DNA of 64,000 nt from Symbiodinium natans. Taxonomy: Eukaryota > Sar > Dinophyceae > Suessiales > Symbiodiniaceae. Positions within the stretch are counted from its first letter, which is position 1. The number at the start of each line of letters is the position of its first letter. The notes beneath the pieces are model-generated. The model was given only the letters and a program-made list of their open reading frames with translations, made no database searches and had not been told where the DNA came from. Below are positions 1 to 64,000 of this stretch, one piece after another. The stretch spans positions 186,001-250,000 of the forward strand of contig CAJNDS010002394.1 of NCBI GenBank assembly GCA_905221605.1, given 5' to 3'. The position numbers and the translations under genes are program-made.

Positions 1-78
1 GGGTTTAGGGTTTAGGGTTTAGGGTTTAGGGTTTAGGGTTTAGGGTTTAGGGTTTAGGGTTTAGGGTTTAGGGTTTAG
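1..78 (+). repeat. TTTAGGG telomere-type array at window start
   Basis: About eleven uninterrupted TTTAGGG units open the window. A left chromosome end would read CCCTAAA on this strand, so this is an interstitial array and not the chromosome terminus. Confidence 0.95.
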
Positions 79-1236
79 CCCTGCCCTCCGTATTTCAGGA
101 GACTTTGGCAGAGTGCGATTTGCGGAGCCTTGAAGCCCAAAGCCTTACTGTGCGCCTGTCGAGTTCTCTTTATCTTTCTCATTCTGTCTCTCTGTCTCAC
201 TGTCTTTCTCTGTATCTTCACCCTCTCGGTGTGTACATATATATGTTTTGTGCATACACTTCTAGAGAGAGACAACAATTTATTTAGGCTTGGGAGGCCT
301 TAGTCAGAAATGGGATATAGGTTCAGGTTGCAGTGCCTTCTGGGGTTTGAATCTTAGGACCTAGGTTTCAGGCTGTTGGCTGAAAGGCTTGCTGGGGCTT
401 GAGTCTAGGGTTTGCCTGAGCCCCAGATCCTTGAAGCCCTATGAATCTGTCAGAATCAGGCTAGGTTTTGGACCAGGGGACCCACCGTCATCCAACAGTA
501 GATGAAGCTCCAAGTCGCAGCTAGGAATGGGCCCTTCGTGTAGTCCCCTACACTTGTTTAAAGGGACCTCAAAGGGATCCGAAGTATGGGCCCCTTCTTG
601 TGTACAGTGTGTATAGAGGTTATACAACCGGGACCATAATTAAGGGCCCATACTTCGGATCCTCTTAGGGCTTACAGGGCTTAAGTCCCTGCAGCCGGTG
701 CGTGGGTTTAGGACCCTAAACCCTAAGCCCTAAACCGTAAGGTCCCTAAGCCTGAATACCCTAACCCTCCCCGAAAACACATAGTGAGACCCAGCCCAGC
801 TCAAAAGCCCGAAAGCCCCGTACTCCAAACCACCCGGTTTAGGGTTTAGGGTTTGGGGTTTAGGGTTTAGGGTTTAGGGTTTAGGGTTTAGGGTGGTAGC
901 CCAGTGGTACCCTTTTGCCTTGTTTTGGCTCAAGGTTCCCTTATGAAGCCGCCCCAAACAAAGGGTGCCCGTTTTTTGGTACGGGTACCTGGGCTACCCA
1001 GGTTCTGAACATCTGCACCCTGAAGTCTGGGCCCCGAGGTTTCGGGCCACCACCCTAAACCCTACATCCTAAACCTTCAATCCTAAACCCTACATTCCCC
1101 CACATTCCCCTACATCCGAAACCCTAAGCCCTAAGCCCTAAACCTGAAACCCTAAACGCTAAATCCTAACATCCGAAACCCGAAACCCAAGCCCTAACAT
1201 CCGAAACCCTAGAATCTCGAGATTCCAAACCCTGAG
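79..1236. other. Non-coding stretch with telomeric tracts and foldback elements
   Basis: No convincing exon is seen. The stretch holds a pyrimidine-rich TCTC patch (150-225), an inverted repeat with 19-bp perfect arms (575-593 and 644-662), a second TTTAGGG array (838-893), a family A foldback (about 895-1010) and degenerate CCCTAAA units (1050-1215). Confidence 0.6.
575..662. repeat. Inverted-repeat element, 19-bp perfect arms
   Basis: The left arm GGATCCGAAGTATGGGCCC (575-593) is matched exactly by its reverse complement at 644-662 around a 50-bp loop. It resembles a MITE or foldback insertion. No second copy was recognised. Confidence 0.8.
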
Positions 1237-4200
1237 GTCGTGACCTGGGCGGACCTCTTGGATGATCCCTCCGAGATGGCAGCTCAGGTTCGCAACTTGT
1301 TTGTTTAGGGTTTAGGGTGTAATTAGGGTTTAGGGCTTGGGGTTTATAGGGTTTGGGGTTTATAGGGTTTGGGGTTTAGGGTTTTGCAAAGCTCCTAGCC
1401 TTAAATGGGCATTTCCCAAAATAGAATTACCCTAACTATGGCTGAGGGTTGGGGGTTGGGGTGTTTTTGTAGAAGATTGCGCTCTCACCCCTCCTTGCCG
1501 CGAAGAACTACCATGGCTCTGTGTGTGGGAGTTGGGGCAAGGCTGTAGGACACTGCAGGATCTTAGCGGTTAACGGCCACGCAAGGCAGATGACTCATGT
1601 ACCCCCTCTATACTACCCCACCTAGGTTCCCCCCATAATTAAGGCTACTTCGGATAATCGAGCCTCATTAAGGGTTATTTAAGAGGGGAACCTAGGGAGT
1701 ATAGAGGGGGTAGTAGGGAAACCCATGAATGACGTGAGGGTGAGGCACGTCTTAGGACCCATGTCAACGACGACTCATGTGTCGCCATTTTCCTAAACTG
1801 GAACCCCTGGAACCCTAAACCCTAAACTTACTAAACCCTGAACCCTGAACTACCCTAAACCCTTAACCCCCTAAGCCCGAATACCTAAACCAGCTCTGAA
1901 CTGCCCTCACAACCACCTCAACGTAGCCCTATACTCAAACCCAAAAGATCCTTGAAGCCTAAATGCAGTTTAGGGTTTAGGGTTTAGGGTTTAGGGTTTA
2001 GGGTTGAGCCCCAAAGCCTTTAACCACAAAGCCATGCTTCAGCACAGCTTGCTTTGAGCAGAGTCCCCTCCCGAGAGATTGCGGTTGCCCTGCCCTGGCC
2101 AGGCTGCAACCAGCACCACCTCTATCTGGCACGGCGCTGAGGTCTTTTCTTTTTTTGGTAGGGGTTTAGGGTTTGGGGTTTTGGGTTTAGGGTTTAGGGT
2201 TGAGGGTTGAGGGTTTAGGGTTTAGGGTTTAGGGTTTAGGGTTTGGGAAACTGCAGCTATAACAGGTTGTCATCTTACTTTGGGGCACTAGCAATGCTAC
2301 TCTAAACGGCCCATGAGCCTTCAAGTAGGCTTCAGGCGACATCCGAAAACCCTCCTTGAAGTGACGGTCAGTGCGCTTGTATGGTTTAGGATTCTGGGTG
2401 CTGTACCATAAACTCGCTTGAAATCCAAAGTTGAACCTTGCAAGCTATCTTATGATTAGGGTTTCGGAACTAGGGTTTAGGGTTTAGGGTTTGGGGTTTA
2501 GGGTTTAGGGTTTAGGGCCTCGGCTGAGGCAGACGAGCAGCAGCCAGGACGCGGCACCTATGTGCCATGGCACCAGATGCTCAGTTCTTGTGGGACTCAG
2601 GCAAGCTTGGGTTTCACAGGGCTTACTACTACTGTTTGCTTAAGAACCCCCCTGAAAAGAATAAAAACAATGATCTCAATGTTTCCCTTATCTATTTTTT
2701 GGTGGTTCTTCAGCAGTTCGTGGATTGGGGAAAGACGGATGAGTTTAGGGAAGTATGTTCAGGGAGCTTGTTACGCCAGACGACAGGGCACGGAGTCCGA
2801 AACCCTAAATCCTTGAGACACAAAAGCTCACAACCAGCTCTTCGGAATGCCCCTACTATAGTATGCTCCGTACTGTTCAGGGCACCACAAATTAGAGGGA
2901 CCCATCAACGATCGCATGACCACTAAACCCTGCCTACCTCATGCTCAACCCTAAACCCTCAGAACACACCCTAGAGTCGCAGGCGTTCAGGGGGCATTTG
3001 CTGCCTATACATAAATGCCTGGACTACAACCGCACACCCTAAATCCTAAGCCCGAAACAGCAAACCTTGCCGCTCCCTTTGGGATTCGCCATTCTGTGGG
3101 CTGTTCCATAGCTCTTAGTGTACCAATATGCAGGGCCTCCGATTTGAAAGCAATGCCGAAACCCAAAATGCCATAGCGTCGACCTTCAGCCTTGAACACC
3201 ACGGCTTCTTCCTTAAACCCGGAACCCTGAACAACCCCCTTTCCTCTGAACCCTAAACCCTAAACCCTAAACCCTAAACCCTAAACCCTAAACCCTAAAC
3301 CCTAAACCCTAAACCCTAAACCCTAAACCCCCGACATGAGGTCTGCAGAGGCCTTCGCGGCATTCGTCCGCTCCTCGACGACCGCAGCCTGCACTGCACC
3401 TGGCCCGAAGATGACGGGTTTAGGGTTTAGGGTTTAGAGTTTAGGGTTTAGGGTCCTGAATGTGTGTTGCGTGTGCGAAACAGGGTTTATATTACCAGTA
3501 CCCCAAGCGGAGCAACAATGCGCACAGGTACACTCACCTAAGTTTCTAGGGAACCTAAAGTTAGACTCGTGTCATGTGGCTCCAGAATTGAGGGTTTAGG
3601 GTTCAGAGTTTGAAGAGTTTCTAAGGGTGGTTTCATGGGCCCTTTGGCTTTGTAGAGTACATGAGGGGGTATGTAAGGGGTCCCCGCTTAAGGGCCCACA
3701 TTAAGGGACCATGTAACTACCCCAGGAGAGTTTAGGGTGAAGGGTTCAGGGTAAAACCAACGCCAAAGGGGAAAAACACAAAACAGAAAAACCGAGGGCA
3801 GCTGTCGGATGCCACCGGTGGGATTGTGGTTCTTCTGTTGGACGGTTTGGGCTGTCGAGCTTGGAGTTTAGGCTTCAGGGTGTAGCGTAGCACCATCATT
3901 GCCCCAAGGCCCCTGAATTCCCTAAACGCTTAAAGCCTCAATCAACCCTGGCTAAACCCTAAACCCGAAACCCTACACCCTAAACCCTAAACCCTGAAGG
4001 GATTTTTCACGTTGTCCTTTATTGGGATGAAGAAGATTCTAATTATTTTGGAACATGTTTCAGGGGGTTTTCAACTTGGCCAACCTAGAGCCCTAACACC
4101 CTAACACCCTAACACCCTGACCCTAAACCCTAAGCCCTGAATCCTGAACCCTAAACCCTAAACCCTAAACCCTGAACCCTCCTTCATCCCAAAGCCCCCT

Positions 4201-7200
4201 ACAGAGCCGAGGGTGTCGGCGCGGGACGCGCCTTGCAGCTACCGACCGGGGTAGTTGGCTGCTCCGCCATGCTTCTTTTCGGGCTTTAGGGTTTGGGGTT
4301 TTGGGTGTGGGGTTTGGGGTTTAGGGACTAGGGTTTGGGGTTTGGGGTTTTGGGTGTGGGGTTTGGGGTTTAGGGATTAGGGTTTGGGGCGGTGTGGGGT
4401 TAAGGGTTTAGGGACCAGTTCTGAGGGTTCTTATGAGGGTTTTTAGGGTTTTTCTGAGGCTTCCAGCGTTTCTACGGCTTCCTAGGGTTTCAGGTGTCTA
4501 GGGTGTATGGGTTAGGGTGAACAATCTGGCGCCCTTCTGATTCCGGCAGCTTTGCCCTAAACCCTAACCCTAAACCCTAAGTTCCTTAACAAGAACCAGG
4601 GAAAGGGCCGTCCTCGCTTGCAGGATGTCGAGGTGGCTTGTAGGCATCGGGCTCCCTTACACCCCTCCTCAAGCAAATCAAGGGTTTGGGGTTTAGGGTT
4701 TACGGTTGAGGGAGCAGGGTTTAGGGTTTAGGGTTTAGGGTTATGGTTTCGGGTTTAGGGGTGGGGTTTTGGGGTCAAAGGGTTCCTGGAAGCCCTAGAC
4801 CCTCTAGGCTACTAAGCCCCCTAAGCTGGTCCCAGGGGCATTGAGGCTTCTTTGTTCTTGCACATCGATTCGAGGGCTTTTGTTGTGGGGGGTGGGTTCG
4901 GGTTGCAGGCTTGCTGCGATTTAGGGTTGTTGGCGGCTTGGGTAGGGTTTGTAGTGGTCCCTAAACCCTAAACCCTAAACCCTAAACCCTAAACCGCCTT
5001 GCAAGCTGCTGCGGAGAGCAATGAGCCGCCTCTGCCGTGGAGGAAACAGGTAGGCCCTGGCTGACTTGGCTCCAGCATTTCACCGACTTCTCAAAGGGAT
5101 CCTGGCTAGCTCCAGGGCTTGAAGCCGTTGAGGAAAGGCATCCTTGACAAGGCAGCAAGCACTTCTTTCCAGACAGCCGTGGGCCTGATGCGGGACGGTG
5201 CAGCTCTATCCTTTGACAGCTCAGAGCGAGGCGCAGAAGCTCGACAATGCAGCAACCACGGGAGCAGAAGAAAGGTTGATGCAAAGCAGTGGCCTAAAGG
5301 TTACGGAGTTAGGGTTTGGGGTTTCTAGGATTTGGGGGTATATAGGGCTTGGAGGCGTAAGGATCAATCCCTAAATCTCTTTCACACCAGCGAGCCGTTG
5401 CGCCAAGATAACCCGGAGCTTCATCGGGCTTGCAGCCAGACGAAGGTTGATGATCATGTCTCCCGAGCCTCTTTACACCCTAAGCTCTTAAAACTTAAAG
5501 CCCTAAACCCGAATCCCTAAACCCTAAACTCTAAATCCTAAACCCTAAACCCTAAACCCTAAACCCTAAACCCTACACCCTAAACCCTAAGCCCTAAACC
5601 CTAAACCCTAAACCCTAAAGCCTAACCCCCAAGCCCTGAAAACACACGTGTAGCGCAGCAGACAGTCTATGCCCCACCTCACTCCTGAGTGCCTCAGACA
5701 TGGAAACCCCAACACCTCAAGCCCTTGTCGTCCTGGAGACTCGAGATCCTGAAAGATCGCGCTGTTGAGACCCCCAAGGTGCCAAGCCCGACCCTCATCA
5801 GCCCTCATCACCCCTCGCACCTGTAGTGCGCTGCACAAATGGCACTGGTGAGCTGGAAGTCCGCACGTGTGACGCGCGCGGACCTGGCATTGTTGCTGGG
5901 CTTTCCTTGAACACAGTAAGGGCCGAACCGCATACCTCACTCAACATCCAGAGCTATCATGGGAGATAGCCCGACACCTAACACCCGAAAGCCCTCACAA
6001 CCCCTAAATCTTTGAGCCATTAACATTTTGAACCTGTAACAGGTTTACTCTGGTTGGCCATACCATGTGTTGATACCTGGCGTCCTGATGTCACAGGAGC
6101 ATCATTCACGTGAGATTCAGTATTCCTGCAAGACCAAAGTGATCAGTCGACAATAGCTGCGACCAGTCCTGCTAGCAGCGAACCTAGCGTCGCAAGTAGC
6201 TACAATCAGGCTGTACGCAGCAGCCCACCCTCGTAAAGCAAGTGTTCATGAGAATGTTGGTCACAGCTTGCTGGCATGCATCAATCCCGACATGTTACCC
6301 CAAGCTCTTAAATTCTGAACCCGAATGCTAGGTTGGACTCAGGCAAGTGGCTGAACGAACCTGGGTCGCAAGGATATCATGTCAGGACACCCTTGAACGC
6401 TTCATTCAGTGCTCTTCGTGAAATTTCGGGCGCATTGTGCTTGCCCCACGCATCCCCAGCCTGCCCTAAACTTGACATCGCAACTTGTAAGTTGATTTGG
6501 CTCTACCAGACCTGGTCCGAAACCCTCAACCCAGCTTTGTGAAACGCAGGCGAAACGCTTTGCTGTGTGGTGGTAGGCCAGAGCTCGATATTGGGGCGGG
6601 GGGTTGGCCATTTTGGAGTTTCTACAGTAAGATGTAAGGGGGCCCCCCCCTTTGGAGACAAGTGCACCTTCTAAACCCTCGACAACCCTACCTAAGCCCT
6701 AAACCCTAAGCCCTAAACCCTAAACCCTAAACCCTACACCCTAACCCTAAACCCTAACCCAAGATCCCAAGCCTGACCCCCAAGAGCTTGTGCTAAGGAT
6801 GCTGTGATCGGCTTCTGGACCGCCTCTCGGCGCTTTCGCCCCCCTCGGCCTTAAAACCTTTAGGGTTGGGTTTGGGGTTTGGGGTTTAGGGTTTAGGGTT
6901 TAGGGTTTCGGGTTTAGGGTTTAGGGTTTAGGGTTCAAAGTAGGGTCCATAGGGCATCGAGATGGTTTAAGGCTTCTGGGATGTTTTGCGGCGTTCAGGG
7001 TTTGGGGTGGAGAAGGTGCCAGTTAGGCTCCCGAACCCCCATGACTCTAAGGGAGGGTACACGGTCCATTGAGTATGGCCCCTTACCTCCGATTTAAAGA
7101 GTCCTGTTACGTGTGGGCCTTGGGTTTTAGAGAGTAGAAGGGGTATATCAGGGGCAAACCGATCAGGACGGCGTATGGGGGCGGATGGCACACAGCCTTC

Positions 7201-7973
7201 GGCAAAGGCCGTCGAACCCCCCCAGCCTTCGTCGAACCTCCGGCCTTCATTTAGCCTTCGTCGAACCCTGGCGTTTTTTTTCGGGCTTTGTCTTGACCTT
7301 TTGTTACGGCCTTCGTCGAACCCCCTCCCCCTTCGTCGAACCTCCCGGCCTTCGTCGAACCTTCGCCCGGCCCCCCGGCCTTCGTCGAACTTCGTCTCGG
7401 CCGGTTGGTATCCCGAGTCTTCGTCGAAGTGCTCTGGCCATCCTGCTCTTCGGCCATCCTGGTGTGTTTTCCCCTTAGTATAGAAGCGTTCCCCTACTAA
7501 GGGGCCATGTGACTACCCTTCGGGGGCACATTGCAGAAACCCTAAGCACTAAGACGTCCCAGAGCGAGTAGTGCGTCTCACTGAGGCTTTCGGGAACATA
7601 AGCCAATTTCAGGCCCCCTCAATTTTCCAAGCCCCCCCCCCCCCCCCCACCCATCCCCGTCTTTTCAGGGTTTAGGGGGGGGGGGGGGGGGGGGGCGGGT
7701 ACACCGAGTACCCAAAACGCAACACCCTAACTCCTAAACCTACACCGAGCACCCAAAACGCAACACCCTAAATCCTAAATCCTAAACCCTAAACCCTAAA
7801 CCCTAAACCCTAAACCCTAAACCCTAAACCCTAACTAAACCCTGAACCCTAAACCCTAAACCGCTCAGGAATACCTCAGCACCGCGCCGCCCCCGGATGG
7901 CTTGGGCAATCCGTCGATCCTGATCGTGGATGCTGCGTCGGCCAACTGGACACTCGGCTGCACGTTCCGCTGA
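1237..7973 (+). CDS. Unidentified multi-exon gene (about 14 exons, 3' end at 7973)
   Basis: I do not recognise the product. Proposed exons are 1237-1302, 2064-2141, 2529-2600, 3341-3417, 4205-4282, 4600-4683, 5019-5049, 5204-5299, 5395-5445, 5802-5915, 6147-6212, 6348-6486, 6787-6847 and 7869-7973. Each is preceded by AG and followed by GT or GC. Phases agree at nearly every junction, for example 3417 ends in GG, 4205 starts with A, and 4282 and 4683 continue in the same phase. The last junction (6847 to 7869) does not agree, so an exon or splice site there is wrong. Distinctive segments are TWADLLDDPSEMAAQVRNLF (first exon), PPLPWRK, RCTNGTGELEVRTCDARGPG (5802 exon) and DAVIGFWTASRRF. The final exon closes at TGA 7971-7973. 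The 4205 and 4600 exons carry hydrophobic stretches that could be membrane segments. No start codon was found, so the 5' end is missing. Together the exons code for about 370 residues. Confidence 0.5.
1598..1715. repeat. MITE-like inverted repeat
   Basis: Arms of about 28 bp (1601-1630 against 1684-1710) combine a CCCCTCTATACTACCCC core with a CCTAGGTTCCCC block. They lie inside the first intron of the 1237-7973 gene model. Confidence 0.7.
3241..3329 (-). repeat. CCCTAAA array at an intron 3' end
   Basis: About twelve perfect CCCTAAA units stop a few bases before the inferred exon at 3341-3417. A TTTAGGG array starts at 3418 on the other side, so the exon is bracketed by inverted arrays. Confidence 0.9.
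3600..3722. repeat. Family D foldback element, copy 1
   Basis: It contains the family D signature GGGCCCxxATTAAGGGACC followed by ATGTAACTACCCC, with partial inverted matches near its left end. Related copies lie at about 36561-36690 and 41643-41855, and an interrupted one at about 7060-7520. Confidence 0.6.
7060..7520. repeat. Family D element interrupted by a TTCGTCGAA repeat cluster
   Basis: Family D left sequence (7064-7160: GTATGGCCCCTTACCTCC and GGGGTATATCAGGGG) and right sequence (7474-7518: CTACTAAGGGGCCATGTGACTACCC) are split by about 315 bp. The insert holds seven or eight copies of CTTCGTCGAACC, a near palindrome, at irregular spacing. The frames open across it are repeat translation, not a gene. 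Confidence 0.6.
7636..7696. repeat. Poly-C / poly-G foldback
   Basis: A C run (about 7636-7649) and a G run (about 7675-7696) face each other across about 25 bp. The sequence after the G run holds a tandem direct duplication of about 31 bp (from about 7698 and about 7741). Confidence 0.7.
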
Positions 7974-8405
7974 AATCCTTGTATTGCAAGGGTTTAGGGT
8001 TCAGGTTTTAGGGTTTGGGGTTTAGGGTTTGGGGTGTGGGGTTTGGGGTTTAGGGTTTAGGGTTTGGGGTTTAGGGTTTAGGGTTTAGGGTTTAGGGTTT
8101 AGGGTTTAGGGTTTAGGGCAGTGACCTCAACCAAAGGCGCAAAAAACATACGGTTTAGGCTGTAGTGTTATGGGAGGAGCAGTGCCAAGCTGAATTCGAA
8201 CCCTAGCAGGCAGGGTCTGATAGACTGATGGGCTACCCAAGAGTAAAGCAGGGTGTTGAGTTGGTGCTTCGACCCTAACCCTACTAAACCCTAAACTAAA
8301 ACAGGCCTTACAACTCGAAAACCTAAGCTCCAAAACCCTAAACCCCAAACCCCAAACCCTAAACCCTAAACCCTAAGCTCTCATCTCGAAGCTGGGTGTC
8401 CTAGG

Positions 8406-8502
8406 ATGGCGACAGAAGATGACGAGGAAGACGTGATGGAGGCTCGCGTTGCACGACTCTCACATTCCCAGACCCCGGGGGGGGGGGGGGGGGAAATCCA
8501 AG
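8406..8502 (+). CDS. Candidate first exon, acidic N-terminus
   Basis: An ATG follows directly on TCCTAG|G, a possible splice or spliced-leader acceptor, and begins MATEDDEEDVMEARVARLSH. The frame then runs into a 17-base G tract before AAGAG|GTAGAT. It sits just after the TGA that closes the preceding gene model, so it could be the first exon of the C48 protease gene downstream. That link is inference only. The G tract makes the frame at its 3' end unsafe. Confidence 0.4.
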
Positions 8503-8914
8503 AGGTAGATCCCTGTAAGGGTTTAGGGTTTAGGGTTTAGGGTTTAGGGCTTTAGTGTTTCGGGTTTGGGGTTCCGAACAATGACCCAATTGTAGCATAA
8601 GGTACTATTTGGGGGCTCGACTTTTTGGATCCTCCCCAAGGTCTGGGCATCTGCCGTACAAGCAGACTCCACCTAAACCCCGAATCGAAACCCAAACTCT
8701 ATCAGACCCAAACCCGACAGCCCTAATCAACACTGAAGCCCTAAACTTCAAATCCTGAGCCCTAAACCCTAAACCTGTGCAGAAAACAATTCCGGAGGTC
8801 CTAAGTCCTAAGGAAGAGAGACAGAGGACGTCGCCCTTAACGCGCTTTGGGGCTTTGGGGGTCCTAAGCCTGCAGCCCCGGACCCTGAGATTAGAGGCTT
8901 AGGGTTTTCGGGTT

Positions 8915-9045
8915 TACAGGGTGGGGCACCCTTACCATAATAACTGTAGTGAAGGGACTTATAACCTAATTTAGATTTAGGATCCTTATAACCCAAGTTT
9001 GGGCTCTTATAACTCTACTTATAACTAGGGGGCCCCACCTTGTAG
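8915..9045 (+). repeat. Family C foldback element, copy 1
   Basis: This element of about 130 bp has imperfect inverted ends (TACAGGGTGGGGC and GGGGCCCCACCTTGTA). Its interior reads ACTTATAACCTAATTTAG and GGATCCTTATAACCC, and it is nearly identical to three other copies at 35327, 44151 and, reversed, 44733. Confidence 0.85.
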
Positions 9046-9169
9046 GGTTCGAGGGATGCCCAGTAACACCCTTAGTTTTGCCTTCTCCTTAGGGCCTTCA
9101 GGCTCTGCTAAAAACAAAAGATCGGGAAGTTCTCCAAATTAGTGTTTAGGGTGTGGGTTTAGGGTGTAA

Positions 9170-9690
9170 GGCCGCACTAAAACCCCTATAAAAAGCCATA
9201 ATAAAGTAGTACGTCCCTGGGGCTATTAATAAGATGCGAACGAAGCCCCCGCAAAAACCAAATGAAATTATGCCGCTTTCTTTGCCTGGATTTCCAAGAT
9301 GAGATGCTTTTCTCTGCCTTTTTGGTCATTTAAGGAGCGGTCACGTGCCACTTCCTTCTAATCCCGTGCATTCATTTTATGATTATTAGTATCGCGCGGG
9401 GGAATTCTAAGGAGAAGAGAGTACGTGAACTACACAGTAATAAAAATATGTGTGGCTACAAGTAAACGCCCTAATAGTACTAATAATGGCCCTTATATTT
9501 CTATTCTGATATTATGGGGCCTTAAAATGTACTACAGAATAAGGCCCCTGTACAATATTTTTATTTACATACGCGCGAAAGGAAAGAGCGCACGAAAAGA
9601 TTTCCAACATATTATAATCTACGGGCCTCACGTCTTAATATTAATGGCCCGTGCACTCACTTCCTTCGTGCGGTATTAAAAAAGTCCTCA
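9170..9690. other. AT-rich island inside a GC-rich window
   Basis: Base composition drops to clearly AT-rich and telomere units disappear for about 500 bp. An 84-codon open frame (9425-9679, +) exists but has no recognisable motif, and its codon use is unlike the supported exons. CCCGTGCA and CACTTCCTTC motifs recur at both ends, which suggests an inserted element. Confidence 0.5.
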
Positions 9691-9719
9691 AACCCCTGGG
9701 TTCTCGGGTGCAGGGTTTA

Positions 9720-9835
9720 AGGTTTAGGGTTGATAATACAGTTTAGGGTTTATAGTACAGTTTAGGGTTTATAATACAGTTTAGGGTTTATAATACAGTT
9801 TAGGGTTTAGGGTTTGTAATACAGTTTAGGGTTTC
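9720..9835 (+). repeat. Hybrid telomeric tandem repeat
   Basis: About five tandem copies of TTTAGGGTTTATAATACAG are present, a 19-bp unit made of a telomeric heptamer fused to a non-telomeric 12-mer, with minor variants. Confidence 0.85.
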
Positions 9836-10507
9836 GGGTTGAAGGTTTAGGGGTGAAATCTTCAGGGTGCCTCTGAAGCATCCACCTCAGGCGTTGACTG
9901 GGCTGGAGGTGCCCAGCAAGCATCCTGGCCTGACTGTTGCAGGGTGTACTTAGAACCCAGAGATTCCATTTGTCGTACTAGTATGGAATAGGCACCCCCA
10001 AGCCCGATTTAGTATGGTTTTTGGGGTAAGAAGTTCCTTTGGCTTCGTAAGTCTACTTTGTATCCCTTAGAAACCCGATGAAAATCCCCCGTGGCCCACA
10101 CTACGAACCCTACTTACTAAGTCAAAGAGCTTCCCAGCATAGCTTTAGGTCTCAGGGTGTTCAAAGGCTTTGGGGTGTGGAGTTGCAGGGTTAAGCTGTT
10201 CAGGGCTTGGGGTTGGGGCTACATATGGCGCAGCCCCGTATAATCCTTGTATGCAGGTCGTCATCCGTTCGTGTGTCCTGAACTCGCCAGATGGGAGTTG
10301 ATCTGCATTATAAACCCTTGTTTGGGATCTCTATTTCAGTATTCTCTTTGTTGTTTTGGGGTACTAATTCATATTAAAGGAGGGCACAGAATTCTCCCCC
10401 TTCCCACGATGCCTTGAATTCGGTTCGTAATGTTCGGAGAAGAGCCCTAGACCCCGCACACTGACGTTAGGAGTAGGGAGAATTCGGAAACTCGGAACCA
10501 GCCCCAG

Positions 10508-13500
10508 GAAGATGGTCCTCGTGCCCATCAGCGACCGCACGGACAGCTCTTGGCGACCCTTAACCTGGCTAAACCCTAGACCCTAGAGGCCCTAGACCCT
10601 AAACCCTAAACCCTAAACCCCTACAGCCTAAACCATAAAATGACTTTGGCGTCCACCCGCGCGCTGTAGGCTTGTTGGTTGAGCTAAGGCTTCACCCGTA
10701 GGCCTTTGTGACATAGGCATGGTAACATGCAGCATGAAGATGCTTCTATTCCCTCCCCAAAAAGCGCGAGCGCTACAGAACCCATTGTTCGCTTCACTCC
10801 TCAACTCATACAAGATGCGCTTGTCGTTTCGTCAGAAAATCCATGTGGGCTGCGGCTGCAGGATGCGGGGCTTCGGGTTCCAGAGACTCGAAGTTTGTGG
10901 GGGTTGAGGCCCTGAGAGGAGCATGTTCTGCTCGAACTCAAGAAGCCCTGAACCCTAAATCCTAAATCCCTCTACAACCCTAAAGCTTCTAAAGCCCTGC
11001 CAACCCCCCCCCCCCCTTGTGGAAAACAAATGCCCTTCTATGGGTTTTGGGTTTTTTTACATTCTTTGGGGGCCCAAGTAAACCCTAAAGGTCTAGTAAA
11101 CCTATAAGTTGAAACCCTGAACCCTGAACCCTAAACCCTAAACCCTAGACATAAGTTCTGCCAGGACAGGGGTGAGAGCCTCTATCACGGCAGCCACTGG
11201 GCACTCTTGGCACTGTCCCGAGATGGCGAGGATGCCTGGCATCTACGGGTTTAGGGTTTAGGATTTGGGGTTTAGGGTGTAGGTTTTGGTGTTTTGGGTT
11301 TAGGGTTCAGCCTGAAACCACAAGCCCACCAGAGGAGTCGGAGCTTGGTGGCCTCACCCTTTCTAAACTCTCCCGAGAGAAAACCCTAACAACCATTAGC
11401 CAACCCCAACATCCCTCAACCCCCACCCCCTCCCTGCAACCCCCACCCCCTCCCTGAACCCTAAACCCTAAGCCCTAAACCCTAAACCCTAATCCCTAAA
11501 CCCTAAACCCTAATCCCTAAACCCTAAACTGCCATCCCCAAGCCCTGCATCCTGAACCCTCCACAATACCTCCAAGCGCGCCTATTACGCAGGAGACATA
11601 CGGCTCCTACTACGATTCCATGGGTCAGGGCACCAAGAGGGTTTAGGGTTTAGGGTGTAGCGTTTCAGTGCACTGAAGTAGCATATGGGTGATATAGGGA
11701 GTAGTTGCATGATGCCTTCCCCACTTTTTTTTTGGGGGGGGTTTGATGAGTGTCAACTATGGGATCCTACACTGGAAGTTAGATCGGCCATATGAGTTCT
11801 CAACCAGTAGCCTCCTAGTCAAACCATGTTTGGCGACACTTTGGGTCAGGGAGTCAGGGGTATGCCCTGAACCCTAAACCTTAAACTATCGTCTATTTAA
11901 AGTGCAGGGTGGCATTCATCAAATGGCTTGTTTTGGTTGGTGGCAAGGGTTCAGGGTTCAGGGCTTGAGGCGTTTAGGGTTTATGGGTTATTTATGGAAC
12001 AACCCTAAAGCCCGAAGCGGTTTCAAGGTACAAGAGTTTAACAGGGCTTCTTGGAACGGGCTCAAGGGTTTTCAGGTGTAGGGGCTTGAAGTTCAGCAGG
12101 GTTCGCCTAAACCCTAAACCCTAAACCCTAAACCCTGGACCCTAAACCCTAAACCCTAAACCCTAAACCCTAATTCGGGTTTAGGGATTTGGGGATTTCG
12201 GGGTGTTTTTGTTGTTTCTGTTGTGATCAGATGCTCCATGGGTCCATGAGTGTTTGGGGTCCTGTAGGGGCTCTGGGAGTTGTTTATTCTCGGACTTATC
12301 CGATCACGGCGTGCCACAGCAACACTCAGTTTTCCGTTTTACTCCTGTAGCATGTTGCAACCTTGGAGTTTCCAGTCTCATAGGGGCGGCCTTGACGTGG
12401 AGAACTGGATCTGGGAGGCTACTTAGAGGTTCATGGGTACTTACTAAGTAGTTAGGGTAACCCACGTAAGTCTTACCCATGCACTTGGGATGTTCCCCCT
12501 TGTACTAACAGTCCGTAATAAGTAGTATAGTATGCCTACTATAATCCCTGTTAAGGACTGTTAGTTTAAGGGGGGAACATCTCAACCATGCACCTTCAAG
12601 TATGTCCCCCTCTGCGCCCCAGGCAGCAGCAACCTCGGCCAAGCAACCATCTTGGCCAAGCGAATCGCCAAGGGCATGGGCGGAAGGCCGGGCAACCCCA
12701 GACCTTAAACCCTAAACCCCTCAACCCTGAAACCCCAAACCCTAAACCCCTAAGCCCCAAACCCCCCGAAACCCTAAACTCTAAACCCTCAACCGTCTAA
12801 ACCCCTCATGAAACCCCTAAACCCGAAACCCTAAACACGAAACCGAGCTAGGGGGTTGTTTAGGGGCTTCACGAAGCCCAGGTGTGCAGCGATTCAGTTT
12901 CAGATTTGGTCTTTGCGGATTTTTGCGGGGGATTCCAGTTACTTGTCCTTAATGGAGGGGGGTTCGTGGGGCTAAACCCCAGACCCCAAACCCCAAACCC
13001 AATAAACCCTAAATCCAAAACCCTACTCGACCCTTAGCCCCACCCGCTCAATTCCTTAGACGCTTTCTTGGGGCCGCTGTGAGACATCTAGAAGTCTAGA
13101 AGACTTTGATGGACCCCACCTTCTCAAACATCACAAAATAAAGGTCGGCAAGCTCAAGCCCACTCCAAAACCCGAAACCCTGAACCCTGAACCCTAAACC
13201 CTAAACTGTAAACTGGGCCTGAGCCTTGGAGGCTGAACACCTCTATGCTTTACCCTTTTTTGTGGTAGGTGTCGGGGCTGGTATGAAGGACGTACGAAGC
13301 ACCAAGTTGTTAGGGCTTAGGGTTTAGAGGTTTTAGGGTGTAGGGTGTAGGGTTTTGGGTTTTAGGTTTTGGGGCCTGGGGCCTTCAGGTGTTCAGGCTT
13401 CAGCGCTCGATTTCGAGACCCTGCACCCTAAACCCTAAGGCCCTAAACCCTAAACCCTAAACCCTGAACCCTGAGCCCTAAACCCTAAACCCTAAACCCT

Positions 13501-16023
13501 AAACCCAGCCTTTAAACCCTGACCTGAGCCCGACCTGCAAGACTGTGGGTGTACGGTGAGGGATTAGGGCTCAGGGGGCAAGTCAGGGAGGGTTCCCTTG
13601 TAGGGGTTTGGGGTTTAGGGTTTAGGATTTAGAGATTTGGGGTTTAGGGTTAGAAATGGGCACTCAATTAGGTTGCACGAGGATGATCTGAGGCGAATAG
13701 CACAATCCACCTTTAAAATATCCTAGACATCCCGCAAGCCCTAAACCCCTGTAAGCCCTAAAACCCTGAACCCTAAAACCCTAAAACCCTAACCCCCCTA
13801 ACGCTAAACATCTAAGCATCTCAACTCAACCCTGAACTCTTCATGTGCTGGAGAGGTTCCAGGGACTGCGCCAGCGCAACGCGGGGAAGCATCTGGGGTT
13901 GCTGCTGGTGTTCAGGGGACCATCACTTAGTGGGTTGAGGGGGTTTTGTTTATTTCGTTTTCAGGTTTATCATAGTTTCATGGAACACATACTTCAGTTG
14001 CGAATTCTCTGCCATACATGGCTCCTAGGTTTAAGTCAAAGGCTTGAGGACTTGAGATTCAGGTTAAGGGCTGAAGAATTAAGCTTCTGACCCTAAACCC
14101 TAAACCCTGAACCCTGTAGGCTTTTGGGCTGAACCCGCGGCCCAATCAAAGGCAAGACAACGCCTGCGACTGTGGAGTGTTCACGTTGCTGCCTGGCTGC
14201 AGCGCGCCTGAGAAGTTACGTCCCCATCTCGACACCTTAAACCCTAAACCCTAAACCCTAAACCCTAAACCCTAAACCCTAAACCCCAAACCCTAAACCC
14301 TAAACCCTAAACCCTAACAGCCCTAAGCCCGAAGCCCCCAAAATTCCGAAAATCCCGAAAATCCCGAAGCCGCAAGCCCCCAAAATGAACCCTCAACGCT
14401 GCCAGCCTCAACCCTAAGCCCCAAACCTTAACATCCCTATAAGCCCCTGAGCTGCAAAGTGCGAGTTGAACCCCTCAAACCCTTCAGACCTACTTTGTAG
14501 GGTTTAGGGTTTTAGGGTTTAGGGTTTAGGGTTTAGGGTTTAGGGTTTAGGGTTTAGCCCTAAGACTCAAGGGATGAAGTCGTGCCCCTAAGGTTGCACC
14601 CCTAAAGGTTCCCCTTCATATACCCCTGAGATGGCCCTTATATTCCCTTCGGGACCCTTAAAACGGGACCCCACGACAACCAAGCCAAACAGCCCCTTAG
14701 ATCTCGCGGCCTTGTTGTCCTTCTTTCTGCGTTCACGGCTCAGGGAGCAAGTTTTTAGGTACCCCGAAAAAGAGCCACTGATTTTTAAACTGATCCTACA
14801 GGTTTTAGACTGTTCTAGTGCGGATCTGAGAAAGAACATCCCCCAAAGCTCGGCAAAGTTGAGCGGCACTGCCCGGCGTAAGCTTGTTGGGTTCGTCGCC
14901 TGGGTTTAGGATTTCGGTATGTAAACAAAACAGCCCCAAACCCTTAAAGGGGCCATTATTTTGCCTACTTTGGGGGGTTTAGGTCGGTTTTAGGATTGGT
15001 AGAAGGCTGTTTGCGGAAGCTTTGGCGCGTGGCGCAGATCCTGCTGACGTTGCCCAAGGCCGCTCTGCTGCCAGATAGGGCTTGGCTCATTCATACCCTG
15101 AGGCCCTATAAGGACTCCTACTTCAATGTTTTTGGGCCCAAAGGCCTTCTCAATCTCCGGTTTTGGGCTATACATTTTGAGCCCGAGGGACAAGGTCAGT
15201 TCGAGTCATTTAAGGGTTTGCGGTTTATCATTCGACTTGCATGAGGAAGGCTGCTAAGTTGTGCAGGGTTGAAGGGATTACAGGGGGTTGGCATGCGGAG
15301 TGGTGGACTCACGAAATTGCCTTAAACCCCATGCCAAACCCTAAACCCCAAAACCCGAAACCCTAAACCCTAAACCCGGCAAGATGGCACGGGCATGCTT
15401 GAAAGGGCATTGAGGAAGTCGGCAAACTCCAACTGTCCGCATAAACGGGCAATTATTTTAAACAATATTTTGGCTAGAGTTCAGGGTTTGCGCGACAATC
15501 ATACGACTTGCATGAGGAAGGCTGCTAAGTCGTGCATGTTAATTATTAAAGGATTACAGGGGCTAACGTGCGGAGTGGTGGACTCACTAACCCCTAACCT
15601 CAAAAAGGCCGTGAACCTCAAACCCCTGAAACCTTGCAGGGGTCACATGTGTATGTATACATACAATATGTATATATATATATATGTACATACATATATA
15701 TCTTGTAGTGAGTGTAGACAGGGCTTACAAACGTTGGTGTAAAGATGGGAGATACCAAGAACGAACAACAAAAACTTCATGTGACCCCAGCCCTGGCAAC
15801 TCTGAGACGCATTGAGACGCCGCAGGCATTCGACTCCTAACGTCCTGGGGTTCGGGTTTCTGGGCTTTGGATTCAGAAGGTAGAAGATGTAGCGTTTAGG
15901 GTTTCCGGGCTTTGGGCTTGTCAGGTTTCTGGGATATAGGATTTCTTTGACATCCAAGGCCAAGCGACCGCCATGCGAACCCGAATGCGCGACACCATCC
16001 TCCAGCTTGCCCAGCGCAAGTGA
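10508..16023 (+). CDS. C48 (Ulp1/SENP8-type) cysteine protease, 5' end not located
   Basis: Family knowledge: C48 proteases remove ubiquitin-like modifiers (SUMO, NEDD8) using a His-Asp-Cys triad plus a Gln. Seen here: exon 10508-10567 gives KMVLVPISDRTD, the strand before the active site; 11170-11248 gives SHWALLALSRDG with the catalytic His; 11593-11629 (or -11640) gives GSYYDSMGQ with the catalytic Asp; 12623-12691 gives ILAKRIAKGMGG; 13269-13305 and 13863-13907 are short linkers; 14120 to about 14205 gives QRQDNACDCGVFTL with the Gln and the nucleophile Cys; 14802-14877; and 15959-16023 ends TILQLAQRK-TGA. Motif order and spacing, and the short C-terminal helix, fit SENP8/NEDP1 best, but SUMO specificity is not excluded. 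Phases agree at 10508/11170, 11170/11593, 13269/13863/14120 and 14802/15959. The joins into 13269 and out of 14120 remain unresolved. The N-terminal 50-60 residues expected for the family were not placed. Confidence 0.8.
11018..11095. repeat. Family F element, copy 1
   Basis: It has the signature of a family with a T-rich centre: CCTTCTATGGGTTTTGGG, a run of T, then a TTTGGGGG block. Related copies lie near 14917, 35150, 46455 and 61645. Confidence 0.5.
12485..12586 (+). repeat. Family B MITE, copy 1
   Basis: Terminal inverted repeats of about 30 bp read GGGATGTTCCCCCTTGTACT on the left and their complement (AAGGGGGGAACATCTC) on the right, with the internal core AACAGTCC...GGACTGTT. Copies 2 and 3 are at 32478 and 54861. 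Confidence 0.9.
14505..14558 (+). repeat. TTTAGGG array
   Basis: This run of TTTAGGG units lies in the intron after the Cys/Gln exon of the C48 protease. A CCCTAAA array lies at about 14236-14317 on the same intron's 5' side. Here the arrays are in the reverse order to the usual pattern. Confidence 0.85.
15214..15590 (+). repeat. Local direct duplication, about 95-bp unit
   Basis: The segment at 15214-15312 recurs at 15482-15590 with substitutions and a small insertion. Both contain GACTTGCATGAGGAAGGCTG, GATTACAGGGG and CGGAGTGGTGGACTCAC, and the copies are offset by about 270 bp. They lie in an intron of the protease gene. Confidence 0.85.
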
Positions 16024-16631
16024 CGTGATCCAGCTCATGAATGTCCTCCTAGGTAGGATGAGGAGGGGGGGGGCCCTTAAATGGGAACCCTTCTGAACCC
16101 TCTTCTGGCTCTCTTAAACAGGGACCTTCTTCGGAGGGTCTATGAACATCCACTTGGAGGTTCATGGTACTTAGTAGCGCAGCTATAACTGTACTCCTAT
16201 CCCCATTATAACCGTTTTTATGTGTCTGTTATCACTACACTTATGCTGGGTTATTAAGTACCTCGAACCTCCCAGCAGCGCTGCTGGGCAGTCCCGCGCT
16301 TGGTTTGCTTCTGTCGGAACCACGCAGTGCAGCTCGAGGGCTCTTCGTGGCGGCGATGAAGGACTCGGAGGCGATGGCGGCAAGATCTCAGAGCGTGCAC
16401 AGACAGAGTGCCGAAGGCTCCGCCATCATAGGACGAACTGCGTGAGACAAAGAAAATGTTAAAACATGCCCATTACTTCATGGACTGCATGCGATGGGGA
16501 CAGAACGAGCGAGAGAGAGAGAGAGAGAGGGAGGGATAGACAGAGAGAGAGAGAGAGAGGGAGAGAGAAGCGAATGCAGAGTTAACAGAAACCAGATGAG
16601 GTTTTTGTAGTTGCTCTCCGCACTCATGCAG
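16024..16631. other. Intergenic stretch with inverted-repeat element and GA microsatellite
   Basis: An inverted repeat has arms GGAGGTTCATGGTACTTAGTA-like at 16157 and ATTAAGTACCTCGAACCTCC at about 16254-16275. A block shared with 44629-44690 (GGGAACCCTTCTGA and TTCTGGCTCTCTTAAA) precedes it. A (GA)n tract runs from 16508 to 16562. A frame at 16330-16470 contains MKDSEAMAARSQS but has no confirmed splice context. Confidence 0.5.
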
Positions 16632-19576
16632 GCAGACTCCGCGACCAAGACGCAGAACAGGGGAAATCGTCCCTCCATTTTAACCGAAACGACAAGAAAC
16701 AGAGACTGTTCTTATCCTCAACCCATGAATCTCCAAGTAAGCCCGAAACACAAGTACTTCATAATAGTCCTGCCGAAGCCTCCAGGCCCCAGCTGTCCCA
16801 TCTGCACAGCCCACCCTGAATCTCGTAAACCCTCAAAATCCTCAAAAACCCTCAAAACCCTCAATCCCTCAAAGCCCTCAAAACCCCAGCCCGCGTCCCG
16901 AATGCAAGGCCCCGAGCCCATTCCCTCATTTTTGAAGCTTCAGGTTCCCTAACAAGCCCCTTCAATCCAAAAAAAGGTCACCCTTTGTCTTCCCAGGTTG
17001 CTCTTGGGTCTAGTTTGGCTATCCGTAGGCCCGAAGCTCCGAGCATCTTGCAGCCACCAGCTCCACCCCAATCCCCAAACGGTTTAGGGTTTGCACAGGG
17101 CTGATATAGGGCTGTTATCGGGTTTGAGGCTTGTGACTTATAGGGTTGTGTAAAGCTGAAATGTGGACACCAAAACTAAAGAGCCCAAAGAGACCAAACC
17201 CCGCACAACCCTAAACCTTTCCCTCAGCCTTCGTTTTTAAAGGCAGAGCCGTACATGAAGCCCCGGACCCTCTAAAGTAGTCGAAAACAAAGCAAGACAC
17301 GAACCCTGTAACAGCCCTCACCCCCCCCCCTCCAGCCCCCCCAACCCTCACCCGTGAGCCCTCAGGCCTGAGCCCATACCCTTAGCCACCATGAAGGCTC
17401 CAAACCCCAAAGCCTTAAAATCCCAAAAGCCCTGAAATCTTCAACATCTGTATAGAACTTAAACAACTGCCCTCAAAAGCCCGAAAAACATAAAACAACA
17501 ACGCAAAAAAAAAACTCTAAAACAGAACAAAACACAATTACCAGAAGTAGAAACAACAACTTATGGCCAGCGGCGCCATGCGGCGGCGCACAAACACCCA
17601 GCCCGACGAGGGGCTCAAGGCCGAGGTTGCGGCTCCTTCTTTCGGCCTCCTGGCCTTTATTATGTTTGATTTTTCTGTTTTTGTTTTTGTGGGGGGGGGG
17701 GGGGGGGGGGGGGGTGGCGTAGGGGATGGGGTTTAGGATTTAGGTTCAGGGCTTAGGGTTTGGGTTTTAGGGTTGTTTTTTTTTTGGTGGCTGGGGGGGC
17801 TGGGCAGGGTCTCAAAGTAGGGGTTAGGGGTTGTTGTTCCCCGTGCTTGGTGATCAAAGAGCTTAGGGCCTTAGGGTAAGGTCCAAAAGGTTGAAGAAGA
17901 CAATATGTCAGGGACCTCAACCGGACCCTGAACCCCCCACCCCCCCCCCCCCCCATGCGCCCGAAACGTGTTCCAGGGATCAGGAACTCTTATGCTTCAA
18001 CAGGCACCCTTTATGGCAACTTTCAGGCAAAAGCCTGAACACCGAATCGAAACCCTAAACCTTCGATCTGCCGAGCACGAAAAAAATCAAGCACGAACCC
18101 TAAACCCTAAACCCTAAACCCCAAACCCCAAACCCCAAACCCCAAACCCTAAACCCTAAACCCTAAACCCTAAACCCTAAACCCTAAACCCTAAACCCTC
18201 ACCGAATGGAAAAAACCTTCTCGACGACCCCGAAGAAACTTCACACCAGCAGTCCCATACGTTTTAAAATCCTAGACTGCCCCACCTCTAATATAGGGGC
18301 CTGAATAATTTATTTATTTTTTTTTTTTGGGGGGGGGGGGGGGGTGGTATTTTTGTATAACGGTATCACTATAAATGGACCCTATGAGTAACTATTCCGA
18401 CACCTATATTAACTGACTTAAAACAAGGCTGGTCCAAAGAACTCTGAGTCAAAGGTTGATTTGGGCCTGGTTTTGGGTTGTAGTTGGGTTATGTATGCTT
18501 AAATCCCTAAACCCTAAAGCCTGAACCTCTCTAAGCCTTCTTGAGCTCAAGAAGCTCCCATGAAACTACTATTTGCTTAAGAACCCCAAAAATGCGTAGA
18601 TCATTATTCCCTATATTGTATTTTTCAGGACCAGTATATTTTATTTTTGTTCAGGGGGTTCTTAAGCAAATAGCCCTAAACCCTAAATCAACGCTCGCTT
18701 TTGCCCAGGATTGCCGAGCTTTCTGTCCATCAGCCACTCTCGCGAGCCCTTTCTGCCGATTCTGGAAGGGGCCCAGTTAGGGTTTAGGGGTTTAGGGGTT
18801 TAGGGGTTTAGGGGTTTAGGGGTTTGGGGGTTTCGGGGTTTCGGAGTTTAGGGGTTTAGGGGTTTAGGGGTTAGGGTTTAGGGTTTAGGGCTAGGGTTCA
18901 GCGTTTCTAGAGTTGAGGGGTGAACGATTGCAAGGTTGTAGGATCAAGAAGTGTTTAGAAGCTGATGCTCCGCAGGTCCAGCAATCTCCACTGGAGAATC
19001 GCCCTTGACACCCCTCCCCCCCCCCCCCCCCCCGAAGCAAGAAAGAGTCTACAGCTGACTTGAGGTACAATCTAGTCTGTGCCTGGGCGGCTTTTGTGGT
19101 GGTCGTCACTTGCGTGACCGAGGTGCAGGATTTAGGGTCGTTATCGAACTATGTGAGATTCTTTCGAAGACCCCTACACTCGAAACCCCTCTGTTTGTAT
19201 GCAGGCCTCAGGAATTCGCTGCTAGATCTCCAAGAGAAAGGAACTTCCCGACTTGGATTCAACCTGTATCCTTACCTTGATAGCTAATTCACACACAACT
19301 GACCCAGCAGGTTGAGAACAAAACTAGAGGCTGAACAAGGCGCTAAAGCTACGGACGATGTGTCATCCATCACTGACGTCTGGGAACACTGGGTTTAGGT
19401 TACAAGCAGCATCTCGAACTTTATAATCAAGGGTTTAGGGTTTAGGGTGTAGGGGCGTCTGTCATGTTCACATGGAACATGTTGAGCTGCTCAGCTTCTT
19501 GGCTCACAGCTTCGTTAACTCAGCGAGGGCCCGGCGCTTTCCGAGAATCGGGGGTGCCCTTTTTGGGGGTGCCTGT
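16632..19576 (+). CDS. Cluster of unassigned exons (one or two genes)
   Basis: The product is not recognised. Exons with plausible acceptors and donors are 16632-16736 (phase 0 to 0, contains NRGNRPSILTETTRNRDC, donor GTAAGC), 17029-17081 (SSEHLAATSSTPIPK, donor GTTTAGGG), 17563-17625 (begins ATG: MASGAMRRRTNTQPDEGLKA), 18709-18775 (AELSVHQPLSRALSADS), 19330-19392 (AEQGAKATDDVSSITDVWEH, donor GTTTAGGG) and 19487-19576 (SFVNSARARRFPRIGGALFG, donor GTAAGG). The ATG at 17563 follows AG in CCAGAAGTAG and could start a second gene. Continuity of all six exons is not shown. An 18-base C run at 19016-19033 would encode six prolines in frame in one reading of 18979-19055. Confidence 0.35.
18569..18673. 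repeat. Inverted-repeat element with perfect 19-bp arms
   Basis: CTATTTGCTTAAGAACCCC at 18569-18587 is matched exactly by its reverse complement at 18655-18673. A related but decayed sequence (GTTTGCTTAAGAACCCCC) begins at 2634 in the first gene. Confidence 0.9.
18780..18885 (+). repeat. Homogeneous 8-mer variant block, TTTAGGGG
   Basis: A dozen or so units of TTTAGGGG, a G added to the telomere heptamer, with two C-containing variants, lie immediately after the exon at 18709-18775. Confidence 0.9.
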
Positions 19577-19796
19577 GTAAGGGGATTCTGTTGTATTTTG
19601 GGCTTGGATTTTAGTATACCATCTGAGTCTAAGTTGTATTTGGGCTATACGCACGTGTGCCCCTTGTGGGAAATGCCCGAAGCTGGCTTGGTTTGCCGCC
19701 ACGGTCTGCCGGTCAACATTCCGGCGAGCCCGACAACGACACCCCAGCCAGAAATAATAGGTTTTGATAAACCTTAACGCTAACCCCTCAGCTTTA

Positions 19797-19962
19797 AACC
19801 CTCTAACCCTCTAACCCTCTAACCCTCTAACCCTCTAACCCTCTAACCCTCTAACCCTCTAACCCTCTAACCCTCTAACCCTCTAACCCTCTAACCCTCT
19901 AACCCTCCAACCCTCTAACCCTCTAACCCTCTAACCCTCCAACCCTCTAACCCTCTAACCCC
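19797..19962 (-). repeat. Homogeneous 8-mer variant block, CCCTCTAA
   Basis: About twenty tandem units of CCCTCTAA, two of them CCCTCCAA, form a local, nearly pure derivative of the telomere repeat. Confidence 0.95.
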
Positions 19963-20307
19963 AAACCCTATATACCCTATACCCTATAAACCCTAAACCC
20001 TACGAAAGGAGGGAGGCCCGAGGAGGGCCGAGGCGACTCAAGCCTTGAAGCCTGACCTTAGGGTGTAGGGTTTAGGGTTAGGGTTTAGGGTTTAGGGTTT
20101 AGGGTTCAGGGTTCAGGGTTTAGGGTTTAGGGTTTAGGGTTTAGGGTTTAGGGTTTAGGGTGTGCTTGGACCTTGGATTACCCTTAACCTGCGGTTTGGG
20201 GTTTATATAGGTTGCTTAGCCTGGGCCGACAATCCCTAAACCCAGCTTTGAGCCATAAGCTCCCCCGAGCCACCAGCAGTGTAGTTTTGAGGGAAGCAAT
20301 CACCTTC

Positions 20308-20408
20308 AGGACCAAATGAACTCCAAAATTGGGGGTCATATACCCTGTACTACTATCATCCCTATAAAGGTATATGGACCATACACCTTTTGGGGTTCAT
20401 GTGGTCCT
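20308..20408. repeat. Inverted-repeat element, 21-bp arms
   Basis: Arms at 20308-20328 and 20388-20408 match with two mismatches (left core CCAAATGAACTCCAAA). This foldback of about 100 bp sits just upstream of the duplicated region. Confidence 0.85.
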
Positions 20409-20416
20409 CTAGGCAG

Positions 20417-20507
20417 GAGGCTTGTCCACATGTGAGAATGGCGCCGGTGGAGTTGGCTTGCAGGCAGTGTAGGCGCCAACCTCGGCGGGATTCAGAGGAC
20501 GTAACCG
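20417..20507 (+). CDS. Isolated candidate exon
   Basis: An AG acceptor and a GTCTAGGG donor flank 30 codons including RMAPVELACRQCRRQPRRDS. It is Arg/Cys-rich, belongs to no recognised family, and has no partner exons assigned. Confidence 0.3.
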
Positions 20508-20535
20508 GTCTAGGGTTGTGTTTTTTTGTTTTTAG

Positions 20536-23520
20536 GGTTAGGGTTTGGGTTCAGGGTTTTAGGGTTTGGGATTTAGGTTGTAGCCTTGGATGTCCGGGGG
20601 AGGAGTTTTGGCTTCGGATTCAGCACTGGCCTTCTCGACGATTGTTGCTAGCTTGTTCTCGGACACTCTCCGCTTCTGGTTTACTTCCTGTATGCTTGGT
20701 ATATGCTGTCTTTCGCAGCAAACGACGTACGTCCCTGCTCAGATCTAACGCTCCGAAAGTTCACGGTACTCCTAAGACGTGTCAAGACATGCTTCCACCT
20801 GTAGTTACAATGCTGAACCCTCAGACGTTTACCCTTACACATCCTCATCCGTACACACGCGAAGTGACGGGTGTCACAGAGGTCCTGGAAAGAAGTCGGC
20901 GCGCGTTCGCTCAGCTAGCCGCTTACCCTGCTTTTCCCGCAGGCTCGACAATCCTAGTTGAGAGTAGGATTTGGGGGGGCCCTTGGGTGTAGGGCTTGGG
21001 GCTTCAGATTCTGGGCGAATGTATCGTTGCGAGATATCAGTGAACAGTGAAAGAAAACGGGGAGGTGTCCAAAACAAGATGCTGCGTGTGGCATGTCCAT
21101 CTCATGGTGAATTTGTTGCATGCGGGAGTATTCAAGTCCCAGGAACTGGTCATACCATGTATCTGCGTCAACCACTGCGTACACGAACTTGGCATCAGGT
21201 GTACCAAAAAACTCATGTACATTTCCGTTGTTCAGTATACATTGGCTACTGCAGGTCAGGCTTGTCGTTGGCTTGAGGTTAGAAGCTTCAGGGGGCAGTG
21301 GCGCCAGCTGTGGTTCAGACAGCTCAGTGCTTGAAGCTCTGAAGCTTATAAGGTGCCGTGTGCCCGAGACCACAATCACAGCTCTCTTGTCTCATCGCCG
21401 TGAAGATTCACCCCAAGGCCCCAAAAAAGCCAAACCCTCCAAAGACTCAGGGTAATTTTCGATGGAGGACAAGCCGATGGCGGCGTGGAAGAGGCTGCTC
21501 ATATGTGGAGAAGGGCTGCGGGGCGGGCGGCGGTCAAGAGTGGCATGGTTGGTGGTGCTGCTGCTGCTGTACACAACTGCACGCATCGTTGCCAATAGCG
21601 TTTGCGTGTGGAACCCTGTGTTTTCTTGGGGCGCAATCGACATTCTGGATGGCTTTGCAAGACCGGTGATATCTGGGCTGGGCGTTTACCACTGCTTGCG
21701 CCGAAGCGCTACCTCGGAGCTACATGTCTGGTGTCGCCGGATAGTCTTTTGCACGGCATGGTTCGGATTCGACCCATGGTTTCTAGTCGCCACTTCCACT
21801 TCCAATCCAATTGATGTTATTGCGGCCTTTGTTATGGTGTGGCTTGTCTTGTGCAATGTCTTGCAGTTCTGTATGACCAACCTGAAGATCAAAATCCTGG
21901 GATTCTGCTTGACGGCCAGGGTCTGCCAGTTCCTTACTGCGGCAGCTTTGTGTTGCTCTGTGTTCGCTATATTATGGTATGGTGTAGTAGTAGTTGGTCT
22001 TTTTTTTGCAAATGAGTGGACCAACTACGTGGCTGGAATTCTGTTTGTTGCTTCCCTTTCCTGTGTACCGGCCATCGTGCTCCTGCAGTGCATGGCCATG
22101 AGCTTGGCAAGCTGCAGAGCCCTACGGCTTGGAAAGGGCGATCGCGACATCCAGTATGCAGCGTGCAGCATGATTGTCTGTGTGGCCCTGACAATTCTGG
22201 GTCCGTTTTGCAGCTCGGTGCTTTTCCTCCTATTTGAAGCCTCGTCCTTGGCTGCCTTTCGTCCTCGCAGCTATCTGACTGTTGACATCACCCTTCAGAT
22301 CCTGTACGCGCTCCTTCTCGCTGGAAGGATTGGCCCAAAAGGATGGAAGGAGCCACTTGAAGCATATCGAAAGATTGCGACGCTTTCTGCCGTCCTGTCT
22401 GCAAAGCGCATCAGCTTCCCCGGAAAGATCCATAAAGATGCCAGGGATTGCATCGTGAGCTTCCCTGGGAAGTACGGTGCGCAGTGGGATGATGCTGTCT
22501 TAACTGTCAGAGACGGAAGCGCATGCTCTATGGCTTGCGTTTTCCTCGCAGACAAGGAGTCCGGCTTGGGCGAGCATGCTGACAAGCCCGAAGAGCCAGG
22601 TGAGTGCTGGTGCAAAGCCCTCTACGGCCAGCTGCCTGCGCAAGCATATCTCAGTGTACTTGACCACAGTCACGAAGTGCTCTCCCCAGAAGCTGTGGCA
22701 GTTCGGGAAGCTGATGCTGCGGCTATGGGGCAGATCTTAGTCGTCAGGCACCAGCGGATGATGGATTTTCAGTGGCACATCAAGTTTGCGCGTGCAGCCA
22801 AAGATGCCGAAGACCGGTGCCGAACCAATTTGGGTCGGGCGCCTTGGGGCTGCCGCTGGTTCGAAGAGTGGCGAAAGAACGTGGAGCAAGCAGTTGAGTT
22901 GGGGCAGACCCTTCACGTCTTCTATTTTGAAGGAAAGGTTGGTACGGGCAAGCTTTCGTGGGAGCAGCTTTCGAGCAACAGGGCCGTGCAAGAGGCACGG
23001 CAGGACACCGGCCTGGGCTTATCTCAGACAGCAGAAGTTGCATACTTGGAGAGAATGGGTTGGAAATATCAAGAGCATGATGTCACCAACTTTGAGCACT
23101 TCATGGGTACGAAAGAGGAGGGCTCGCTAGGCACCTTGGAGCAGACACATCTTCGTCTTTGATCCCCGCAGGCGCCGAAAGGAAGCCTGGCGGCGACTCA
23201 AACAAAGTTCACCGAGCTAGCTCTGCGAACATTCAGAATGCATGAGCTACAGATTTACTGGGTTCTGGAGTACTATACTTTACTACTTTCTGGGTTCCTA
23301 TTCTAGCTACTTTTTCCTAAACAGTGTATACTTTGTCCAGGCCCTACTCCAAAGTCCCAATTAGGGTTTATAACGTTGTAGAGAATGGCGTTGCCGACTA
23401 CTTTGGAGCCGTCAAGCGGCCAGCAGAAGAAGTGCACCATCTGGTTGCTCATACTTTTTTGTGCCCCGGGTCAGGCACATGCGCCCAAACTTTGAACTCT
23501 TCTATACAGAGCTCGGGGTT
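20536..23520 (+). repeat. Tandem duplication, unit 1
   Basis: The sequence from a degenerate TTTAGGG tract through an upstream region, the 566-codon gene and its 3' flank recurs at about 23757-26900. The start codons are 3,237 bp apart. Identity is high in the flanks and in the 3' two-thirds of the gene. Relative to unit 2, unit 1 lacks about 120 bp just after the stop codon. Confidence 0.95.
21462..23162 (+). CDS. Intronless multi-pass membrane protein, paralogue 1 (566 aa)
   Basis: I do not recognise the family. This single uninterrupted frame begins MEDKPMAAWKRLL and ends at TGA 23160-23162. The N-terminal half has roughly seven hydrophobic segments (about residues 27-46, 92-108, 117-136, 152-181, 187-212, 232-262 and 272-290). 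From about residue 300 the protein is hydrophilic: FPGK occurs twice (319-322 and 334-337), followed by Cys-rich and Trp-rich stretches (GECWCKALYG, APWGCRWFEEWRK) and FEGKVGTGKLSWEQL. GTGK resembles a P-loop but lacks the GxxxxGK[ST] spacing, so I do not call an NTPase. Start choice: both paralogues share this ATG, and similarity is lower upstream. It differs from the neighbouring genes in having no intron and almost no telomeric repeat inside it, which suggests retroposition. That origin is inference. Confidence 0.9.
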   Translation: MEDKPMAAWKRLLICGEGLRGGRRSRVAWLVVLLLLYTTARIVANSVCVWNPVFSWGAIDILDGFARPVISGLGVYHCLRRSATSELHVWCRRIVFCTAWFGFDPWFLVATSTSNPIDVIAAFVMVWLVLCNVLQFCMTNLKIKILGFCLTARVCQFLTAAALCCSVFAILWYGVVVVGLFFANEWTNYVAGILFVASLSCVPAIVLLQCMAMSLASCRALRLGKGDRDIQYAACSMIVCVALTILGPFCSSVLFLLFEASSLAAFRPRSYLTVDITLQILYALLLAGRIGPKGWKEPLEAYRKIATLSAVLSAKRISFPGKIHKDARDCIVSFPGKYGAQWDDAVLTVRDGSACSMACVFLADKESGLGEHADKPEEPGECWCKALYGQLPAQAYLSVLDHSHEVLSPEAVAVREADAAAMGQILVVRHQRMMDFQWHIKFARAAKDAEDRCRTNLGRAPWGCRWFEEWRKNVEQAVELGQTLHVFYFEGKVGTGKLSWEQLSSNRAVQEARQDTGLGLSQTAEVAYLERMGWKYQEHDVTNFEHFMGTKEEGSLGTLEQTHLRL

Positions 23521-23756
23521 TTCTTTCCGTTTTGCGCGCCAGAATCCCTACACCTCAATCCTTAATCTCGTTACGATACTTTTGTTGTTGTCTTTTGTTT
23601 GTTGAATGCTTGTTTGTGGTGCTCGTCTGTGTGTTTGATTGAGTTCGTGGCAGTTCTTTCCGCTTCGCGCCCAAAATTCCTACAGCTCAACAATAAGTTT
23701 CATACCCTAAACCCTAAACTAGCGGGCCCGCCGGTCCAGATCTGTCCCTGGCGGTT
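23163..23756. other. 3' flank of paralogue 1 with family K element
   Basis: The flank includes a family K foldback (about 23268-23370: TGGGTTCCTATTCTAGC and CTACTCCAAAG). The sequence after it (AGAATGGCGTTGCCGACTAC) is shared with the 3' flank of paralogue 2. No supported exon is seen. Confidence 0.6.
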
Positions 23757-24698
23757 TAGGGTTTTAGTGTTTGGGTTTAGGGTTTGAGGGTTTGGGTTTA
23801 GGGTTTTAGGGTTTGGGATTTAGGTTCTAGCCTTGGATCTCCGGGGCAGGAGTTTTGGCTTCGGATTCAGCACGGGCCCTCGCGACGAGTGTTGCTAGCT
23901 CGTTCCCGGACTCTCTCCACTTCTGGTTTACTTCCTGTATGCTTAGCCCTAAACCCTGAACCCTAAACCCTAAACCCTAGTATATGTCTTTCGAAGCAGA
24001 CGATGTACGTCCCTGCTCAGTTCCAATTTTTTCCGAAAGTTCACGGTACTCCTAAGACGTGTCAAAACATGCTTCCACCTGTAATTACAATGCTGAACCC
24101 TCAGACGTTTACCCTTACACATCCTCATCCGTACACACACCAAGTGACGGGTGCCCCAGAGGTCGTGGAAAGAAGTCGGCGCGTACCCTGCTTTTCCCGC
24201 AGGCTCGACAATCCTAGTTGAGGGTCGAGGGCAGGATTTGGGGGGGTCCTTGGGTGTAGGGCTTGGGGCTTCAGGTTCAGATTCTGGGCGAACGTATCGT
24301 TGCGAGATATCAGTGAACAGTGAAGGATGCTGCGTGTGTCATGTCAATCTCATCGTGAATTCGTCGATGTATCTGCGTCAACCACTGTGTACACGAACTT
24401 GGCATCAGGTGTACCCAAAAGCTCATGTACCTTCCCGTTGTTCAGTGTATGCCGGTTACTGCAGGTCAGGCTAGTCGTTGGCTTGAGTCATTGAGGTTAG
24501 AAGCTTCAGGGGGCAGTGGCGCCAGCTGTGGTTCAGACAGCTCAGTGCTTGAAGCTCTGAAGCTTTTAAGGTGCCGTGTGCCCGAGACCACAGTCACAGC
24601 TCTCATGACTCATCCCCGTGAAGATTCACCCCAAGGCCCCAAAGTTTAGGGCTTTAGGGTTTAGGGTTTAGGGTTCCAAAGACTCAGGGGTAGGTTCG

Positions 24699-26453
24699 AT
24701 GGAGGACAAGCCGACGGCGGCGTGGAAGAGGCTGCTCGAATGTGGACAGGGGCTGCGGAGCGGGCGGCGGTCAAGAGTGGCATGGTTGGTGTTGCTGCTG
24801 CTGTACACAACTGCGCGCATCGTTGCCAATAGCATTTGCTTGTTGACCGATGACTATGGCAGCGTGGTCGGCGGCAAAGAGTTGTCCGTTGACCTTCTGG
24901 ATGGTTTTGCAAGACCGGTGATTTCTGGGCTGGGCGTTTACCACTGCTTGCGCCGAAGCGCTACCTCGGAGCTACATGTCTGGTGTCGACGGATACTCTT
25001 TTGCACGGCATGGTGCGGATTAGATCCATGGTTTTCGTTTCTTGTGTACTTCGCTTTCAGGTGGGAGGCTGAGGCTGCGTTTACCTTTCGGAGCTTTCTG
25101 TTTCTGTCGCTTTTTGCGTGGCTTTTCTTGTGCAATGCTTTGCAGTTCTGCATGACCAACCTGAAGCTAAAAGCCCTGGGATTCTGCTTGACGGCCAGGG
25201 TCTGCCAGTTCCTTACTGCGGCAGCTTTGTGTTGCACTGCGCTTGTGTGTGTCCTTGAGTTTGTCCACTCGAATATAAGCATGGAGTTTGACCACTCCGT
25301 TCGCAACATCGGCCTCGCTGTTTTCGTGCTTGCAGCTGTCTCCTTGTTATGTGCCGTCTTGCTCACGCAATGCGTGGCCATGAGCTGGGCAAGCTGCAGA
25401 GCCCTACGGCTTGGAAAGGGCGATCGCGACATCGAGTGTGCAGCGTGTAGCATGATTGTTTGCGTGGCCCTTACAATTCTGGGTCCGTCTGTCAGCACGG
25501 TGTCATTTTTCGTACAGATACTTTCGGCTTCCACTGGGACTTTCATTCTTGCTAACATCTTCTTTGTGACTGTTGACATCAGCCTTCAGATCCTGTACGC
25601 GCTCCTTCTCGCTGGAAGGATTGGCCCAAAAGGATGGGCGGAGCCACTTGAAGCATATCAAAAGATTGCCGCGCTTTCTGCCGTGCTGTCTGCAAAGCGC
25701 ATCAGCTTCCCCGGAAAGATCCATAAAGATGCCAGGGATTGCATCGTGAGCTTCCCTGGGAAATACAGCCTGCAGTGGGATGATGCTGTCTTACATGTCA
25801 GAGACCGAAGCGTTTGCTCTATGGCTTGTGTTTTCCTCACAGACAAGGAGTCCGGCTTGGGCGAGCATGCTGACAATCCCGAAGAGCCAGGCGAGTGCTG
25901 GTGCAAAGCCCTCTACGGCCAGGTGCCCGCGCAAGCATATCTCAGTGTACTTGACCACAGTCACGAAGTGCTCTCCGCAGAAGCTGTGGCAGTTCGGGAA
26001 GCTGATGCTGCGGCTATGGGGCAGATCTTAGTCGTCAGGCACCAGCGGATGATGGATTTTCAGTGGCACATCAAGTTTGCGCGTGCAGCCAAAGATGCCG
26101 AAGACCGGTGCCGAACCAATTTGGGTCGTGCGCCTTGGGGCTGCCGCTGGTTCGAAGAGTGGCGAAAGAACGTGGAGCAAGCAGTTGAGTTGGGGCAGAA
26201 CCTTCACGTCTTCTATTTTGAAGGAAAGGTTGGTACGGGCAAGCTTTCGTGGGAGCAGCTTTCGAGCGATGAAGCTGTGCAAAGGGCACGGCAGAACAGC
26301 GGCCTGGGCTTATCTCAGACAGCAGAAGTTGCATACTTGGAGAGAATGGGTTGGCGTTGTCAAGAGCATGACGTCACCAACTTCGAGCACTTCATGTGTA
26401 CGAGAGAGGAGGGCTCGCTAGGCACCTTGGAGCAGACACGTCTTAGTCTTTGA
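24699..26453 (+). CDS. Intronless multi-pass membrane protein, paralogue 2 (584 aa)
   Basis: This is a tandem paralogue of 21462-23162, with start MEDKPTAAWKRLL and stop TGA 26451-26453. The hydrophilic part from about residue 318 onward is nearly identical to paralogue 1. The loops and helices between about residues 45 and 300 differ strongly and include insertions (DDYGSVVGGKELSVD near the first loop, EFVHSNISMEFDHSVRN in the middle). The distribution suggests constraint on the cytosolic-type C-terminal domain and relaxed or diversifying change in the membrane/loop region. Function is unknown. It lies in the same orientation with about 1.5 kb of spacer, as is common for tandem gene copies in dinoflagellates. 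Confidence 0.9.
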   Translation: MEDKPTAAWKRLLECGQGLRSGRRSRVAWLVLLLLYTTARIVANSICLLTDDYGSVVGGKELSVDLLDGFARPVISGLGVYHCLRRSATSELHVWCRRILFCTAWCGLDPWFSFLVYFAFRWEAEAAFTFRSFLFLSLFAWLFLCNALQFCMTNLKLKALGFCLTARVCQFLTAAALCCTALVCVLEFVHSNISMEFDHSVRNIGLAVFVLAAVSLLCAVLLTQCVAMSWASCRALRLGKGDRDIECAACSMIVCVALTILGPSVSTVSFFVQILSASTGTFILANIFFVTVDISLQILYALLLAGRIGPKGWAEPLEAYQKIAALSAVLSAKRISFPGKIHKDARDCIVSFPGKYSLQWDDAVLHVRDRSVCSMACVFLTDKESGLGEHADNPEEPGECWCKALYGQVPAQAYLSVLDHSHEVLSAEAVAVREADAAAMGQILVVRHQRMMDFQWHIKFARAAKDAEDRCRTNLGRAPWGCRWFEEWRKNVEQAVELGQNLHVFYFEGKVGTGKLSWEQLSSDEAVQRARQNSGLGLSQTAEVAYLERMGWRCQEHDVTNFEHFMCTREEGSLGTLEQTRLSL

Positions 26454-26659
26454 TCCCGCAGGCACCGAGAGGAAGCTTGCACCAACGAAAAAATCAATTG
26501 GCGTTACCCAGCTTGGAAACTTCGAATATAGGTTTGTCGAAGGACTCTGGGAGTTGGTTCCAAGTTCCGCATTTGCTCAAGACGCTCCGCTTGGATGGTT
26601 TCACAAAGTTCACCGAGCTAGCTCTGCGAACATTCAGAGGGCACGAGCTACAGATTTAC

Positions 26660-26745
26660 TAGGTTTTGGTTGGTTCTGGGTTCCTATATTATCGCGACTT
26701 ATACTTGTTTCCAGGGTCTACTCCAAAGTAGGGTTTGTCAAATTT
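26660..26745 (+). repeat. Family K foldback, copy 2
   Basis: TGGTTCTGGGTTCCTATAT, then GACTTATACTTG and CTACTCCAAAGTAGGG, match the elements at 23268 and 42573. It lies at the same place relative to each paralogue, so the insertion predates the duplication. Confidence 0.8.
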
Positions 26746-27177
26746 TCGTAGAGAATGGCGTTGCCGACTACTTTGGAGCCGTCAAATGGTCAGCAGAAGA
26801 AGTGCACCGTCTGGTTGCTCACACGGTTTTTGCCCGGGCCAGGCACATGCCCCCAAACTTTGAATTCTTCTATATAGAATACAAACTTACCTTCAGAACA
26901 CACACAGGTTCAAAACTCATGTCGGTGCACGTTGCCAAAGAATCCTAAAAGAGCCCAGGGCTTAGGGTCCAACACCCAAGCAACGCAAAGGGCCCAAACA
27001 CAATCATCCCTAAACCCTAATTCCTGAACTGCTCGGGTAGTCGCAAAGGCCCTTCGCCCAGGGTCTTTCTGATGTATGGCCCCTTGAGCTTGAAAGGGAG
27101 GGTGAGGGGTATATGCGGGCTCCCCTCACTTTAGGGTGTAGGGTTTGGGGTTTAGAGCTTAGGGATACTGATCCCAG

Positions 27178-27238
27178 AGGCTTCGACGGAACCGGCGTTG
27201 TCATCGACATGAAGGCCCCACAGATGATCTCGAAAAGG
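27178..27238 (+). CDS. Candidate exon, family unknown
   Basis: CCCAG|A acceptor, 20 codons with GFDGTGVVIDMKAPQMISKR, donor GTTAAGGG. It is high in third-position G/C. It ends in phase 0, as needed by the first certain exon of the reductase gene at 28855, so it may be that gene's 5' exon, but this segment is not a recognised part of the family. Confidence 0.45.
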
Positions 27239-28854
27239 GTTAAGGGTTTTTAGGGCTTGTAGGTCAACCCTTGGACTGGGGTTTAGGGTACCTTATTGGG
27301 GTCCTTGTTGTAAGGGAAATCCGACCATTTGGTGGTGAAAATTAGGGGTCCCTTATTTTCGCAAACCCCCAAGTCCTAAACCCTAAGTTCGGACTTAGGT
27401 GTTCGAGGTTTCGGGGATTAGGGATCGGTAAGGTTTAGGACCGCGCGGCTCTATAGGGTGTTTAGCGTTTGCGAAAAGAGCCCCAAGCCTTCTTCATGAG
27501 AACATATGTAGAAAGGGGCTTGGGGTTCCTGATAAGCTTTCAGATTTGTGCGTTCAGGGTTTTGGGGTGGAGGAACTTAACGTAAACCCTCAACACTACT
27601 TTATCTAGAACCATAATGTCTTATTCTTTCTCTTCTTTTTGGAGGGGGGAAGGGCAGGGGGTTGGAATCAATTAGAGTTAAGGGTTCGGGCTCAGTGCGG
27701 TCGATGATGATCATAAGGGTTTAATGCAAAGAGGCTCCCGGCTTAAAGGTTCAGAGGGTTAGGGCTTGAGAGGCTTGAGGGTTTGAGGTTTAGGTTACCT
27801 GAATTTCAAGACCTTAGAGGTTTAAGGTCTAGGGAGTCTAGGGCGGTTCAAGGTTCTCAGGTTTGGGCTTGGGGGTCCTTTGGGTTCCGCACGTGGGCAC
27901 CCACATTCAGAATTTCGGGGACGAGCGGCATCAAGCATGCTGAAAGATGTCCTCAGCCCCTGGCTGGTATCCCTGACCGCCTTGGTCAAGATTCCCATCT
28001 CCTCCATCTCCTGGACTTGAGAGCCTACGTTAAGGGTTTAGGGTTCAGGGTTTAGGGCTAAGCCCTAGTAGCTAGTAGTTGTATAGGTTTCTGGATCCAA
28101 ACGACAGAAACACATGGCAGGCGTCTTCTATCCCTTCTCCCCCCGGTAAAGCTTGGAGGCTGTTAAGTGAAACTCTGGTAGGGTTTAGGGCTTGGGGTTT
28201 CGGGTTTAGGGCAGGGTGTATCCAGCCAAGGTGACATCTACGGTGGGCGGCTGCTGACTCCATGATCGCCATTTCGTGCCCGAACCTTTCTAAACCTTCC
28301 TCCACAAACCCCAACTAACCTAGGCCGACCTGAAGGAATCCCTAAACCTGATAAACCCTAAACCCCAAACCCTCCAGAACCTGAAGCTCTTAAACCCGAG
28401 CCCAGACGTGTAGGCTGCATGGACAGACGGTGCTCAGTGGGGAAGAGAGGATGCCGAAGCGCTTTGACAAGATCTTTCATTCATAGCATTCTCATTCTCA
28501 TTCATTTAGATTTATGTCGATCTTATACACACACATACATACATATATAGATATGTATGGAAGTTCCAGGGAGGAGCGATTTTTTGCGCATTGTGTGTGC
28601 CCTAAACACTCATAACCCAACAAAACCTATTAAAACCTTCAAGCCCGGGAAACCGCACAACCCAACATTCCGTATAAATCAGCTGAACACAAGCCCAGTA
28701 AACGCTGTAAACCCTTGCGCCCTACAGACCCTATCTCTAAACCACCCTCAGCTCGAAAACACCCGACACACCTATAACCGTAGATTTAGGATTTGGGGTT
28801 TAGGGTTTAGGGTACCAAACCCTAAACCCTCAACCCCAAACCTGTGCAGTGCAG
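27239..28854. other. Mostly non-coding, repeat-poor stretch
   Basis: The stretch has sparse telomeric units, an imperfect inverted repeat around 27285-27370 and a coding-like patch at 27945-28020. The patch is open in two frames, one with LSPWLVSLTALVKIPISS and one with GIPDRLGQDSHLLHLL. No exon can be fixed. Confidence 0.4.
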
Positions 28855-31800
28855 GTGTCTTCCTCGACGGCCTATGGCAAGTTCGGAGGCTCTGCGACGT
28901 TTTCCGTGCCACCGCAGGTGGGTTGGTGGCCTCTTGGCTCATAGGTTTGGGGTTTAGGGTTTAGGGTCTAGCGATAAGGGGTTTAGCGGCGGTATCTATC
29001 ACGGCAAGAGGCTGCTGAATACTTTACACTTGGGGTTGGGGTTTAGGGCTAAAGCCCAAGCCCCAAAAACAATTTGGGTTCAGGAAGTGCATATTTGTAG
29101 GCGTTTGCCCAACGATGCAGGGTGGGCTTTATGGATCTCTAGCAGTGCGTGTCCCCCGCAGCCCCAAACCCTAACCTCCAAGTGTTTAGACTCAGAGATA
29201 TAATGCTCAACACCCAAACTCTGCAGCACCCTAAACCCCAAACCCATAACTTCCGAGCAAGCCGCAAACCTCAACCTCTACCCTAAACCCTGGACCCCAA
29301 GCCTAAACCCTAAGCCCTAAACACTAAACCCTATAGATCCTAAACCCCAAACCCCAACCCCAAACCCCAAACCCCAAACCCCAAACCCAAAACCCTAAAC
29401 CCTAAACCCTAAACCCTAAACCGAGGCTCATGGAGCTCCCGGTCACCCTCTCCTTCCTCTTTTTCTTCTTCGCGCGCGCGGGTCCGCAGCGGCACGAGCT
29501 GGTGCCCCGAATCTGGGTGCTGGAGTCTAGTTTGGAGGGGGGGGGGGGGGGGTAGGGGTTTAGGGTTTAGGGTTTAGGGTTAGGGTGTAGGTTGCAAGGT
29601 TTAGGGGCCCGAGACTCAGGGGGGTTTGGGCCTCAGGAGGTTTATGGTTTAGGGTGTAGTCTGCTACTCACCTCCGGGTTCTACATTCTTCATAGTCTTG
29701 GGGTGGCTGGTGGGGGGGGCATCTCTGATGTTAGATTTCGGGTTTAGCAGTGTCGGGCACCTGAGGGTCTGGAGTGATTCTTAGGGGGGGTGGGGGGGTA
29801 TTCTCGGAAACACGCTTGTGCATGCTGCTGGCCTTTGCTGGTGCCTGAGCCTTAAACCCTAAGCCCATTCTCCCACCGCCCGAGGAATCTGCGCTGCGGT
29901 GATGTGCACCTTCGCCAAGTGTGGGTCGACCCCAAAGCTTCAAACCCTTAATTGTCCAAAATAGCACCCTAAACCCTAAACCCTTAAAATCCTTCATTGT
30001 CTAACATATTCCTAGGTTGCCGTTGGGTCCTAAACCCCAAAGTCCCTAAAATCCCTAGATTTCCCTCAACTTCAAGTCTCCTGAATTCCACAGCTTCTCA
30101 GCCTAAGGCTGAATACTTGGAGGTTCGAGGGTCCTTAACACCCCAATAGTACCTGCACTTCGAACCTACTTAGGGGACTTAGGGGGCTTATAAGTACAGT
30201 TAGAACTGAACCCCAAACCCTAAACCCTAAACCCCAAAAAACCCTAGTTTCAGGCCATAGAGGCAGGCAAGACAGAAGCCCAACGGAAGCAACGAGAGGT
30301 TCCTTAAGAACCCGAAACTTTCTTGTGCAGGTTACCTAAGAATCCTAAAAGGTTTAGGGTTTCGGGTTCAGGGTTTAGGGTTTAGGGTTTAGGGTAGAAT
30401 GAGAACCTACAAAAATCGTAGGTGTGGGCCTCTTTAAGGTATGCACTACACCTATCGCGGCTGGATCTACCCATACCTTCTTCGCGACCTGGTCGCATGC
30501 GGGTCCACAGTTTTGGTTGATTGAGTTTGTTTTTTGCTGGGGGGTTTAGGGTTTGGGTTTGGGGTTTAGGGTTTAAGGTTTAGGGTACAGGGGGGGTTCG
30601 GGTACATGGTATATGATATAGGGTTTCGGGTTCAGGGATTAGGGTGGTCTCCTTGCCCTTCATCCTGTAAACCCTTATCAGCCCGAAGAACAACTCGACC
30701 CTGATTCAAACCCCCAAACCCCAAACCTTCCTCTGGCGTTGCGCTTTCTGAAGTCCAACAACCATCCCTTGAGCCGAGAACAAATAGCCAAGCAGGGTTC
30801 ACTACGGTTACGGACCTTGTTTACGGTTTAGGGTTTAGGGGCGTAGGGGTTTAGGGGCGTGTAAGGGTTTAGGGTTTATGGTTCAGGGTTTAGGGTTTAG
30901 AACCTCCTGAGTGACTCAAGTGACACGCTACACGCCGAAGCCCCAAAGCCCGACACTCTCCGTCACCCTGTTCAAGAGGAAGCCGAGACCCTTAAACCCC
31001 AAACCCTAAATCCCTAAACCCTAAATGCCAGACCTCGGTTCCCTTCGCCATAACCTCCAGAAACTGCTTGAGGGTACAGGCTTATTCAAGCAACTTCGGA
31101 TTGATAGAACTATATCCCCCTTGGGAATTATTTTACATTTTTGTTCAGAAAAACTATTTGAAACTGTGATTCTTATTATGGTTCTAAGGGGAGTATAGAG
31201 TCTTTCTAGCCTCTTTACTGCCAGGCTTTGGCCAGTTGCGTTTGATGTTCAGGTGTTGGTTTTCGGGGAACCCTAAACCCTAAACTCTAAACCTAAACCC
31301 TAAACCCTAAACCCAAACCCTAAAAACCTAAAACCCTAAAACCCTAAAACCCTAAAACCCTAAAACCCTAAACTCTAAACCCTAACCCCCAAAAACCAGC
31401 TGACATTCCTAGGACCAGGAGCAGGCCCTTTTTTCCCTTTTTAGGGTTGGGGTTCCCTTATAATCCCTTAAAACCAAACAGGGTACCCGTTTTATTCCTA
31501 GGTCCTAGGTTACTCCCGGGTCCAGATTCTGGGCTTCATGGCAGGTCCGCACCCTGGCGCGCGGAACAACTTCTCGCTGGTTCCTGCCTTGGGTGGCTGC
31601 CTCGTGACCGTCACGCACGGCGGCTTGGTTGAGGGTTGAGGGTTTAGGGTTCAGGGTTTAGAAGGCTGCAAACGCTGAGAATTAAGCAATTTGCACCCTT
31701 CAATCTTCAACCCCTTCTAAGCCCTTCATAGCGCAACCCAGAAGACGTTCAGGAGACCCCTGCCAATCCCTAAACCCTAAACCCTAAGCCCCAAACCCTA

Positions 31801-32193
31801 AACCTTAAACCCTAAACCCTAAACCCTAAAGGCTAAAAGTCACAGCAAAGCCAGGCTACCTCAACGCGCGGTGGTTCGCAGAACATGGCAGCCACCTCAA
31901 GAAAGCCTGGCCACCCAGCTGCGATTTCTTCTCGGGTTTAGGGTTTGTAGGCTAGGTAGGCCCTTGGACTGGAATATTTACATCTTCCCCCATTGCGCTT
32001 GAGATGTTTAGGGTTTAGGGTTTAGGGTTTAGGGTTTAGGGTTTAGGACAATTCTCAGAGCGATTAAAGGGTCAACCTAGTGGGGTTTAGGGTTCAGAGC
32101 GTACTTGCCAGCCCATGTCTTTCCAATTCGTGGGCTGACCCTGAAAACCTAACACACCTGCAAATCGCTTGTTCTGTAAGCCAAGGTCCTTTT

Positions 32194-32224
<31 letters not shown>

Positions 32225-34839
32225 GCTCCTTCTTAAAAGGTGCCGTACTAAAGGTGGTCGGAGAGTGTTGTGGAAACAGATAGTATGAAGATGCACATCA
32301 GTCGGACCCCTGAAGAGTTAGTGAGTTTAGGCTTTAGAGTTTAGGGTTTAGGGTTTCCCAAACCGTCCAAAATCCTCACTGAGCCCATAGCCCCTTCAAC
32401 GAGAGTGTTTGTTTGGGCGCTCCATGGTCAACCGCAGACAACGCCATGCTCCGAGCCGCCCCAAGTTAAACCCTAAACTTGGGATGTTCCCCCTTATACT
32501 AACCGTCCTTAATAGGGATTCTAATAGAGGGTACTTTAATTCCTATGACCTATGAAGGACTGTTAGTATAAGGGGAACATCTCAACCCTAAACCCTAACC
32601 ACCCGCCCTCCCAACAAAAACAACTACATAAAGACAAAAGTAAAATCAAATCAAGATCGCCACTTTAACTTCTAACCCTCAAGCCCTCCCGACTCTGCAA
32701 CCCCCCTGCAGCCATAATCCCTTAAAAGGCCATTTATAGGGTTTATGGGGATTATAAGGCCTACTAGCCCGTCCTGGTGCACAATGAAAGCCCTCGGCCC
32801 CAAATCTCTGATCCCTAAACCCCCCCGAAAAGCCTGAACCCCTAACTCAAAAGCCCGAAAATCCGAAACCCTCAAGTGAAAACCCTGAACCCTAGACCCC
32901 AAGCGCTCCCCAAACGCTAAACCCCAATTCCTAGACCCTAAACCCGAAGAAGCCCTAACCCTATAAGGCTGCGGGATCCTCGTTTTTTGGTCGGGATCCT
33001 GCTCTACGCCTCGGGCTTTGCAAGCCTGGTCTACCATGACTACCTGACGCTCGGGCTTGCGTGGGAGGGCTTCAGGGGGCTCAGGGTTTAGGGTTTAGGG
33101 CTAGGGCTTAGGGTTTAGGCTTTAGGCTTTAGGCTTTAGGCTTTAGGCTTTAGGCTTTAGGCTTTAGGGTTTAGAGTTTAGAGTTTAGGGTTTTTAGGGT
33201 TTAGGGTTTAGGGTTTCGGCCTTTTGAGATTCAGGGGCTTAGGAGTTAGGACTTAAGGGTATCCCCAAGGCCCTCGGGACATTTCTCCAGGGCTTTCAGA
33301 GACCCAGAACAGAAGGGTTTTCGAGCTTAAACAAAAATATTACCACACCTGTACTCAGCCAACAGTGAGCCTAAGTTCTAGCCCACGCTATATAGTAGGT
33401 CCCAGGGTAGATAGATTTAGGATTTGGGTTCAGACCCTCAAGCTTGGATCAGCCTAAACCCTACGCCCTAAACCCATACGTGAACTAAACCCTTAACCCT
33501 AAACCCTAAACCCTAAACCCTAAACCCTAAACCCTAAACCCTACACCCTACACCCTAAACCCTAAACCCTAAACCCTAAACCCTAAACCCTAAAACCCTA
33601 AAACCCTATAACCCTATAAACCCTAAACCCTAAACCCAAGGATGCGCGAGCTGCGGTCCACTCCGGGTCCGCGCTACCGCATCCCCCACGGGGGCCTTTT
33701 CGAGTATGCGACCCAAGCGCTGCATCGCAGCTGAAGCGGGGTTCAGGGTTTAGGGTTTAGGGTTTAGTGTTTGGAGTTGGGGTTTAGGGTCCAGAGTTTA
33801 GGTTTCAGGTTTGGAGTTTAATTCAGGCTTACCCTAGTAGTTATCATGGACGCTGATGGTGGTTGTAACTGGGACTTTGACTGGGGAGCAGAAGCTAGTC
33901 ATAAGCCGCTCATGAGTATAGGGTTTATAGGGTTTAGGGTTTAGGGTTTAGGGTTTAGGGTTTAGGGTGCTGCATTTGAAAGCGCTGCACACAAACAATT
34001 TATAGTTTGGGGTTGCCTTGACACCTCAAGCCCCTCAGCTCTCCGACTTCTGGTGATGCGGAAACATGTTTTCTTTATGGGTAGTTACAGCTAGATTCAG
34101 TGGAGGGGTTTTCTTCGGGCCTCTAAATCCGAAACCCTAAACCCTAAACCCAAAAGCCTAGGCACTACAGCATGTCTCGGAGGTATAGCCTAATAAACCC
34201 TAAACCCTAAACCCCAAACCCTAAACCCTAAACCCTAAACCCTAAATCCTGCATGTCTCGGAGGTATTTCTGTGAGCTATGGACGTGGCTCGGCTTCTTT
34301 CTCATCAGTTGGGGCCCCAATGGCCTGTTCATCCTCTGCGTCTCTCTGGCCAACCTGGTCGCCTGCTGGCAGTTCGAATTTGTAAATAAGGGTTTATGGG
34401 TTTAGGGTTAAGGGTTTACAAGGGCTTAGGGATGTTTAAGGTTTAAGGTTTAGGGTATTGAGGGCCTTCGTAGTTTAGGATTCGGGGTTTGGGCATTCGC
34501 CATCCCACCCGCCACATCTGAGCAATCATTTCGGCAGCTTCAGTCGCATGACACCATGGCGCGTGTGATTGCGTGCCAGCCCCCGACCCAATGACCTGAG
34601 ACCCGAGAGGGCGCCGGCAAGACTTGAATAGGATTATTGGTTTTTGTTTGGGTTACTGGGGTTGTTGGGGCCATTTGGGGTTGTTGGGGTTGTTGGGTAT
34701 GAGGCGTTGTTGTTGGGGCCTCGCATTTAATTGCTGCCAGGTCCCTCGATCCGTGGCCACGCATCACTGGTACCTCCAACATTTCGGCAGCGAGTACAGC
34801 CAATTGGGCCGCAGCTACCTGGTACCCTTTGTTTGGTGA
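28855..34839 (+). CDS. Steroid 5-alpha-reductase / polyprenol-reductase family protein
   Basis: Family knowledge: these NADPH-dependent ER membrane enzymes reduce enone or polyprenol double bonds. Exons and motifs, in family order: 28855-28928 (TAYGKF, then PPQVGWW); 29426-29529 (LMELP, long hydrophobic run); 30439-30509 (MHYTYRGWIYP, the HY-R-IYP signature); 31526-31622; 31855-31935 (GYLNARW, the NGYLQ region); 31960-32005; 32112-32175 (SWADPENL); 32406-32464; 33641-33718 (YRIPHGGLFEYAT, the NADPH-site signature); 34264-34381 (YFCELWTWLGFFLISWGPNG); 34741-34839 (HHWYLQHFGSEY ... LVPFVW-TGA). Phases agree at every junction of this set when two or more GC-AG introns are allowed. The N-terminal helices before 28855 are not assigned. 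The segment between 31855 and 32112 is longer than usual for the family. The C-terminus ends at the family's usual point. Substrate cannot be read from sequence. Confidence 0.88.
31411..31522. repeat. Family A foldback abutting a 3' splice site
   Basis: It runs from AGGACCAGGAGCAGGCCC to CTAGGTTACTCCCGGGTCC. The inferred acceptor AG of the reductase exon at 31526 is the next dinucleotide, so the element's end forms the 3' splice region. Confidence 0.75.
32190..32225 (+). repeat. T(14)G(22) homopolymer junction
   Basis: A run of T passes directly into a run of G 14 bases after the donor of the reductase exon ending at 32175. It is one of about eleven such tracts in the window. Confidence 0.95.
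32478..32586 (+). repeat. Family B MITE, copy 2
   Basis: Left end GGGATGTTCCCCCTTATACT and right end AAGGGGAACATCTC share the terminal repeats of 12485 and 54861, with a divergent loop. It starts about 13 bp into an intron of the reductase gene. Confidence 0.9.
33118..33168 (+). repeat. Homogeneous variant block, TTTAGGC
   Basis: About seven tandem units of the heptamer TTTAGGC, a single-base telomere variant, are flanked by normal units. Confidence 0.9.
33490..33640 (-). repeat. CCCTAAA array before the YRIPHGGLFEYAT exon
   Basis: Some twenty units, including CCCTAAAA variants, end 2 bp before the AAG acceptor of the reductase exon at 33641. Confidence 0.9.
34170..34267 (-). mobile_element. 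CCCTAAA array bounded by a 17-bp direct repeat
   Basis: GCATGTCTCGGAGGTAT occurs at 34170-34186 and exactly again at 34251-34267. The 64 bp between are almost entirely CCCTAAA units. The second copy holds the acceptor of the reductase exon starting at 34264, and an alternative acceptor (TACAG) precedes the first. This looks like a target-site duplication around an inserted telomeric tract. Break repair with microduplication would look the same. Confidence 0.75.
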
Positions 34840-35027
34840 TGCTGAGTGGCCGCGCGCACATTGGACATGTGCTGTGTGGATTGAACATGTCTTGAAGCTC
34901 TGAGTTTTATGCCATCTGAAGCTGAATCCGCAAGTCCTAAGCCGCACAGATGGGTTTAGGGTTTTTAGTGTTTGGTTTAGGGTTTAGAGTTTAGGGTTTC
35001 GGTTTAAGAGTTTCCGGCAAGGTTCAG

Positions 35028-36240
35028 GTCTGGGGCAAAGGAAGCAAGAGCCAGAGGAATCGATTCGTCCAGAAAAAGAAGCCGTGCGAGTCTCTTTGGC
35101 TGAGGGCGCAGGGTCTTATCCTAAACCCTAAGCCCTGCCTAAACCGCCAAAGTATGAAACATATTGACCCTTTTTATGGGTTTTGGGCTATTGTTTTTTT
35201 AAACATACTTTGGGGGGTGCCCGGTAAGTCCTAAACCTTAAACCCTCCCAAGGCCGAAATTCCAAGCGCCCAAAAAAATCATGCTGCAATTCCCTACCCA
35301 GACCATATTCTTTTTCGTACCAGGCTCTACAAGGAGGCCCCCTTACTCTTCTAACTGTAGTTAAGGGACTTATAACCTAATTTAGGATCCTTATAACCCA
35401 ATTTAGGGCTCTTGTAAGTCTACTTATAACTAGGGGGCCCCACCTTGTATGCTTCGTATTGCATCATGTGCACAATGAAAGGGGACTAGTGCTGGGGTCG
35501 GGGGGGAATCTAGGTACATCATAATCTCTGCACCTAGAGCACATCTGTCCGAGATTGGGGTTTATGGTTTCAGGTCCGGCAGGGTTTGGGGATCCATCTT
35601 TGTAAGTAGTGGGTCGACTCTGTCTTTCGGAGGGCGGGGGGGGGGGGGGGAGTAGCCCGCGATGTGTCAAGCGTGTGCAGTACAAAAGGTTTGGCATTGC
35701 TGGAACCACTCCTGATTTCTTTGTCATCACAACAACTAGAACACACCGGGCTTGGGATTTTGGGTTCAGGGTTTAGGGTCTGGGAATAAACTTTGAGAGA
35801 CTTAAGCATTCTTGGAGGTTAGGGCTCTTTGGCTCAGTGGATAGTGGGGGGGGGGGGTTGGTTTTTTCAAGGTTTTTGACCCCTAAACCCTACACCCTAA
35901 ACCCTAAACCCTAAACCCTATAAACCTCTAAAACCCAAACCCCAAACCCCAGCCAGGCAAAGACCTGCCAATCGACGACCTGGCATCCACTGACGCAGCG
36001 TCGAGCGGCTCCGTAACGACGGCCCTTCCCTCGGCTTCGGGGTCCGAGTCTCCGGTAGGGTTTAGGGTTTAGGGTTTAGGGTTTAGGGTTTAGGGTTTAG
36101 GGTTTAGGGTTTAGGGTTTAGGGTTTAGGTTTAGGGTTTAGGGTTTAGGGTTTAGGGTTTAGGGTTTAGGGTTTGTTGTGTGTGTGTGTGGGCAGGACCT
36201 CACCAACCAGGTTGGAACCAACCGCAAGCGGAGGGCTTGA
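35028..36240 (+). CDS. Unidentified gene, 3' part, ending at 36240
   Basis: The product is not recognised. Exon candidates are 35028 to about 35095 (QRKQEPEESIRPEKEAVR, strongly charged), 35957-36054 (DLPIDDLASTDAASSGSVTT, Ser/Thr/Ala-rich, donor GTAGGGTTTAGGG) and 36196-36240 (DLTNQVGTNRKRRA then TGA). The last two join in phase 0. The acceptor of the last exon follows a TG repeat. Low complexity and charge suggest a disordered tail. A family C element (35327-35450) and a family F element (35150-35225) lie in the intron. Confidence 0.5.
35327..35450 (+). repeat. Family C foldback element, copy 2
   Basis: It has ACTTATAACTAGGGGGCCCC near its right end and the shared interior of the family, on the same strand as copies 1 and 3. 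Confidence 0.9.
36060..36175 (+). repeat. TTTAGGG array at an intron 5' end
   Basis: Sixteen or so TTTAGGG units follow the donor at 36055 almost immediately, with one TTTAGG slip in the middle. Confidence 0.95.
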
Positions 36241-36393
36241 TCTGCCCCCACCCGAAGCCCCAAGTTATTTTCAACTTCCAAACCCCAAACCCTAAACCCC
36301 GAACCCTAAACCCTAAACCCTAAACCCGGAACCCTAAACCCTAAACCCCAAAACCCTAAACCCCCGCCCCTCCCCCAAAAGCCTTCAGTCCAG

Positions 36394-37788
36394 TGAATTC
36401 CCTGGTCGCCACACTGAGGGCTTCAGCCCTAGAAGCACCACAAGCCCTGTAAGCTCTAAGGGTAGTTTGTCTAGGGTTTAGGGTTTAGGGTTTAGGCAGG
36501 GCTTAGGGCTTAGGGGTTAGGGCTGAGGGCTGAGGGCTTAGGGCTTAGGGCTTAGGATGGACGCTTAGTATGGTCCCTTACCTCCTTTCAAGGTTTTGAC
36601 GTAAGGGCTCTTAAGTTGTATAGAGTATATAAGGGGTATATAAGGGGTACCCCTTTAAGGGCCCGTACTAAGGGACCGTGTAACTACCCCTAAATAAGCC
36701 CCAAAAAGCCTGTAAAGCAAACCCCCTAAAGCGCGCCAAGCCCATAAACCTCAAAAAGCCGATTCTCATGGGGGTTGAGTAATAACTTGGGGCTTCGGGT
36801 GGGAGCAGATCCCTAGACCCCAGACCCGAAGCCCTAAACCCGAAACCCTTGCGATGCCACTGCCCGAGGGCCACTCCTCGCCTATCGAGCCGCCGCCTTG
36901 GATATGGTGGGCTTGGAGTAACCCAGAGTAGGAGCAAATGAGCCTTTTCCCTTAAACCCTGAACCCTAAACCCCTCAAATACCCGGTACTAGCCATGCAC
37001 CCAAGTAAGGTTATGTGGACCCTCGACCCTAAACCCAACACCCTGTTTCGCGTTCGTTTGGTCCCCAAGGTGTGTTCCCTTTCATCTTTAGGGTTTAGGG
37101 TTCAGGGTTTAGGGTTTATGGTTCAGGGTTTAGGGTTCAGGGTTTAGGGTTCAGGGTTTAGGGTTTAGGGTTCAGGGTGTAGGGTTCATAGGGGTTTTCA
37201 ATTTGCATTCTTGTTGGGTTAGGTTTCTTTATTCGGGCATCCTGGAATTTTCCTCGGCCGCTCTGAAACCCTGAGGCTTTAGGGGTTTCGGGTTTCATTG
37301 TTTAGGGTTTCATTGTTTAGGGTTTAGGGTTTAGGGTTTAGGGAAAGTTAAGGCATTGACGCGCGTTGCGCGTCGTACTTTTAGAAGTCAAGCAAGCCTC
37401 GACCCCTCAAAGCCCAAAGCCGAAACCCTAAAATCCTAAAACTCCCAAGGCCTAAGCCCAAACCTAAAGGTTTTCTGAGGAATGAAGGGTTTAGTTTCTG
37501 ATGACAAGGATTCCAAAGCCTCCTTGAGGCTGAGAACCGTAAAGCCGGAAACCCCAAACGGGTTTAGGGTTTAGGGTTTACAGGTTTAGGGTTTAGGGTT
37601 TAGGGTTCAGGGTTTAGGGTTTAGGGTAACAGAACCCTTCACAGACAGCTGTATGTTTGCCAACCTCTGAAATACGACTAGGACCCAGAATCGTTTCGTG
37701 TTTTTCTCTTGTTGTTTGAAGTTTAGGCATTCTCATGGAAGGGGCTGAGCTGTGGAAGCTGATGAGACGAAAAAGTGGGCTCCCTTGA
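36394..37788 (+). CDS. Unassigned exons, possibly one small gene
   Basis: Exon candidates are 36394-36448 (NSLVATLRASALEAPQA, donor GTAAGC), 36854 to about 36907 (begins ATG: MPLPEGHSSPIEPPPWIW, donor GTGGGC) and 37727-37788 (MEGAELWKLMRRKSGLP then TGA, behind a good pyrimidine tract). Whether they belong together is unknown. A family D foldback (36561-36690) separates the first two. No family recognised. Confidence 0.3.
36561..36690. repeat. Family D foldback, copy 2
   Basis: It runs from TTAGTATGGTCCCTTACCTCC to AAGGGCCCGTACTAAGGGACC. The ends are inverted complements (TAGTATGGTCCCTTA against TACTAAGGGACCGTG region), and the interior repeats GTATATAAGGGG. Confidence 0.8.
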
Positions 37789-38169
37789 CTCAACTACTTG
37801 CGAACCGCGTATACGCAGATGCGAAACACTATGAAGCCCGAAGCCCGAAACCCCAAGCCCTAAACCCTTAGACCTAAGCCCTAAACCCTAGACCGTAAAC
37901 CCTGAACCCTAAACCCTAGCCCTAAACCCTAAACCCAAACCCTAGACCCTAAACTCTAAACCATCAGAGGCCGGTTTCAAACCGCGCGGTCACCATCAAT
38001 GATCTTGGCTCGGGCACTCAGCAGCCCCTCAGCCCTAAAACCCCAAACCCCAAACCCTAAACCCCAAACCCTAACCCTAAACCCTAAACCCTACCCCTAA
38101 ACCCTAAACCCCAAACGCAAAGCCTAAACCCTCAAACCCTAAACCCTGAACCCAGAGCCTCGTTTTCAG

Positions 38170-38487
38170 GGGCTGGCGGTGGCTTCTGCGTGGCTTTCAG
38201 CAGGTTGTATTTGACTGGTACCGCCCGAAATACCAGGGTGTTTCCCCAAAGCTTCCAACGCCTACTTGATTGTAGGCTGTCAATATAGCTATAGAGTCTT
38301 GTAAGTTTGTTTGGCAACCTGCAAGAGAACAAGGTTTTTGAGTGCCTATAAGGCAGTTGTTTGTAGGGCTTAACGGCGCGATGACATGGCTGACGCCTGT
38401 GTTCCGTCCATGTGCCTTTGTGTGCTAGATTTCCTATACAGCCTTCGTGCCGTGCACAAGGTCTTTCCAGAAGTCGTCACGCTATAG
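38170..38487 (+). CDS. Two adjacent coding-like exons
   Basis: 38170-38269 follows TTTTCAG and reads GWRWLLRGFQQVVFDWYRPK before TGA, so it may be a terminal exon. 38386-38487 begins ATG (MADACVPSMCLCVLDFLYSL) and has either a donor at 38461 (AAG|GTCTTT) or a stop at 38485-38487. This would put a gene end and a gene start 120 bp apart. No family recognised. Confidence 0.4.
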
Positions 38488-38642
38488 GCTGGTGTCCGGC
38501 AGATGAACTCTCTAAGCTGCCCTGAGCAGTCTAGAAGCTACTCTGAACGCTCTGGCCGAATCCCTCGACCCTAAACCCTAACCCCCTAAGCCCTCTGAAA
38601 CCCTCCCCAAACACTCCGAGGCTATTGTCCACTGATCTTCCT

Positions 38643-38720
38643 GGGTTTAGGGTTTAGGGTTTAGGGTTTAGGGTTTAGGGTTTAGGGTTTAGGGTTTAGG
38701 GTTTAGGGTTTAGGGTTTAG
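38643..38720 (+). repeat. TTTAGGG array
   Basis: Eleven tandem TTTAGGG units. A second array of similar length follows at about 38838-38905, with a short unique spacer between. Confidence 0.95.
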
Positions 38721-38911
38721 GGTCCATGTACCTAAACAGGCAGTACTTGGGTCCTAAGGTACCTCCTAGGTAGGGACTTTGGGGCTCAAATAGAGAATCA
38801 TGGGGTGCATGAAGCCTTAGGGCTTAGGGTATGGGGTGTAGGGTTTAGGGTTTAGGGTTTAGGGTTTAGGGTTTAGGGTTTAGGGTTTAGGGTTTAGGGT
38901 TTAGGGGTGAG

Positions 38912-39197
38912 GCCATGATGCGGAAGCTTGAACGTCTTAGCCTCAAGATGAGGTTTTTTGTCCACAAGCTACAGGGGGGGGGTCTGTAGACACCTCATCC
39001 TTCCCCAAATGGGTTTAGAGTTCAAGGTTTAGGGTTTAGGGTTTAGGGTTTAGGGTATTTAGGGTCCAAACCTTGATTTCTCAACCCGAAGACCTGAGAC
39101 CCTGGACCCTGAACCCAAAGCCCTAACCAAACTCTAAGCCCTGTTCTCCGCCAAAGCCCCTCCGCCCCCAACGCCCCCCACCCCCCTCCTCCCTCCA

Positions 39198-39228
<31 letters not shown>

Positions 39229-40248
39229 AAAAAGCCAAGAAATAAACATAACAAACAAATGAAACCTGAACTGACGAGTTCTTAGTAGAGAGGCGGGAAT
39301 GAGGTACCTCACATCCCCGCTAAACTTACCCCAAACCCTTTACCCCTGTGTAATTTTGTTTGGTGAGGGATGATGGGTCGCGACTTGCTCAACTCCCTAC
39401 TACTAGGACCGGGAGTAGGCCCTGTTTCCCTTTTTTAGGGTTGGGGTTCCCTTATAATCCTCTTAAACCAAAAAGGGTACCCTTTTTCCTCCTAGGTTAC
39501 TCCCAATCCTACAAGCCAGTAGGCAAAGTGCGCGAGAAATAAACTGAGGCCTTGGTTTTGGACTTACACCGCCGGGCGCCCTGAGCAGATGTCTTGTGAT
39601 TTTCGCTGCAGGCCTGCGTAGGGTATAGGGTTTAGGGTTTAGGCTTTAGGGTTTAGGGTTTAGGGTTTAGGGTTTAGGGTTTAGGGTTTAGGGTTTAGGG
39701 CTTAGGTTTCGGGTTTCGGGTTTAGGGCTTAGGGGCGTCTAGGGGTTGCCTAGGCATCGAAGCTCGATTCAACGGCCTTTTGGGGGGCTTGGAAACGAGG
39801 CTCTCTGAGACCTGGGGTTTGGTTCCGAACATGCGAAAACTTAAGCCTCAGTCCTTAAGCCCTAAACCCGAAAGCCTAAACCCTAATTTTACTACACCCT
39901 AAGCCCTAAACCCTAAACTCTAAACCCTCAACCCCAAACCCTAAACCCTAAATCATAAACCCTAAACCCTAGACCCTAAACCCTAAACCCGAACCCTGTT
40001 TCAACACCCCTCCAGTGCTTACCTGTGGAGTAGCTGTGCTCCTGGGCGTGCTCAGAGCCTGTTTCGGCTGTTTAGGGTTTAGAAGTCTGGGTTTAGGGTT
40101 TAGGGTTTAGGGTTTAGGGTTTACGGATTTCAGGGTTTAGGGTTTAGGGGTTTCGGCTTTTGGGGAGTTCTACATGGAAGAGGAGGTCCTGCGCACAGGA
40201 GGAGGACCGGCAGCGCATGCGCAGAGCCCCCGGAACCGGCTCGTGTGA
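38912..40248 (+). CDS. Unidentified gene, 3' exons
   Basis: Exon candidates are 38912-38981 (MMRKLERLSLKMRFFVHKLQ), 39549-39617 (PWFWTYTAGRPEQMSCDF, donor GTAGGG), 39754-39816 (EARFNGLLGGLETRLSETW), 40016-40069 (LTCGVAVLLGVLRACFG, a likely membrane helix, donor GTTTAGGG) and a possible last exon 40168-40248 ending TGA. Phase is consistent from 39754 to 40016 but not into the last exon. No family recognised. Confidence 0.4.
39198..39233 (-). repeat. C(n)A(n) homopolymer junction
   Basis: About 21 C followed directly by about 15 A, which is T(n)G(n) on the - strand. Confidence 0.95.
39405..39515. repeat. Family A foldback, copy
   Basis: GGACCGGGAGTAGGCCC at the left and CTAGGTTACTCCC at the right, with the shared centre GGGTTGGGGTTCCCTTATAA. 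It is a close relative of 31411-31522. Confidence 0.85.
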
Positions 40249-40263
40249 CAGCGGCCAAGCCGC

Positions 40264-40387
40264 GGCCAAGCCAGCCAGGACTGCCCCTAAACCCTAAACC
40301 CTAAACCCTAAACCCTAAACCCTGAACCCTGAACCCTGAACCCTGAACCCTGAACCCTGAACCCTGAACCCTGAACCCTAAACCCTA
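40264..40387 (-). repeat. CCCTAAA array with a CCCTGAA block
   Basis: CCCTAAA units pass into about eight consecutive CCCTGAA units and back, which is another homogeneous variant block. Confidence 0.95.
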
Positions 40388-40409
40388 CCATCGGAATCGT
40401 GGGGCAGCC

Positions 40410-41189
40410 ATGGCGGACACTTCTTGCAGAAAGGTGGAGTTACGTTTTGAGGGTCCCCGAGTTAGGGCCCAGGTAAAGGGCGCTGTACATCCTGCATAGG
40501 GGTCTCAGACCCTAAAATAAAAGCTTTAGAAGCCTACTTCCCTAAACACCTGAACTCCTAGCCAAGCTCCAAAACGCATCCCTAAGCCCGAAGACCATGA
40601 CCCCAGGCTCAAAAGCCCAACCGTCTCCACGTATTCAAAGCCCAGGTCCTGCGGGGGCGGTGGGGTAGCGTGGCTTCCGCCGGGCTCCTTAGTTTTTGGT
40701 CACCCAAACCCGCCCCAGAACCTAAAACCCCAAACCCTAAACTCCTATAAACCCCAAACATTAAGCTCCATGCCGTCGAGTTGGCGTTTAAAGAGGTCGA
40801 ATGAGTCTGAAAAGCTCTTAGCACGTGTTTAAGGTTTATAGGCTTTTGGGTTTGGGGTTTAGGGCTGGCTTACCTGAAGGCTCCAATGTAGTTCCTTTTT
40901 GGAGATTGTAGTATACTACCCCAAAAAGGTGCTGCATAGGAGCCTTTAGGTAGAGCATTTGGAGGTTTTTTCGGTCGGTTTAGGGTTTTGGGGGTGTAGG
41001 GCCCGCGGAAAGCCATCTCCAAGAAAGTGCTTGGCCTGACAGCTTCTTGTGGGTTTAGGGCTTAGGGTTTAGGGTTTAGGGTTTAGGGTTTAGGGTTTAG
41101 GGTTTAGGGTTTAGGGTTTAGGGTTACCTGACAGACCCCTGCATCGCACCGATGATGGAAAGGACACCCCCGCCAGCCATAAACCCTAA
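40410..41189 (+). CDS. Small four-exon gene, phase-consistent (66 aa)
   Basis: Exons are 40410-40472 (starts ATG, MADTSCRKVELRFEGP, donor CAG|GTAAAG), 40766-40795 (LHAVELAFKE), 41000-41052 (KAISKKVLGLTASCG, donor GTTTAGGG) and 41135-41189 (HRTDDGKDTPASHKP then TAA). Total length is 201 nt, divisible by three, and all three junctions agree in phase. ATG lies 2 bp after GGGGCAG, a possible spliced-leader acceptor. The stop codon TAA is formed by a CCCTAA telomeric unit (41184-41189), so the C-terminus is set by the repeat. The product is small, basic and soluble, with no recognised domain. A foldback (40872-40950) sits in the second intron. Confidence 0.6.
40872..40950. repeat. Inverted-repeat element
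   Basis: CCTGAAGGCTCC and CCTTTTTGG on the left are answered by CCAAAAAGG and GGAGCCTTTAGG on the right around a short centre. It lies in an intron of the small gene at 40410. Confidence 0.85.
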
Positions 41190-41548
41190 GCCCAAAACCC
41201 AAGTGCCCTAAACCTTCAACCCGAAACCCAAGTGCCCTAAACCTTCAACCCGAAACCCTAAACCTTGGGCAGAGGATCTAGCGAAGTTTTCTGGGGTTTT
41301 CTGCGGTTTTCTGCAGTTTTCCAGGGTTTCTTGGGGTTTCTGGGGTTCTGGGGGGGGAGTGGGGGGGGGAGGGGGGGAGGGGGTTGGGGCTCTTGGGGTA
41401 CAGGTTGTGGGAGGTTGTATCTCTTTGCGGAGGCAGCTTTCCGTTTCCAAGTCTCGGCGAGAGTGCACCCAACAGTCCACCGCCCCCCAAAACCTAAACC
41501 TCAGCACCCAAAAAAAGAAGCATGGCCCAGCAAGCCTCATAGAGCCTC

Positions 41549-41640
41549 TCCACCCCTGTCCTGGTAGAAGTTCAATAGCTCCTTAATCCAACTAAGGGCA
41601 CCCCTGTCCTGGTAGAAGTTCAATAGCTCCTTAATCCAAA
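41549..41640 (+). repeat. 40-bp tandem direct repeat
   Basis: CACCCCTGTCCTGGTAGAAG and the following 20 bases occur twice, about 51 bp apart, with no change. Confidence 0.9.
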
Positions 41641-41642
41641 TC

Positions 41643-41855
41643 TAAGGGTAGTTTCACGGGCCCCTAGTATTGTCCCTTACCTTCTTGAAAGGGTTGTGAG
41701 GTATGGGCCCTTTGGATTTATAGGGTTTAAAGGTGGTATGGAATCTGAGGGTAATCGGTATGTACGGAGTCCCCTTATAAGGGCCCATACTGAGGGACTC
41801 CTAAGATATGAGTAAGGGCCCATATTCAGGGACCACGTAACTACCCTAAGACCAA
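41643..41855. repeat. Family D foldback, extended copy
   Basis: GGTAGTTTCACGGGCCCCTA at the left is answered by GGGACCACGTAACTACCC at the right. The interior duplicates the GGGCCCATACT.AGGGAC motif, so it may be two nested copies. Confidence 0.75.
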
Positions 41856-42006
41856 AGCCCTGTCCATTATAGGGTTCTTAAGGGAGCGAGTTCAAGGGCG
41901 GGTATGTAACCCAAGGTTCCCTAGTACTCCCGAAAGTACCTACACCCCCATGAACCTCCCCCCCCTTCAGAACCCTACAAAGTCCAGCATAAGCTGGAAC
42001 CCTCAG

Positions 42007-42262
42007 CCACCCGAGCGCCCAATATGCTTGGCTTGAGGCAAAATCCCTGGCACCAGACCTGGTCTGAGCCCCATCGGTTCGAACGTCGGAAACCCTGGGC
42101 CTAGGCCCTGAACCCCAAGACCCTCACTCCTAAACCCGAAGCCCTAAACCCAAACCCTGAACCCGTTTGATTCCTCTTTGGCTGGTGAGAGTCAGAGTTC
42201 GGTCCTGCACACCTATAAACACCAAAACCTACCCCAAACCCTAAACCGTAAGCTCTAAGGAA

Positions 42263-42293
<31 letters not shown>

Positions 42294-42563
42294 CAGGGAG
42301 AGAGGGGAAGAGAGAGATAGGGCGAGAGAGAGAGAGAGAGAGAAGTAGTGAACGGACCACGTGGCGGGTCTTGGTGGGTAAAGGACTTAGAACTCGAAAA
42401 AGAGTCTTGGACAGTCAATAGTGCCCTGTGTCTGAAGTTGAGACTGATTCTGATTTCGGAAACCATGCAGGGCTTAGGGTTTGAAGATTACGTTGGAGGT
42501 CTTAGCGTTAAGGTCTGTTCTATGCCGTGCTGGCATGCAATACGGGCCGATCTAGACCTCTAA
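42007..42563 (+). CDS. Last two exons of an unidentified gene
   Basis: 42007-42061 (HPSAQYAWLEAKSLAPDL, donor GTCTGA) joins in phase 0 to 42513-42563 (CSMPCWHAIRADLDL then TAA). A (GA)n tract (42269-42342) lies in the intron. Upstream exons are not assigned. Confidence 0.4.
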
Positions 42564-42572
42564 GCCTGGGTT

Positions 42573-42645
42573 TTGGAGTAGTCGACGTACTTTAATACTT
42601 GTTTTGGTTCTGGGTTCCTAGTATAGCCACTTATACCTAAACGTA

Positions 42646-42676
<31 letters not shown>

Positions 42677-42721
42677 ATATATATATATATATATGTACCA
42701 GGGTCAACTCCAAAGTAGGGA
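42573..42721 (+). repeat. Family K foldback with (TA)n expansion
   Basis: It shares GGTTCTGGGTTCCTAGTATA, ACTTATACCTAAAC and CAACTCCAAAGTAGGG with the elements after the two membrane-protein genes. A TA microsatellite (42644-42695) has expanded inside this copy. Confidence 0.8.
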
Positions 42722-42906
42722 AACACCTACAGTAGCTCTACACTCCTGGGCTCTGGTCTTGAGGCATTCGGACATCTTTAAACCCGAAGGGCTTCCGAGC
42801 AACTGCCCCAGGGCTTCTAAGCTCTTCCCCGGGAGAGGGCCCTTAAGTGCGCAGAAGAAAAGAAGAGAAGGACGAGAGAGAAGTACGACTGATGATGTGC
42901 CAAAGT

Positions 42907-44522
42907 TTTTCTGGCTTGGGTGACGGAATTACGGAGATATTCGGTCCTTCATCTACCGGGTATGTCACCGTTACAGGGTCGGAGTGCCTTCTGCGCCCCC
43001 TAAAGCCCCCAAACCCTAAACCTGCCCTAAAACCCCCAAAGCGCAAAGCCCCCTGAATTATGAGCCTCCCCCTACCCTAGTACCCCTTTTGTTTCCCCAA
43101 ATAGTGACTAGAATCACCCTTAATGTCGGAAACCCCCAAATACACCCCTGAAGCCCTACGCCCCTAAACCCTAAACCCTAAACCCTAAACCCTAAACCCT
43201 AAACCCCAAAATCTGTTGAGGGGGTTGAGGAATCAATAGGGTGTAGAATTGATTTGAAAGGCCTAGTGGGGCCCCACCTGCGGCATCTGCCGGAGCCTCA
43301 GCCGGCGGTGAGGGTTTAGGGTTTAGGGTTTAGGGTTTAGGGCTTAGGGTTTAGGGTTTAGGGTTTAGGGTTTAGGGTACGAGTTTATAGGCTCAGTAAA
43401 GGATGTCGACGTTCCTACAAGCGTAAACTTTTCAAAGCTCAGGGAAAGCGGCATACAGGAATTCCGCGAATTCATGGACTGGGAGAGTTAAGTGGGTGGT
43501 TTGGGGTAGGGGGTTTAGGATTTAGGGTAGAGGGTTTAGGGTTCTTGGTAACCCAGTGGTGCCCTTATGGTTCAAGGTGCCCTTACAACTCTACCAGAAA
43601 AGGGTGCCAATACAATGTGGTTGGTCGGCTGCCAAAGTTAAGTGGGTATTCGGGCCTGTTAAGGCCCATCGGGTCACTTTTTCTTCTGTGGGCTCCTTTT
43701 AGGGTCTTTAGGGTTTAGGGTTTTCAGGGTTTTAGGGTTTTCAGGGTTTTGGTTGTTTAAGAATTTTGGAGTTTAGGGTTTTGAGGGTGTTTTAAGGTTT
43801 TTCGGGATTAGGGGCTTGAAATACGGCCCTAGGGTACCCATGCACGAATTCGAGGAGCATTGAAGGCATCTTGAGAGGTAGGTCGGATCCCGCAGGATGT
43901 TGGTGTTCATGACGGTCAAGGCTTCAAGAAAAGGTTATGGCGTGGATGAATATTACCCGCCTTAAGCCGTAAACCCTAAACCCTAAACCCTAAACCCTAA
44001 ACCCTAAACCCTAAACCCTAAACCCTAAACCCTAAACCCTAAACCCTGATGTAGTTTATCGTCTAAGCATCAGTAGAGTTTCATCCTCGGGTGCCGTTTG
44101 GGCCCAAAAACTAAAACTCAAACTCGCAAACCTGAACCCTCAGCTCAACCCTACAGGGTGGGACCCCCTTACTATACTAACTGTAGTTACGGGACTTATA
44201 ACCTAATTTAGGATCCTTATAACCCAATTTGGGGCTCTTATAACTCTACTTATAACTAGGGGGCCCCACCTTGTAGGCCCTAGGCAACCCTAACCCTTCA
44301 AGTCCCAAGCCCCTGAACACATTGGGTTTAGGGTTTGGGGTTTGCGGTTTAGTGGGTTGTGGGTTTAGGGTTTAGGGTTTCGGGTTTCGGGTTTAGCCGG
44401 GATTTGGGGTTTGTTTCCCACAGACACAGGTTCGAGCCCCCAAAGACCCACACATGGAATCCTTCCGTCTGAGGTGTGCCAGGGTGCCCGGCCCCATTCT
44501 GAGCCAGGTGCCAGGCGCATGA
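42907..44522 (+). CDS. Exon series with several gene ends
   Basis: Candidates are 42907-42961 (GLGDGITEIFGPSST, donor GTATGT); 43267-43307 (WGPTCGICRSLSRR, donor GTGAGG; CxxC could bind metal); 43391-43491 (NFSKLRESGIQEFREFMDWE, then TAA); 43833-43877 (CTNSRSIEGILR, donor GTAGGT); 43897-43965 (begins ATG, VFMTVKASRKGYGVDEYYPP, then TAA); 44079-44114 (FHPRVPFGPKN, then TAA); 44424-44522 behind a strong GTTTCCCACAG acceptor (RAPKDPHMESFRLRCARVPG, then TGA). Four stops imply several short genes or alternative frames. I cannot assign them. No family recognised. Confidence 0.3.
43967..44048 (-). repeat. CCCTAAA array
   Basis: About eleven perfect CCCTAAA units between two candidate exons. Confidence 0.95.
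44151..44277 (+). repeat. Family C foldback, copy 3
   Basis: It is nearly identical over its length to the copy at 35327, and it lies only about 450 bp from the oppositely oriented copy 4. Confidence 0.9.
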
Positions 44523-44732
44523 GAGCGCATGGCTTGTTTAGGGTTCCCAGGACCCTAAACCCTAAACCCTAAACCCTAAACCCTAAACCCTAAACCCTAA
44601 ACCCTAAACCCAGGACAACGGGGGACCCTTAAAAGGGAACCCTTCTGAGCCCTCTTCTGGCTCTCTTAAAGACCTAAGGAACCGTGTTGAGAAGGTCTCT
44701 CTCCCCCAAGGGACCCCCTAATCCTATCCCCC

Positions 44733-44859
44733 CTACAAGGTGGGGCCCCCTTAGTTATAAGTAGAGTTATAAGAGCCCCAAATTGGGTTATAAGGATCCT
44801 AAATTAGGTTATAAGTCCCTTAACTACAGTTAGTATAGTAAGGGGGCTCCACCCTGTAG
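44733..44859 (-). repeat. Family C foldback, copy 4 (reverse orientation)
   Basis: CTACAAGGTGGGGCCCCCTT begins it and it ends in CTCCACCCTGTAGG. It is the reverse complement of copies 1-3 and can pair with copy 3. Confidence 0.9.
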
Positions 44860-46341
44860 GTTTGTAAGTCTTGGATTTATGAGGGCTCAGCCCCTTGCAG
44901 AGTTTGCGGGGCTTGTGGGGTGCACGAATCCCCCTAAAACCCGAGACCCAAATCCCTTAAACCCTTGAACCCTTAAACGGCATTTCTAGGGCTCTTGGGG
45001 CTTTTAGGGTCTTGGGGACTCAAAGAGTCGAAGGGGGCTTCTAGGTCTTGTAGATGTGTAGGGCTTCATAGGGTCCTTACTTGGAGGTCACGGTGGTAGA
45101 AATGTCCGGGTTTAGGGTTTCGGGTTTAGGGAGGTGGGTTTCGAGATAGGCATTGTTCTTCCACATTAGAAGAAACCCCAAAATCCCTAAGACCCCAAAA
45201 CCCCAAAGCTTCAGACCTTAACCCGCAACAGAAACCCCAAAACCCCACAACCCTAGACCCCAAAACTCTGCCTCCACATCCCCAAAACTCTAAACCCCCA
45301 AAGCCCAAAACCTCCAACCCTCAGCCCTAAACCCTAAACCCTAAACCCGAAACCCTAAACCCTAAACCCTAAACCCTAAACCCTAAACCCTAAACCCTAA
45401 ACCCTAAACCCCACCCTTAAACCCCTAAACCTTCGGAGCCCCGCAGGGTCCTCGATCCTGGACTCAAGAGTCGATGATGGCGAGGCGAGAGGGGGGGGAG
45501 TCGTTCGGGGAGGCATCTTAGGGTTTAGGGTTTAGGGTTTAGGGTTTAGGGTTCAGGGTTTCGGGTTTAGGGTTTAGAAGGGTTTAGGGTTTAGGGTTTG
45601 GTTGGGGTGAGGGTTGTAGATCTTGGGGTTGAGGCTTTAAAGGGTGTCAGGGTATTAGGTATTGGGTCAGCAGGCTCAGCGAAGCCCCCCAGCCCTACCC
45701 TATCACCTCAAAAGGAGGTCAGTTGCAGAGGTCTCTAGATCTGCAAGAACAGTCCCTTTAAACACCCTGAAAAATTGATATTTTTTTTTTTTTTTTTTGG
45801 GGGGGGGGGGGGGGGGCAGGGGTGGGTCAATGCCAAACCCTATACAGGTTATAAGAGAAGCCCTTTTGTAGGCTTCCTTCAGGCTTTTCTGGGACCGTTG
45901 CACCCGAACCATACCCCATCGCCCCCAAGCCCTAGACGCCAAATCCCGAATCCACAGCCCTAAACCCAGAACCCTAAACCCTAAACTTAGGGTTTAGGGT
46001 CTAGGGTCTAGGGTCTAGGGTTTAGGGTTTAGGGTTTCGCCGTATAGAACCCACAAGCACTAAATCCCAACATCCTTAGCCCCTAAACCCCCCTAAGCCT
46101 GACACACTGGGCCTGAGATCCCCAACGTGTCTATGGGTTGTATACTTGGTAGACTCCAGATGTGGCGGGAGGGGGGGGGGGGGGGGGGTTGGGTTTAGGG
46201 TTTAGGGTTTAGGGTTCAGGGTTTAGGGTTTAGGGTTTAGGGTTCAGGGTTTAGGGTTTAGGGTTCAGGTTTCAGGGTTCAGGGTTCAGGGTTCAGGGTT
46301 TGGGGTTTAGGGTTTAGGGTAGGGCCGCTCTCTCCCCCCAG
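44860..46341. other. Repeat-rich stretch with ambiguous exon candidates
   Basis: A GC-rich block at 45439-45508 after GCCCCGCAG is open in two frames (one with SWTQESMMARREGG, one with SSILDSRVDDGEARG) and cannot be assigned. The stretch also holds CCCTAAA arrays (45326-45413, 45960-45985), TTTAGGG arrays (45520-45598, 46191-46320), a T(18)G(18) junction at 45781-45816 and a G run at about 46170-46188. Confidence 0.5.
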
Positions 46342-46437
46342 CAGGCTCGCAAGAGGCGGATTGCGAACTCCCACATTTTGCGGGAGGACGGCCACGTGGC
46401 GACGTTTGGGGCAAGCCCTTGCTTAGCTCCGCTTTAA
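46342..46437 (+). CDS. Terminal exon of an unidentified gene
   Basis: It has the best pyrimidine-tract acceptor in the window (CTCTCTCCCCCCAG). 31 codons include RKRRIANSHILREDGHVATF, then TAA at 46435-46437. It is basic, and no family was recognised. Confidence 0.5.
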   Translation, partial: QARKRRIANSHILREDGHVATFGASPCLAPL

Positions 46438-46715
46438 GAATTCAACAAGGCATGTCCCAAGCACACAAGATGTTTTTTGGGCGTAAGAAAATAGCCTCAA
46501 ACCCATGAAAAGGGCCGTGATGTTACGCATCTTGGGGTTTGTAGACTCTGATGGACCACTCCCCATGTAGTCTAGGACCAGAGAAGGCCCTTGGTTCCTC
46601 TTTCTTTTAGGGCCTCCCGTATACGCCCTTCTAACGTCAAGAAGGGCACCCTTTTTTTAATCCCTGGGGGATTGAAACCTGAACCTAATCCCTAATCCCT
46701 GAACCTTAAGCCCTA

Positions 46716-47017
46716 AACCCCAAACCCCAAACCCCAAACCCCAAACCCTAAACCCTAAACCCTAAACCCTAAACCCTAAACCCTAAACCCTAAACCCTAA
46801 ACCCTAAACCCTACACCTAAACCCTAAACCCTAAACCCTAAACCCTAAACCCTAAACCCTAAACCCTAAACCCTAAACCCCCCTAAAAAACCCTAAACCC
46901 TAAACCCTAAAAACCCTAAACCCTAAACCCTAAACCCTAAACCCTAAACCCTAAACCCTAAACCCTAAACCCTAAACCCTAAACCCTAAACCCTAAACCC
47001 TAAACCCTAAACCCTAC
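46716..47017 (-). repeat. Longest CCCTAAA array in the window
   Basis: About 300 bp of CCCTAAA units, with a few CCCCAAA and CCCTAAAAA variants and one CCTACAC unit. It ends 24 bp before the candidate first exon at 47042. Confidence 0.95.
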
Positions 47018-47045
47018 CTACAACAGTTGCACAGTCTTTAGCTCC

Positions 47046-48257
47046 ATGCCCGCCATGCCCAAGTTCGTGCGCTCCACGAGTAAGTAACCTAAAACCTGGA
47101 AGCCGTGAGCCTCCAGGGTTTAGGGTTTAGGGTTCAGGATTTAGGGTTTAGGATATAGGGTTTAGGATTTAGGGTTTAGGATTTAGGGTTTAGGATTTAG
47201 TTCGCCCAAGGCGCTTGGGACCTCAAAGCCCCATGACATGAGATGCCAGAACCCTCCATAGAAGGTACCAGTTCCTCTGTAGGAGGGTCCTTGGAGCCTC
47301 AGGGGGTTTTGGGGTTTAGGGGTTAGGGTTCAGGGGGGTAGCTGCGAGCTTTTTCCTGCAACCCCTTCTTGAGAAACCTGCAGACTTGCCCTTTTCGGTG
47401 AAAGATTAGGGTTCTCAACAACACAAACTGAGGAAAAAAGGTTTCGGGTTTAGGGTTCAATTAGGTTTTAGGGTTTTAGGGTTTAGGGAACCCCAAAGAA
47501 ACAAATGTCCTACGACAATCTACAGTGCCTGCACGCCTCCTGCTTGAGACATACCTGACCAGGCATCGTTGAGACGGTGCTTGTTGCATGGCATGCGAAG
47601 CATGCACAGTTTGCGAGAAATCTTCATTTGAATGCGGAAGGAAGAGGGTATAAGTGCCCAGCCTAGATATGTCTGTAGTAAGCATTGGCTTTACTAGGGT
47701 CTCGCAGTGCGATTCAACTCCAGTTCTTCTTTTGCCGAGCCATCTCAAGCCCCCAAAACCCTAAACCCTAAACCCTAAACCCTGAACATGATTCGTGCAG
47801 CCGAAGGTATGTTCAGTCCTTCTGCCCAGATATGACAGTTCCGCGGGCTGGGTCCAATGTTTGGACGCACATCTTCCGACTAGGCCTCAGGGTTTAGCAT
47901 TCAGGGTTTAGGGTTTAGGGTTGAGGTTTTACCTGAAGTGAGAAGAGATTTCTGTTGGACCCGACCGATGCCGTCGGCCGGTAGCTTCTCAGGCAGCATG
48001 CATCAGCAATTTCGGTGCATGAGCCCTGCTTCCTGGAGTGCGTCCGCCGTCTTCTACAGGTGAGGCTCTTGGCAAAGCCAGGAGGACACAACGCTGCAGC
48101 GATGATCCTCGGCAGAAGTATATCCTTTGTACAACCATGGGGACTTAGGGGTTGGGGTTTAGGGGGTATAGGGTTTAGGGGGCGCCCCCTCAATCCCAAA
48201 GCCATAACGAGTTGGGGCGAGCTGGTACTGTGGGACACAGGCCCTGCTGAACTTTAA
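47046..48257 (+). CDS. Small five-exon gene, phase-consistent (85 aa)
   Basis: Exons are 47046-47079 (ATG, MPAMPKFVRST, donor GA|GTAAGT), 47349-47397 (CNPFLRNLQTCPF, donor GTGAAA), 47830-47891 (YDSSAGWVQCLDAHLPTRPQ, acceptor TTCTGCCCAG), 47993-48059 (HQQFRCMSPASWSASAVFY, donor CAG|GTGAGG) and 48212-48257 (WGELVLWDTGPAEL then TAA). Lengths total 258 nt and every junction agrees in phase. Donors are closer to consensus than in most genes here. In exon 4 another frame is also open (HEPCFLECVRRLLQ), so that exon's frame rests on phase alone. The protein is Cys- and Trp-containing and unrecognised. Confidence 0.55.
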
Positions 48258-48484
48258 ATCCGGGAGCACCGCCTGGCTGTTTTCAGTAGCGATGCTCGGA
48301 ATGACGATGCAGCTCGAAACCTTTCCGGATAGCTTAAGGCCATAGGAAATAGTAATAATAGGGTTTAGGGTTTAGGGTTTAGGGTTTAGGGTTTAGGGGA
48401 TAACCCTAAAACCCGAACCCCCCAAAAGGCCCGCATCCCTACGGCCCAAACTCGAAACCCTCAACACCCGGCTCCACGCAGCAG

Positions 48485-49634
48485 CGTGCAAGCCGGCAGG
48501 AGATGTTGTAGGCCAACCCAGCTCAGTTCTGTTGTCAGCTTTAGGGTTTAGGGTTTGGGGTTTGGGGTTTGGCGAACGAACACGTAAAACCTCTGCCCCC
48601 CTATTCTGACAAGCTGCCTAGCTACGTCACGGGCCTCGAAAGGTTCCGAAGTTTTCAGGTAGGGTTTAGGGTTTAGGGTTTAGTAGGGGGTTTAGCAAGC
48701 CTACAGTAAACTCAAATCCACATGAACCTCCCCGAAACCGAAAACCCGTGCCCGTAAACCCTTAAAGCTATGAAGCTCTATAAACCCTTAATCCTTAAAA
48801 GACTTAGTAACCGCAAGCCCTAAACCCTAAACCCCTAAACCCTAGACCCTAAACCCTAAACCCTAAACGAACCTGACCCCCACCCGCACGGACTCGAGAG
48901 AGCAGAGGACGGGCCGCCCCTGGGAAGTTGGCATGGCGCCTGGCAGCTCCGCGCCCCTCCGCCGGGGATTAGGGTTTAGGGTTAGGGTTTAGGGTTTAGG
49001 GTTTAGGGTTTAGGGTTTAGGGTTTAGGGTTTAGGGTTTAGGGTTTAGGGGTTTCGGGAGGGTAGGGTTTAGGGTCCAAGGTTCAGGGCTTTAGGGTTTC
49101 TTCGTAGCCCAGCGGTGCTCTTTTTACGGCCTGTGCATCACTGTGTTATGCATGCTTCCTCCAGGGTTTAGGGTTCAGGGGAAACCCGAAACCCTGCTTA
49201 TGGGCCATGGATCGAAGCTGTGGACACAGTTGGTTCCGAGGCTTTGATTGTTCTGAGATCTGTACTGATACACCGGCACGAAATGGGGAGTTTAGTTTTT
49301 TGGAGGGGAAGCGGCACTTGGAGTCTAGGGCGGACTCATGTCTAAACCCAAACCCCAAACCCTAACCCTGAACCCTAAACCCTAAACTACAGACCCTACC
49401 CTAAAACTCCCGATCCTAAGCCCATGAGGGCCCCTGCTTCTGAGGCCAATCCGTCGGTGGGTCCCTGACTACTGGATGGCGGCTGAAAGCGCCAACAAAG
49501 AGCCAGTGCATGTGTTGCAGCGCTTGGCTGCAATCGTCGCTCTCAACCAGCATTGTAAAGCACACTTTGTGCACACACCGCGCCGAAACCAGAAACCTAA
49601 ACCCCCTCGCAGCCCGAAGCCACACCGTGTTTGA
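48485..49634 (+). CDS. Unidentified gene with a long terminal exon
   Basis: Exons are 48485-48507 (RASRQEM, donor GTAGGC), 48622-48658 (YVTGLERFRSFQ, donor GTAGGGTTTAGGG), 48906 to about 48964 (GRPWEVGMAPGSSAPLRR, frame less sure) and 49445-49634, a 63-codon terminal exon (WVPDYWMAAESANKEPVHVL ... PPRSPKPHRV then TGA). The first two join in phase (TT + C). The terminal exon's acceptor is TTCTGAG. The basic, proline-rich tail is partly from a CCTAAACCC unit. The first exon and start are unknown. No family recognised. Confidence 0.45.
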
Positions 49635-49702
49635 AAAGATTCATCCTAAAGTCGGCATCTAAGTGGTCAAGTTTTTCAAACTTCTCGTTGCTTCTAGATT
49701 CT

Positions 49703-49950
49703 AGATCTGCTTGTCACTGACAATGCTGTGAGCGCTATAGCATCAACGAAAGTACCGAAGGGGCTGCCTTTCCATGGTTGCTTGGCACAGTTTTCGTGCA
49801 TGCCGTTTTGTGCGCGTTCGTTTTCAACGGATGCGCTACCGAGGAACCAGCAATCTGCAAATCCAGAACCCTGCTTGCTCCGAGCAAGGCCTCGATTAAA
49901 AAAGAATAGAGTATGCACTGCCTTTCAGTATCGGTTACCAAAACCCCGCC
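49703..49950 (+). CDS. Open frame of uncertain reality
   Basis: This long + strand frame follows TTCTAG and contains VTDNAVSAIASTKVPKG and RSFSTDALPRNQQSANPEPC before running into a C-rich tract, where it becomes polyproline. The opposite strand is also open. Third-position composition is not strongly biased. It could be a real exon or an old mobile-element fragment. Confidence 0.25.
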
Positions 49951-50022
49951 CCCCCACCCCCCCACCCCCCACCCCCCCCCCCCCCCACCCCCCCCCCCCC
50001 ACCCCCCCCCCCCCCCCCCCCC
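49949..50022 (-). repeat. C-rich (C6-16 A)n tract
   Basis: A mostly C tract is interrupted by single A residues at six to twelve base intervals, probably an expanding homopolymer. Confidence 0.9.
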
Positions 50023-50164
50023 TTCTCCACACTTGTTTCAGCACCTAAGGACCTAAGCATTATAGGGGGGTTTTTAATCGAGGGCGGAGGGGGGGAACTA
50101 CTCCCCACTACTCCCTAAGGCTCCCTAAGCTTCCCTAAGGTTCCCCAGGTACCTACCCAACCAG

Positions 50165-50385
50165 GCCGGAGGATACACTTTTGACAACAGCGCATCCTTT
50201 GAGAAGACCTGTGTGCACTGCTGCTTTGGCAGGTTTTGGGCCTATAGCGGCAGGTAGGCACATGCTGCCTGGATCGGCGACTCCCCTTTACCAAAAGCAG
50301 TTTAAACGCTCGAGATGCCAAATTTTGTCCGTGGAAAACAAAGGCTCCTGCGCGCGCTTGCCTGGCTCTGCACCCTAAACCCTAA
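50165..50385 (+). CDS. Last two exons of an unidentified gene
   Basis: 50165-50253 (GGYTFDNSASFEKTCVHCCF, donor CAG|GTAGGC) joins in phase to 50301-50385 (ARDAKFCPWKTKAPARAC ... ALHPKP then TAA). The intron is only 47 nt. Cys pairs (CVHCC, FCPW) hint at metal binding, which is inference. The stop is again the TAA of a CCCTAA telomeric unit. Confidence 0.45.
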
Positions 50386-50772
50386 ACCCTGAACCCTACA
50401 CAACCCGGCAGACCCTGCCAGCCCTGTCAATCCTAAACCCTCTCAACCCTAAACCCTCAATAGGACCGCAAACGCCAAGGGGCATAAGGAGGGACCCCAT
50501 AGAAGGGACCCTTAATCTTCTTCCCCTACATAACCCCCCCCCAATATACAAATAATATATATATATATATGTATGTATATATGGAGATGCATGTATATAA
50601 ATATATATGTATATATGCATATATACACACCTTATATAGTCCCTATATACTTCAGTAGCCCTCTAACAAACCTCTAAATGGCCAAAAATGAACCCCTGAA
50701 ATCGCTAAGCCCTAAAACCGACAACCACTCAGAGGATGACACATTTAGGGTTTAGGGTTTAGGGAAAAACCG

Positions 50773-50804
<32 letters not shown>

Positions 50805-51192
50805 TACGCACCTCATGCACGCTCATTTGATGTGCGCAGAGAGTCCTTTTGAAGTTCAAGCCCACGACATCTCAGTCTGGCCACCCCAAGACCTTTCCAT
50901 CGTAAAATCAAAAAACCCCAAGACCCTGACCAGTGTTTAGGATTTCGGGTTTGGGGTTGAAGGTTTAAGATTTGGGGTTTAGGGCCCAAAGCTCTCCACT
51001 CCAACAACCCCATCTCGCCATACCTTGCGACCCCAACCAATGTACTCTTTCACAGGTTCCGGGAAAAAACCTACAAATCACTCTAAACCCTAAACCCTAG
51101 ACTCTAAACCCTAAACCCTAACCCCTAAACCCTAAACCCTAAACCCCAAACCCCAAACCCCAAACCACCCCCCCTCTCTTTAACCACTTTAG
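50386..51192. other. Non-coding stretch with TA microsatellite and 32-base poly-C
   Basis: (TA)n-rich sequence at 50548-50632, a 32-base C run at 50773-50804, sparse telomeric units and no supported exon. Confidence 0.6.
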
Positions 51193-51233
51193 TGGAGATC
51201 TCGGTGTCCAGCCCCGTTGCGCGGCAGCGGGCG
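51193..51233 (+). CDS. Candidate exon
   Basis: The acceptor CTCTCTTTAACCACTTTAG is good. 13 codons EISVSSPVARQRA, donor GTGTGCC. A possible downstream partner at about 51702-51743 starts MALQKRAIAALRT then TGA, but another frame there is also open. Confidence 0.3.
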
Positions 51234-52134
51234 GTGTGCCTTTGAGCTGCTGGGCTGAATCTGGCATGTCCCCTAATCTCGACACCCTAAACCCTAAAAC
51301 CTAAACCCTAAACTCAAGGCCTAGGCCGCCCCCCTACAGTGGGGGGGCGGCGCCTAAGCCCCTCGACGTCGATGGCACAAGTCGACCCAGCTCGTTCGCC
51401 CGCCTCCCACAGCTCGGCCACGATGGGCCCGTCACCCAAACCCGGAGTACCAAGCTTCTGAAAAAGTGTTTTCCTCCACTACAAGGGCCCAGCCCCCCCC
51501 CCCCCCTCGCCGCAGCGTGCAATTGCTGCCCAAGCAAAAAAAACGGCCCTGAGCCGCCCCCCCCCCCCCCTGGCCTGGCCTGGAAACCCTCTAGAACCTC
51601 TCTTTTTGTATGCAGCTGAAAGTAAGCGATTGTCATGAGTGTCGGCCCTAAATCCTAAACGGAATAGGTTTGGGTGGTTTTACCACCTCGGACGTATTAG
51701 ATGGCCCTCCAAAAGCGGGCCATAGCTGCTCTTCGCACCTGACGAGGCATTCGTGCCTCTGCTGCATCCAAACCTTCACAGCATCTACGCTCTATTACAG
51801 CAAACCCTAAACCCTAAACCCTAACCCTGAACCCTGAACCCTAAACCCTAAACCCTAAACCGATATTTTGCAGGCCCTCTAGGTCATTTGAGGGATCCCA
51901 AGACTCGAAGAACCCTAAACCCTAAACCCTAAACCCTAAACCCTAAACTCTAAACCCTAAACCCTAAACCCTAAACCCTAAACCCTAAACCCTAAACCCT
52001 AAACCCTCCCCGAGGGTTTATATACGGGCTTTGGGGTTGGGTTTAGTGGATTTGGGGTTTCAGGGGCTTGAGGTCAGGCTTTGAGCAAGTAGGGGCTTTG
52101 TGTTTAGGACTCAAGATGACCTTCGCTGCCTGAG

Positions 52135-52188
52135 CTGTCCCGACTCAAAGAAGAAGAGTTGAGCTGGTATGCTCGGGCCGTGCTTAGA
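52135..52188 (+). CDS. Candidate exon, amphipathic helix
   Basis: TGAG acceptor, 18 codons LSRLKEEELSWYARAVLR, donor GTAGGG. An overlapping frame (DDLRCLSCPDSKKKS, stop) is also open, so the frame is not certain. Confidence 0.35.
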
Positions 52189-52517
52189 GTAGGGGGGGGG
52201 GGGGGGGGGTAGTTGGGGTGAAGGAAGTCTACGGAATCAGTGGGCTTCAAGGCTCTTGGCTCCTTGTTCGATCTTTGAACCCGGCGCCCAGCGGAGGGAG
52301 CTGAGATCGGGGTCTCGGCTATGGTCCTAGAGCCTGAGTTTTGGGTTTAGGGTTTAGGGTTGCACATGTTAGGTTCCCGCACCCTGGAGAACCAGAAACA
52401 GGTTCTTTGCCCATTCTCAGGTTTAGCACGTGGAGTGCAAAGCTTCCTGAATCCTAACCCTAAGCCCTAAACCCTAAACCCTAGCCTGAAATCCTGAGCC
52501 TGAATGGCCCTAAAGAC

Positions 52518-55504
52518 ATGGCGACCCGTTCGGGCCCCAAAACCTGCGCAGAGGGTCCCATGACCGGGACGCTCAACGTGCCGGACCAGGTTCGAATTTT
52601 TAAGGGTTTGGGGGTTTAGGGTTTAGGGTTTAGTTAGGGTTTAGGGTTTAGGGAAGGGTAGGACGGCTGGACACCTTTTTATATGTGGTTCTCTAAATTC
52701 GGGTCCCTTTTAGGGTCCTTTTGTAAAGGGTGCCGTTTTGTGTAGGGGACCCAAAAAAGGACCTCTCATCCGCTGATAAAGCCCGGCGATATGGTGCGGA
52801 TAAAAGGGTTGAAGGGAGTCCAGCTGTCCCCTTCTGAAGCTGCGTAGGCTTCAGTGTAAGGTTTAGGGTTTAGGGCTCAGGGTTTAGGGTTTAGGGTAGG
52901 CCCTAAACCCTATACCCTCAACCCCAAACCCTAAACCCTAAACCCTAAACCCTAATCGCAGAATCCCACAGAGGAAGCCTGGCTCGGAAGCCCGAGCTCG
53001 AGCCCATGATGCTAGTTCCCTCGAGTACCCTGAAACCCTTAACCCTAAATCTTGGGTAAACCCTAAACCCTAAACCCTAAACCCTAAACATGCAGGCTGC
53101 AGAGGCCGACCACAATGACATCATCGCCTCCATGAACTCCATCATCCTCACGCGCACGGGCTTAAACATTTTTAGGGTTTAGGGTTTAGGAATGGCTGTA
53201 TGGAGAATTAGTGGCACAGGGGTCTAGGGTTTAGGTTTTAGGGTTTAGGGTTTAGGAATGGCTTGTACAGGGAACTGGGGTCACAGGGGTTTAGGGTTTA
53301 GGAATGACTTGTTTCGGGAATTAGGGTCACAGGGGTTTAGGGTCTAGGAATGATTTGTATAGGGGATTAGGGTCACAGGATTGTAGGGTGTAGGTTTTCG
53401 GAATGATATGTATGGGGAATTAGGGTCACAGGGGTCTAGCGTTTAGGGTTTAGGAAGGGCTTGTATAGGGAATAGGGTCACAGTATTCTAGGATTTGAAT
53501 ATAGGGAATAGGGAATTAGGGTCATATGGCTTGAGGGTTTAGAGTTTTCAGGGTTTATGGTTTTCTGTTTCAAGGTTTAGGGTTTAGGAATGGCCTGTAT
53601 AGAGAATTCGGGTCACAGGGGTTTAGGTTTAGGGTTGAGCGTTTCAGGGTTTAGAGTTCCAGGGCTTCGGGCGTAGGAATGGCTTTTTTGGGGGGAATGC
53701 AACAGCTTTCGACCTCGTACCACCAGGCCTGAGCGCCCCAATCTTCGGTGGTTTGCGGGTTCAGAGTGTTTATAGGTGTTTTTGGGGTTATGGTGTTTAT
53801 TCTTCGGGGTTTTACAGGGTTTGTAGGGTTTACAGGGTTTAGACTGTTTAGAGGATTTGGAGGGTTTATGGGTTTCTTTTTATGGTTGGGCGAATAGGGT
53901 TCGTAGGGTTTACAGGGTTTACAGGGCTTACAGGGTGAGTTTACAGGGTTGAAAGGTTTATGGGGGTTTATAGGGTTCATAGGGTTCATAGGGTTCATAG
54001 GGTTCATATAGGGTTTACAGGATGTATAGGTTCATAGCGCTTACAGACCGCTAAGAGCCCTTAAAACGACCCCGAATCCCCTGAATCCGAGACCCTGAAC
54101 CCCCACACCCCTACACCCCTGCACACCTACACCCCCAACTCATAAACCCTGCACCCCAGACCCGAAACCCATAAACCCTAAACCCTAAACCCTAAACCCT
54201 AAACCCTAACCTAAACCCTAAACCCTAAACCCTAAACCCTAAACCCTAAACCCTAAACCCTAAACCCTAAACCCTAAACCCACACCCCAAACCCCAAACC
54301 CCAAACCCTAAACCCTAAGCCATCTCAGCGCCAAGCCAGGGGGTCACTTCTGGCGCTGATTGCCATCGGCTACCGCATCAACACGCCACATGGCTACGGC
54401 TTCGACGTGCCGGGGTTGAGGGTTTAGGGTTTAGGGTTTAGGGTTGAGGGTAAAGGGTTTGGGGTGTAGGGGCTGAAGCTTTATGTGGATGGTGTTGACC
54501 ATCCAGTCGGGCGAGTTGAGTGGAGAGGCTCTTCCGAGCGTTTTCGATTTTGTGTTTGGGCGGTTTTCAGGGTGCACCCGCTTTTGCTTGGTTCTTGTCG
54601 TTACCTGTGTTTTATCATCACCAAGGTGATGTTGATCATGGTTGTGTTCATGTGCTCTCTCTGTTTTTTTTTTTTTTTTTTTTGGGGGGGGGGGGTGGGG
54701 GGAGGTCTTTGAGGTCTGAGTCAGGTGCGCAGGCTTCAGTCGAGCTGCCTCTGCGACAGCTATCTTCACCCTAAACCCTACATCCGAAATCCTCAGCCCC
54801 AAACCCTAGGGCCCTACTAAGATCGCAAGATCAACCCTGGAGGGTTTGGAGTTTAGGGCTGGAATGTTGCCCCTTATACTAACAGTCCTTAATACTGCTT
54901 GTAATAGGGGGCACTATAATCCCTAGTAAGGACTGTTCGTATAAGGGGGAACATCCCAAGTTTAGGGTTTTTGTCTCCCTTTCACAACAGCCTGAATGCC
55001 ATGAATCGTTTGAAGCCCTAAAATCCCGTAGAACCTGTGAACCTCAAACCGCTACACCCGGTTTGGTGCTCAGGGCGTTGGTTTCCAGCGGGTGTGAAGT
55101 TTAGGGTTTGGCGTTTAGGGTTTAGGGAAAAGGTTTAGGGTTTGGGGTTTAGGGTTTAGGGTTCAGGGCAGATTGCCATACCAAGGTACCCTATAAAGTT
55201 ACAAAGAAACCTGGGCAGTTGTATCTCCTTATGATGGTACTTTAACGACATGCCAGTCTACTGGTCGTTGAGAAGGCTTCACCCTCAGAGCTAAGCTTTT
55301 GAAGCCTCCAAGCCTTTAAGCCCCCTACAGGGTTCATGGTCCCAAGCCTGGCAAGTTCATGTTCCTTGGGCTCAGACGTTGCTGGCCCGCGTTGGGCTGT
55401 TTATATTCTTATGGCGACTCATGCGGACCAGACACTCAAACACCATAGCCCCCTTCTCGGATCTCTGGTCTCTGGCCCGCGACGGTGTTTCCGTCCCACT
55501 CTAA
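52518..55504 (+). CDS. Unidentified eight-exon gene with membrane segments
   Basis: Exons are 52518-52589 (ATG, MATRSGPKTCAEGPMTGTLN, donor GTTCG), 52782-52843 (PGDMVRIKGLKGVQLSPSEA, donor GTAGGC), 52972-53024 (LARKPELEPMMLVPS), 53103-53159 (DHNDIIASMNSIILTRT, GC donor), 53706-53758 (FDLVPPGLSAPIFGG), 54329-54414 (LLALIAIGYRINTPHGYGF), 54521-54625 (GEALPSVFDFVFGRFSGC) and 55376-55504 (LLARVGLFIFLWRLMRTRHS ... VSVPL then TAA). Phases agree at all junctions but the last. GDMVRIKGL is reminiscent of small beta-barrel folds, which is weak. Two or three hydrophobic stretches suggest membrane attachment. No family assigned. ATG follows CTAAAG|AC. Confidence 0.55.
53185..53640 (+). repeat. Telomere-derived minisatellite, about 65-75-bp unit
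   Basis: Seven or so degenerate units each hold AATGGCTTGTATAGGGAATT (or variant), GGGTCACAGG and two TTTAGGG heptamers. It lies within one intron of the 52518-55504 model. Confidence 0.9.
54664..54694 (+). repeat. T(20)G(11) homopolymer junction
   Basis: A T run passes directly into a G run about 40 bp after the inferred donor at 54626. Confidence 0.95.
54861..54960 (+). repeat. Family B MITE, copy 3
   Basis: GGAATGTTGCCCCTTATACT and AACAGTCC on the left, GGACTGTT and AAGGGGGAACATCCC on the right. It is about 100 bp and lies in an intron. Confidence 0.9.
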
Positions 55505-55908
55505 GCTAACGCTTAAGGCACTGGAGACTGAACCCCGAAATTATTACGAGATCTTCCTAGGCCCTTAAGGTTCAGGGTTTGGGGCGAAGACCCAAAGACT
55601 AGACCCTTATGCCTTAAGCCCCTAAAGGACCCTCAGGCTGCACAATTTCTTCAGCCCAAGGTACTCCGAAGCCCCCGGAATAGTGGATCCTACAGCCAGT
55701 TTTGGAAAATCGCGGGCTTGGAGACCTTGACACTATACAGGAGGACACCCTTGTCCCCATATATACCCCAACTTGCATGCTAAAGGGAATCCCGGGTCTA
55801 GTCATCCTTACACCATGTTCCAACTTCCTGAGTTTCCTGTAGACACTTTGGACGCTATAACCTTCACAGGCCCTTTGCCTGCAGAACCCTAAACCCCATA
55901 CTACCGCC

Positions 55909-56720
55909 ATGGCCCCTTTCGCTCTTCGCCCTGCGTGGCCTCCGTTCGCACCCCCCGCGGCAGCGCCCCATCAACGCTGCAGATTGCGGGCGCAGCGGAC
56001 GCTGGGATCTTGCATTAGCATGATGGAGGTTATTGCGAGTCTTGCTGTTAAAATCCTGCTGCTGCTAAAATGCGGTTATATTTATTTGCACCCTAAACCC
56101 GAAGTCCTCATTGCTGTTTGTGGGTGGCTGGTCCCCATGCAAACTCCAGGAAGCCCGTGAGCTTCGCAAAGCAGGACGCAGGGAGCCAGGCCAGCTGCTT
56201 TGGGTGACGGTCTGCTTAGGACTTCGGGGTTTAAACCCAAAACCCAACCCTACACCCTAAACCCTAAACCCTAAACCCTAAACCCTAAACCCTAAACCCT
56301 AAACCCACGCTGGCCTTCTTCAGGGATCGGATGCCTCGTCAAAGAGGCTTCATGTCACTGCAACGTCAAGCAGATGGGCTCGTTTCGGTTCGTAGGCCCT
56401 AAGCCCCAAACCCTAAGCCTTCGGGTTTAAGGTGGTTCAGGGTTTAGGGTTCAGGGTCCATGAGCCCCAAACCCAAAACCTCGGAGCGGAGGCAGAGTTA
56501 TTGAATGCTCCTGTAGCTCCTGCTGCCTTCATTTCTCTTCTCGTATAAAACGCGGACGCGCTTTGGTGCTTTCAATGGTGAGGAGTATAAGGGAGATCCA
56601 AGCAAGCGCATGTTTTGGACCCAACTGTACATGGACTTGGAATCTCAAGAAAGCTCCCAAAGCTTCAGCCTTGATCCTTCGACGTTTATGTTCAAACTGC
56701 CCTTGACCCCACACATCTAG
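55909..56720 (+). CDS. Unidentified gene: start exon and long terminal exon
   Basis: The first exon 55909-56028 starts ATG in the context ACCGCCATGG (MAPFALRPAWPPFAPPAAAP, then RLRAQRTLGSC). The terminal exon 56517-56720 has 67 codons before TAG (FSYKTRTRFGAFNGEEYKGD, MFWTQLYMDLESQESSQSF, KLPLTPHI). Both are phase 0 and can join directly. A possible middle exon 56324-56391 breaks phase in its best frame. The N-terminus is Pro/Ala/Arg-rich and could be a targeting peptide, which is inference. The C-terminal exon is acidic and aromatic, with no recognised domain. Confidence 0.45.
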
Positions 56721-56811
56721 CCCCTCAGCCCAAAGAGAACTTATCCCTAAACCCTAAACCCTGAACCCTAAACCCTCACCCCTAGCGCCCTAAACCCTAA
56801 ACCCGAAACTC

Positions 56812-56910
56812 TAGACCCTAAAACCCTAAACCCTAAACCCTAAACCCTAAACCCTAAACCCTAAACCCTAAACCCTAAACCTAAACCCTAAACCCTAAAC
56901 GCTAAACCCT
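56812..56910 (-). repeat. CCCTAAA array
   Basis: About thirteen units with one CCTAAA slip and one CGCTAAA variant, directly upstream of the small frame at 56972. Confidence 0.95.
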
Positions 56911-56971
56911 CCTACCTCGCTGAGTTTCGCAAGGGGCGCAAGCGCACGCTTGCATGTGCCACGGGATGCCA

Positions 56972-57100
56972 ATGAGCATGTCGGTGTGTGTTGCACTTCC
57001 CTTGTGCTGTTTTGTCCTCGCGCCGCCCCAAAGCCAGGCAAGTGAGCAGGACGAGGAGGGGCCTCGCCCTTTGCCAGATGCCCAGCCCCTTGGCAGCTGA
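56972..57100 (+). CDS. Small secreted-type protein candidate (42 aa)
   Basis: Uninterrupted frame with stop TGA 57098-57100. It starts MSMSVCVALPLCCFVLAPP, a signal-peptide-like stretch, followed by an acidic, proline-rich tail (SEQDEEGPRPLPDAQPLG). GC at third positions is high. An overlapping frame upstream (YLAEFRKGRKRTLACATGC, stop) is also coding-like, so only one of the two is likely real. Confidence 0.35.
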   Translation: MSMSVCVALPLCCFVLAPPQSQASEQDEEGPRPLPDAQPLGS

Positions 57101-57657
57101 CGGGTTGGGTTAGGGTGCAGGGTTCTGGTTTCGGGTGGCAGGGGCTTTGCATTTAGCCGTTTAGGCGCCATTGAGGGTTTAGAGTTGGGGTGTTTCGGGG
57201 CCTTTTGGGGTTTAGGGTTCAGGGTTTAGGATTTAAGGTTTAGGGTTTATGGTTTAGGATTAGATGTTAGCGTGGCTGAGCTGTCTTTCCTGGGTACCCC
57301 GAAGCCAGCCCTTTAAGCAGCCCGGCCTACATGCCATCAACCCCAAACCTCTCAACCTATCCTCTGAACTCCCTGACCCCATAAGCCCTAAACCCTCAAC
57401 CCTCAACCCTCAACCCTAAACCCTAAACCCTAAACCCTAAATCCTAAATCCTAAACCCTAAACCCTAAACCCTAAACCCTATCCTCTGAAACTCCACAAG
57501 CCCCAGTTCCTAATCACTTGAAGCCCGCAATCAACTCCAAGCCCTTGGCTTGATTGCGGTTTAGGGTTTAGGGTTTAGGGTTTAGGGTTTAGGGTTTCGG
57601 GTTTCGGGTTTGGAGTAGACTGGGGTATGGTAAACCCTAAACCCGCGATAAAGCAAG

Positions 57658-60600
57658 GCTGGAGGTCGCCATTTTGGGCGGTGGCTTGGTGGGCTTGGCA
57701 TGCGCCCTTGCTGCTGGGCACAAGTTGAGGTGCGAGATTTGGGGTTTAGGGATTAGGGATTTGGGTTTAGGGCTAGAGAGGCTTCAGAAATGTTGAAGCG
57801 TTGAAGCACTAAACCCTACTAGGACCCAGAGTAGGCCCTTTTTGTTTAGGCCATGGCTCCCTTCAAAGCTTCTTCGAGCCAAAAAAAGCGCGCTTTGTAT
57901 CTCTAGGTTGCTCTTGGGTCTAGCCCAGGCCCTACCTATAATCCCCTGAACTCTAAATTCCCGAAACCGGAGGGGGTTCGGCTTAGGGTACTGACTTGCG
58001 GGCTAAGGTTGTACCCCTGAGTTTGGGCACTTTTTACAGGAACGCCTTAGGGCCTTAGAGCCTGGAGTAAGCAGCGCACCCTTCATATGTACAGCCTCAC
58101 GTGTATTTCCTTGGATCCAGTGAGAAATAGTTTGCCAAACCTCGGAAGCGAAACTCCACTAAGCCCTGAACCCCATATACCCCATAAACCCTATGCACCC
58201 TATAGACCCTGTAAGCCATATAAACCCTATAAACCCCTAGACCTAGATGCCCTCAAGCCCTTGCACCCCAAAAAATCGTAAGCTCCCCTGGCAACGCCAA
58301 GGTCACCTCCCTCACAACCCAGGGCAAGAAGCGCATTCGCGTCTACGACCGGCGCTGGAGGAGGAGCAAGGCCGTCTCGGCTCGGGGTACCCTTTACACC
58401 CTAAACCCTATAAACCTAACCTTCATACCCGAAACTCTACACCCCAAACTGGAGTCAAGGTTCAGGGTTTGGTGATGCAGGTCTAGGCTCAGTGCTTTGG
58501 AGAGTTTAAGGTTTTGGGGGGAATATGGGGTGTAGGGTTGTAGGGAACAAAGGCTTAGGATTTAGAGTTTCGGGTTTAGGGCGTAGGGTCCTTGAAGGCT
58601 GGGGGTCGGGGTTTGGGCTTTAGGGTTTTCAAGCCCAAGATCTCCGCCCCAAGCTCGATGCGCCCTGAACCTCTACCTGCAAAACCATGGGGCTTGAGGT
58701 TTGGGATTTAGGGTTTAGGGTTTGGGGTCTAGAGTTTGGGGTTCAGGGTTTTGGGGGTTAGGTTTAAGAAGTTTTGGCGCCCAAACCCGAAACCCTAAAG
58801 CCTAAACCCAAACAACCCTAAACCCTAAACCCAAACAACCCTAGACCCTAAACCCTTCTCTTTGTAAGGATCCTCCTCTGCAATTCCAAAACAGCAACAG
58901 TTTCATGGCTTCCCGGGTAGGGCCGAGGGCAAGTCTAGCCGGATTGTGAGGTTAGGGTTATATAAGGCTGAGGGTTATAGGTTTCAGGGCCTAGGGCCTA
59001 GGGCCTAGGGCCTAGGGCTTAGGGACCCTATAGTTCCCAAACCCTGAACCCCTAAAGAAGCTGGGTTTCCGAACCCTAAACCCTAAACCCTGAGCCTGAA
59101 CCCTGAACCCTGAACCCTAAACCCTAAACCCTAAACCCGGGTTTCCGAACAGGCCCAAGTGGAGTGGAAGAGCGAGGGACGCGGGTGCGGGGTGGTAAAT
59201 TTGCAGCTTGGCTCCTCAAGGAAGTTTCAAACCTTGCCTCGCGAGACCTGTAATCCCAAGTTAGGGTTTAGGGTTTAGGGTTTGGGGTTTGGGGTTTAGG
59301 CTTCAGCTAGGACCCAGAGTAGGCCCTTATTCCCCGAGTTTAGGGTTTAGGCCCCCCATTTAAGCAAAAATAAAACCAAAAAGGGTACCCTTTTCATTCC
59401 TAGGCTAGTCCTGTGCCTAGTTAAGTCTAAACCCTAAAACTTGGGGTTTAGGGTTTTAGGTCTAGGGCTTGGGGTTTAGGATTTGTTGGTTTAGGGTTTA
59501 GGGTTTTTTAGGGTTTGTGGTTTGGAGACGCCCAAATTGTATTCTTTCCAACTGCGCGAGGTCTTAGATTGTTGTAAGTACCACTGTTTTGTGGGAGGGG
59601 AGGTTTTGGCTTACACCCTAAACCCTACCCTAAACCCTAAACCCTAAACCCTAAACCCTAAACCCTAAACCCTAAACCCTAAACCCTAAACCCTAAACCC
59701 TAAACCCTAAACCCTAGTTTAGGGTTTAGGGTTTAGGGTTTAGGGTTTAGGGTTTAGGGTTTAGGGTTTAGGGTTTAGGGTTTAGGGCCAAACCCACTGA
59801 TGATCTTCAGGGCTGAGCTTGGGGGCACAGTTGAGAGTCACGGATTTCGAATTCCTCAGACGCAAACCAGAATCCCAGGGAGCCGTAACAGCCTGAAACA
59901 TGATCAAACCCAAGGCTAACAAACCCCCCTAACGAAACCCTAAACCCTAAACGCAATCAGCCCTAGAATTGCGTACAAGTCATAAACCCTACACTCTCTC
60001 TACACCCCACAAGCCCTGGGCCCTTGAACTCTAAAACCTGCCCCAACCCCGGTCCAGACTCGCCTCTCAAGCAAGAACGCCCCAGTAGTACATGTTTTTG
60101 TTTCTCCGGTTTAGCGATACCCGTTCAAAAAGAGAAGGGCTTCGGGTCTTAAACCGCGAACTGCCGCTAGCTAGCCCTAAACCCTAACCCTTTACAAACC
60201 CTAAACCCTAACACTTAACGTCGAGGGGAACTCCAAACCCTAATCCCTTAACCCTTAACCTTATCCCTATAAACCCAAAGCCCTAAACCGTAAACCGTAA
60301 ACCCTAAACCCTAACCGCCCCCCCCCCCCCCCAAAAAAAAAAACAGAATTGAAGTAAAATAAAGTATAATACTGTCAAACAATACAAAAGTATACATTAA
60401 AATATGTAAACAAAAACAAACGAGGCAGAGCAGTACCTGGTCTCAGCTTCCAGACGCGCTGCGGGATGCTTGGAGATGTAGATTTGGGGTTTAGGGCTTA
60501 GGGATTTATATAGGGTTTGGGGTTTAGGGGTTTTAGGGATTTTGGGCTTAGGGTTTAGGGTGTAGGGATTTAGGGGGTTCGAGTTTAGGGGTTAAGGGGT

Positions 60601-61146
60601 TTAGGGTTCAGGGAGGGATTTAGGGTTATGGGGTTTAAGATTATAACTGCCTTCTCATCCCCCTAAACCCTACACGCTACACCTTAAACCCCAAAACCAG
60701 AAAACCTCGAAGCCTTCCATCCCTGAATTCCTAAATACCCTACTGAACACCCTACATACCCTACATAAACCCAAGTACCCTGAATGCCCTATGTCCCCGA
60801 AATTTCCTAAATGCACTAAATGCTCCAACTACCCCTCAATACCCAAAACAAAATCCCACCCCCCCCCCCCCCCCAAAAAAAAAAAAAAAAAAAAGAAACA
60901 TGAAAACCCTAAACCCTTAACCCTAAGCCCTACACCCTAAACCTCAAAAACCCTAAAAGCCCTCAAAGCCCTCAAAGCCCTGAGGCCCTAAAAGCCCCAA
61001 AAGCCCTAAACAACTCTGACGCTGAGAAACCCAGGATCGCCTCTTCGTGGAAGGCGGCTTCTGCGAGCAATGGCCCCGCCAGCGCGAGAGCTCTCTGGCA
61101 GTTTTGTATTATGATATTTCATATCTATCTATCTATCTATACTATA

Positions 61147-61214
<68 letters not shown>

Positions 61215-61453
61215 TTTTTTTTTGGGGGGGGGGGAGGGGGGACGGGATGATTTTGAGGGGTCTGAGAGTTTCAGGGGTTTGAGAGCAGAGCTGCTGTGCT
61301 TTCGTGCGGCCTCTGTGTGTGCCAGACTGCTCTTGCACTTCCTTTTTTCAAGTGCTGGACGATGTGGGCCTTAGTATGCCTGATCGTTTCTTCCTCTTCG
61401 CAGGATCGTCCGAAATAACTCAGGACCCTGAAGCTCCCAAAACTTCTTCTTAG
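57658..61453 (+). CDS. FAD-dependent monooxygenase-like protein
   Basis: Exon 57658-57729 reads VAILGGGLVGLACALAAG, the Rossmann GxGxxG dinucleotide motif of flavoprotein hydroxylases. Exon 58283-58386 joins it in phase and gives KRIRVYDRRWRRSKA, matching the second strand and following arginines (V.VYDRRW) of that family. 59153-59259 (VEWKSEGRGCGVVNLQLGSS) sits where the family has its W..GN.RR.QVVT.Q region. Further exons are 58869-58916, 59818-59884 (GAQLRVTDFEFLRRKPESQG), 60076-60108 (NAPVVHVFVSP), 60425-60477 (AEQYLVSASRRAAGC), about 61035-61099 (DRLFVEGGFCEQWPRQRESS) and 61404-61453 (EITQDPEAPKTSS then TAG). Phase agrees from 59153 to 60425. The joins into 58869 and around 61035 are unresolved, so the exon list is incomplete. 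The first exon lacks an ATG. Cofactor call firm, substrate unknown. Confidence 0.7.
57815..57928. repeat. Family A foldback, copy
   Basis: GGACCCAGAGTAGGCCC at the left and CTAGGTTGCTCTTGGGTC at the right. It lies in the first intron of the flavoprotein gene. Confidence 0.8.
59308..59425. repeat. Family A foldback, copy
   Basis: TAGGACCCAGAGTAGGCCC, then AAAAAGGGTACCC and CCTAGGCTAGTCC. The left part has picked up telomeric units. Confidence 0.75.
59602..59786. repeat. Back-to-back CCCTAAA / TTTAGGG palindrome
   Basis: About 110 bp of CCCTAAA passes at about 59714 into about 75 bp of TTTAGGG with only CTAG at the centre. This makes a near-perfect palindrome of the intron-end and intron-start arrays with no exon between. 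Confidence 0.95.
60318..60343 (-). repeat. C(n)A(n) homopolymer junction
   Basis: Fifteen C then eleven A. A second, C(16)A(20), lies at 60859-60894. Confidence 0.95.
61149..61234 (+). repeat. Compound (TA)n-(TG)n-T(13)-G(11) tract
   Basis: A TA microsatellite (from about 61149) passes into TG repeats (to 61210), then a T run (61211-61223) and a G run (61224-61234). Confidence 0.95.
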
Positions 61454-61818
61454 CCCTAAAGCCAAAAGGAAAATCCGAAACCCCCAGGCCCTAAACCCTT
61501 CTAGCGTACATCCGAAACCCGAGGCCCAAGACCAAAACCACTCCGAAACCCCTAATCCCCCTAAACCCTAAACCCTAGGCCCCAAGCCTGTTAGCAACAA
61601 ATCGAAACCCTTCTAGGCCCTAAGCCCCACCTGAACCCTCAAAATGGCCTTTTTATGGATTGCGGGCTACTTTTTTAAATACTCCGGGGGTCCAGGTATA
61701 TGCCCCCTAATTTAGAGAACTGACCCTAAACCCTGAATCCTAAACCCCAAACCCTAAACCCCAAACCCTAAACCCTAAACCCTAAACCCTAAACCCTAAA
61801 CCCTTTCAAACACCTTAG

Positions 61819-62978
61819 GTTGACGCCAAAGCAAAGCCCCCGCGCTGCCAAGGCGGCGCCGACGGCTACCCTCGGAACTTGGACCTGCGCCTCTTGGAGG
61901 TGGGGTTTGGGTTCTTTTTGTTTAGGGTTTAGGGTTTAGGGTTTAGGGTTTAGGGTTTAGGGTTTAGGATCCCGGGTTTAGGGTTTGGGGTTTTTGTTCA
62001 GGGTTTAGGGTTTAGGATCCAGGGTTTGGGGTTTTAAGTTTAGGGTTTAGGATCCAGGGTTTAGGGCTAGGGTTTGGGGCTTAGGGTTTAGGGTTTAGGG
62101 TTTAGGGTTTAGGGTTTGGTGTTTAGGGTTAGGGTTTAGGGTTTAGGGTGTGGGGTTTAGGGTTTGGGGTTTAGGGTTAGGGTTTGGGGTTTGGGGTTTG
62201 GGGTTTTGGGTTTGGGGTTTGGGGTTTGGGGTTTCGTTTTGATGGGCTTTTGATTTTATTGTTTTTTTTGTTGTTTTTGTCATTTTCCTATTTTTGTTTT
62301 CGATTATTATCTTTTTTTTGGGGGGGGGCTCACGGAGCTGGGTTTTGACAAACTTCGGACTTCATTTGGGCATGTCCGTGGGTAGTCAGGGTGGGTGCAG
62401 TATTTAGGATCCCATGGTTTTGATTCCCAAACTCCTTAGGGACTGGGCAGACTTGAACCTTCTTGGTTATATAGAATCCACTACATAACCAGGTTAACCT
62501 TTTTGAGGCTAGTGTACTCCGCCCCTAAGAAAGCTCCACAAGACATGCCCAGGATACCCTCCTGGAGGCAGCACAGGAGTCGGACCATCAGGACGCAATC
62601 GAACTCCACGTCCTCCCAGAAGGAGCTTTAGGGATTAGGGTTTGGGGTTTAGGGTTTAGGTTCTCCCTGCTGTGCAAGTACTTGGTAGCCCAATGGTACC
62701 CGTTTTCCTTTTTTTGGTTCTTGGTTCCCTTATAAGATAACCAACCCCAAAAGGGCACCCTTATTATAGTACGGTTTCTGGGATACCAAGAGTATCAACG
62801 GTTCACGGTTCATTTGGAGGGTTTAGGATTTAGGCGGGTTCCTGTTTACTTGCTAGAGTCCTTCCTGAAAAAAGCCCGCAACCATGTGACATTCTGGCTT
62901 TCTGGTTTCTGCATGCTCACGCCAGCCGTCGGACCCAAGTTCGTAGTTTGCTTGAGAGCTCATGCTTGGCTCCAATAA
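61819..62978 (+). CDS. Unidentified gene, three phase-0 exons to stop
   Basis: 61819-61899 (PRCQGGADGYPRNLDLRLLE, donor GTGGGGTTTGG), 62553-62624 (TLLEAAQESDHQDAIELHVL, GC donor GCTTTAGGG) and 62859-62978 (FLKKARNHVTFWLSGFCMLT ... HAWLQ then TAA). All junctions are phase 0 (273 nt). No ATG, so the 5' end is missing or lies elsewhere. The last exon is also open in another frame (LPEKSPQPCDILAFWFLHAH). No family recognised. Confidence 0.45.
61923..62235 (+). repeat. Degenerate TTTAGGG / TTTGGGG block
   Basis: About 300 bp of TTTAGGG grades into TTTGGGG units, broken by a three-times repeated GGATCC-containing link (about 61967-62057), directly after the exon ending at 61899. Confidence 0.95.
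62683..62795. repeat. Family A foldback, copy
   Basis: CTTGGTAGCCCAATGGTACCC at the left is answered by GGGATACCAAG at the right, with GGTTCCCTTATAA in the centre. It is close to the elements at 895 and 43545. Confidence 0.8.
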
Positions 62979-63520
62979 AGTCTCTCAAGCCGTAAGTGCC
63001 ATTTCCTGAGCCCTGTGCAAGCTCTAAACCCTAAACCCGAAACCCCACTTGAGGGTTTGTGTTAGGAGGGTGTAGTGTGGGTCTTCTAGGACTCATTGAA
63101 CGGTAGACAGTAGCCTGAATCATGCAGTGGGTGGGTTGTGGAGCGGGGGGGGGGGGGGTGTAACAGGGCTGTAACAGGGCTAAGTCCGAGATGCTTCAGG
63201 GTTTGGGGTTTAGGGACTGCCAAAATTCTACATGTCCAAGTCTGCCTCCGAGCCGGCCCCTGAAGGAGTCTCGGAAGCTCAAGCAGTGCTCGCCACTCGG
63301 GCCTCTCTGAGACGTCTCGTTTGGGCTCCTACCCTAAGGCTCTTAGCACCCAGAATTTGCGACCCTAGAACCCTCTATAGGAGGTAAACCCTAAACCCTA
63401 AACCCTTACCCTGAACCCTGAACCCTAAACCCTAAACCCTAAACCCTAAACCCTAAACCCTAAACCCTAAACCCTAAACCCTATACCTTCCTTAAGCCCA
63501 CCAAAAAGCCCCGAACCCAG

Positions 63521-63860
63521 GCTTCGGATCCGTGTCATGCCCTCGTTCTGGCGGATGGCCCCGACGCCTTGGACTTCAGGGACCAGGTGCCCGGACTTCA
63601 AACCTGCCCACTGGGGTTTAGGGTTTAGGGTTTCGGGTTTCGGGTTTATACAGGGTTTAGGGTTTAGGGTTTTAGGGTTTCGGGTTTAGGGTTTAGGGTT
63701 TAGGGTTTAGTCCTAAACCCTGAACAGCAGCAGCGCAGGTCCTTGCTGAGTCCTTCCCGCCGGGGCGTTCCTCGCGGGAGCTTCGACTCCCCGAATGCTT
63801 GGCCGTTGCCTTTGAGCTGGACTCAGAGTCGGAGGCAAAGAAGCCTGAACCCCCTTTGCA
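63521..63860 (+). CDS. Two exons of an unidentified gene running toward the window end
   Basis: 63521-63615 (HALVLADGPDALDFRDQVPG, donor GTTTAGGG) and 63739-63860 (ESFPPGRSSRELRLPECLAV and FELDSESEAKKPEPPL, donor GTAGGGTTTAGGG). Third-position G/C is high in both. The phase between them does not match in the preferred frame of the first exon, and other frames of that exon are open, so one frame or an intervening exon is wrong. The gene continues past 64000 or ends in unseen sequence. Confidence 0.45.
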
Positions 63861-63946
63861 GTAGGGTTTAGGGTTTAGGGTTTCGGGTTTAGGGTTGAGG
63901 CCCCAGCCTATGCATGGCCGAAACTCTCCCAAGGTTCAGGGTTGCC

Positions 63947-63977
63947 TTTTTTTTTTTTTTGGGGGGGGGGGGGGGGG
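63947..63977 (+). repeat. T(14)G(17) homopolymer junction near window end
   Basis: A T run passes directly into a G run. It is the last of the eleven tracts in the window. Confidence 0.95.
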
Positions 63978-64000
63978 AGGACGCTAGCCGATCTATAGAT

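Follow-up and report, generated by a model that had tools for sequence, protein, structure and literature searches.

In Symbiodinium natans, arrays of a telomere-type unit are oriented with respect to exons: on either side of an exon, TTTAGGG points outward into the intron, such that the intron RNA carries UUUAGGG in its 5' part and CCCUAAA in its 3' part. The preference is not strict, at roughly 3:1, and is observed in two genes, together with the arrays themselves, their offsets from splice sites fixed by homology and, across the genome, an asymmetry at exon-sized gaps. We tentatively favour a reading in which ordinary GT/GC/GA-AG spliceosomal introns have become loaded with interstitial telomeric arrays, the orientation compatible with splicing being kept. 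The identification of TTTAGGG as the telomere unit of S. natans is carried over from reports on other dinoflagellates.

Abundance and spacing of the telomere units

The window, i.e. the whole 64-kb stretch of DNA analysed (positions 186,001-250,000 of a contig of 448,918 bp), holds 1000 exact TTTAGGG or CCCTAAA units compared with 37.4 expected (shuffle standard deviation 5.9). The 483 TTTAGGG (+) and 517 CCCTAAA (-) units are grouped into 264 clusters that alternate in orientation, switches from - to + tending toward exon-sized gaps. Segments bounded by CCCTAAA at the left and by TTTAGGG at the right (n = 71) are exon-like in length, with a narrow spread (median 114 bp, quartiles 92-141), the median for the 71 segments in the reverse order being 139. 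The non-terminal position of the window in its contig rules out a chromosome-end telomere; as is characteristic of interstitial telomeric sequences, the arrays of the telomere unit lie at internal sites, both in mid-contig and within 26 of 40 introns fixed by homology. A search of the 64-kb window for known RNA families gave 0 matches at the gathering score.

Across the whole 759-Mb genome, gaps of 100-130 nt, counted by start position such that long arrays enter several times, number 194,914 in the order CCCTAAA to TTTAGGG versus 60,787 in the reverse order, whereas at 300-330 nt the two orders are nearly equal (143,516 versus 134,098, respectively). A coding signal is present in the exon-sized CCCTAAA to TTTAGGG gaps, which in 20 other stretches had a higher coding score than the other three kinds of gap.

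Orientation in introns placed by protein homology

One gene in the window, on the + strand, encodes a 3-oxo-5-alpha-steroid 4-dehydrogenase-like (SRD5A-like) protein. Eight of its introns are fixed by protein homology, and its exons keep the reading frame of dinoflagellate homologs; one of these, P0001, shows 61-94% identity in individual exons. The weakest exon is A (19045..19122, start approximate), which is placed by reading frame and by short tblastn matches of P0002 (E 0.56) and P0003 (E 0.14). Homology also places exons B (28855..28928), E (31545..31619), F (31855..31909), G (32968..33045), H (33641..33721) and I (34264..34357), as well as exons C (29426..29513, end not fixed), D (30439..30483, start approximate) and J (34741..34839, with the stop codon). 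About six residues, perhaps a micro-exon, are absent between exons C and D, and because of these missing residues junction C/D was left out of the intron counts for this gene. A protein search with the exons of a candidate FAD-oxidoreductase gave no match at E 0.001, and Pfam searches with two other stitched exon sets of the window, and with stitched bracketed exons from other stretches, gave nothing above the cut-off.

Intron A/B (19123..28854, GT-AG, 9732 nt), which depends on the weakly matched exon A, has TTTAGGG 8 nt past its donor and CCCTAAA ending 28 nt ahead of its acceptor, with mixed order inside; it also contains two single-exon ORFs. The cluster orders of the shorter introns are ++--- in B/C (28929..29425, GC-AG), ++--+ in D/E (30484..31544, GC-AG), the acceptor of which has no CCCTAAA within 80 nt, +- in E/F (31620..31854, GC-AG), ++++---- in F/G (31910..32967, GC-AG), ++- in G/H (33046..33640, GA-AG) and ++-- in H/I (33722..34263, GC-AG), while I/J (34358..34740, GT-AG) has TTTAGGG only. 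The last CCCTAAA array of intron H/I (34194-34246) has a 17-bp direct repeat on both flanks, spanning the acceptor. In the seven introns shorter than 1.1 kb, the expected half of the intron holds 90 of 93 units, and the outer 100 nt hold 41 units in the expected orientation versus 0; a bias of this kind was reached by random placement in 2 of 20,000 draws and by block shifts in 0 of 1,562.

The set of 40 introns was completed with 32 from the Prp8 gene on another contig. The first 22 Prp8 junctions are those that scored best under a scheme rewarding GT/GC/GA and AG, among them two (q89 and q108) that needed a one-residue length difference; junctions q1973, q2061 and q2180 were dropped because no GT/GC/GA-AG solution reached 50% of the maximal score, and the gaps q128-155 and q276-304 were dropped before counting. 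The donors of the 40 introns are GC (22), GT (10) and GA (8), dinucleotides that are in part a matter of construction since the Prp8 junction solver favoured GT/GC/GA-AG; AGG, which was not imposed, spans the acceptor in 39/40. These GT/GC/GA donors, AG acceptors and AGG are as in dinoflagellate spliceosomal introns and lie near the values published for S. natans.

In the 80 nt that follow the donor, the first unit is TTTAGGG in 17 introns and CCCTAAA in 5 (none in 18), and in the 80 nt ahead of the acceptor the last unit is CCCTAAA in 14 and TTTAGGG in 5 (none in 21). Units within this distance start a median of 27 nt past the donor and end a median of 20 nt ahead of the acceptor, which, where CCCTAAA lies within 80 nt (14/40 introns), is 5-46 nt past it. 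TTTAGGG precedes CCCTAAA in 12 of the 13 introns with both orientations, and the cluster order in the 12 such introns shorter than 2 kb was matched by none of 50,000 permutations. An inverted order of arrays at intron ends, as originally predicted, is thus borne out beyond random placement in the homology-fixed introns. Prp8 is less regular, the expected half holding 85 of its 156 units, with 67 versus 29 outer units and one of six introns reversed. Strand skew at the Prp8 donor end is 0.02 in nine introns without units versus 0.35 in 21 with units. A comparison of array purity between young and old arrays came down to 2 versus 2 cases, too small a sample.

Kinesin exons gave a weak orientation bias (8/13 and 7/11, p 0.15), and 27/40 have no unit within 450 nt upstream. 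This sample comprises 40 exons in 34 stretches, hand-picked from 98 matches for being short, open in frame and free of stops; two exons (in L031 and L032) that broke the open-frame rule were retained because they belonged to the same stretch. At least one rule-meeting exon (C1879:1111955) was left out.

The original prediction went further, taking the donor GT to be that of GTTTAGGG in the arrays themselves. The sequence words given for its 13 donor coordinates are indeed present, except at 19393, which reads GTTTAGGT, leaving GTTTAGGG at eight of the nine coordinates for which it was claimed. With 434 occurrences of GTTTAGGG in the window compared with 483 + strand TTTAGGG units, almost every array offers one. 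However, it provides the donor of 0/40 fixed introns, which rules out arrays as donors in the introns examined. Two of the 13 proposed donors lie in a gene with fixable introns and both fail: 31936 is 27 nt inside intron F/G, the real donor of which is GC at 31910, and 19393 is inside the 9.7-kb intron A/B. It is scarcely credible that the arrays supply the donor GT as well as the end next to the AG.

Possible origins of the orientation

If splicing keeps the orientation, as we tentatively favour, arrays would enter introns by insertion or expansion of telomeric repeats, and selection would retain those in an orientation compatible with splicing. Near the acceptor, CCCUAAA would supply CUAAAC and pyrimidines and, containing no G, presents no decoy AG or donor ahead of the acceptor; beside the donor, UUUAGGG would set G-runs, and its decoy UUUAG/G acceptors could be tolerated early in the intron, not late. 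The predicted ability of the two intron ends to pair finds support in silico, the ends pairing in five of seven predicted folds; complementary halves would let many introns fold, with a hypothetical effect on splicing. Several observations argue against a splicing filter: interior arrays are sorted too, although a filter is expected to act near splice sites; the bias is approximately equal at both ends, a symmetry that decoy acceptors would not lead one to expect; GGGTTTAG offers decoy donors as well; and Prp8 is irregular and the kinesin bias weak. Furthermore, 14/40 introns contain no exact unit, so arrays are not needed for splicing.

An order set at birth, as in telomere fusion, is possible if somewhat unlikely: a double-strand break would be capped by telomerase on both sides and rejoined, the left end gaining (TTTAGGG)n and the right end (CCCTAAA)n, such that an exon resembles a capped mini-chromosome, and some such repairs would make introns. 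Healing of this type predicts the observed order, its symmetry at both intron ends and, if breaks recur in the middle, nested clusters of the ++++---- type, but opposite arrays mostly do not abut, with unique DNA between them, and arrays of one orientation are common. In primates and rodents, interstitial telomeric repeats are described as inserted at double-strand breaks, sometimes with target duplications (PMC2246262). Clear single cases of duplication occur here, such as Prp8 intron q89, which consists of (CCCTAAA)9 with a copy of coding sequence on each side, and exact in-register repeats crossing the boundaries have a mean length of 3.3 bp, slightly above the 2.6 bp of re-paired introns (0/2,000). 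However, flanking duplications of at least 12 bp were found at 10 of 699 arrays versus 8.9 expected from random spacers; a general enrichment, suggested by 24 arrays with at least 11 bp versus 1.1 for re-paired flanks, was rejected on the random-spacer comparison. That telomerase-type repair is a major source and shaper of introns, with coding sequence broken, its ends capped facing away from the exon and rejoined, the inverted array becoming or enlarging an intron and the RNA ends pairing to draw the splice sites close, is unlikely.

The introner-like element of the original prediction has so far fared poorly, given the background level of flanking duplication and the lack of any dominant shared core, i.e. 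a common element body, in 264 kb of masked sequence. A mobile element (introner or MITE) with telomere-repeat terminal inverted repeats, inserted many times and bringing splice sites, has precedents in the inverted ends and 4-bp target duplications described for S. microadriaticum introners (PMC9860276) and the end-to-end hairpins described for those of Amoebophrya (PMC7789003). Repeats shared between stretches cover 14% of TTTAGGG to CCCTAAA gaps versus 5-8% of others, and inverted repeats of at least 8 nt join the outer 60 nt in 13/40 introns, 11 of them telomeric, yet re-paired ends of different introns give a mean of 7.4 such cases (maximum 15), and the published 30-nt rule selects 4/40 introns versus 2.5 with re-paired ends. 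Array offsets and lengths vary, and the frequency of one-orientation arrays also counts against an element, which we regard as distinctly improbable. Outside the arrays, the two halves of an array-bearing intron lack complementarity, save for short palindromes in a few introns, which rules out a palindromic copy of one half onto the other. Short-repeat arrays are hard to assemble, but an assembly or composition artefact is highly implausible: overlapping telomere-repeat 14-mers number 3.58 million versus 537 for the pattern read backwards, the exons between arrays hold frame with dinoflagellate homologs, and misassembly gives no reason for the contrast between 100-130 and 300-330 nt gaps.

Relation to known systems

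G-run intronic splicing enhancers are G triplets just downstream of donors, a position that the S. natans G triplets share, whereas the C-rich mirror at the acceptor side falls outside that class. Head-to-head telomere fusion scars, e.g. human 2q13, consist of a G-strand array followed by a C-strand array; the S. natans pattern differs in recurring in many introns, with unique DNA between arrays. Like the mammalian interstitial telomeric sequences described at double-strand breaks (PMC2246262), the S. natans arrays are internal, but they occur in huge numbers, are concentrated in the introns of array-rich genes and have an orientation that follows exon position. Plant telo boxes are described as single telomere units near genes, commoner in 5' UTRs and in introns one and two, and telomerase has been proposed as the means of their spread (PMC3022908); in contrast with such single units in promoters and 5' UTRs, those of S. 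natans form multi-unit arrays inside coding-region introns, with oppositely oriented arrays at the two ends of an internal intron. With the dinoflagellate introners described in Amoebophrya, Prorocentrum, Polarella and Symbiodinium (PMC7789003, PMC10666404, PMC9860276), the S. natans introns share pairing-capable inverted repeats near both ends, non-canonical donors and a dinoflagellate host; unlike in introners, their inverted repeats are tandem telomere units of variable number, a search for a shared element body found none, and target duplications do not exceed the background level. Some such introns could be scored as introners in published screens that look for simple inverted repeats at the ends of introns. 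Our literature search found no paper describing telomere arrays in inverted order at intron ends.

If correct, the results imply that very many exon-sized gaps in one genome are bracketed, in a preferred orientation, by the repeat of chromosome ends, which would tie gene architecture and splicing to telomere repeats. They would point to a route of intron gain or growth that does not employ a transposon, and would provide a simple predictor of exons where non-canonical donors mislead gene finders. They also suggest that some dinoflagellate intron hairpins counted as introners may be telomere arrays.

Repeat orientation at intron ends

Segments of coding appearance at 31.8-34.4 kb of the window match 3-oxo-5-alpha-steroid 4-dehydrogenase (Pfam PF02544, E 7e-14; PDB 7bw1, E 1e-7), and a protein search returned 58 homologs, the named ones including those of Effrenium voratum, Prorocentrum cordatum, Durusdinium trenchii and Polarella glacialis. 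By tblastn with the 58 homologs, six of which supplied the exon map, ten exons (A-J) lie on the + strand from ~19.0 to 34.8 kb, with 61-94% identity per exon to one homologous protein, P0001; exon A is placed by short matches (E 0.14, 0.56) and reading frame. Eight intron junctions were derived by hand from frame and homology, the ninth, C|D, being left out of the set. In the seven introns shorter than 1.1 kb, 90 of 93 exact units occupy the expected half, i.e. TTTAGGG in the 5' part and CCCTAAA in the 3' part, and all 41 units within the outer 100 nt have the expected orientation, with 0 in the opposite one. The bias was reached in 2 of 20,000 draws when the same intron lengths were placed independently at random in the window, and in 0 of 1,562 shifts of the whole intron block along it. 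With + denoting a TTTAGGG cluster and - a CCCTAAA cluster, the orders in six introns are ++---, ++--+, +-, ++++----, ++- and ++--; intron I|J has TTTAGGG units only, and the 9.7-kb intron A|B has + at its start, - at its end and a mixed middle. Tandem, similar single-exon ORFs of 568 and 593 aa (21456-23162 and 24672-26453, + strand) lie within inferred intron A|B, and neither has a Pfam family above cut-off.

The introns of the Prp8 gene (contig C1079), 32 of which were fixed with the human PRPF8 sequence, checked in part, as junction guide, are less regular. Their outer units are 67 in the expected versus 29 in the opposite orientation (matched by 203 of 20,000 random placements, 1%) and five of the six introns holding both orientations run + then -; the expected half holds just 85 of 156 units, and several introns carry one single-orientation array, in some at the wrong end.

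Over the 40 fixed introns of both genes, the inverted order proposed in the original prediction is borne out, being present in 12 of the 13 introns with both orientations and exceeding both random placement and permutation. When cluster order was permuted, the observed score of the 12 introns below 2 kb was never matched in 50,000 trials, with p 0.023 on adding the 9.7-kb intron and p 0.024 for Prp8 alone. Within 80 nt of the donor the first unit is TTTAGGG in 17 introns, CCCTAAA in 5 and absent in 18; within 80 nt of the acceptor the last unit is CCCTAAA in 14, TTTAGGG in 5 and absent in 21 (median offsets where present, 27 and 20 nt, respectively). Introns without a unit (14/40) have a median length of 110 nt, those with units (26/40) of 364 nt. 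The arrays do not, as had been proposed, supply the GT donor: GTTTAGGG is the donor in 0 of 40. Donors are GT 25, GC 55 and GA 20%, with AGG acceptors in 39/40; for S. natans CCMP2548, excerpts of the published description (PMC10666404) give GT 23.6, GC 58, GA 18.4% and AGG 97.1%, mean exons and introns of 106 and 486 bp, and an assembly of 0.76 Gbp in 2,855 scaffolds (longest 3.40 Mbp, GC 51.8%).

Extent of the pattern in the genome

The window is interior to a 448,918-bp contig (positions 186,001-250,000). In the 759,417,921 bp (2,543 contigs) searched, TTTAGGGTTTAGGG has 1,788,098 + 1,787,600 overlapping occurrences, versus 257 + 280 for the backwards-read pattern. Inverted bracketing extends beyond the window: for two tandem units, a gap and two opposite units, with start positions counted and long arrays entering several times, CCCTAAA..TTTAGGG outnumbers TTTAGGG..CCCTAAA genome-wide by 194,914 to 60,787 at gaps of 100-130 nt and is nearly equal to it at 300-330 nt (143,516 versus 134,098). 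In 272 kb of fetched sequence, including the window, the pair ratio falls from 4.0 for gaps of 100-150 nt to 0.6 for those of 300-350 nt, and adjacent clusters are 70-160 bp apart in 154/234 CCCTAAA-to-TTTAGGG (C->G) and 76/229 G->C cases (Fisher 2e-12). Coding scores of gaps of 60-200 bp, from a codon model fitted to two ORFs in the window and applied to 20 stretches outside it (four adjoining it, two containing Prp8), have a median of 7.9 for C->G (n=117) versus 5.3 for G->C, 5.2 for C->C and 5.4 for G->G (each p at most 2e-6); this test is independent of strand, because CCCTAAA-exon-TTTAGGG mirrors itself on the opposite strand.

Arrays are distributed very unevenly across the genome, with 0-2 units in three of 20 fetched 10-kb stretches (L022, L023, L028), in which long ORFs are few or absent. 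The signal is weaker in a sample of 40 kinesin exons from 34 stretches: 27 lack any unit in the 450 nt upstream, and 29 lack one downstream; the nearest unit, where present, is as predicted in 8/13 and 7/11 (p 0.15), and some flanks, seen without both intron ends, appear reversed. Since kinesin exons mostly lack units and some stretches hold 0-2, the oriented-array pattern is a property of array-rich genes, not of every gene. Certain kinesin motors are encoded by a single long exon and others are split into short exons, as would be expected if some copies were retroposed.

Exons resembling an FAD-dependent oxidoreductase lie at ~57650-63862 (+ strand) and run on into an additional fetched stretch, L010; stitched, they match Pfam DAO below cut-off (E 1.4e-4), with no homolog in a protein search. 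In ORFs such as 28551-28964 and 43362-43718, frames run through arrays as GLGFRV, and the opposite strand of window arrays encodes NPKP-like peptides in open frames; gene models missing GC or GA donors may include such peptides.

Folding and origin of the arrays

The idea that intron ends can pair received mixed backing from minimum-energy folding (outer parts up to 150 nt; 12 or 30 dinucleotide shuffles per intron), which is suggestive only. Predicted pairs between outer parts exceed shuffles in five of seven introns (52, 29, 83, 99 and 45 versus means of 7-17), but not in D|E and I|J (8 versus 18.6 and 8 versus 21.3). Flipping the 3' half, such that both halves share one orientation, clearly weakens the predicted fold in just two introns, G|H and H|I, and makes that of B|C stronger (-178 versus -157 kcal/mol); the path joining the two intron ends exceeds shuffles in the predicted folds of F|G and H|I.

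Dinoflagellate introners are reportedly the subject of work by Roy et al. in Curr Biol (2023). An introner-like element, as originally proposed, is so far not supported: in 264 kb of sequence with arrays masked, no common body was found, sequence shared between places covering 14% of gaps in G->C order and 5-8% in the other kinds, and inverted repeats outside arrays are absent from most introns examined, with a palindrome in a few. Prp8 intron q1877 (741 nt), without telomere units, is one long foldback over most of its length (positions 27-631, with 76% self-identity in reverse complement), the form that an introner would be expected to take. Short dispersed repeats, some palindromic by eye, are common to the window and other stretches (8915-9051, 44146-44278, 54860-54959, 12485-12600, others).

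Prp8 intron q89, with (CCCTAAA)9 flanked by two coding-sequence copies and GA-AG splicing, looks like a recent insertion, and the array preceding exon I is flanked by a 17-bp repeat; overall, flanking duplications of at least 12 bp occur at 10 of 699 arrays versus 8.9 from random spacers of the same lengths. Short in-register repeats across intron boundaries average 3.3 versus 2.6 bp in re-paired introns; intron starts slightly resemble the following exon (0.30 versus 0.26 identity, p 0.004), and exon ends show no clear resemblance to intron ends (p 0.09).

Titles and abstract openings of the best matches in the telomeric-repeat, intron/introner and dinoflagellate literature contained no description of telomere arrays oriented at intron ends; related work, as excerpted, includes PMC7789003, PMC11453091, PMC10522408, PMC11114475, PMC9860276, PMC3022908, PMC11782384, PMC9498494, PMC10235076, PMC7023079, PMC2246262 and PMC10666404. 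The oriented arrays are evident. The healing of breaks, as a source of already oriented arrays, may be their cause; it better fits the symmetry of the bias between the two intron ends and the sorting of arrays in the intron interior, neither of which a splicing filter explains well. We nonetheless tentatively favour insertion of telomeric repeats into introns, where they would grow and then be subject to a splicing filter, because CCCUAAA is without AG or donor, whereas UUUAGGG has UUUAG|G.
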